A stretch of DNA of 29,079 nucleotides from a virus. The notes below the pieces were generated by a model. That model was not told the DNA's origin and ran no database searches. It saw nothing but the letters and a program-made list of their open reading frames with translations. The translations under genes were made by a program, and so were the position numbers. The stretch is from the IMG/VR virus record IMGVR_UViG_3300035388_000084, positions 1 to 29,079 of that record. One strand, 5' to 3'. Numbering within the stretch: position 1 is the stretch's first letter; each line of letters starts with the position of its first letter. Shown here one piece after another: positions 1 through 29,079 of the stretch.

Positions 1-225
1 TTAAGCTTGGTTAAAGATGTTGTTGATATTGTTTCTTACAGCTTCTTTTATAAGTGCATTAAACCGTTCAGTAGCAATTTGGTTAAATGAATCACAGCAA
101 GACTCAGGAATATGAATTTTATAAGTGTTGTTATCACTTGACACTTCAATTAAAGGACTAACTCCACAGTAAGGACAAACTAAATCAGATAATTCATTTT
201 GAATAGCATTAATATCAATTTTCAT
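1..225 (-). CDS. Small Cys-rich (zinc-ribbon-like) protein, unknown
   Basis: A complete 74-aa protein read leftward, with its stop at the first base of the window. A CPYC pair (Cys17, Cys20) and a Cys43-Cys44 doublet could form a small metal site, but the second half is not a standard CxxC knuckle, so zinc binding is only suggested. The C-terminal half is predicted to be helical and polar. It is transcribed away from the transposase gene across a 98-nt gap. Genes in that position in Mu-like phages are often regulatory, but no helix-turn-helix is visible and I cannot call it a repressor. It could equally be a phage accessory gene or a host gene next to the insertion. The function is unknown. 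Confidence 0.6.
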   Translation of the reverse strand: MKIDINAIQNELSDLVCPYCGVSPLIEVSSDNNTYKIHIPESCCDSFNQIATERFNALIKEAVRNNINNIFNQA

Positions 226-323
226 AAATAGAAGTTTTGGTTAATAACGAACCCCGAAGATATAAAAAACTTGTAAGCCTTAAACATCGGAACAGGTCGG
301 GGAGCAAACAAATTAATTAAACA
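226..323. promoter_or_regulatory. Divergent control region left of the transposase
   Basis: This 98-nt gap separates the leftward small gene from the rightward transposase and must hold start signals for both. No perfect TAnnTTTG box is visible on either strand. A 6-bp inverted repeat, CCCCGA at 252-257 and TCGGGG at 297-302, could close a 51-nt stem-loop in the transposase leader. The end of the region, ATTAAACAGTG at 316-326, matches half of the 17-bp palindrome found elsewhere in the phage and runs into the GTG start codon. A further half-like TTAAACA lies near 281-287. The role as promoter and operator is inferred from position. Confidence 0.5.
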
Positions 324-2645
324 GTGCCAGTACTTATAAACGACATATTATTTATTGAAGGCAGAAAGCTTGTAAAGGAAAGGATGATAAGTTCATATGT
401 GTATGAAGATGCCCTAAGAAGGCAACGAACTGGTCAGGTTAAATGTTGGAATTACGAACGCTTTACGCACAATTACCCCGATGAATATATACAGCATCCG
501 ATTAATAGTCGTAAAGGATTGGTTTATTTCTATTTTGAGGGTTTAAGAGATAAATATAAACAAGCTATTCAGGATAAGCTATGTAAAGGACACGATCCGT
601 ATTTATATGCGGTTAATAAGAATGAGATATTAAAACAAGAGCGCAACGAGCAATCCCGAAAATTAAGACTTGACTTACAAGCTCGTGAGCTAGACCTACG
701 CAAAGAAGATTACACCAACGAACTACCAAAACTTATAAAAATCAGTCATGCTGATGAAAATTACCTAATACAAAACGGTGTATCGGTAAAAGAAGCAGGG
801 CAAATGGCTCGCACTTGCGGATGGCTCGATTTATTGGTTGCTATGAAACCTAAAAAAGCTCGTGAGTTTGGTTTTGAAAATATGCCTGCTTTTCGTGAAC
901 ATGTTTTTAATACTATGGCTAAAGAGTTTAAACAAGGTTTAATCAAGTTTAAAGAAGGTATGCCAAGTAATATTCAAATTTTAGGACGTTACGAGCGAAA
1001 CTATAAAGATAATGGTGCTAAATGTATGCTTACAGGTCGTAGAGGAAATACAAACCGTTCTATTATTGGTAAATCTACCGATAACGAAGTATTAATGGTT
1101 GGTCGTTTTAATATTAAAGAATGGCATGCAGCTACTATAATAACAATTTATACCAATCCGGGCGATGCTCGCAAATTTGACAAAGAAGAAACGTACCGTC
1201 GTTACAAACGCCAATGTGAAAAAGCAGGTAATCGCCATGTAAGTATAGGCGCAATGAAACGATTCTTAAACGATCAGGCGGTTAATGTATTCTGCATGGG
1301 CGAACGTGATGGTTACAAAGCTCTTGATAAGCTTGTGCCACACGTTAATCGTGTTAAACCACAAATGTCGCTTACAAAAGGTGGTTTCGATGGTTTACAG
1401 GTTGATTTTTACAGTGAGATTGATAAGAAAAAAATAATGCTTACTGTTGAAGCATTATTTGATTATGCAAGCTATGCCATAACAGGCTTTGATGTTGGAT
1501 TAGTTGAAAATGGTTATATGGTTCGCAATATGCTCCGTTCTCATTTTGCCATGAACGATAATAGAGCATATTTAGAATTGGAATCAGACCGGGGATCATC
1601 TAGTCAAAGTGCCATAAGTAAATCAATTATTGAACGATGTTGTGAGCGTTACAATGCACCTGCTCCCAATTGGGCAGTAAATGTTCCTGGTAAGAAAAAG
1701 CCATCGAATCCAAAAGGCAGACGTGTAGAACGTTTAGTAGAAGAATTAAACCGTGTGGCTCAGAATATTCCGGGTTGGAAAGGTGGAAACATTACATCGG
1801 TAAGAGCTAACAGAGAGCCTAACCCCGATTATAAAGAAACCGAAATACCAAAAGGTTTAGAAGCTGCAAAACAGGCTATAATACAACTTGTAAACGCTTA
1901 TAATCACGAACCTAACGAAAATTCAGGTGTAAGTCGTTGGGATGAATATCTAAACAATATTAATGCTGAAGCTCCTGTAATATTACCATTAAAACAAAGC
2001 AGTATATTAAATGAATGGAGTATTACTACTGTAAGAGCCGGATTAGTTAAGGTTGAGTTAGATAAAGAAGTTTATGAGTTTGATTTTTGGAACTATTTAG
2101 ACTACGGCAATATGCTAAATAAAGGCTTTAAATGCCGTGTGAGCTTCGATCCGCAACGTGCAAATAAAGCATTGATTTACAAATACGATGAAGACAATAA
2201 AAAGAACACCGAAAATGATGTTTTTGTATGCGAAATAGCACGCTTAACACGCCCACAAGAAGCATATTATGAACAAACCGAAGCCGATCGCAAAGAGATA
2301 GCACGCCAACACAATAACAGAAATAAGGTTATTGTTGCTGAACATAGAAAGTATTTAGAGTTCTTAGCATCTCAAATGGATTTGAGTATTGGCGATATGG
2401 AAATAAAAAATGCTCAAAAGATTGTAGCCGGGGCATTATTAAGCGATGGAATTAATACAGTAGAAAGTTTCGAAGATAGGTTTAACGTTGGTTTAAACAC
2501 AAAAGAAGCCAAACGACAAGCCGAATTTTACAAAGATATGTTAATGCCCGGCATGGATGTTCCGGTACGAAGTTTACCTGAAGAAAATAACGAAGCCGAA
2601 AAGCGTAAGCATCAGCGCAAAAAGTTTAAAAAGCAAGCAATATAA
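324..2645 (+). CDS. Mu-type DDE transposase (MuA-like)
   Basis: A 773-aa protein of the MuA/retroviral-integrase superfamily, which would cut the phage ends and join them to target DNA for integration and replicative transposition. The core fold begins near residue 350. The likely catalytic triad is Asp361 (in LQVDFY), Asp422 (in ESDRGSS) and Glu469 (in RRVERLVEEL), with spacings of 61 and 47 residues that suit this family. The N-terminal ~250 residues would carry end-binding helix-turn-helix domains; the C-terminal ~150 residues are basic and probably contact the ATPase. The start is GTG at 324; ATG 384 (residue 21) is the alternative, but the extra 20 residues look coding. The MuB-like ATPase follows after a 67-nt spacer containing a hairpin. 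The family call is strong; the exact triad residues are my reading of the motifs. Confidence 0.93.
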   Translation: MPVLINDILFIEGRKLVKERMISSYVYEDALRRQRTGQVKCWNYERFTHNYPDEYIQHPINSRKGLVYFYFEGLRDKYKQAIQDKLCKGHDPYLYAVNKNEILKQERNEQSRKLRLDLQARELDLRKEDYTNELPKLIKISHADENYLIQNGVSVKEAGQMARTCGWLDLLVAMKPKKAREFGFENMPAFREHVFNTMAKEFKQGLIKFKEGMPSNIQILGRYERNYKDNGAKCMLTGRRGNTNRSIIGKSTDNEVLMVGRFNIKEWHAATIITIYTNPGDARKFDKEETYRRYKRQCEKAGNRHVSIGAMKRFLNDQAVNVFCMGERDGYKALDKLVPHVNRVKPQMSLTKGGFDGLQVDFYSEIDKKKIMLTVEALFDYASYAITGFDVGLVENGYMVRNMLRSHFAMNDNRAYLELESDRGSSSQSAISKSIIERCCERYNAPAPNWAVNVPGKKKPSNPKGRRVERLVEELNRVAQNIPGWKGGNITSVRANREPNPDYKETEIPKGLEAAKQAIIQLVNAYNHEPNENSGVSRWDEYLNNINAEAPVILPLKQSSILNEWSITTVRAGLVKVELDKEVYEFDFWNYLDYGNMLNKGFKCRVSFDPQRANKALIYKYDEDNKKNTENDVFVCEIARLTRPQEAYYEQTEADRKEIARQHNNRNKVIVAEHRKYLEFLASQMDLSIGDMEIKNAQKIVAGALLSDGINTVESFEDRFNVGLNTKEAKRQAEFYKDMLMPGMDVPVRSLPEENNEAEKRKHQRKKFKKQAI

Positions 2646-2649
2646 AAAA

Positions 2650-2674
2650 CGGCTGCCATTGACAGTGACAGCCG
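2650..2674. promoter_or_regulatory. Hairpin between transposase and ATPase genes
   Basis: A 25-nt imperfect palindrome with perfect outer arms CGGCTG and CAGCCG, lying 5 nt after the transposase stop. On the minus strand it is followed by a run of six T residues (2644-2649), so it looks like an intrinsic terminator for leftward transcription. On the plus strand no T-run follows, so it would more likely act as an mRNA-stabilising or attenuating structure between the two genes. Confidence 0.45.
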
Positions 2675-2712
2675 CTAAAATTAATACAAGTACTAATTTA
2701 AAAAAAAATGTT

Positions 2713-3693
2713 ATGACAAAATTAAGCATTACAAATCCTTTAAGCACAGAAACAAAGGAAAAAATTGTGAGTACAGTTGAAAATTTCATTGAAACACGCA
2801 GAGGAACGGCAGGATTTCATGTTGAGAGTTTTTTAAATTCAGTAGATAATGTGAATAAAACGGACTGGAGTTATTTGCGTAATCGAAAATGGGATAAAGT
2901 ACGTACTGTAACACGAGGAAAGGAAGTATTTAGCAGTGTAAAGGATGTTAAATTTCTTTCGTTAGGCAGAGCTGTAGGACTAGAGTTTGAAGGTGATTAC
3001 TGGCCTCATTTCAGAACCGATAATTACATGATGATATGTAATGTATTACAAGAAGCTCGTGAGCGCAAAATCCCTTATTGTATTGATGGTGATACAGGAT
3101 CAGGTAAAACTTACAGTATAACACGTTATCATCAGGAGCGTTCGGCAGATACATTTGTAGTAACCTGTGCAGGCGACATGAGTGTAAAAGATTTTATTGT
3201 TGAAGTTGCAGAGGCTGTAGGTTGTGAAGCTGTTGGTAGCAAAGTTCAGATAAGGAAGAGAATTGTTAAGCATTTATCAAAGAAGAATGATCCTGTTGTA
3301 ATAATTGATGAAGCCGAAAACTTGAAGGATGGTGCTTACGATGGCATTAAAGCTATGATGGATAGTTTAAAAGGGATTTGTGGTATTGTAATAGTTGGTG
3401 CAAACGATTATCAAGATAAACTCCAGAAGCTTGCCGAAAAGAAAAAGAAAAGCTTTCCGCAGATATACTCAAGACTAAAAGAAGGAGGTTTTAGCCAACT
3501 GTTTGAAATGGGAAGAGAAGATGTAAGTGTAATTTGTAATGCTTTAAATATTCGAGATAAAAGCTTGATAGGCTTATTAGCAAACTATTGTGGTAATATG
3601 CGTGAGTTATCAGGTACAGTTACCACTCTATTAAAAGAAGCAGATCAAGCCGGACGTCCTGTTGATACAGCATTATTCAAAGCTATAATTTAG
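2713..3693 (+). CDS. MuB-like AAA+ ATPase, transposition target selector
   Basis: A 326-aa AAA ATPase that in Mu-like phages binds DNA, picks the target site and stimulates the transposase. Walker A is GDTGSGKT at residues 126-133, Walker B is VVIIDEAE with Asp199-Glu200, and a sensor-like GAND lies near residue 229-232. The ~100 residues ahead of the P-loop would form the N-terminal DNA-binding part. The frame is open upstream to 2557, but that stretch overlaps the transposase and reads as low-complexity lysine-rich sequence, so ATG 2713 is preferred. It is the second gene of the early operon, as expected for the A-B pair. Very likely right. Confidence 0.92.
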   Translation: MTKLSITNPLSTETKEKIVSTVENFIETRRGTAGFHVESFLNSVDNVNKTDWSYLRNRKWDKVRTVTRGKEVFSSVKDVKFLSLGRAVGLEFEGDYWPHFRTDNYMMICNVLQEARERKIPYCIDGDTGSGKTYSITRYHQERSADTFVVTCAGDMSVKDFIVEVAEAVGCEAVGSKVQIRKRIVKHLSKKNDPVVIIDEAENLKDGAYDGIKAMMDSLKGICGIVIVGANDYQDKLQKLAEKKKKSFPQIYSRLKEGGFSQLFEMGREDVSVICNALNIRDKSLIGLLANYCGNMRELSGTVTTLLKEADQAGRPVDTALFKAII

Positions 3694-3698
3694 GGGTT

Positions 3699-3962
3699 AT
3701 GATGGAATTACAAGACAATTACCCTTATATATGCCCTGTATGTGGATTAATACAGGATGCTGAACCTTCCAGTTTAATGAAACTAGGTGTAAATAGTGGT
3801 CATACATTTTGCTCAAATGCTGAATGTAGCGAAATGCTTCACCTACAAATACACGCTGATAATGAACGTATGGATGCCGAAACATGGGAAGTTTATGTTG
3901 ACAGGATCAGACTTACGAATGAAGATGTAACTTTTTTTGAAGAGTTAACTAAATCGGCATGA
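3699..3962 (+). CDS. Zinc-ribbon protein, unknown
   Basis: An 87-aa protein with a CPVC pair (Cys12, Cys15) and Cys38-x4-Cys43, which would make a four-Cys zinc ribbon of about 35 residues. The rest is acidic and helical. It begins 5 nt after the ATPase stop (ATG 3699, with a second ATG at 3702) and its stop overlaps the next start by 4 nt, so it is translated as part of the early operon. No named family is recognised. It might bind nucleic acid or a host protein during early infection; that is inference from the ribbon only. Confidence 0.8.
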   Translation: MMELQDNYPYICPVCGLIQDAEPSSLMKLGVNSGHTFCSNAECSEMLHLQIHADNERMDAETWEVYVDRIRLTNEDVTFFEELTKSA

Positions 3963-4375
3963 TCGAAGAAAAAATAACACATAAGCAATTATTAAAGCAC
4001 AGGATGCAAGTTACTAAAGGAGAAATTTGTGCTCTTTTAAACCTGACTCCTGATGCTTACGAAACTATGAGGTATGAGCTTGCAATTGCATGGCTTAAAT
4101 ACCAGGAGTATTTTGAAGTTACAGCAAGGCTTTATATTCTTAGTAGTACATTCTTTAATTGGTGGTATCAACGATTGTATTCTATCGATTGTTATTTTCT
4201 ACAATCGCACGCTAAAAGCCATAGTACGAATTTATTAAAAAGCATGTACATGGATATGGCATTAACTCTAAATCTTAAACCTTCGAGAATGGTTCGTGAA
4301 TCGATAAGAAAAGAAGGTTTAAGAGCTATAGATCAAAATCCAAAATTGAAAACAATAAAAGTATTTGCAGCATGA
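3959..4375 (+). CDS. Early-operon protein of unknown function
   Basis: A 138-aa basic protein coupled to its neighbours by 4-nt ATGA overlaps at both ends. Residues around 18-45 (TKGEICALLNLTPDAYETM) could form a helix-turn-helix, and a second basic helical stretch near 105-125 carries several Arg residues. A central aromatic patch (FFNWWYQRLY) is unusual. I do not recognise the family; DNA binding is a possibility, not a call. Confidence 0.75.
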   Translation: MIEEKITHKQLLKHRMQVTKGEICALLNLTPDAYETMRYELAIAWLKYQEYFEVTARLYILSSTFFNWWYQRLYSIDCYFLQSHAKSHSTNLLKSMYMDMALTLNLKPSRMVRESIRKEGLRAIDQNPKLKTIKVFAA

Positions 4376-4638
4376 GTATGAGTCAGAAAAAAACTGAAAA
4401 AGCAAGAGAGTTGCGCAGGGAAATAAGGGAGCTTGATGTTAAAGCTAAAGAAAAAAAATCATATTGTATCAACAATATTGATGCCTCCGATTATTATGAA
4501 GTCAGCTCTGAGTACAGAGCAATATCGGTAAAGATAATGTCTAAAGAATCTCAATTAAAGCAATTAAACAGCTCGGTTGAAGTGGTAGAAAGAACAGTAA
4601 GAATTGCTGCCGGAGTAAAATGTAATATGTTGCTATGA
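4372..4638 (+). CDS. Small coiled-coil protein, unknown
   Basis: 88 aa, highly charged and almost wholly helical, with heptad-like spacing through residues 5-70. It overlaps the gene before it and the gene after it by 4 nt each, so it is co-translated. No motif points to a function. Confidence 0.7.
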   Translation: MSMSQKKTEKARELRREIRELDVKAKEKKSYCINNIDASDYYEVSSEYRAISVKIMSKESQLKQLNSSVEVVERTVRIAAGVKCNMLL

Positions 4639-4820
4639 TACCAAAAAAGACATTTAACTCGGTGGTTGTTTGCCATGAATGTAAAGGGAAAGGTATTGTT
4701 TGGAAAAGAGAATTTAAAGGACACTCAAGGGGTTATGAATCAACCCCTGAAACCTGCCCGGTATGCAAAGGACATAAAGTATTAAATCGAAAAGTAACAG
4801 TAGAATTATTCACTATTTAA
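4635..4820 (+). CDS. DnaJ-type zinc-finger miniprotein
   Basis: 61 aa, consisting almost only of one DnaJ central-domain-like zinc site: CHECKGKG (Cys13, Cys16) and CPVCKGHK (Cys41, Cys44). DnaJ itself has two such CxxCxGxG pairs per site plus J and C-terminal domains, none of which are here, so this is not a chaperone by itself. Such stand-alone modules are common in phages, where they may bind a host protein or help fold a viral one. It overlaps the previous gene by 4 nt. Confidence 0.75.
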   Translation: MIPKKTFNSVVVCHECKGKGIVWKREFKGHSRGYESTPETCPVCKGHKVLNRKVTVELFTI

Positions 4821-4832
4821 ACACTATTTAAA
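4816..4832 (+). repeat. 17-bp palindrome copy 1 (upstream of DUF3164 gene)
   Basis: TTTAAACA-C-TATTTAAA, one mismatch from a perfect TTTAAACA-N-TGTTTAAA inverted repeat. It overlaps the stop of the zinc-finger gene and ends 2 nt before ATG 4835. It can also be read as two tandem 11-nt units, CACTATTTAAA. Confidence 0.8.
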
Positions 4833-4834
4833 CA

Positions 4835-5503
4835 ATGACAATGATTGATATTGAAAAATTGACCCCTGAACAGCAGGAACAAGCTTTGCAGCAATTGTTA
4901 GCTAAAAAAGAAGCTGAAAAGACCAGAGTAAAAGGAGATCGTATCGCTTATAAAGAATTGGCAGCAAAAGCGGTTAAAGAAATGTTTATTCCATTGCAAA
5001 ACACAAGTAGTGCCTTGTCGGATATTAAGAAACTTGTATTTGACAGTTTTGCTCACTTAATCGATATGAAAAAGGAGCTGTACGATGTAAAAGAAAACCA
5101 ACAAAGCCATACTTTTAGTAATGAAGAAGCTAGTAAGCGAATAACTGTTGGTTATAGAGTGCTTGATAGATACGATGATACCGCTGAGTCGGGTGTAGCT
5201 AAAGTACGAGAATATATGGATAGCCTTGCAAAAGATTCTGACACTGCAAAGCTTGTAAATATGATTAACTCATTGCTTAAACGTGATCCAAAAGGCAACT
5301 TAAAGGCTAATCGTGTATTGGAGCTTCAGAAACTAGCATCAGAAAGCGATTCTGAAACATTTAAAGACGGTGTACAAATTATTTCGGATGCTCACAAACC
5401 ACAAAAATCAAGTGATTTTATTGAAGCTGATTTTAAAGATGAGCATGGCAAATGGCATAGTGTTGCTTTAAGTATTTCATCTGTTGATTTTCCAAGTGTA
5501 TGA
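4835..5503 (+). CDS. DUF3164 family early phage protein
   Basis: A 222-aa protein of the DUF3164 family, a regular member of the early region of Mu-like and B3-like phages. The family-like core runs from about residue 40 to the end: a long helical region, then the conserved NSLLKRDPKGNLKANRVLEL stretch near 145-165 and a C-terminal strand region ending in WHSVALSISSVDF. The molecular function is not established; its place between transposition genes and GemA suggests a role in DNA metabolism or host take-over. ATG 4835 is followed by another ATG at 4841. A copy of the dispersed 17-bp palindrome ends 2 nt upstream, so this may be a regulated start. The stop overlaps the next gene by 4 nt. Confidence 0.85.
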   Translation: MTMIDIEKLTPEQQEQALQQLLAKKEAEKTRVKGDRIAYKELAAKAVKEMFIPLQNTSSALSDIKKLVFDSFAHLIDMKKELYDVKENQQSHTFSNEEASKRITVGYRVLDRYDDTAESGVAKVREYMDSLAKDSDTAKLVNMINSLLKRDPKGNLKANRVLELQKLASESDSETFKDGVQIISDAHKPQKSSDFIEADFKDEHGKWHSVALSISSVDFPSV

Positions 5504-5721
5504 GCGGAGTAAAAAAAGCGGCAGCCTTAACAGCATTACTAGATGTTTGTACGGATTACGAGCTGAAAGCAAGTACAAACGGACATACTCTAATAGTTAG
5601 ATTTGGTGAGTATGTGTACAATGAAGAAAAGGAGTTTTTGTACGACTTTGCACAGGAGCTAGGAACGTTTATGAGTAAGATGCCAAAAGAAGTAAAGGAA
5701 GAGTATTTTGTGCTAAGATAA
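5500..5721 (+). CDS. Small protein of unknown function
   Basis: 73 aa with a mixed alpha/beta look and an acidic C-terminal half. It starts inside the stop of the DUF3164 gene (4-nt overlap). Its stop codon (5719-5721) supplies the first base of the tRNA-like RNA fold downstream. No family recognised. Confidence 0.65.
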   Translation: MSGVKKAAALTALLDVCTDYELKASTNGHTLIVRFGEYVYNEEKEFLYDFAQELGTFMSKMPKEVKEEYFVLR

Positions 5722-5762
5722 ACCTGACTGGAAGTCGTCCCGGTTCGAGACCGGGACAGGTT
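5721..5762 (+). ncRNA. Compact tRNA-like three-way-junction RNA element
   Basis: Every base of this 42-nt stretch can be assigned to one junction. A closing stem AACCT/AGGTT (5721-5725 with 5758-5762) holds a mini-hairpin GACT-GGA-AGTC (5726-5736) and a 7-bp arm GTCCCGG/CCGGGAC (5737-5743 with 5751-5757) whose loop is TTCGAGA. That loop and the CCCGG/CCGGG stem are an exact tRNA T-arm pattern (GGTTCGA). There is no D arm or anticodon arm and no room for them, so it is not a normal tRNA. It lies in the 57-nt gap between two plus-strand genes. It may be an RNase P or tRNA-enzyme substrate, an mRNA processing site, or a captured tRNA 3' end. The structure is seen in sequence; transcription and role are not shown. 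Confidence 0.6.
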
Positions 5763-5778
5763 CAAAAAATATTACAAA

Positions 5779-6054
5779 ATGTTAGAGTGTAACAAAAAAA
5801 ACATAGTAGTAATTGGAGTTGGTTATTGTTTCGTAGGTAGAAAGCTTGCTTTATTATTACGTGCAAACTTGATTATTGCTCAAGAATATGAACAAGCAAG
5901 ATCAAATGCAAAATACCAACGTGAGCTTTCAATGAATAAGATAGTTAGTAAATTAGAAATGACTGAGCTACCTAAAAACCCATTTATTGAGAAAACACAG
6001 AAGGCACACAATAATAAATTTGCAAAAAGAGCAGCATTAAAAAGTAAATGGTAA
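5779..6054 (+). CDS. Small protein of unknown function
   Basis: 91 aa. The N-terminus is hydrophobic (NIVVIGVGYCFVGRKLALLL, residues 8-27) and could be a membrane segment or the first strand-loop-helix of a nucleotide-binding fold, although the protein is far too short for a full Rossmann domain. The remainder is basic and helical. It starts 16 nt after the tRNA-like element and ends just before the next gene. No family is recognised. Confidence 0.6.
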   Translation: MLECNKKNIVVIGVGYCFVGRKLALLLRANLIIAQEYEQARSNAKYQRELSMNKIVSKLEMTELPKNPFIEKTQKAHNNKFAKRAALKSKW

Positions 6055-6059
6055 GAACT

Positions 6060-6515
6060 ATGACTAAGATTAAAATTGAAGATCAAATAACATTTATCAC
6101 AGCTGAATATGACGCAAGTATGGAGCTTTCAACAATGGAAGAAAATTCCCATCATTATCTTAAAGATATGGATATGTACTCTGCTATTCTTAAAAATTTA
6201 AGACTGCTACAAAGTAACGATTTAGTGTTACAACGAAATTGCTTGCATTGCAAAGCTTCTTTTACAACTACAAACAGAAAACAGCAGTTTTGCTCGACTA
6301 ATTGCAGGGTTGCTTATTATAGGGCAAAAAACAGATTAAAAGAATTTACAGCAAGTGTTAATAAGATTCTTAGCGAAAAGGGAGTTGATCCTAAGTTTGC
6401 TGTTGGGGTTCTTATTGTGCCGGGAAAAGATTGCCCTTACGAAGTTGAGTATAAAGGTGCGATTTATAAAGGCAAATCTACACGTGAGATATTAACTAAA
6501 CTAAGAAAAATATGA
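6060..6515 (+). CDS. Zinc-finger (CxxC...FCSxxCR) protein, unknown
   Basis: 151 aa from ATG 6060; an in-frame ATG at 6048 would give 155 aa and overlap the previous gene by 7 nt. The central zinc site is CLHC (Cys61, Cys64) with FCSTNCR (Cys78, Cys82), followed by YYRAKNR. This pattern of a ribbon ending in a basic helix is common in small DNA-associated or phage proteins. The C-terminal ~60 residues may be a separate small domain. It overlaps the GemA-like gene by 4 nt. Function not known. Confidence 0.75.
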   Translation: MTKIKIEDQITFITAEYDASMELSTMEENSHHYLKDMDMYSAILKNLRLLQSNDLVLQRNCLHCKASFTTTNRKQQFCSTNCRVAYYRAKNRLKEFTASVNKILSEKGVDPKFAVGVLIVPGKDCPYEVEYKGAIYKGKSTREILTKLRKI

Positions 6516-6946
6516 GCTTAGATTCAAGAAAAATACAACGCTTTCATGCTATGCTTGATAAGTGTAAGCTGAAAGAACAAAAACGCAATATCCTGAACGG
6601 TCAGGGTGTTGAAAGCACGAAAGATTTAAGCGAAATGCAACTGGATGGATTAATCGCCTGGTTAAATTCCATGTTACAATGGAGCGAGTTTAAAGATCAT
6701 CAGTTTGCAACATTCGATATGAGTAATAAGTCGCATATGTACCTGTTGAGTTTATGTCAGGAATATGGATGGACTGTTTGGAATGAGAAAATGCAGCGTG
6801 AAGTTTCCGATCTAAATAAGCTTGGTGCATGGATCCGGAAGTGCAGTGCTGTAAAGAAGCCACTTTTACAGCAAGATAATGCAGATGTTCGAAAGACTAT
6901 CTATCAGTTTGCGCAAATGGTTAAGAAACATTTTGATAACAACTAA
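6512..6946 (+). CDS. GemA/gp16-like early regulatory protein (DUF1018-like)
   Basis: 144 aa. The N-terminal pattern, a helix with RKIQRFHAMLDKC, then LNGQGVESTKDLSEMQLDGLIAWLNSM, matches the layout of GemA (DUF1018) proteins of Mu-like phages, where a short basic helical domain precedes an LSE-type helix. The C-terminal half (a 'WIRKCSAVKKPL' helix and a final basic helix) also fits. In Mu this gene affects host DNA supercoiling and gene expression early after infection; the same role here is inferred. Its position after DUF3164 agrees. The match is by pattern, not by a search. Confidence 0.6.
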   Translation: MSLDSRKIQRFHAMLDKCKLKEQKRNILNGQGVESTKDLSEMQLDGLIAWLNSMLQWSEFKDHQFATFDMSNKSHMYLLSLCQEYGWTVWNEKMQREVSDLNKLGAWIRKCSAVKKPLLQQDNADVRKTIYQFAQMVKKHFDNN

Positions 6947-6952
6947 AACAAT

Positions 6953-7111
6953 ATGCCTATGAGTTATGAATTAGTATTTTTAATAAGCTGTATAGCTATA
7001 ATAGTTTGTTCGGCTTTCGCTTTGTATTTACAAGTTCGTTCGATACGAATGAGCAAACAAGATCAAAAAAACGGGATTTATGAAACTTATAAAAACATTA
7101 ATCTAATTTAA
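6953..7111 (+). CDS. 52-aa single-pass membrane protein
   Basis: A short gene filling the gap between the GemA-like gene and the next one: ATG 6953, TAA 7109-7111, with the next ATG directly abutting at 7112. Residues ~5-26 (LVFLISCIAIIVCSAFALYL) form one strongly hydrophobic helix, followed by a basic, polar tail of about 25 residues, so an N-out/C-in membrane anchor is likely by the positive-inside rule. Unknown role; superinfection or host-envelope effects are possible. Confidence 0.65.
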   Translation: MPMSYELVFLISCIAIIVCSAFALYLQVRSIRMSKQDQKNGIYETYKNINLI

Positions 7112-7516
7112 ATGAGAGAGTATATTTTTACATCACCTGAATTTACAGGTTTTATGAAATTTGGTTACGATGCCGAGGGTGTGCTTATTAAATATGAAAA
7201 CCAAGCGATACTGAGCACAGAACAGCAAGTCTATTTATCAATGGCTTTTCCGCTTACACAGGATGTTTTACCTAAAATAGTAAACAAAGGCAAACTTTTA
7301 GATTGTACAGATTTGTCTTTTGAACGATTTTGGGAAGAGTATGGTTATAAAAAATCAAAAGCTGAAGCTGAAAGGTATTGGAGAAAAATGCCCGAAAACG
7401 AAAAGTTAAAAGCCGTATCAGGCATTAAACGTTACATGTATGACTGTAAAAAGCATAATCGTGATGTTCTTTATGCAGTGAGGTATTTACGCAACATGCG
7501 TTACATGGATGAATAA
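7112..7516 (+). CDS. Replication-organiser-like C-terminal domain protein
   Basis: 134 aa. Residues ~70-125 (FERFWEEYGYKKSKAEAERY, then WRKMPENEK and a helical tail) match the 'FxxFWxxYPxKxxKxxAxxxW' pattern often seen at the C-terminus of phage replisome-organiser and DnaT/DnaD-like proteins. The N-terminal ~65 residues are a different, strand-rich part. The pattern suggests a helix-loading or DNA-replication accessory role, but the usual N-terminal winged helix is missing, so this is only a hint. It begins immediately after the membrane-protein gene. Confidence 0.6.
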   Translation: MREYIFTSPEFTGFMKFGYDAEGVLIKYENQAILSTEQQVYLSMAFPLTQDVLPKIVNKGKLLDCTDLSFERFWEEYGYKKSKAEAERYWRKMPENEKLKAVSGIKRYMYDCKKHNRDVLYAVRYLRNMRYMDE

Positions 7517-7547
7517 TTAAGTGAATAATTAATAATTAGTAATTAAT

Positions 7548-7772
7548 ATGGCTTACAATCGTGAAAACTTCTTAGAAAAGGTACTTGTTATTCAAACGAT
7601 TTATCTTGAGCATAGTGATAATTTGTCGAATAGAAAAATATTTGAACTGTATATCAAACCCCGTTTTATAAGTATTACAGAACGTACTTTTTATAAGTAT
7701 CTAGCCATTAATGCAAAAAAAGAATTAAAACAAATTAAGAAAATTAAAGAGAGCCAAATGGCATTATTTTAA
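7548..7772 (+). CDS. Small basic helical protein, possibly HTH
   Basis: 74 aa, basic, with a helical N-terminus, a central FISITERTFYKYLAINAKKE stretch that resembles a helix-turn-helix recognition segment, and a lysine-rich end. A DNA-binding role is plausible. It is preceded by a 31-nt AT-only-looking spacer containing repeated TAATTA motifs. Family not recognised. Confidence 0.65.
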   Translation: MAYNRENFLEKVLVIQTIYLEHSDNLSNRKIFELYIKPRFISITERTFYKYLAINAKKELKQIKKIKESQMALF

Positions 7773-7782
7773 AATCAAACAA

Positions 7783-7986
7783 ATGGAAAATTTAACATTA
7801 GAAACATTAGAAAAAGACAAAATTGAACTTGTAGCACAACAACAGCAAGTAATTGGTCAATTAAACCAACTTAACGATCAGAAAGTGGAAGCTATTGCAC
7901 AGGTAAATATGATTAATGGAGCAATGCAGTTTGTCGAGCAAAAAATTGATGCTATTAAGAATCCCAAAAACGAAAATAAAAAATAG
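7783..7986 (+). CDS. Small coiled-coil protein, unknown
   Basis: 67 aa, rich in Gln, Glu and Lys, with clear heptad character through residues 5-58 (two helices separated near residue 32). It probably forms a dimeric coiled coil or helical hairpin. It sits 10 nt after the previous gene in the early operon. The function is unknown. Confidence 0.6.
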   Translation: MENLTLETLEKDKIELVAQQQQVIGQLNQLNDQKVEAIAQVNMINGAMQFVEQKIDAIKNPKNENKK

Positions 7987-8008
7987 TATCTTAGTGTAAA
8001 CTTAAAAA

Positions 8009-8413
8009 ATGAATATGGACGACCAAAACAAACCAAGTTCTAAAGAAAAATTACGAGCAATGTTAATAACAGCAGCAATGTTTTCTGTTGTTATTATTTT
8101 TTTTGGAGTGATAATGTTTAGAGGCTGTAGTGATGATAATGCTAGAGAAGAAAAAAGACAGGTGAGAATGGAAATTATTAAAAAATTTGATGAAATATCA
8201 GTTGAGAGAGATGCTCCGCACAAACTCTCTGTTGATATTCTTCTCAAAAAAGAGCTAACAGAAATTGAACTTCGAGAAATAGCAAATTTAATTTATAGTA
8301 ATAAAACAGGAGAAAATTATCAAAGAGTTTTCATTACTTGTTATCTACATGGATCACCGTGGGCTACAGCTCATTTTGATCCTGATCTTGAAATAAAAAT
8401 CAAAAGTTTTTGA
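8009..8413 (+). CDS. Single-pass membrane protein with soluble C-terminal domain
   Basis: 134 aa. After a polar N-terminus comes a membrane helix (AMLITAAMFSVVIIFFGVIM, residues 17-36), then Arg-Gly-Cys-Ser. The ~95-residue exported or cytosolic domain ends in the pattern 'YQRVFITCYLHG...PWATAHFDPDLEIKI', which I have seen as a recurrent domain of unknown function in many bacterial and phage membrane proteins. The Cys after the helix could suggest a lipobox, but the helix is too far from the N-terminus for a normal lipoprotein. It is the last gene of the rightward early block. ATG 8009 and ATG 8015 are both possible. Confidence 0.7.
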   Translation: MNMDDQNKPSSKEKLRAMLITAAMFSVVIIFFGVIMFRGCSDDNAREEKRQVRMEIIKKFDEISVERDAPHKLSVDILLKKELTEIELREIANLIYSNKTGENYQRVFITCYLHGSPWATAHFDPDLEIKIKSF

Positions 8414-8429
8414 TTTTGTAAAATAATCA

Positions 8430-8446
8430 TTTAAACAGTGTTTAAA
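8430..8446 (+). repeat. 17-bp palindrome copy 2 (perfect)
   Basis: TTTAAACA-G-TGTTTAAA, a perfect 8-bp inverted repeat around one base, 17 nt after the stop of the last early gene and just before the terminator. This is the best copy of the dispersed motif. Confidence 0.85.
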
Positions 8447-8450
8447 CAAA

Positions 8451-8478
8451 AAGCCCCTTAAATTAAGGGGCTTTTTTT
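8451..8478. terminator. Bidirectional intrinsic terminator
   Basis: A perfect stem AAGCCCCTTAA / TTAAGGGGCTT (8451-8461 with 8463-8473) followed by T residues on the plus strand and preceded by A residues, so it works in both directions. It sits between two convergent genes (plus stop at 8413, minus stop at 8477) and separates the early operon from the inverted head block. Confidence 0.92.
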
Positions 8479-8884
8479 ATGGTTCGTAGTTAACTTGTGC
8501 TTTAAAGTCGAGTATCAGGGTAAATTTCCCTCCATGTTTTTTAATGTCTTCACCTGTGAGTGTAACGCCTGTTATGTAGGTTATTGCTTCGTTAAGCATT
8601 TTTGTTTTAACAAGCTTAATTACATCAAGACTTTCATATAGCTTTGTTAATACAGGTTCAGGAGTATCTGCTGCTGACCGATGATAAGGAGTAATATCTA
8701 CTTTAACAGTAAATGGAAACTCTCCAAGCATAGTTCCTTCGGTTAATTGTTCCCAAGGGATTTTGCCAAGTGAAATAAAAGCCGATGGACTTGTTTTAAT
8801 TTCTTCGCTTCCATCAATATCAATGTATTTTAATTCTTCAATCTCATTTAGTTTTTCTGCAATACTTAAATAAAGTTCAATCAT
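8477..8884 (-). CDS. Tail-terminator-like / head-tail completion protein
   Basis: 135 aa, mixed alpha/beta. It has the look of small tail-completion proteins (gpU or Mu gp37 type): an N-terminal helix, a strand region with PSAFISLG, a long strand (FPFTVKVDITPY), a helix, and a terminal strand. In this family the protein caps the tail and joins it to the head. It is the last gene of the inverted block, directly after the Mu G-like gene (10-nt gap), which fits. The assignment rests on size, fold pattern and position, and no diagnostic motif is seen. Confidence 0.5.
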   Translation of the reverse strand: MIELYLSIAEKLNEIEELKYIDIDGSEEIKTSPSAFISLGKIPWEQLTEGTMLGEFPFTVKVDITPYHRSAADTPEPVLTKLYESLDVIKLVKTKMLNEAITYITGVTLTGEDIKKHGGKFTLILDFKAQVNYEP

Positions 8885-8894
8885 AGTTTTAGTA

Positions 8895-9341
8895 TTAAGA
8901 TTTCATTATATCAGTCATCCTTTTGCGTGTTTTATCACGCATGTGATCAATTAATATTTGTGATTTACCAATAAATTGTCTTTTAGCCATTTTAAAGCCT
9001 TTTCCTCGCCCTGCATGCAAACCTTTATTGTGTACCTCGGCATATATCTTATCGCTTTTAATAGCCACGTCACGTCCTTGTTTTTCGTAGTCAATTGAGT
9101 TACCAAGCTCGCTTGTTTCGCCAGTAAGAATTTTACGTTTTGATGCTGCTTTACCTGTACCTTTGGTATTTTTTCTTCGTTTCACCTCTTTCCAAGGCAT
9201 ATCCTTTTCGCTTTTATTGGAGAATGCTTCATTATCAAAAGATTCTTTAAAATGATGAACAGCTTCAGTACCAACAACGTCCTGTACATCGTTCTGAATG
9301 AAATTATTGAGCTTATTTATCTTATTTATAAAATCTTGCAT
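8895..9341 (-). CDS. Phage virion morphogenesis protein (Mu G-like)
   Basis: 148 aa, matching the phage virion morphogenesis/tail-completion family that includes Mu gpG and P2 gpS. Family features are visible in order: a PWKEVKRR stretch after a helical N-terminus, KRKILTGETSELGNSIDYE near residues 88-106, DKIYAEVHNKGLHAGRGKGF, and MAKRQFIGKS near 118-127. The family acts in joining heads and tails. It lies between Mu F and the tail-terminator-like gene in the leftward block. The 104-nt leader ahead of it contains the opposite-strand small-RNA locus, which would be antisense to this gene's leader. Confidence 0.85.
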   Translation of the reverse strand: MQDFINKINKLNNFIQNDVQDVVGTEAVHHFKESFDNEAFSNKSEKDMPWKEVKRRKNTKGTGKAASKRKILTGETSELGNSIDYEKQGRDVAIKSDKIYAEVHNKGLHAGRGKGFKMAKRQFIGKSQILIDHMRDKTRKRMTDIMKS

Positions 9342-9345
9342 TAAC

Positions 9346-9377
9346 TTGACAATTAATTAAATTATGTTGTATATTTG
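9346..9377 (+). promoter_or_regulatory. Bacteroidota-type promoter of the small-RNA locus
   Basis: TTG at 9346-9348 and TATATTTG at 9370-9377, separated by 21 nt. This fits the Bacteroidota sigma-ABfr consensus of a -33 TTG and a -7 TAnnTTTG. It points right, against the flanking leftward genes, and predicts a start near 9382-9384, the first bases of the RNA stem. Confidence 0.7.
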
Positions 9378-9381
9378 CATT

Positions 9382-9455
9382 GAGACCTGTTGGTTAAAAG
9401 CGTACCGGTTTGCTTAACCGGAAACTTCTTTTAGCTATCAGGTCTCAGCTTTTTA
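9382..9455 (+). ncRNA. Putative 70-75-nt small RNA with own promoter
   Basis: The predicted 5' end pairs with the 3' end: TGAGACCTG (9381-9389) with CAGGTCTCA (9439-9447), 9 bp, followed by a GCTTTTTAA tail that could end transcription. Inside, two hairpins compete for the same bases: CCGGTT/AACCGG (9405-9410 with 9416-9421, loop TGCTT) and GGTTAA/TTAACC (9392-9397 with 9414-9419). The stretch 9422-9438 is left single-stranded. It lies in the gap between Mu F and Mu G genes, antisense to them, and overlaps the Mu F stop by 3 nt. The layout of promoter, closed structure and T-run is that of a regulatory RNA; expression and target are not known. Confidence 0.6.
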
Positions 9456-10605
9456 AGGGATTAAAGCTTGATATTGCATGAATTCTAGTCACTTCATTTC
9501 GACTATCGACAAAAACATTTATATAAGACTCCTTGCCCTGTATTTTAACCTTATAATAGTACCACTGCTTATAATTTACATTAGCATCGACAATCGGCTC
9601 CGGGTTAATTAGTGTAGCCCGACTCATTACATCTTCAATGTCATTTAAAAGCATATCTCTGAAAGCCCTGTTTGGGTGTGCTTTTCCTGTAATTGACTTT
9701 ATTTGTTCGTTTGTAAATGATATTGGATATTTAAGCTCTTCTTTTAAAATAACGGTATTGTTACCCACAAGCATTTCCTTTGCCCATTTTCTTACAGAGT
9801 TACGTAATATTTTTTGAGTGGATTTAAGCACCGTTTTAGTGGCTTTTTTGCCTGTTTTACTTTCGTATGGGTGCGAACTACTAAAAAGCTTTTTCGTTTT
9901 AGCAGGGTTGTTATCTAGCCCGGCAGCAACCTTTACATCATTATCGGGAATGTCGGCAGTTACTTCTTTGTCTGTATTTGTTATTCCACAGAAACAACCC
10001 CAATCTAAAGGAGGTGTATGGTAAGCCCAAAAAGTGTGATCCATTGGTAATACCGTACCGTAAAAAACTTTATGTTCTGCTCGTGGAACTGCTGCACGGC
10101 TAGGCAAATACTCTAAGTTCGGATATAAGTGGCTTGTTCGTTCCCATTTCTTCCAGTTAGATGCAGTTCGTGCCGATCTTACAGCAGTGTTGTATTCTGT
10201 TTTTAAGTGCCTGTACTCAGTATCAATAAAAGGTTGTGCATCCTTTTTAAACTGATTAAAGCTTTTTAAATTGCCGTCTTCATCACGCAAAAGACTTACT
10301 AATTCTTTATTTTTATGATGGGTTTTGAATGCAGAAAATACAGCATTGTTATACTTTAGTTCTTGTACAAAATCATAATCAGGATCGGCATATTTAACTA
10401 CACCAAAGCCTTCATCAACAGCTTTGTTTAATTCCTGAAAAGTTAATTTCCAAAGTGAAGGATCAATCCCATCGGGCGGTGTAACACCTGAATATACATC
10501 TAGTAAAGATTGACTTAATAAAGCATCGATATTAAATATTGAATCGGATAACTCAATGCTGTTTAAGCTCCCATAAAGCTTATCAATAGTATCCCTGAGC
10601 TGAAT
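9445..10605 (-). CDS. Mu F-like minor head protein (no normal start codon)
   Basis: The C-terminal part carries the Mu F/SPP1 gp7 minor-head signature: HTFWAYHTPPLDWGCFC at about residues 195-215, preceded by helical YRHLKTEYNTAVRSARTASN. These proteins attach near the portal and aid head assembly. A TTG at 10290 would give only 281 aa, but the frame stays open and reads as protein (for example QLRDTIDKLYGSLNSIELSD) back to the portal stop, with no ATG, GTG or TTG. I place the start at ATT 10603-10605, 8 nt past the portal stop codon, giving 386 aa; this is a guess. Alternatives are a programmed shift from the portal frame or a lost start. The stop overlaps the small-RNA locus. Confidence 0.7.
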   Translation of the reverse strand: MQLRDTIDKLYGSLNSIELSDSIFNIDALLSQSLLDVYSGVTPPDGIDPSLWKLTFQELNKAVDEGFGVVKYADPDYDFVQELKYNNAVFSAFKTHHKNKELVSLLRDEDGNLKSFNQFKKDAQPFIDTEYRHLKTEYNTAVRSARTASNWKKWERTSHLYPNLEYLPSRAAVPRAEHKVFYGTVLPMDHTFWAYHTPPLDWGCFCGITNTDKEVTADIPDNDVKVAAGLDNNPAKTKKLFSSSHPYESKTGKKATKTVLKSTQKILRNSVRKWAKEMLVGNNTVILKEELKYPISFTNEQIKSITGKAHPNRAFRDMLLNDIEDVMSRATLINPEPIVDANVNYKQWYYYKVKIQGKESYINVFVDSRNEVTRIHAISSFNPLKS

Positions 10606-10612
10606 GGGATTG

Positions 10613-11905
10613 TTAAGCCCAGGGCGAAAGCGAAAAAAGGAAATCTTTAAAATCTATATACCACGGTTTTTGGGCGCTAAGTTTGGTATCGGTTTTTTCT
10701 TCTTCCTTTTTAGGCTTTTCTTTTACAGACTTCGGCTCCTTCTTTTCGGTGCTTTCCTCGTCTTTATCCCGGATTTTCTTTTTATTTTTTGGTTGCGGAA
10801 TATTGTATGTTTCATAGAAGTACTCATCATCAATATCAATAATTTCTGCTAGTTCTTTGTCAAGTTCTAAACGCTGCTTTAAAGTAAGCTGCTCTTTTTC
10901 TTCGTAAGCAAAGTGTCCACCCTCTACTTTAAATCCAAAATTTTCAAGAATCGGTTTAAATTTTTCGTTCAGAATACGTATGGCAAGCTTCTTATCAGCT
11001 TTTGTTACTTCCTGTTCACTTTGAGCATGTATCTCGCCTTTGTAGTTTCCTCCTTTGGCATCGGTGGTCATGGTATTGTGAAGTATAAGCTTAGAGTTCT
11101 GACCATCGCAAAACTCTGCTAAATGCTTGTAAAGTTGTGATGATCCACTTTTAGAAACGGAATCATGCGTTTTTACATTGGCATTTGATGGCATTATAGC
11201 ATAAGGTGCAGATGTGGTATTCTTAGCCACTTGCTCAAGCATTGTTTTTGTTGCAGGATCGTTTCCTTCATAGGTGTATTCACGAAAAGGAGTACCGAAA
11301 ATTTGAGCAAAAACCGACCAATCGGCAACATCGCCCTTTTTATATATTACAGATACAGCAGCTTTAATAAGTAATCCTAAATCTTTAGGTTTACCTGCTG
11401 TTAGAACAAAACGACTGTATAAAGGATCGGTGTAGTCAATTCCTGAATCATCATAAATTTCATTAACCACTTCTGTGCTTTCAGGTCGAACATGACGGCG
11501 GTTTATTAGTTTATAATCAATTTTCTCAGGAGTAATATCTTTAAACCATAGCAAGCTGTAGCCTTGAAAACGACAATCTAATATATCTTTTAACATATTC
11601 TCGAAAGCTTCTGTTTCAATAAGTTTATTGATTTCTTCATGCTCTTTGCCTTTGCTATCGAAAAATTTAATGGTAGTATTTGTTACTCTCATTAATCGTT
11701 TTTCTGTAATACTTGTAAGGTGCGGATCAAGCATTATTTCATCGTACAAATCATATAATTGCTTTCGCCTTGGACTTGTAATACTTTCGGCTGCTTTGAG
11801 AGCCGTTCTCCACTCATCAATACCTTTGTATGATCGATCTACTTGAGCTACTGTAATATTAAATACCTCAATGTTTGGTTTTTTTACTTTGTTTTTATCA
11901 GCCAT
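10613..11905 (-). CDS. DUF935 portal protein (Mu gp29-like)
   Basis: 430 aa of the Mu portal family (DUF935), forming the ring through which DNA enters and leaves the head and to which the tail attaches. Recognisable segments are YDEIMLDPHLTSITEKRLM (residues ~52-70), DWSVFAQIFGTPFREYTYEG (~205-225) and GNYKGEIHAQSEQEVTKADK (~298-318). A Lys/Glu-rich linker (about 370-410) and a short hydrophobic end (FKDFLFSLSPWA) follow. It starts 3 nt after the DUF1320 gene and is followed by Mu F, the usual Mu partner. Near its end lies CC-TTTTTT-CG on the coding strand, a possible slip site toward the F frame. Confidence 0.93.
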   Translation of the reverse strand: MADKNKVKKPNIEVFNITVAQVDRSYKGIDEWRTALKAAESITSPRRKQLYDLYDEIMLDPHLTSITEKRLMRVTNTTIKFFDSKGKEHEEINKLIETEAFENMLKDILDCRFQGYSLLWFKDITPEKIDYKLINRRHVRPESTEVVNEIYDDSGIDYTDPLYSRFVLTAGKPKDLGLLIKAAVSVIYKKGDVADWSVFAQIFGTPFREYTYEGNDPATKTMLEQVAKNTTSAPYAIMPSNANVKTHDSVSKSGSSQLYKHLAEFCDGQNSKLILHNTMTTDAKGGNYKGEIHAQSEQEVTKADKKLAIRILNEKFKPILENFGFKVEGGHFAYEEKEQLTLKQRLELDKELAEIIDIDDEYFYETYNIPQPKNKKKIRDKDEESTEKKEPKSVKEKPKKEEEKTDTKLSAQKPWYIDFKDFLFSLSPWA

Positions 11906-11908
11906 GAT

Positions 11909-12310
11909 TTAATATCTTTTACTTATTCCACCGTACTTTATTTCCGTATTCTCAGGTTCACTTACCGATAATTTGGGAATATCGTGTAATACTATTTCGC
12001 CTTTGCGAATATCTTTTAATGTTGTTTTTGCGTAATCGTATCGCTCACGTCTTATTACTGGCACTTCTTCCAGCACTGCATGAATATGGTATAGGGCAAT
12101 ATCAATTACAGCATTTTTTATTAATGCGTTTCTGTCTGCTGCTGTTTGTGCCCACAATGTTTCGGTATTGTAACGAGTGTTTAAATACGAGTCGGCTTCA
12201 TCAATTGCTAGTGCAATATTTTCATTATTATGATTTGGGTTTTCTCTTGCAATTGCACCCAGCACCTCGCTGTAAATACTTTTCCCTAAATCTTCTTCTT
12301 CAATAAACAT
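11909..12310 (-). CDS. DUF1320 protein (Mu gp36-like)
   Basis: 133 aa of the DUF1320/Mu gp36 family, thought to be a head-tail connector adaptor. Family features: an N-terminal helix, the AIDEADSYLNTRYN segment (residues ~35-48), a helical ADRNALIKNAVIDIALYHIH stretch and a VIRRERYDYAKTTLKDIRKG segment (~83-105). In Mu it lies after the capsid gene; here it is moved ahead of the portal. A copy of the 17-bp palindrome abuts its start codon on the upstream side. Confidence 0.85.
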   Translation of the reverse strand: MFIEEEDLGKSIYSEVLGAIARENPNHNNENIALAIDEADSYLNTRYNTETLWAQTAADRNALIKNAVIDIALYHIHAVLEEVPVIRRERYDYAKTTLKDIRKGEIVLHDIPKLSVSEPENTEIKYGGISKRY

Positions 12311-12311
12311 G

Positions 12312-12328
12312 TTTAAATGGTGTTTAAT
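12312..12328 (-). repeat. 17-bp palindrome copy 3 (upstream of DUF1320 gene)
   Basis: Read on the minus strand: ATTAAACA-C-CATTTAAA, three mismatches from the perfect palindrome. It starts at the last base of the large terminase stop region and ends 1 nt before the DUF1320 ATG. Confidence 0.65.
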
Positions 12329-13851
12329 TAATATCTTCCTGTGCGCCTTGCAGCACCATAACTAACCTTGTTTTGCATATCTTTTGGTACATATAAGCGA
12401 TTAAGCTTATGTAATGCACCTTCATCAGCATCAGGACTGTCATCATGACCTTTATAGCCCGGTTCAATTCCTTTAAGCTGTGCTGTTCCTTCCTGCATAT
12501 CGTTTGAGCTTTTCTCTCTTTTGTTATATATGATCCTGCCTTGCTGATAATATGGAAGCATACCTAAAATACGATCATACTTATGTGGTTTCTTTCGATC
12601 ATCTGTAATTAAAGGAATATCATGTCCGTGCTTTTCTGCAACTTGGTCATATACCATTTGTAAGGCATCGTTCCAAAATTGACTTTCATAGTAAAAATTT
12701 ATATGAACACTCTCAGGTAATTGCTGATGGTAATAAAACATCCATTCAATTGCATCGAACATTTTGCACTGTCGCACAAAAGCCTTAACTAAATAATAAT
12801 GCCTGTTTTTCATTCCCCAAATCCTTACGGCATTGTAATCGGCAGTTTCTTTATCGGAATAGGCAACATCCCAATAAGCTAAAATATGATCAAAATGGTC
12901 AAGCCTTGGGATGATATCATATCGCAAAAGTTTATCGGTAAAAATCTTTCCTTCGGTATGTGGTTCTTGGTTATACTCAGCTTGACATACTAATGTTCCA
13001 AGCTCAATTATTTGAGCTTCCCAGTACTCTTTTGGGTACATAGCATCCCAATTAGATTCAAGTGTAACAGGGTCGTAAGCCTTAATATGATGAACAAACC
13101 ATTTTTTATGCCTGTCTTGTAATACGGTTTGAATCATTCGCTTAGCCCAACGGTTATTCGAGAATAAGAAACGTCTAAATTTACCTGTCATTGTAGGAAT
13201 CAAAGAGCGTTCAATCCAACGAGCCTGTTCATCTTGGCGCATTGGATTTTTATTAATTTCTTCGGTTTCCATATCATCAGCCTCGCAAAAGTCAGGTCTT
13301 CTATTCCCTACACGCAACCCCCTTACTTTTTGACCAACACCCAACGCTCTGCCGATATACCCGTTTCCAGTAATAAAGTATCCACGTTCCCACTTTTTGC
13401 CAATTACCTTTTGTTCGCCAAAGTCACGAATAATATTGTGATTTGCTTCCAGTTCAGCTCTAAGGTCATCAAGCAAGTCGGATGCTGCATCAAAGCTGTT
13501 TGATATTTGAAGATAGTACCAACTTTGATCATTGATATGAAGCCAAAAAGGAATAAATATGGTACAGTGAACTGATTTTGCAAAACCACGAGGCCACTCA
13601 GCAAAACCTTTAAAAGTTTGATTGCGTTTCACCTTATTTGCGAGCTCTATCTGAAAATTTCCACACTCACATTCAGCAATATGTGAAAAATAGGTTTTTA
13701 TCATAAACCTATAATCAATCTTAGCCCTTTTTATTCTTGCTGCTTTAGTATCTTCTGTATCTACTATATCTTCGTGTGTGACACTCAAAAGCCACTCGAC
13801 TTTTTTACGGTACTCTTCGACTGCTTTTTTATCCTTTGCTGTAAATTTCAT
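12328..13851 (-). CDS. Phage terminase large subunit (Mu gp28-like)
   Basis: 507 aa with an N-terminal ATPase and a C-terminal RNase H-like nuclease, the motor and cutter that packages DNA. ATPase signs: a Walker-A-like loop WPRGFAKS (residues 86-93), a Walker B region PDFCEADD (186-193), and a coupling-type SNNR near 231-234. Nuclease signs: YWDVAYSD with Asp328, YYESQFWND near 370-380, and a terminal acidic run HDDSPDADEGALH where metal-binding Asp is expected. It is about the usual length for the family. It follows the small terminase after an 80-nt gap. Family call firm. Confidence 0.93.
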   Translation of the reverse strand: MKFTAKDKKAVEEYRKKVEWLLSVTHEDIVDTEDTKAARIKRAKIDYRFMIKTYFSHIAECECGNFQIELANKVKRNQTFKGFAEWPRGFAKSVHCTIFIPFWLHINDQSWYYLQISNSFDAASDLLDDLRAELEANHNIIRDFGEQKVIGKKWERGYFITGNGYIGRALGVGQKVRGLRVGNRRPDFCEADDMETEEINKNPMRQDEQARWIERSLIPTMTGKFRRFLFSNNRWAKRMIQTVLQDRHKKWFVHHIKAYDPVTLESNWDAMYPKEYWEAQIIELGTLVCQAEYNQEPHTEGKIFTDKLLRYDIIPRLDHFDHILAYWDVAYSDKETADYNAVRIWGMKNRHYYLVKAFVRQCKMFDAIEWMFYYHQQLPESVHINFYYESQFWNDALQMVYDQVAEKHGHDIPLITDDRKKPHKYDRILGMLPYYQQGRIIYNKREKSSNDMQEGTAQLKGIEPGYKGHDDSPDADEGALHKLNRLYVPKDMQNKVSYGAARRTGRY

Positions 13852-13931
13852 TTAAGGGCTAATTTTAATGTTTTGCTGTTTTAATGGGATAGTTGTACCA
13901 TTTTTGAATTAAAGTTTAATTTAAACGGCAT
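13852..13931. promoter_or_regulatory. Spacer between small and large terminase
   Basis: An 80-nt AT-rich gap in an otherwise tight leftward operon. Apart from palindrome copy 4 at its right edge I see no clear promoter box or T-run terminator. Being longer than its neighbours' gaps, it may hold a minor start for the terminase-portal mRNA. Confidence 0.3.
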
Positions 13932-13936
13932 TTAAA
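13920..13936 (+). repeat. 17-bp palindrome copy 4 (end of small terminase)
   Basis: TTTAAACG-G-CATTTAAA on the plus strand. It overlaps the stop codon of the small terminase gene (13932-13934) and precedes the large terminase leader. Unlike copies 1, 3, 5 and 6 it does not abut a start codon. Confidence 0.7.
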
Positions 13937-14378
13937 CAGCCTTTCCCGCCTGTTTTTGTCTTTGTTCAATGAAGCTTAATAGTAAATTTGAAATATCAGC
14001 AGCTTTACCGGGATGATTTTTAATTAACCATTCGGTAACTTCATTGAATACTTCGATGTAAATATGAACAGGACTATCGGAAAGGGCTTCAATTTCTTTA
14101 CGCAATACACTTTTAGCATCGGAAAGTGTTTTATCAGGAATTCCGCCACGATCTTCAATTGCTTGATTAACGGCTTTTAATTGCTTGTATGAATCGGTAA
14201 GTAACTGCTGACGTGTAACGGTTTGTGCTTCTTTTAAATCATTCCATTCATGCTTTTCAATCCACGCTCTGAGTGTTTTCTCAGTAATGCCAACTATATC
14301 GCATATCTCTTTTCTGCTAAGATGCCCTCTTGTATATAATGATTGTGCAAGAGCTTTTTTTTCATCGTACTTACCCAT
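13932..14378 (-). CDS. Terminase small-subunit-like HTH protein
   Basis: 148 aa. The N-terminus is a clear helix-turn-helix (residues ~19-45: HLSRKEICDIVGITEKTLRA), the usual DNA-recognition part of small terminases and of DUF1804-type proteins in transposable phages. A helical middle (residues 50-105) would make the oligomer, and a charged helical end follows. It directly precedes the large terminase in transcription, which supports the role of recognising the phage end for packaging. The start is ATG 14378, at the edge of the divergent control region. Confidence 0.75.
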   Translation of the reverse strand: MGKYDEKKALAQSLYTRGHLSRKEICDIVGITEKTLRAWIEKHEWNDLKEAQTVTRQQLLTDSYKQLKAVNQAIEDRGGIPDKTLSDAKSVLRKEIEALSDSPVHIYIEVFNEVTEWLIKNHPGKAADISNLLLSFIEQRQKQAGKAV

Positions 14379-14571
14379 TTGTTTTTAAGCAAAAATGGAG
14401 TGAAAAGATGATGAAATGAAAAAAGTGTGAATGCCTTTCGTGGAAGTGTGATAGCCTAACACAGAAGCTAGGAACATGTAATTAATGCCAGTATTATTGC
14501 TTTGAAATCAAGCGAGAAATTACGCAACAAGATTAAGCTAAAATCATGAAAAAACAAAACTTTTAAAAATC
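14379..14571. promoter_or_regulatory. Divergent late control region with direct repeats
   Basis: A 193-nt gene-free gap between the leftward head block and the rightward capsid-tail block. Two near-identical 14-mers, AAGTGTGAATGCCT (14423-14436) and AAGTGTGATAGCCT (14444-14457), lie exactly 21 bp apart, two helix turns. The second is followed by AACACA, giving a GTGT...ACAC dyad at 14446-14463. This looks like a binding array for a late activator, as Mu has for C protein. No perfect TAnnTTTG is seen, which would agree with activator-dependent promoters. Function inferred. Confidence 0.55.
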
Positions 14572-15534
14572 ATGCCATTTAAAGTAAGCGATGAATCAGT
14601 TAATAGTTATGGTGTTAGAATTCTTAGCACAGGCGGTGATTTTTCTCAATTTGAGAAAAATCCTTTAATGCTTTATGATCATGATGACTACAAGCGACTT
14701 CCGATAGGGATTTGGGAAAATCTAACAGTTCTTAAAAACAATGATATAACTGCCGATCCTGTATTTGATGTAGATGATGAGTTTGCTTTGGCTATAAAAA
14801 AGAAAGTAGATAAAAACTACATCAAAATGGCATCACTGGGTATTATTCCTTTAGAGTGGTCTGATGATCCTGAAATGATGCTCCCCGGTCAGGTTGGTGT
14901 TACAGTTACTAAATGGATTCTACGTGAAATAAGTATTACACCTTTCGGCTCAAATAAAAACGCCTTTAAGCTTTACGATAAGCTTGGCAATATTATAAAT
15001 CTAAGTGAAAATACAACATTTTTTAAAACAAACAAAAAAGAAGAAATGAGCGACTCAAAAGACACTTTACGAGTTATGCTGACCGCTGGTTTAAGTCTTT
15101 CCGATAAACTTACTGATAGTGAGTTGATTCGTGAAGTTTTGAAGTTAAACCAAGACAATCAGCAATTAAAATTAAAAGTTAAAACCTTTGAAGAAAATGA
15201 AACAGAGCAGGCAGAAGCCATAGAGCTAAGCGCAAAAGAAGGATTGATTACAGCAGCTGTTGAAGCTAAGAAAATCACCTTAAAGCAAAAACCCGCTTAT
15301 ATGACTATGGCACTTGCTGATCTTAAATTAGCTTTTGAAGGAATGCCTGTTCCGCAAAACCTAAGTGATTTAGGTGGAGGTTCTAAATTACCTAAAGAAC
15401 GTGAAACTTGGTCTTTCTCTGATTGGACTAAGAATGATTCAAATGGATTACTGAATCTAAAAGAAAGTGATCCTGAAAAGTATAAAGAGCTTTTCAAAAG
15501 TGAATATGGTGTTGAACCTAAAAATATGAAGTAA
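14572..15534 (+). CDS. Prohead protease fused to scaffold
   Basis: 320 aa. Residues 1-140 look like a caudovirus prohead serine protease: NPLMLYDHD with His37 and a KMASLGIIPLEWS strand with Ser88 as the likely catalytic pair, then REISITPFGSN. From about residue 155 on the protein is helical and charged like a scaffold, ending in a Trp/Ser segment (ETWSFSDWTKND). The enzyme would cut scaffold and capsid proteins during head maturation. It heads the rightward late operon and its TAA overlaps the capsid ATG. Mu instead makes protease I and scaffold Z from one nested gene; an internal start here fits that plan. Confidence 0.8.
   Translation: MPFKVSDESVNSYGVRILSTGGDFSQFEKNPLMLYDHDDYKRLPIGIWENLTVLKNNDITADPVFDVDDEFALAIKKKVDKNYIKMASLGIIPLEWSDDPEMMLPGQVGVTVTKWILREISITPFGSNKNAFKLYDKLGNIINLSENTTFFKTNKKEEMSDSKDTLRVMLTAGLSLSDKLTDSELIREVLKLNQDNQQLKLKVKTFEENETEQAEAIELSAKEGLITAAVEAKKITLKQKPAYMTMALADLKLAFEGMPVPQNLSDLGGGSKLPKERETWSFSDWTKNDSNGLLNLKESDPEKYKELFKSEYGVEPKNMK
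15046..15534 (+). CDS. Candidate internal-start scaffold protein (nested)
   Basis: An in-frame ATG at 15046 (Met159 of the protease-scaffold), preceded by a purine run AAAAAAGAAGAA, would give a 162-aa scaffold without protease, the same arrangement as Mu I and Z or lambda C and Nu3. The segment is helical and charged as scaffolds are. The start is inferred from context. Confidence 0.45.
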   Translation: MSDSKDTLRVMLTAGLSLSDKLTDSELIREVLKLNQDNQQLKLKVKTFEENETEQAEAIELSAKEGLITAAVEAKKITLKQKPAYMTMALADLKLAFEGMPVPQNLSDLGGGSKLPKERETWSFSDWTKNDSNGLLNLKESDPEKYKELFKSEYGVEPKNMK

Positions 15535-16451
15535 TGGCTATTGAAAAGGAAATTTGGAGAAAAGACATTCAGGAAGCGGTATTTGATGACAATTCGTTTC
15601 TTGATGATGCATTTAATGCGGATGAGAATGTAATTGGTGGTGCTGTTGTTCATATTCCACAATCGGGTGGTGCAGGTAACATTGAAAAGAACAGAAGTAC
15701 ATTCCCTGCTACTATTCGTAGAAGAACTGATACGGACATTGTTTATGTTTTAGATGAGTACACTTCCGATCCTGTAAAAATTACAGATGCTGATAAGAAG
15801 GAATTAAGTTACGACAAACGTAAAAGTGTAATTGGCGAAGATACAGAAGCTGTTAAGCAATTAGTTGCTGATGACTTTCTTTATAAATGGGCATCTTCTT
15901 TACCTGCTGGAAGCATCTTATTAACAACTGGTGATGCTGTTGCAGCATCTGCACCGGGAGCTACTGGACAAAGATTGGCGGCTGTATTGGGTGACTTGCA
16001 AAGAGCGCAAACAGAAATGGATGCACAAGGTGTTTCTGAAGCTAACAGATTTGCTATGATTCCTGCACGTTTAAGAGCGCAGTTGTTTCCTATTGGTAGT
16101 GCTGTAATTCAAGCAATGATGCAAAATGTTACCCCTGAAGAGCGCAAAAAGGGTATTATTGGTGAGGTTTGTGGCTTTAAATTACGAAGTAGAACTAAAG
16201 CTGCTATCTATTCCAATGCAGGTACTTTAAAAGCACCGGGGGCTGTTTCTGCTGTCGATGATGATGAAGCTATTGTTTGTTGGCAAAAGAACGCTGTTGA
16301 GCGTGCAAAAGGTACTATTGATTTCTTCGAAGATTTGAAGAATCCTACTGAGTACGGTGATATCTACTCAATGCTTGTTCGTGCAGGTGGTCGTAGACGT
16401 AGAGCCGATGATACAGGAGTAATTACTATCAGACAAGCTAAGGCTGCATAA
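15534..16451 (+). CDS. Major capsid protein (Mu T-like, HK97 fold)
   Basis: 305 aa, coupled to the protease-scaffold stop by a TAATG overlap. The sequence has the order expected for Mu gpT-like capsids: N-terminal arm with LDDAFNADENV and VVHIPQSGGAGN, an E-loop-like stretch of Arg and Thr (RSTFPATIRRRTDTDIVYVL), a spine-helix region (GQRLAAVLGDLQRAQTEMDA) and NRFAMIPARLRAQLF, and a C-terminal strand ending TGVITIRQAKA. Size and place agree. It forms the icosahedral shell. No cement protein gene follows; the lysis genes do. Confidence 0.88.
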   Translation: MAIEKEIWRKDIQEAVFDDNSFLDDAFNADENVIGGAVVHIPQSGGAGNIEKNRSTFPATIRRRTDTDIVYVLDEYTSDPVKITDADKKELSYDKRKSVIGEDTEAVKQLVADDFLYKWASSLPAGSILLTTGDAVAASAPGATGQRLAAVLGDLQRAQTEMDAQGVSEANRFAMIPARLRAQLFPIGSAVIQAMMQNVTPEERKKGIIGEVCGFKLRSRTKAAIYSNAGTLKAPGAVSAVDDDEAIVCWQKNAVERAKGTIDFFEDLKNPTEYGDIYSMLVRAGGRRRRADDTGVITIRQAKAA

Positions 16452-16469
16452 TTTAATCCGGTATAATCT

Positions 16470-16658
16470 ATGAACGACACTTTTTATTGTGCCGCTAAAG
16501 GAACTGGAGGCAGTCTTCTGGCAATGATCTTCGGGTTTATTGATGTAAACGGCTTGTTAAGTGCCTTTTTATTTGGAGCTGCCGGGGCACTGGGTGGCGT
16601 AGTAATAAAGTATATTTCAAAAAGTATAAAAAAATGGAGAGAATCAAAAAAATCATAA
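16470..16658 (+). CDS. Small membrane protein, holin-like
   Basis: 62 aa with one long or two short hydrophobic segments (residues ~12-47, rich in Gly, Ala, Leu, Phe) and a basic C-terminus (KSIKKWRESKKS). Size, charge pattern and position right before another membrane protein and the endolysin fit a class II/III holin that would open the inner membrane at lysis. It overlaps the next gene by 25 nt. Confidence 0.6.
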   Translation: MNDTFYCAAKGTGGSLLAMIFGFIDVNGLLSAFLFGAAGALGGVVIKYISKSIKKWRESKKS

Positions 16659-17008
16659 ATAATTTTTTCAAGCGTTGGAATGAGTTTTTACCCTTCCTGC
16701 TTGCGCTACCAATTTGGTGGTTATCGGGTTTTGTTACCCGAATGATTGACCCAACAGCCGGGACTGATGATCTTGGATTATTCCAAGCCTTAGTATTTGG
16801 TTTAGTAATCTATTTTGCTGCATGTGCATTCTCATGGTTCGCTTTACGAACTATTTTCCCAACAATAGGGAAATATGTGGATGATCAGCTTGGAAAAGAA
16901 TTTGAAGAAAGTGGTGCTTCAGGTCGATGGGATCGGCAATATTTTGCACTCATTATGTTTGCCATTTACTTCTTCGGTGCAATAATTATTTTAACAAATA
17001 CAATTTAA
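16634..17008 (+). CDS. Three-helix membrane protein of lysis cassette
   Basis: 124 aa. Hydrophobic helices at about residues 18-35, 49-73 and 101-122, with a basic N-terminus and an acidic loop between helices two and three. It sits between the holin-like gene and the endolysin, so it may be a holin, antiholin or other membrane part of lysis. I do not recognise the family. The next gene starts 1 nt after its stop. Confidence 0.6.
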   Translation: MERIKKIINNFFKRWNEFLPFLLALPIWWLSGFVTRMIDPTAGTDDLGLFQALVFGLVIYFAACAFSWFALRTIFPTIGKYVDDQLGKEFEESGASGRWDRQYFALIMFAIYFFGAIIILTNTI

Positions 17009-17009
17009 T

Positions 17010-17543
17010 ATGAAAAGTATTTTATTATTAATGACAATCTTATGCTTGTTTATTGTTCCACAGGCTCAAACTGTGAGGGATCAGGTTGAACAAACCTACC
17101 TGTCGCAACTTGGAGTTAGAGAACTAACAGGGCATAATGATGGGCAGGAAGTTGAGACTTACCTGCAAAGCACAGGCTTAGACAAAGGTTATGCGTGGTG
17201 CGCTGCGTATGTTAACTACTGTTTAATAGAGTGTGCTGTGGAAACACCAAAAGGGGCTGCATGGTCGCCAAATTGGTTTCCTCAAAACAAAGTAGTTTAT
17301 AAACGTGGTAATGATCCACCCTTATACTTTCCGCAAAAAGGCGATGTATTTGGAATCTACTTTGCAAGCAAGAAAAGAATTGCACACGTTGGTTTTATCC
17401 ATTACTGGAAGCATGGTAGTAATTATGTCACGACCGTGGAAGGGAATACTAATTTGGCAGGATCACGTGAAGGCGATGGAGTATATAAAAAACGTAGACT
17501 TAAACGGCAAGTGTACGAAGTTGCTAACTGGATAGACACTTAA
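17010..17543 (+). CDS. Secreted CHAP-type endolysin
   Basis: 177 aa. A signal peptide (residues ~1-20, basic start, hydrophobic core, PQAQ) would take it through the Sec route. The mature part is a CHAP/NlpC-like cysteine amidohydrolase: Cys64 in GYAWCAAYVNYC, His126 in RIAHVGFIH, and Glu144-Gly-Asn in the third motif. It would cut peptide cross-links or the amide bond of peptidoglycan. Having its own signal means lysis timing could depend on secretion rather than a large-hole holin. It lies in a tight lysis cassette with membrane proteins on both sides. Confidence 0.85.
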   Translation: MKSILLLMTILCLFIVPQAQTVRDQVEQTYLSQLGVRELTGHNDGQEVETYLQSTGLDKGYAWCAAYVNYCLIECAVETPKGAAWSPNWFPQNKVVYKRGNDPPLYFPQKGDVFGIYFASKKRIAHVGFIHYWKHGSNYVTTVEGNTNLAGSREGDGVYKKRRLKRQVYEVANWIDT

Positions 17544-17545
17544 GT

Positions 17546-17785
17546 ATGAAGAAAATCATTATAGGTGTTTTGATCGGGTTTATTCTAGGCTTTGCCAGTG
17601 GGGCATTGTTTGATTCTAAATTGCTTGACAAACCTGAAGTTGTAAATCAAAACAAAGTAAGAGTTAAGCAAAGGGTTAAAGGTACTGGAAATAGTGTAGA
17701 AACTGAGTACCAAGATAACCAAGTAATTGAAATTGAAAGTAAAACCAAAAAAAGAAGGAGAAAAAGAAATGAAGGCGAATCATAA
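17546..17785 (+). CDS. Single-pass membrane protein, possible spanin
   Basis: 79 aa: an N-terminal membrane helix (IIIGVLIGFILGFASGALF, residues 4-22) and a charged tail of about 55 residues that ends in a Lys/Arg run. Placed right behind the endolysin as Rz-type inner-membrane spanins are, it could be one, but no matching outer-membrane lipoprotein gene is seen. The next gene overlaps its end by 17 nt. Confidence 0.55.
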   Translation: MKKIIIGVLIGFILGFASGALFDSKLLDKPEVVNQNKVRVKQRVKGTGNSVETEYQDNQVIEIESKTKKRRRKRNEGES

Positions 17786-18104
17786 AAAATACTTTGATAG
17801 TCATCCAAAAGAAAAAGAATTCCATTTTACAAAGGATGGTCTTGCTTTTCGAAATAAGGGTACTGCTGAACAGCACCAAAAAACCTTAACAGGTAAAATT
17901 ACAGGTGTTGAATCGGTTAAGCGCAACGAGAAAGTAGAAAAGCCTGAGGAGGTTGAGAATAAACTTTCTGAGATGAAATCAGAAGAATTAGAAGCTCTTT
18001 TAGTTGAAACTCAGCAGTTGTTAACTGATGCCGATGAAGCTGATAAGGATGCTTTGGAGTTAAAGCTTGTTGAGATTGAAGTTGCAATTGAAAATTTAGA
18101 CTAA
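17769..18104 (+). CDS. Small acidic protein upstream of sheath, unknown
   Basis: 111 aa from ATG 17769, which has the clearest Shine-Dalgarno in the window (AAGGAG about 12 nt upstream); the frame is open upstream to 17727 but that part lies inside the spanin-like gene. The N-terminal ~35 residues (FHFTKDGLAFRNKGTAEQHQ) form a small compact motif. The acidic C-terminal half is two or more helices rich in Glu and Leu. It ends 1 nt before the sheath gene. Its position suggests a head-tail or tail completion role, but the family is not recognised. Confidence 0.65.
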   Translation: MKANHKKYFDSHPKEKEFHFTKDGLAFRNKGTAEQHQKTLTGKITGVESVKRNEKVEKPEEVENKLSEMKSEELEALLVETQQLLTDADEADKDALELKLVEIEVAIENLD

Positions 18105-18105
18105 G

Positions 18106-19296
18106 ATGGGTGGAATTCCAAATGTATCATTTGAATATGGTGAAAGTGCATTAGGTGGAATTAATCCAACTGCTGACGGCATTGCCGGGTTAATTGTACC
18201 CGGTATTGCTGTCGCAGGATTGGCACTTTCTACTCCTAAAGCCGTTTTTAGCCTTGCTGAAGTGGAAGCTTTAGGCATTAATGAAGCTTACGATACTGCA
18301 AACAGCGTGAATGCTTATGCCGAGATAAAGGATTTTTATTCTTGGATGGGTGATAGTGCTGAATTGTGGATTATGATTGTAACACAAGATACTCTGCTTG
18401 CCGATATTTGCGACAAAACCAAAGACCTTGCAAAGAAACTATTACTTAACTGCAATGGTAGAATCAAAATTTGGGGTGTTTCTATAATGCGTTCGGTAGG
18501 ATATGTTCCTGTTATTACTGATGGTATTGATGCTGATATATGGGCAGGTTCTTTAAATGCTCAAGCATTGCGTGAAGAAATGGCAATGAACTATTTTATA
18601 CCTACTCGTGCAATTTTACCTGCTCGTGCTTGGGATGGTGAGGCTGCAAACCTTAAAGACTTGAAATTAAGCTCTGAAAATGGGGTTCAATTTACTATGC
18701 ATGGAAGAGCAGGATCAAAAGAAGCTCGTGTTGGATTCTTACTGGGCTTATATGCCGTAATTTCTGTACAACGTAATCCGGGGCGTGTACGTTCGGGTGA
18801 TCTTGGATTAGCTGAAGGAGCTGTTTACTTAACCGATGGTGTTAGTACTCCTGAAACAATTGGAGCTGTTCAAAACACTATTCACGATAAAGGATATCTT
18901 TTCCCTATAAAGCGATTTGGTAAGAACGGTTATTTCTATAACGATGATCCTATAGCAACATCTAACGCAGATGATTTTGTAAGTTTTGCTCGTGGTAGAG
19001 TAATGGATAAAGTACAGCGTTTAGCTTATGAATCTTATCTTGAGTTTATAAACGATGATTACGAAACTGAGCCTGATGGAAGCATAAGCCCAGTTGAATT
19101 GAAACGTTTGCAAGGAGGTATTGATGATCTTGTAAATGCAGAGATGACAGCTGCAAAAGAAATCAGCGGTTTCCGTTCTCTTGTTCCCTTAGTTCAGGAT
19201 GTTGTAGGTAAAACGAAAGTAATACTTAAAGTACGTCCAAGGGCTTATCATAAAGAAATTAATGTTGAATTAGGATTTGAAACAACTAGTGAATAA
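18106..19296 (+). CDS. Contractile tail sheath protein (DUF2586)
   Basis: 396 aa of the DUF2586 type, a tail sheath family distinct from the larger P2 and T4 sheaths. Order of features: a glycine-rich start (GIPNVSFEYGESALGG), a helix-rich middle with SWMGDSAELWIMIV, an IPTRAILPARAW segment, LLGLYAVISVQRNPGRVRSG, and a C-terminal RPRAYHKEINVELGF strand, the region that in sheaths donates a strand to a neighbour. It forms the contracting outer tube and makes this a myovirus-type particle. Its stop overlaps the tube start by 1 nt. Confidence 0.88.
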   Translation: MGGIPNVSFEYGESALGGINPTADGIAGLIVPGIAVAGLALSTPKAVFSLAEVEALGINEAYDTANSVNAYAEIKDFYSWMGDSAELWIMIVTQDTLLADICDKTKDLAKKLLLNCNGRIKIWGVSIMRSVGYVPVITDGIDADIWAGSLNAQALREEMAMNYFIPTRAILPARAWDGEAANLKDLKLSSENGVQFTMHGRAGSKEARVGFLLGLYAVISVQRNPGRVRSGDLGLAEGAVYLTDGVSTPETIGAVQNTIHDKGYLFPIKRFGKNGYFYNDDPIATSNADDFVSFARGRVMDKVQRLAYESYLEFINDDYETEPDGSISPVELKRLQGGIDDLVNAEMTAAKEISGFRSLVPLVQDVVGKTKVILKVRPRAYHKEINVELGFETTSE

Positions 19297-19739
19297 TGGC
19301 TTTTAGTACAAAAACAGCGCAATACGCATGGAAAAATCTCAAGTTATTAGTCGATGGTCGATTAATAACAGAGTTAACGGATATTGAATACGGTTCTGAA
19401 AAGAATTTAGAAGAAATATTCGGAGCTGGTGATGAAGCTCAGTTCATTGGCGAAGGAAATAAAACGACTTCAGGAAGCATGGAAATGCTTCAAAGTGGTT
19501 ACGAGGCTCTTGTTGAAGAAGCTAAGAAACGTGGTGGTAATGATGTTACGGATTTAGAAGTAACGGCTGTTATTGCTTATATCCCAAAAACAACTGATAC
19601 TGCTTTGCTTAATAAAACGATTGTTGACCGTGCTGTCGGCATTAAGTTTTCAAAGGGAGGTAAGAAATTTAGCCAGGGAAATACGCACATAAAAGTAGCT
19701 CTTCCTTTTAAGGCTTTGCGAATTGAAAATCAAATTTAA
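19296..19739 (+). CDS. Tail tube protein (Mu M-like)
   Basis: 147 aa. A beta-rich protein with the tube pattern: KNLKLLVDGRLITELTDIEYG at the N-terminus, a long loop FGAGDEAQFIGEGNKTTSGS, and a terminal strand pair NTHIKVALPFKALRIENQI. It would polymerise into the inner tube around the tape measure. Directly coupled to the sheath gene, as in Mu (L then M). Good confidence from position and fold pattern. Confidence 0.82.
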   Translation: MAFSTKTAQYAWKNLKLLVDGRLITELTDIEYGSEKNLEEIFGAGDEAQFIGEGNKTTSGSMEMLQSGYEALVEEAKKRGGNDVTDLEVTAVIAYIPKTTDTALLNKTIVDRAVGIKFSKGGKKFSQGNTHIKVALPFKALRIENQI

Positions 19740-19743
19740 ATTG

Positions 19744-19760
19744 TTTAAACACTGATTAAA
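19744..19760 (+). repeat. 17-bp palindrome copy 5 (at chaperone start)
   Basis: TTTAAACA-C-TGATTAAA, one mismatch from the perfect palindrome. It overlaps the A of the ATG at 19760 and fills the 20-nt gap between tube and tail-chaperone genes. Confidence 0.75.
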
Positions 19761-20143
19761 TGAAAGAACAGGAAGAAAAGAAAAAAGCAATCGAGAAAAA
19801 TAAAATAACGATTTCTGAGCGACATCAAGCGAATATAAAAGTATGGAAATCCAAATATGGTAAAGTAAAGCCTTTAGCATTTGTTGAAGGTGAAGAGGTT
19901 AAAGTTATGTTTTTTAGGATTCCAACCCGTGAGGAGTTATCGGCTGCTGAAACTTTGGCAACAAACGAATCAGGAGATGTTGATTTATATACAAAGGCTG
20001 AAAAAACAATGGTTGACTGTTACCTTGGTGGTGACATGAAACTTGAACATATTATAGCCGATGTTGAATTCTTTATGCCAGTAGCTAAAAAAGTTCTTTA
20101 TGAGCTTGTCGTGGAAAAAAAAACGATCTGGATCGACTGCTAA
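19760..20143 (+). CDS. Tail assembly chaperone, short form
   Basis: 127 aa, acidic/helical, made when the ribosome does not shift. It lies between tail tube and tape measure genes, the fixed place for tail assembly chaperones (lambda G, Mu gp41). The N-terminal ~30 residues are charged and helical; a VKVMFFRIPTREELSAAETL region follows. The short form would coat the tape measure during tail growth and is usually absent from virions. Its end overlaps the slip site for the long form. Confidence 0.8.
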   Translation: MKEQEEKKKAIEKNKITISERHQANIKVWKSKYGKVKPLAFVEGEEVKVMFFRIPTREELSAAETLATNESGDVDLYTKAEKTMVDCYLGGDMKLEHIIADVEFFMPVAKKVLYELVVEKKTIWIDC

Positions 20144-20310
20144 CAAAAGCAAAAAAACAAGTACAAGAAGGCTCTGTACAATATATTAATACGCAACTAC
20201 AGTATTACAATGTATGTGCAGAGCCTAATAGTTTAACAGATTACGAGTGGGCTTTAAAATACGCTATGCTTGAAGATATTCGCCAAAAAGAGAAAAACAC
20301 AGTAGAATAA
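19760..20310 (+). CDS. Tail assembly chaperone, -1 frameshift fusion
   Basis: A -1 shift on A_AAA_AAA (20116-20122) within nine A residues lets the ribosome miss the 20141 stop and read 62 more residues (starting NDLDRLLTKAKK, ending QKEKNTVE) to the stop at 20308-20310, 1 nt before the tape measure ATG; total 183 aa. The extra part has no early ATG of its own and reads as a charged helical domain, as the T part of lambda GT does. The organisation is conserved in tailed phages. Confidence 0.85.
20116..20122 (+). other. Slippery heptamer for programmed -1 frameshift
   Basis: A_AAA_AAA in the zero frame, inside an A9 run (20115-20123). A small stem CGAT-CTGG-ATCG (20124-20135) follows directly and may help stall the ribosome. 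No strong pseudoknot is obvious. Confidence 0.75.
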
Positions 20311-20311
20311 C

Positions 20312-22645
20312 ATGGACGGTTACACCTATCTTATAAAAGTTGACAGTAATGGAAATGCTGTTTTACCTGCTTTGGCAAACAATGCAAATAAAGCCGATGT
20401 TTCTTTGCGTAAAGCAGGAACTGGTTCTGAGAAAGCTTTTACAAAAACAGGAACTAGTATTGGTAGGGCTCGTGACGAAATGGGGCGGTTTACTTCAAGC
20501 TCTAAAAGGGGTTTTGGCACATTACAAAGAAGTGCTAACCGTTCAAACGCTACGCTTAGTAAAACAAGAAGTTTACTTGCAGGAATAGGATTAACACTTA
20601 CCGCTGGTGCAATCGCTACTGGTATAATAGGCACTGGTGCAGGCTTTGAGAAAAGCATGAGTAATGTTGCATCCTTAACACAGGCTGCAAAAACCGAACT
20701 TGTAAGTTTAAATCAAGCTGCTCGTGATGCCGGTGCAACAACAGCTTATAGTGCCAAAGAAAGTGCCGATTCAATGGGCTATCTCGCACAGGCAGGCTAT
20801 AAAACAAATCAAATTATAGATGCCTTACCTGCTACTCTAAACCTCGCAGCAGCAGGAAGTCTCGATCTTGCACGAAGTGCCGATATAGCTACCAATATTC
20901 TTAGTCAGTATCGAATGAAGGCACAGGATACTGGGGTTGTTGTAGATCAATTAGCATTTACTCAAGCGAACTTCAATACCAATATTGAAGAAATGTCCGA
21001 TGCCATGAATTATTTCGGACCAACAGCAGCTGCTCTCAAAATTGGATTAAGCGAAAGTAGTGCCACTATCGGATTAATGGCTAATAATGGTTTAAAAGGG
21101 TCTTTAGCTACCAGGGCATTAAGTAGTTCTATCGTTAGGCTTACCAACCCTACAACAAAGATGCAAACTCAAATGGATAAGCTTAATTTAAGTTTTTTCG
21201 ATGGAGAGGGGCATTTTGTAGGAATGGCAGGTATGGTTGATACTTTAAGCAATGGTCTGGAAGGTTTAACCGATAAGCAAAGGCAGGCAGCTTTAAGCAC
21301 TATATTTGGCACTGAAGCAATACAAGAAATTAATATTCTCCTTTCTGAAGGTGGAGAAAAGATACGTGATTGGACTGAGAAACTTGATGGTGCTGAAGGT
21401 GCTGCCAAACGAATGGCTGATACAAAACTGGATAATCTTGCAGGTGATTTTCAAATATTGAAAAGTACTTCGCAGGAATTTGCATTGGGGTTTCATGAGA
21501 AAATAAATCCTACGTTAAGAGCATTAACCAAAGAAGCAACTTTATTTATTCGAAGTATGGATACTAAAGAAGTGGGGTTGTATGCTCAAAAGTTCTTTTT
21601 AGGTTTAAGAAAAGGATTAATATGGTTAGAAAAAAATAAAAGAACAATTGTTGGCATAGGTAAGGGTTATGTTACTTTAAAGGTTGCCATGCTTGCATAT
21701 AATGCAGGCACAAGAGCAGGGACACTCATAACAGGAGCTTATAATGCTACACTGGTATTAACAAAAACAGGAGCTTCAGGTGCAACATTGGCGGTTCGTG
21801 GTTTAAATACAGCCTTAAAAGCAAATCCTTTTGGTCTTATATTAGGGGCAATTACAGCTGTTGTTGCTGCTGTTACTTTATTTAGAGATAGAACAAAAGA
21901 GGCTACAGCCGAACAAATAAGGCTTAATAATATAAAGCTGCAAGGTGAAGTTTTTGAAAAGGAAGCTAACGAATTAAGATATGAAACGTCAGGAACGCTA
22001 GCAAAAATTGATGCAAAACCTCTTGGTGATCTTAATGAGCGTCAATTAAAACAATTGCATGATGAAGCTTCTATTCGTTTAGAAAGAGCTGAAGATTTTC
22101 TATTTGACTTAGAAGGGAAGTCGGGTGTTAATTTAAGAGATTATGATGCTTTAGCTTCCCAAATTTCTGAGGAAGAAAGTAAAGAATGGTCAGAAAATTC
22201 AACTGAAATGAGCTCAGACGAGCTCCAAGCTTATATGGGATTAACTTCCAAGAAAGCTAAGTTGGATAAAATGGGGCAAAAACTTGAAGGAGCGACTCTT
22301 ACAACTGGTAAAATAACAGTAGGTGAATTAAGAGATTTACTATCTCAGAATGAAAGTATTATTAACAAAACCAAATCATTAATCAAAGATGAAACGGTAA
22401 CAGGTTTAGGTGTATCGGGATCGGGTGTAAGTGGATCAGGAACCGCAAGCGAAATGAGTGAGCGAATTGTAAGCGGTGGTACTTCACAAAAAATAGTAAA
22501 TGTTAGTTTAGGTAAGTTTTTAGATGAAGTAGTTTTTAATGTGAATGGTGCAAGTGATGTAATAGACCGAAAAGATGAAATTCTAGAAACATTTATGGAA
22601 GGATTCTCAAGAGTGTTAAATAGTGCAAATCAAATGGTAAACTAA
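20312..22645 (+). CDS. Tail tape measure protein
   Basis: 777 aa of the TP901-type tape measure family. The conserved core runs from about residue 110 to 350: FEKSMSNVASLTQAAKTELV, ARDAGATTAYSAKESADSM, ALPATLNLAAAGSLDLARSA, and later ALSTIFGTEAIQEINILL. Hydrophobic stretches near residues 90-108 and 508-525 suit DNA injection through the membrane. The rest is helical. By the usual ~1.5 angstrom per residue the tail would be about 115 nm long. It starts 1 nt after the chaperone fusion ends. A Gly/Ser-rich patch (GVSGSGVSGSG, ~705-720) separates the C-terminal end. Confidence 0.93.
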   Translation: MDGYTYLIKVDSNGNAVLPALANNANKADVSLRKAGTGSEKAFTKTGTSIGRARDEMGRFTSSSKRGFGTLQRSANRSNATLSKTRSLLAGIGLTLTAGAIATGIIGTGAGFEKSMSNVASLTQAAKTELVSLNQAARDAGATTAYSAKESADSMGYLAQAGYKTNQIIDALPATLNLAAAGSLDLARSADIATNILSQYRMKAQDTGVVVDQLAFTQANFNTNIEEMSDAMNYFGPTAAALKIGLSESSATIGLMANNGLKGSLATRALSSSIVRLTNPTTKMQTQMDKLNLSFFDGEGHFVGMAGMVDTLSNGLEGLTDKQRQAALSTIFGTEAIQEINILLSEGGEKIRDWTEKLDGAEGAAKRMADTKLDNLAGDFQILKSTSQEFALGFHEKINPTLRALTKEATLFIRSMDTKEVGLYAQKFFLGLRKGLIWLEKNKRTIVGIGKGYVTLKVAMLAYNAGTRAGTLITGAYNATLVLTKTGASGATLAVRGLNTALKANPFGLILGAITAVVAAVTLFRDRTKEATAEQIRLNNIKLQGEVFEKEANELRYETSGTLAKIDAKPLGDLNERQLKQLHDEASIRLERAEDFLFDLEGKSGVNLRDYDALASQISEEESKEWSENSTEMSSDELQAYMGLTSKKAKLDKMGQKLEGATLTTGKITVGELRDLLSQNESIINKTKSLIKDETVTGLGVSGSGVSGSGTASEMSERIVSGGTSQKIVNVSLGKFLDEVVFNVNGASDVIDRKDEILETFMEGFSRVLNSANQMVN

Positions 22646-22685
22646 ATCTCATGAACACCTATAAAAAATTAAATATTAGTGAATA

Positions 22686-23282
22686 ATGGATGAGTTCGAT
22701 TTAAAAAAGATATATAACAATATAGCAAGTTATAAAGGCTTGCCTTTCCCCGTTCTTCCAAGAAATATTTCTTCTTATGAAGAAACAGGAAAAAAAATTG
22801 CAGCTATTCTTAAAGGTGAAAAGGATGTTCGTGATTGGTATGGTCGACCTTTTATTGCTCATGCGACTCTTGGAGGTGTTGAGCTAGGGAGTTCAAAGGA
22901 AGATCATATAATGATACAGCCTTTGATTTTATTTGAAGGTCATAAGGATATTGAGAAAACCAAAATTGAAGCCGGTACTTATCCTGGTACAATGAAAGAA
23001 TTTATCAGTTTTGGGGATTATAAATTGAAAATTTACGGTGCTTTAATTAACCGAAATCAAAAGGAATATCCATACGATCAGGTTCGAATACTTAAAGATA
23101 TTTGGCAGCGCAATGTTGCTTTAACATTTGATTGTTATATATCTCAGGAGTTATTTGATTATGTAGTAATCGAAAAAATAAAGTTTAAGGAGTTAACTAA
23201 AAGTCCTGGTTGGCAAATGTATGAAATTGAAGCTGTAAGTGATGGTAATTTAGAAGTTGAATATTTAAAAGGCGATGCTTAG
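22686..23282 (+). CDS. Baseplate-proximal protein (position of Mu N)
   Basis: 198 aa, mostly beta with a helical start. It lies right after the tape measure, where Mu carries N (gp43), and its stop overlaps the hub gene by 8 nt. The middle has a strand-rich region (IMIQPLILFEGHKDIEKTKI) and IKIYGALINRNQKEYPYDQV-like strands. The match to a named family is not certain; by position it is a baseplate or tail-tip component. Confidence 0.6.
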   Translation: MDEFDLKKIYNNIASYKGLPFPVLPRNISSYEETGKKIAAILKGEKDVRDWYGRPFIAHATLGGVELGSSKEDHIMIQPLILFEGHKDIEKTKIEAGTYPGTMKEFISFGDYKLKIYGALINRNQKEYPYDQVRILKDIWQRNVALTFDCYISQELFDYVVIEKIKFKELTKSPGWQMYEIEAVSDGNLEVEYLKGDA

Positions 23283-24243
23283 TCCAAAATGCAATATAAT
23301 CATTAATAACAACCTTAAAATAAAAGGTTGTGGAGGCTTTGTTGTAGATAAAGATGTGGAAAACCTATCTGTGGTAGGTCATGTTAATCTTCCATTGCAT
23401 GCAATCTATCGCAAATCTACAAGCAGAAATATTCTAGTTCTTCAGGATGAAATAAAAGAGGGTGATTTAATTACCATTGAAGCCGGATATTTGGAGGATG
23501 AAATATTTCAGGTGTTTAAAGGATATGTAACAGTAATTCAAAAAGGCACACAGCTAAAACTTCAAATTGAAGATGCTATTTATTTATTGCGCAAAAAGCC
23601 AGTTGTAATCAATAAAAAGGATATTGATTTAAAAGACTTGATTAGCTTGCTTATTGAAGGAACTGGTCTTATTGTTTCTGACAAAACGAATAGTATAAAA
23701 ATTGATTCTTTCAAATATAAAGGCAATGCTGCCGGGGCATTAGCAAAGTTAAAAGAGAGCTTGTCCTTAACTATTTACTTCGATTCTAACAATGAGCTTT
23801 ACGCAGGTGGTCAACAGTTAAATCCTAAAGGAAAGATTAAAGCTATTTACGGGCGTAATATCATAAAGAACAATACAAAATACCAAACAAAGGATGCAAA
23901 TCCGGTGCAGGTGGAAGTAATAGGTAAAAAAGCCGATAATACAGAGGTTAAAAAGATTGTAGGTATGGAAGGTGGCTCAAAGTACACTCTTTACAAATAC
24001 AATGTTACCAATGAGAATGCATTGCAAACCATTGGTGAAGAGTATTTAAATAAGTATTCTTTTGATGGTTTTAAAGGTAAGCTTAAAATGTTCTTTATTC
24101 CATTTGTCGAACCAGGAGGATCTGTTGAGTATGAAAACGGAAATTATGAAGATAAGTCAGGTACTTATTTTGTAAAAGGCGTGAAATACAGTTTAAGCAA
24201 AGGATTAAAACAAGAAATTGAAATAGGAGCTAAATTATTATGA
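23275..24243 (+). CDS. Baseplate hub protein (Mu gp44/P-like)
   Basis: 322 aa with the fold pattern of gpD/gp27-type hubs: two beta-barrel domains, the first in residues 1-110 (strands such as LITIEAGYLEDEIFQVFKGY), a helical insertion (KKDIDLKDLISLLIEGTGL), then a second barrel with SVEYENG and GTYFVKGVKYSLS. It would form the trimeric centre of the baseplate on which the spike sits. It is followed at once, by a 4-nt overlap, by the spike gene. Order P then gp45 agrees with Mu. Confidence 0.75.
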   Translation: MLSPKCNIIINNNLKIKGCGGFVVDKDVENLSVVGHVNLPLHAIYRKSTSRNILVLQDEIKEGDLITIEAGYLEDEIFQVFKGYVTVIQKGTQLKLQIEDAIYLLRKKPVVINKKDIDLKDLISLLIEGTGLIVSDKTNSIKIDSFKYKGNAAGALAKLKESLSLTIYFDSNNELYAGGQQLNPKGKIKAIYGRNIIKNNTKYQTKDANPVQVEVIGKKADNTEVKKIVGMEGGSKYTLYKYNVTNENALQTIGEEYLNKYSFDGFKGKLKMFFIPFVEPGGSVEYENGNYEDKSGTYFVKGVKYSLSKGLKQEIEIGAKLL

Positions 24244-24845
24244 CAGAAGGTAAAATTGTAAACCAACTTCAAGAGCTTATTAAAAAGCTTATTCCTGCAT
24301 CTTTCACAGGTAAAGTGCTTAGTGTAGATGAAGAAAAAGGTGAAGCTGTTGTTTTGTTTAATGAGCTTGAGTATGATGTAAAGCTTAAATCAATTATCGA
24401 TAAATCTGAGTACGGTGTTTTTGTTATTCCTGAAGCTGAAAGTGATGTGTTTTGCATTCCTGAAGGATTAGATCAGGAAAGATATTTTGTTGCAGGAGTT
24501 AATAAGGTAGCTAAAGTTATTGTAAAAATGCAGAATCTTGATTTTGTAATGGATAATGAAGCAAAAAGCCTGAAGGTAACCAATGGAAATACTGCTTTTG
24601 AGCTTAACGATGCACTAGCTCAATTTAATGATGGTGATAATGGAGGACTTGTTAAAATAACTGATTTAGTAACGAAAATTAATAATCTTGAGACTAAAGT
24701 AAATGATCTTATAACAAAATTAAAGGCGGTGGTTGTTCCATTAGCTCCATCAGGAACGTATCCGTTTTCAACTGTTTTCGGATCAGTAGTAAATTTAACT
24801 CAGACAAAAAAGTCTGATTTGGAAAATGAAAAAGTAAAACACTAA
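24240..24845 (+). CDS. Baseplate spike, gpV/Mu gp45-like
   Basis: 201 aa. Residues ~17-85 look like an OB-fold (FTGKVLSVDEEKGEAVVLFN, ... YGVFVIPEAESDVFCIPEG), the collar of phage spike proteins. Then a VTNGNTAFELNDALA segment and a coiled-coil-like helix with repeated LVTKINNLETKVNDLITKL (~145-165), ending in an Asn/Ser/Thr-rich tail. Unlike P2 gpV no obvious HxH iron site or repeating beta-helix is visible, so the membrane-piercing tip may be elsewhere or short. Overlaps both neighbours. Confidence 0.7.
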   Translation: MTEGKIVNQLQELIKKLIPASFTGKVLSVDEEKGEAVVLFNELEYDVKLKSIIDKSEYGVFVIPEAESDVFCIPEGLDQERYFVAGVNKVAKVIVKMQNLDFVMDNEAKSLKVTNGNTAFELNDALAQFNDGDNGGLVKITDLVTKINNLETKVNDLITKLKAVVVPLAPSGTYPFSTVFGSVVNLTQTKKSDLENEKVKH

Positions 24846-25141
24846 TGAGAGATTATTTACAAGACGAAAATAACGACCTAGTACTTGTTAATGGTGATTT
24901 TAAAATAACCGAAAGTACTCAGCAACATCAAAAGGATTTGCTTATATCACGTAAGTGTGATTATAAGTTAAAGCTTGTTGGTGTGGATATTTACAGTGCT
25001 TTGTTGGATGATGACCAGGAGAATCTTCCGGGCACTATAAGAAAGGAATTTACAAACGATGGAATGACCGTTAACTCTATTTCATTAGACAACGGAAAAC
25101 TAAAAATAGATGCACCTTATGAAACAGATAACAACAGTTAA
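24845..25141 (+). CDS. Baseplate wedge protein (Mu gp46 / gp25-like)
   Basis: 98 aa with the small gp25-like fold: a DLVLVNGDFKITESTQQHQK start, QKDLLISRKCDYKLKLVGV helix-loop, and a closing GMTVNSISLDNGKLKIDA strand set. In T4 this protein ties sheath to baseplate; in Mu gp46 holds the same place. Starts on the last base of the spike stop and overlaps the next gene. Confidence 0.75.
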   Translation: MRDYLQDENNDLVLVNGDFKITESTQQHQKDLLISRKCDYKLKLVGVDIYSALLDDDQENLPGTIRKEFTNDGMTVNSISLDNGKLKIDAPYETDNNS

Positions 25142-25391
25142 AGGTCAAACATTAACCGATATATCTATTCAGGAATATGGAACTGCACTTGCTGTATTTG
25201 AGATTATTGAAAACAATCCTAATCTTTTAAATGATTTTGGTGCAGATGAATCATTAATCGAGGATGTAACACAACTTGATGTCGGTTATCCATTACGCAA
25301 AAATCAGATTGTTCTTATCGATACTGACAGCGATCTAGTAAATAAAACAAAGCTCAGAGAATTAAATAGTGAAATTATTATAAGTGAGTAG
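25119..25391 (+). CDS. LysM-like tail protein (gpX-like)
   Basis: 90 aa from ATG 25119; an earlier in-frame ATG at 25110 would add three residues. The sequence TTVKGQTLTDISIQEYGT at the start and IVLIDTDSD further on give a LysM-like pattern (beta-alpha-alpha-beta), as in P2 gpX, which stabilises the hub or binds the cell wall. It overlaps the wedge gene by 23 nt and ends 2 nt before the baseplate J-like gene. Confidence 0.7.
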   Translation: MKQITTVKGQTLTDISIQEYGTALAVFEIIENNPNLLNDFGADESLIEDVTQLDVGYPLRKNQIVLIDTDSDLVNKTKLRELNSEIIISE

Positions 25392-25393
25392 TT

Positions 25394-26191
25394 ATGGCAC
25401 AAAGAACGATTGACGAAATAAAGCAAGGAATAATTGACAGGCAGCCTTCAAAGTTTCCTGAACTTTCAAGCAGTAATGCTGCTGAATGGAGTTTGTGGCT
25501 CGATGTTGTTGCATATGCAATATGGCTTTTTGAAGGTATAATGATTGTTTTCAAAAAAGATATTGAAAGTAAACTATCAACAAAGAAACCTGGCAGTATT
25601 GCTTGGTTAGTTGAAAAAGCTTATGAGTTTCAGCTTGATTATGATTTAACTGTAGATGACAAAGGAATATTAAAATACAATATGCTCGATGAAAGTGCGA
25701 AAATCATTAAAAGAGTAAGTGCTATTGAAAGTGATGGGGTAATATCATTAAAGGTTGCTAAAATCGATAGCCAGGGTAATTTAGTGCCATTATCAACGGA
25801 TAATGGTGAGTTTCTACAATTTCAAAGATACATTGACAGTGTTAAATATGCAGGTACTAATTTCAATATTGTATCACTCGATGCCGATACAATTAAATAT
25901 GTTGTAGATGTATATTTTGATCCTGTTTACTTAGAAGCTACAATTCAATCTAATTTAGACACAGTATGTGATGAGTATAGATTAGGGCTTGATTTTAATG
26001 GTGTAGTTTATCGCTCAGAATATTATGAAAAGATACTTTCTGCTCAAGGTGTTGTAACAGCAAAAATAACATCGTTTGACGGTATTCATGGAGGAAATAC
26101 AGAAAATATTGATATAAAACGACTGCTAACTTCAGGTTATTTTAATTATGATGAAGCCAGTGTATTTAATCTTATTAATAATAACGAATAA
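25394..26191 (+). CDS. Baseplate J-like protein (Mu gp47-like)
   Basis: 265 aa. It lies between the LysM-like gene and a gp48-like gene, the place of Mu gp47. The N-terminal helical part (AEWSLWLDVVAYAIWLFEGI, ~30-50) and the strand-rich middle (LKVAKIDSQGNLVPL) with TADTIKYVVDVYF-like strands and a helical end fit a baseplate J/gp6-like wedge that joins fibres and sheath. It is shorter than the usual ~350-380 aa, so a domain may be missing or reduced. Confidence 0.65.
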   Translation: MAQRTIDEIKQGIIDRQPSKFPELSSSNAAEWSLWLDVVAYAIWLFEGIMIVFKKDIESKLSTKKPGSIAWLVEKAYEFQLDYDLTVDDKGILKYNMLDESAKIIKRVSAIESDGVISLKVAKIDSQGNLVPLSTDNGEFLQFQRYIDSVKYAGTNFNIVSLDADTIKYVVDVYFDPVYLEATIQSNLDTVCDEYRLGLDFNGVVYRSEYYEKILSAQGVVTAKITSFDGIHGGNTENIDIKRLLTSGYFNYDEASVFNLINNNE

Positions 26192-26679
26192 TGATTATCA
26201 ATTTTTCAACAGATCAGTTTATTGAGCGTTTCGTTCCACTGTATAAAAAAACAAACACCCGTTTAAAGTGGTTGCGATTCTTATTGTCAGAATTAAAAGC
26301 AATGTGGCAAGATTTCTATAACTGGCGTAAAGACTATTATTACAGGCTTAATATTACCGGGCAAACCCTGTTGTTGGAGTATCATTTAAATAAAGTTATT
26401 CCTGGAGCAAATGGTAGTATTAGAATAAAGCATTACACTGATCAAGGTGTACATGTGGCTCTTGAGAGTGAGGTTATTCCAAGTGTTTCAGTTGGTTTAA
26501 TAGATACTCTTGGTGAAGAAAGTAACTATATCCTTGCTGCATTAGAAGGTGAGATACAAGCAAATTTCAATGTTGGTTTTAAGGTTTATGTGCCTACTGG
26601 CATTAATGTAAATGAGGTTGCAGGTGAAGTAAACACCTTTAAATTAGGTGGCATAAGTTATGAAATAGTAGAAGCTTAA
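26191..26679 (+). CDS. Baseplate wedge/fibre-adaptor protein (Mu gp48 position)
   Basis: 162 aa, overlapping its predecessor by 1 nt. The N-terminal half is helical with many Trp/Arg/Tyr (FIERFVPLYKKTNTRLKWLR, AMWQDFYNWRKDYYYRLN), the second half strand-rich. In Mu the equivalent slot is filled by gp48, which joins fibre to baseplate. No decisive motif, so the role rests on order. The fibre gene follows after a 31-nt gap holding palindrome copy 6. Confidence 0.6.
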   Translation: MIINFSTDQFIERFVPLYKKTNTRLKWLRFLLSELKAMWQDFYNWRKDYYYRLNITGQTLLLEYHLNKVIPGANGSIRIKHYTDQGVHVALESEVIPSVSVGLIDTLGEESNYILAALEGEIQANFNVGFKVYVPTGINVNEVAGEVNTFKLGGISYEIVEA

Positions 26680-26691
26680 TATTTATAGGCA

Positions 26692-26708
26692 TTTAAACAG
26701 TATTTAAA
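26692..26708 (+). repeat. 17-bp palindrome copy 6 (upstream of fibre gene)
   Basis: TTTAAACA-G-TATTTAAA, one mismatch from perfect, ending 2 nt before ATG 26711, the same placement as copy 1. Confidence 0.8.
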
Positions 26709-26710
26709 TA

Positions 26711-28267
26711 ATGAAAAGACAAGTACAAGAAACAGGTATACGAAAATGGTTTGGTGGTGATTGGTTAAGTCTCCAGGCAGAGCCTTTTAAAGTTATTGAT
26801 GGTCATTATGAGCAATATGGAAATATGATCATAAAAGGATGTGAAATTATAAATAATCAGGCTGATATTAATCCCGGTATTGTAGGTTTATGGGGCAAAG
26901 ATGAAGCAAATAATGACATTTACAAGGTTGCAGAGTTTTCAGGATTACAGGCTGCTGCAAGTTGGCCAGTGTATTTGGTTTTAGATAAAGAGGAAGAGAA
27001 AAGGCTTTATGATACAGGTATTCAAAAGAATGTTGCTGTAACTTATAAAGCAACACCTGAATATGCTTTGCCTACAGGCGAATATTTGATAATTAATCAG
27101 GATGGTAATAATAAAACTTATCGTGAAGCTCTTCAAAGCTCATCGTATAGATTTGTAACCGATGCACAAATTAGTGATTGGAATTCAAAAGCTGAAGGAG
27201 TTCATGGTCATGCTGCTGCTGATGTTACGGATAGTACAACAAAGCGTTTTGTAACCGATGCACAAATTAGTGATTGGAATTCAAAAGCTGAAGGAGTTCA
27301 TGGTCATGCTGCTGCTGATGTTACGGATAGTACAACAAAGCGTTTTGTAACCGATGCACAAATTAGTGATTGGAATTCAAAAGCTGAAGGAGTTCATGGT
27401 CATGCTGCTGCTGATATAACCGAAAGCACAACAAGGCGATTTGTTACGGATACAGAAAAGCTCGGTTTTTGGAGTGGAAGCTCTACAGTTCTGACTACTA
27501 CTAAAAAGGTTGGTGTGGGAATAGCTTCAGCAGTTGCTAAATTTACCGTTTTAAGCGGTGTTTCAAATAATGAGATTGCTAGGTTTGCAGGTACTGTCGA
27601 GGATAGAGGGCTTCAAATTTCATCGTTTGCAGTCGGTGGGACAAATGAGTCGGGTTTTGATATAAACGCTAGGGGAACTGGTGAAATTAACGCTTTGCAA
27701 TTTTCAACAGGAGGAAACGCACGAATGCACATTGATGGAGCTGGAAAAGTTGGGTTTGGAACAATTGTTCCATATAGCAAGGTTGATATTGTAGAAACTA
27801 ATGCAGGAGGTGCAATCACAGGAGCTACATTAAGGAATAGTTCTTCTTCATCTCTCTCTGAAATTGATTTAAAATTAGTCTGTAGTACTAGTAATGCTAG
27901 TAATGTAGGGGGATTAATTCGAGTTGTTAGGACAAATGCATCAGCTTTAGGTGATTCAGATATGCACTTAGCGACAACGTGTGGAGGAACTCTGGTTGAT
28001 AGGATTTCCATGTTAGCAAATGGCAATGTTGGAATTGCTACAGCCGAACCATTATATAAATTAGATGTTAACGGCTCGGCAAGGTTTAACGGGAATATTG
28101 GATTTTTCAACACAACACCCATTGCCAAAAAAGCTTTAACACAATATCCTAGTCAGGTAGGAATAGACACGACTTGGGGAGGTAATGAGATCGAAGCTCT
28201 TGAAACAACTAGAGATTCATTACAGGAAGTGATAGACGCTTTAAAAGCTTACGGATTACTATCTTAA
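26711..28267 (+). CDS. Tail fibre protein with tandem HGH repeats
   Basis: 518 aa. Residues 1-147 are a baseplate-attachment-like domain. Residues 148-243 are three copies of a 32-residue repeat, each with RFVTDAQISDWNSKA and a HGH motif (His165/167, 197/199, 229/231); HxH in trimeric phage fibres can bind metal along the axis. Then come four 'VGxG-type' beta repeats typical of trimeric fibres (KVGVGIAS, KVGFGTIVP, NVGIATAEPLYKLDVNG, NIGFFNTTP) and a short helical end. No endosialidase chaperone domain is present. It should bind the host surface. The C-terminal region after residue 270 is the likely receptor-facing part. Confidence 0.85.
   Translation: MKRQVQETGIRKWFGGDWLSLQAEPFKVIDGHYEQYGNMIIKGCEIINNQADINPGIVGLWGKDEANNDIYKVAEFSGLQAAASWPVYLVLDKEEEKRLYDTGIQKNVAVTYKATPEYALPTGEYLIINQDGNNKTYREALQSSSYRFVTDAQISDWNSKAEGVHGHAAADVTDSTTKRFVTDAQISDWNSKAEGVHGHAAADVTDSTTKRFVTDAQISDWNSKAEGVHGHAAADITESTTRRFVTDTEKLGFWSGSSTVLTTTKKVGVGIASAVAKFTVLSGVSNNEIARFAGTVEDRGLQISSFAVGGTNESGFDINARGTGEINALQFSTGGNARMHIDGAGKVGFGTIVPYSKVDIVETNAGGAITGATLRNSSSSSLSEIDLKLVCSTSNASNVGGLIRVVRTNASALGDSDMHLATTCGGTLVDRISMLANGNVGIATAEPLYKLDVNGSARFNGNIGFFNTTPIAKKALTQYPSQVGIDTTWGGNEIEALETTRDSLQEVIDALKAYGLLS
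27152..27439 (+). repeat. Three tandem 96-nt units in the fibre gene
   Basis: Units at 27152-27247, 27248-27343 and 27344-27439. Units 1 and 2 are identical; unit 3 differs only in about its last 25 nt. A degenerate start of a fourth unit follows at 27440. The repeat keeps the reading frame, so copy number changes would lengthen or shorten the fibre shaft. Confidence 0.95.
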
Positions 28268-28284
28268 TAATAATATATAAATAA

Positions 28285-29079
28285 ATGTGTGACAAAATGA
28301 AAACACCAATTACTTATTATGGTGGCAAACAAACTATGCTCAAGCATATCAAGCCACGAATTCCAAAACATAAAATTTATACAGAAGCTTTTTGCGGAGG
28401 AGCTGCGGTTTTCTTCGAAAAAGAAGCTTCTGATATAGAAGTTTTAAATGATATCAATGGAGAGTTAATTAACTTTTATCAGGTATTTAGACAGCATTCA
28501 AGCGAATTTAAACAGGAGCTTGAAGGTACTCTGCATAGCAGAAATTTACACTTGTATGCCCAAATGATTTACCAATTGCCAGAGCATTTTAGTAAAGTGA
28601 AACGTGCTTGGGCTTTGTGGTATCTATCCAAAACAAGTTTTGCATCTAAGCTAGATGGTTCGTTTGGTTATGATAAGTCGAAGAATACAATGGTTAAAAA
28701 GCTTTGCAATGCCAAAGAGTATGCAATTGCTGAAGCTGTTGCAAAACGATTAGAAAATGTACAACTTGAGTGCACCGATGCTTTACGTATTATTAGATCG
28801 AGAGACACTATAGATGCATTTCATTTTGTTGATCCTCCTTATGTAGGTACTAATTGTGGTCATTATAACGGATACAACGAACAGCATTTTAAAGAGTTGT
28901 TAGACTTATTGAGCACACTTGAAGGTAAGTTTATGTTAACTATGTTTCCAAATGATATGCTTCAATCTTACATAGATGAGCATAGTTGGATTAACTATAA
29001 AATAACCAGGACAATTTCAGTCAGTAAAACAAATCGCAGAAAGCAAGAGGAGTGGATTGTAATGAATTACTCTATTTAA
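28285..29079 (+). CDS. Dam-like N6-adenine DNA methyltransferase (D12 class)
   Basis: 264 aa, complete at the window end. Motifs of the Dam/D12 class appear in order: an N-terminal YYGGKQ (residues 11-16), the cofactor motif AFCGGAAVF (35-43), and the catalytic DPPY at 183-186. It methylates adenine, probably in a short palindrome that cannot be read from sequence. The start could be ATG 28285 or ATG 28297 (Met5). No restriction partner is visible, so it is likely an orphan phage enzyme protecting the genome from host restriction or marking it, a function Mu achieves with Mom. It follows the fibre gene by 17 nt. Confidence 0.9.
   Translation: MCDKMKTPITYYGGKQTMLKHIKPRIPKHKIYTEAFCGGAAVFFEKEASDIEVLNDINGELINFYQVFRQHSSEFKQELEGTLHSRNLHLYAQMIYQLPEHFSKVKRAWALWYLSKTSFASKLDGSFGYDKSKNTMVKKLCNAKEYAIAEAVAKRLENVQLECTDALRIIRSRDTIDAFHFVDPPYVGTNCGHYNGYNEQHFKELLDLLSTLEGKFMLTMFPNDMLQSYIDEHSWINYKITRTISVSKTNRRKQEEWIVMNYSI

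Follow-up and report, generated by a model that had tools for sequence, protein, structure and literature searches.

In Mu-like transposable phages from several groups of bacteria, gene boundaries are marked by tandem arrays of the hexamer TTTAAA, phased at 11 bp. Because they sit at these boundaries and seldom occur in the host chromosomes examined, the arrays look like a common signal that has been overlooked. The window analysed here (29,079 nt, positions 1 to 29,079 of IMG/VR record IMGVR_UViG_3300035388_000084) comes from a Winoviridae-like transposable phage that has core genes in common with Winogradskyella phage Peternella_1; the terminases are 46% identical, and the head, tail and transposition genes are collinear. 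The window starts and finishes on stop codons, apparently as a result of provirus trimming, and the repressor and both termini are therefore missing from it.

Tandem TTTAAA boxes in the window

The initial annotation described six dispersed 17-bp palindromes in short intergenic gaps, and all six are present. With up to 3 mismatches allowed, TTTAAACANTGTTTAAA has 9 matches in the window compared with 1.77 expected, and none of the shuffles reached 9. Non-coding DNA makes up 4.0% of the window, but 6/9 matches are centred there (P ~3e-7), including all four with 0–1 mismatch. The proposed gap location thus holds for the six sites, as does the placement of four of them 0–2 nt from start codons. 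Two details change: the site at 13920 has 3 mismatches rather than 1, and overlap with a stop codon, reported for one site, is seen at both 13920 and 4816.

A more accurate description of the six sites is a series of TTTAAA boxes in tandem, spaced at 11 bp. They can also be read as direct repeats, TTTAAAC-N4-TTTAAAC, and since TTTAAA is itself palindromic, any two boxes resemble a 17-bp palindrome. A weaker third box accompanies several of the sites (ATTAAA at 13909, TTTATA at 26682 and an extra TTTAAA at 19735). The helical-turn spacing noted earlier is retained, while a single dimeric palindrome is too narrow a description for arrays of 2–5 boxes spanning 17–60 bp. The sites are dispersed, phage-specific, gap-located and rare in host DNA, and several are conserved at the corresponding gaps of related phages (Table 1), as expected of a DNA-binding site; this part of the first proposal is supported. 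An Rfam search of the window gave no matches.

Table 1. Phased arrays and the MuB-type gene in the window, with occurrence of the arrays in relatives (G001, G002, prophage G468 and MT835523)
Feature	Position	Strand	Context	Relatives
2-box array, TTTAAA-CACTA-TTTAAA	4816..4832	+	2 nt before ATG 4835 of DUF3164 gene; overlaps stop of preceding gene	Same gap in G001 (contig 7869); directly upstream of DUF3164 orthologue in prophage G468
2-box array, perfect 17-bp palindrome	8430..8446	.	Convergent gap, just before Rho-independent terminator hairpin; no annotated start codon downstream	Same place in G001 (contig 12446)
2-box array, ATTAAA-CACCA-TTTAAA (minus strand)	12312..12328	-	1 nt before ATG of gp36-like gene	Absent from equivalent gap of G001
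3-box array, ATTAAA, TTTAAA, TTTAAA	13909..13936	.	Overlaps stop of terminase-small-like gene, ~70 bp before terminase gene	3 boxes at same stop codon in G001 (contig 18393-18420)
3-box array, TTTAAA, TTTAAA, ATTAAA	19735..19760	+	Runs into ATG 19760 of tail-chaperone-like gene; first box at 9-bp spacing	Same gap in G001, G002 and MT835523
3-box array, TTTATA, TTTAAA, TTTAAA	26682..26708	+	2 nt before ATG 26711 of tail-fibre gene	Absent from 4-bp gap of G001
TATTTAA, cut right edge of record	29073..29079	+	Stop of DNA methylase gene and first part of expected right-end array	TATTTAAACACTGTTTAAAC (further array) at matching position in G001
MuB-type AAA+ transposition protein	2557..3693	+	phrog_296 E 5e-33, AAA_22 E 6e-18, TniB E 4e-5	

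Distribution of the phased arrays

Across 61 non-redundant Winoviridae-like Mu-like phages, pairs of TTTAAA at 11, 22 and 33 bp number 83, 48 and 19, respectively, versus ~3 at most other spacings. TTTAAA is the only palindromic hexamer phased in this way in these phages, and it ranks top among all hexamers as well. The rarity in hosts on which a phage-specific site depends was also observed, with 107 pairs/Mb in the phages versus 1.9/Mb in seven Bacteroidota genomes. Five unrelated Bacteroidota phages show no TTTAAA phasing. A host-wide motif was rejected: four host-related genomes hold 0–3 copies (≤1 mismatch), and no 11-bp pair occurs in ~360 kb of non-prophage host DNA. A transposase search of genome contigs gave no matches, while order- and family-wide genome searches gave one distant prophage.

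A search of 2.9 million viral contigs for four boxes in phase yielded 111 stretches, compared to 9 with the reversed pattern as a control. The linkers between boxes differ in 92/106 of the four-box stretches, and these arrays are thus not simple repeats. A MuB-type transposition gene (phrog_296, E <1e-30) was found in 35/50 tested four-box contigs, versus 0/8 reversed-pattern contigs and 0/5 non-transposable control phages. Some array-bearing contigs have no phrog_296 match; in many cases, these are short fragments or simple repeats.

The suggestion that such sites had not been described in Mu-like phages agrees with the literature searches we made, and yet Mu itself has arrays. It contains 6 phased TTTAAA neighbours at 11 bp, versus 0.07 in shuffles, with arrays in the gaps A|B, T|35 and 46|47 and beside the strong gyrase site. 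D108 shows the same phasing.

Arrays usually adjoin start codons. Some 26 of the 34 arrays in long gaps (an approximate count) lie within 30 nt of one, with box positions peaking at -17, -8 and -28. Arrays are also found at right ends, in 8/9 phages whose right ends are intact, and in convergent gaps, where, as at the right ends, there is no annotated start codon. Arrays inside genes were rejected as additional sites. The 25 interior 11-bp pairs all share a single reading frame, and most encode F-K-x-x-L-N/K peptides, with many belonging to one family (FKYDLNG); coding therefore largely accounts for them. A six-frame stop device was also rejected, because 12-bp spacing is allowed and 13–14 bp is not enriched, the opposite of what it would require.

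A possible role in marking phage DNA

Our preferred explanation, which we hold tentatively, is that the arrays are DNA-level sites engaged by the MuB-type AAA+ protein. It draws on the phasing, the four-box scan and its link to MuB-type genes, the Mu and D108 arrays, the low frequency in host genomes and the right-end arrays. Boxes spaced at 11 bp would face the same side of the helix and act at the level of DNA, where they could be engaged by machinery that all of these phages need. The most likely reader would be the MuB-type transposition protein, alone or with nucleoid proteins, and the engaged arrays might then mark phage DNA as self or organise it into a protected domain. In the window, the product of the gene at 2557..3693 is the candidate, which we infer from the genomic association of arrays with MuB genes. 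MuB has a preference for A/T DNA and occupies the Mu interior (PMC2837660). Counting against this explanation, MuB has been described as non-sequence-specific, and its loss breaches Mu genome immunity only mildly (PMC7350765). The strong start-codon anchoring in Bacteroidota phages is not explained by MuB, and the few short arrays in each genome would be thin coverage for a mark of the whole genome. The array-bearing contigs without a phrog_296 match count against it too. More doubtful is the specific proposal that phased arrays are the feature by which MuB-type proteins, from Mu to the Bacteroidota phages, recognise the phage's own DNA and that they nucleate filaments or a domain protecting against self-insertion.

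The DUF3164 protein was considered as another candidate and rejected. It is a core protein (25/25 phages), and an array precedes its gene in a few phages; its AlphaFold model (pLDDT 89) has no PDB fold match and no sign of a known DNA-binding fold.

If MuB-type recognition is correct, the arrays would constitute a sequence code common to transposable phages whose hosts are distantly related, and one that had been overlooked in phage Mu. If they are instead gyrase or regulatory sites, they would still serve to identify transposable phages and offer a convenient tool for Mu genetics in E. coli.

Alternative explanations

The main rival, itself rather doubtful, ties the arrays to DNA wrapping by gyrase. 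In Mu and D108, the annotated gyrase cut site at 17879 has a TTTAAA cluster immediately next to it, at 17894-17932, and work cited in PMC12393610 proposes that the Mu gyrase site works through phased anisotropic bending sites. Convergent ends, right ends and terminators, where arrays occur, are also places that fit supercoil stress. The known gyrase motif, however, is ~130 bp long with phased G/C content (PMC12393610), compared with 17–60 bp for the arrays, and gyrase sites would be expected in host chromosomes too, where the arrays are rare.

It is unlikely that the arrays are operators for some other transcription factor of phage or host, distinct from the immunity repressor, that controls or blocks transcription where genes and operons meet. 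Their gap location, the same-face 11-bp spacing also seen in tandem operators and the position of many arrays downstream of terminators and ahead of start codons would all fit such a role, but we found no transcription factor common to all these phages, and the box stays the same in phages whose regulators are unrelated.

A shared translation-start sequence had also been suggested, in which tandem TTTAAA in the leader would act as an RNA-level enhancer. This suggestion holds in part: one TTTAAA at -17 is common to Bacteroidota start regions in general, whereas the phased repeats are not. The peaks relative to start codons favour it, and in Bacteroidetes an A-rich stretch at -14 to -11 and A-3 are known to act positively (PMC6847099). 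Against it, controls with a -17 box have a phased copy at 0/26 starts, compared with 15 upstream and 12 downstream phased copies at 125 starts in the phage family studied here, and E. coli Mu and phages of other groups, which use Shine-Dalgarno starts, carry arrays too. Right-end and convergent-gap arrays also argue against it. An RNA hairpin between boxes was rejected because pairing covariation at the linker ends does not exceed chance (40 vs 31.8 ± 4.6 and 28 vs 32.8 ± 4.2). A translation signal alone does not explain the arrays, and we consider this rival quite unlikely.

The initial annotation favoured stoperators on the model of mycobacteriophage L5, with the phage's own repressor as the binding protein, and this is not supported. 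Dispersal in short gaps and rarity in the host are in keeping with it, but the repressor/ner control gaps of ~15 relatives contain no phased arrays, and several of these gaps hold other palindromes. Repressors also differ between phages, while the TTTAAA box does not change. The absence of arrays from the repressor control gaps makes stoperators very improbable. Finally, chance or base composition merits practically no weight: AT-rich genomes contain many TTTAAA and the in-gene pairs largely reflect peptides, but the phasing is not reproduced in shuffles, in reversed-pattern scans, in host genomes or in control phages.

Comparison with known systems

When compared to the Bacteroidota translation-start region (A-3, A-6, A-12/-13), a box at -17 places AAA at -14 to -12, and the arrays are likewise anchored at start codons. 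The known feature corresponds to one box, however, and includes neither phased copies, nor right-end or convergent-gap arrays, nor arrays outside Bacteroidota, as in Mu and D108. The stoperators of L5 (cluster A) resemble the arrays in being short sites scattered over narrow intergenic gaps of a phage and rare in host DNA. They differ in being asymmetric 13-mers, read by a monomeric repressor and present at promoters too (PMC9283540), whereas here the boxes are tandem palindromes, the same across phages with unrelated repressors and absent as arrays from the early/repressor control region.

The strong gyrase site of Mu adjoins TTTAAA boxes and has phased bending sites proposed to matter for gyrase wrapping. 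This class of site is a gyrase cleavage site between phased bendable arms of ~50 bp; in Mu, the TTTAAA cluster lies beside it. There is one central site per Mu, while the arrays are short, several per genome and placed at gene boundaries and ends. With the A/T-rich DNA preferred by MuB, the arrays share A/T boxes in transposable phages whose interior, in Mu, is occupied by MuB; the literature passages on this preference give no defined sequence or phase. Lastly, the MuA end-binding sites (attL/attR) are also repeated sites in transposable phages. These are confined to the termini and have the terminal-repeat sequence, TGTGTGACA in G001 and the GTACAATTCGATTT type in Peternella, whereas the arrays differ in sequence and are mostly internal, with the right-end arrays sitting just inside the MuA sites.

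The unit of the repeats

The terminase, head, tail and transposition genes of the window phage group it with gut relatives and with a member of the Winoviridae, Winogradskyella phage Peternella_1. For its B gene, the match is to profile phrog_296, which represents MuB-type DNA transposition proteins. The 29-kb record, a virus contig, has a stop codon at each edge (1 and 29079) and looks like a provirus that was trimmed. Its closest relative, G001 (transposases 80% identical), appears to be integrated in host DNA; a sigma-factor protein in the host flank has its best match in Puteibacter caeruleilacunae.

We find all six sites that the initial annotation described as 17-bp palindromes at the positions it gave (see the table), although site 13920 has three mismatches rather than one. 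With up to three mismatches, TTTAAACANTGTTTAAA matches the window 9 times versus 1.77 expected. With genes called as simple ORFs, non-coding DNA makes up 1167 of 29,079 bases by a hand-made gene list and holds the centres of 6 of the 9 matches, including all with 0-1 mismatch. The single palindrome is nevertheless not the unit: two boxes 11 bp apart look palindromic because TTTAAA is its own complement, and the rows of three to five boxes in relatives show that the unit is a TTTAAA box plus a spacing.

Pooled over 61 non-redundant relatives (983 kb), the counts of exact TTTAAA pairs are 83 at a spacing of 11 bp, 48 at 22 bp and 19 at 33 bp; spacings of 10 and 12 bp give 16 and 19, and most others roughly 3 each. 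Spacing peaks of this type are absent from all 63 other palindromic hexamers tested in these relatives, and TTTAAA ranks top among all hexamers for phasing. Gaps (165 kb) contain 61 pairs at 11 bp and 31 at 22 bp; gene interiors (976 kb) contain 37 at 11 bp, and in-gene pairs share one frame and mainly reflect coding, with many encoding FKYDLNG. This peptide is spelled TTTAAA-N5-TTTAAA in about 14 phages, in relatives of one window gene family, and is a coding source of phased pairs.

The expectation that sites are kept at the same gaps holds in part, as five positions recur among relatives, but 12312 and 26692 have no counterpart in G001. The sites of G001 lie in its phage part, with none in 12 kb of flanking host DNA. 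The gene for the DUF3164 protein is a core gene in 25 of 25 phages compared; the protein is predicted to have a long coiled coil and an alpha/beta domain, and has no PDB match. The tail-chaperone-like gene and the other-frame stretch that follows it resemble the known frameshifted pair of Mu.

Features in the window phage, its relatives (G handles, Peternella and accession MT835523) and phage Mu
Feature	Genome	Position
Six 17-bp sites	window	4816-4832, 8430-8446, 12312-12328, 13920-13936, 19744-19760, 26692-26708
Site before DUF3164	window, G001, prophage G468	
Site before tail chaperone	window, G001, G002, MT835523	
Site at terminase small stop	window, G001	
Site in convergent gap	window, G001	
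Site after DNA methylase, right end	G001, Peternella	
Three-box row	G001	18393-18420
Four-box row	Peternella	39564
Five-box row	G553	
Phased boxes, A/B gap	Mu	3310-3345
Phased boxes, T/35 gap	Mu	about 20084-20100
Phased boxes inside two genes	Mu	
Pair at 22 bp with TTTAAC between, 46/47, running into ATG of gene 47	Mu	29816-29843
Further box cluster, adjoining annotated gyrase cut site	Mu	17894-17932
DUF3164 protein	window	4835-5503
Family with FKYDLNG in relatives	window	7112-7516
Tail-chaperone-like gene, then other-frame open stretch before tape-measure gene	window	19760-20310
Conserved non-coding element	window; G001	250-315; 3094-3165

Distribution among hosts and phages

TTTAAAN5TTTAAA is rare in host DNA, as anticipated, with 69 copies in 35.7 Mb of seven host-group genomes (1.9/Mb) versus 102 in 0.95 Mb of 26 phage records (107/Mb), where the reversed pattern, a control motif, has 1 copy. 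No box pair at 10-12 bp occurs among the 443 TTTAAA copies of five unrelated Bacteroidota phages (230 kb). By comparison with these control genomes and phages, which are few in number, the phased-box element is a specific trait of transposable phages and sits for the most part at gene boundaries.

In the viral collection, the exact 17-mer occurs in 108 stretches, at least 27 of which can be assigned to the window phage's family on the strength of three or more core genes; the contigs L020, L112 and L038 are other such stretches, from Mu-like phages that have genes of the Portal_Mu, Mu-transpos_C and MuB types. A four-box scan returns 111 stretches versus 9 for the reversed pattern, and linkers differ in 92 of the 106 read. 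Because the phrog_296 profile matches in 14/14 control genomes, only strong matches were counted: 35 of 50 four-box contigs match at E below 1e-30, with no strong match in eight reversed-pattern contigs or five control phages, and contigs without phrog_296 are often fragments. Assignment of contigs outside Bacteroidota is based on gene content and on Mu and D108. For phage Mu, phased neighbours at 11 bp number 6 versus 0.07 in shuffles (largest shuffle value 1); D108 shows the same pattern but, as a close relative of Mu, is not independent.

One phage, L054 / L067 (IMGVR_UViG_3300010362_000051), carries 10 perfect and several near-perfect TTTAAACANTGTTTAAA copies and has no MuB match. These are two-box sites only, mostly near gene starts, and probably represent a different, phage-specific regulatory site.

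Separately, we observe tRNA-like minihelices (acceptor plus T-arm, ~48 nt, e.g. TCCCAAACGGTTTAAAGCGTGGTTCGATTCCACGCTGGGAACA) in the relatives G557, G543, G556, G542, G555, G536, G537, G551 and G468. A single phage has as many as four, which sit in gaps of the early genes and ahead of transposase A; 360 kb of host DNA contains none. At this place (250-315, corresponding to G001 3094-3165), the window has a non-coding element with 90% conservation, CCCCGA...TCGGGGAGCA.

Possible functions of the arrays

Stoperator-like binding by the phage's own repressor, as first proposed, is not borne out: the repressor/ner gaps of relatives, where readable, have no phased array, several contain other palindromes, and repressor sequences differ among relatives. 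Passages retrieved from a paper on the hankyphage CI-like repressor make no mention of such sites.

The second proposal, a translation-start sequence, would explain the position of some boxes. Over 1362 phage starts, TTTAAA peaks at -17, -8 and -28, and the -17 box is a general feature, present in unrelated control phages too; an A-rich stretch at -14 to -11 is known from Bacteroidetes (PMC6847099). Among the starts compared, however, phased copies are found only in this family, where 125 starts with a -17 box have 15 exact copies 11 bp upstream and 12 downstream, versus 0 at 26 control-phage starts and 0 at 7 host starts. Of 9 phages with an intact right end, 8 have an array there, after the last stop codon and before the terminal repeats, in some cases fused with a terminator hairpin, and such arrays are unlikely to be start signals. 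Translation alone does not account for the arrays.

Database proviruses often lack right-end arrays because their records are trimmed at stop codons; several relatives are cut in the same way as the window. The right ends of Peternella, G541, G539, G549, G550 and G553 have the common terminal sequence CGATTATA, preceded in several of them by two GTACAATTCGATTT-like repeats, and these right-end repeats are likely transposase end sites.

From the sequence pattern, we infer that the boxes are bound by a protein on one face of the DNA. A limited search of the open-access literature returned no earlier description of phased arrays. The main rival to binding by MuB is that the arrays serve gyrase wrapping, because the Mu gyrase site was proposed to act through phased bending sites (PMC12393610). 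MuB would be the first candidate, since transposition proteins are what these phages have in common; a Mu domain depends on MuB and nucleoid proteins as well as on the gyrase site (PMC3820752).
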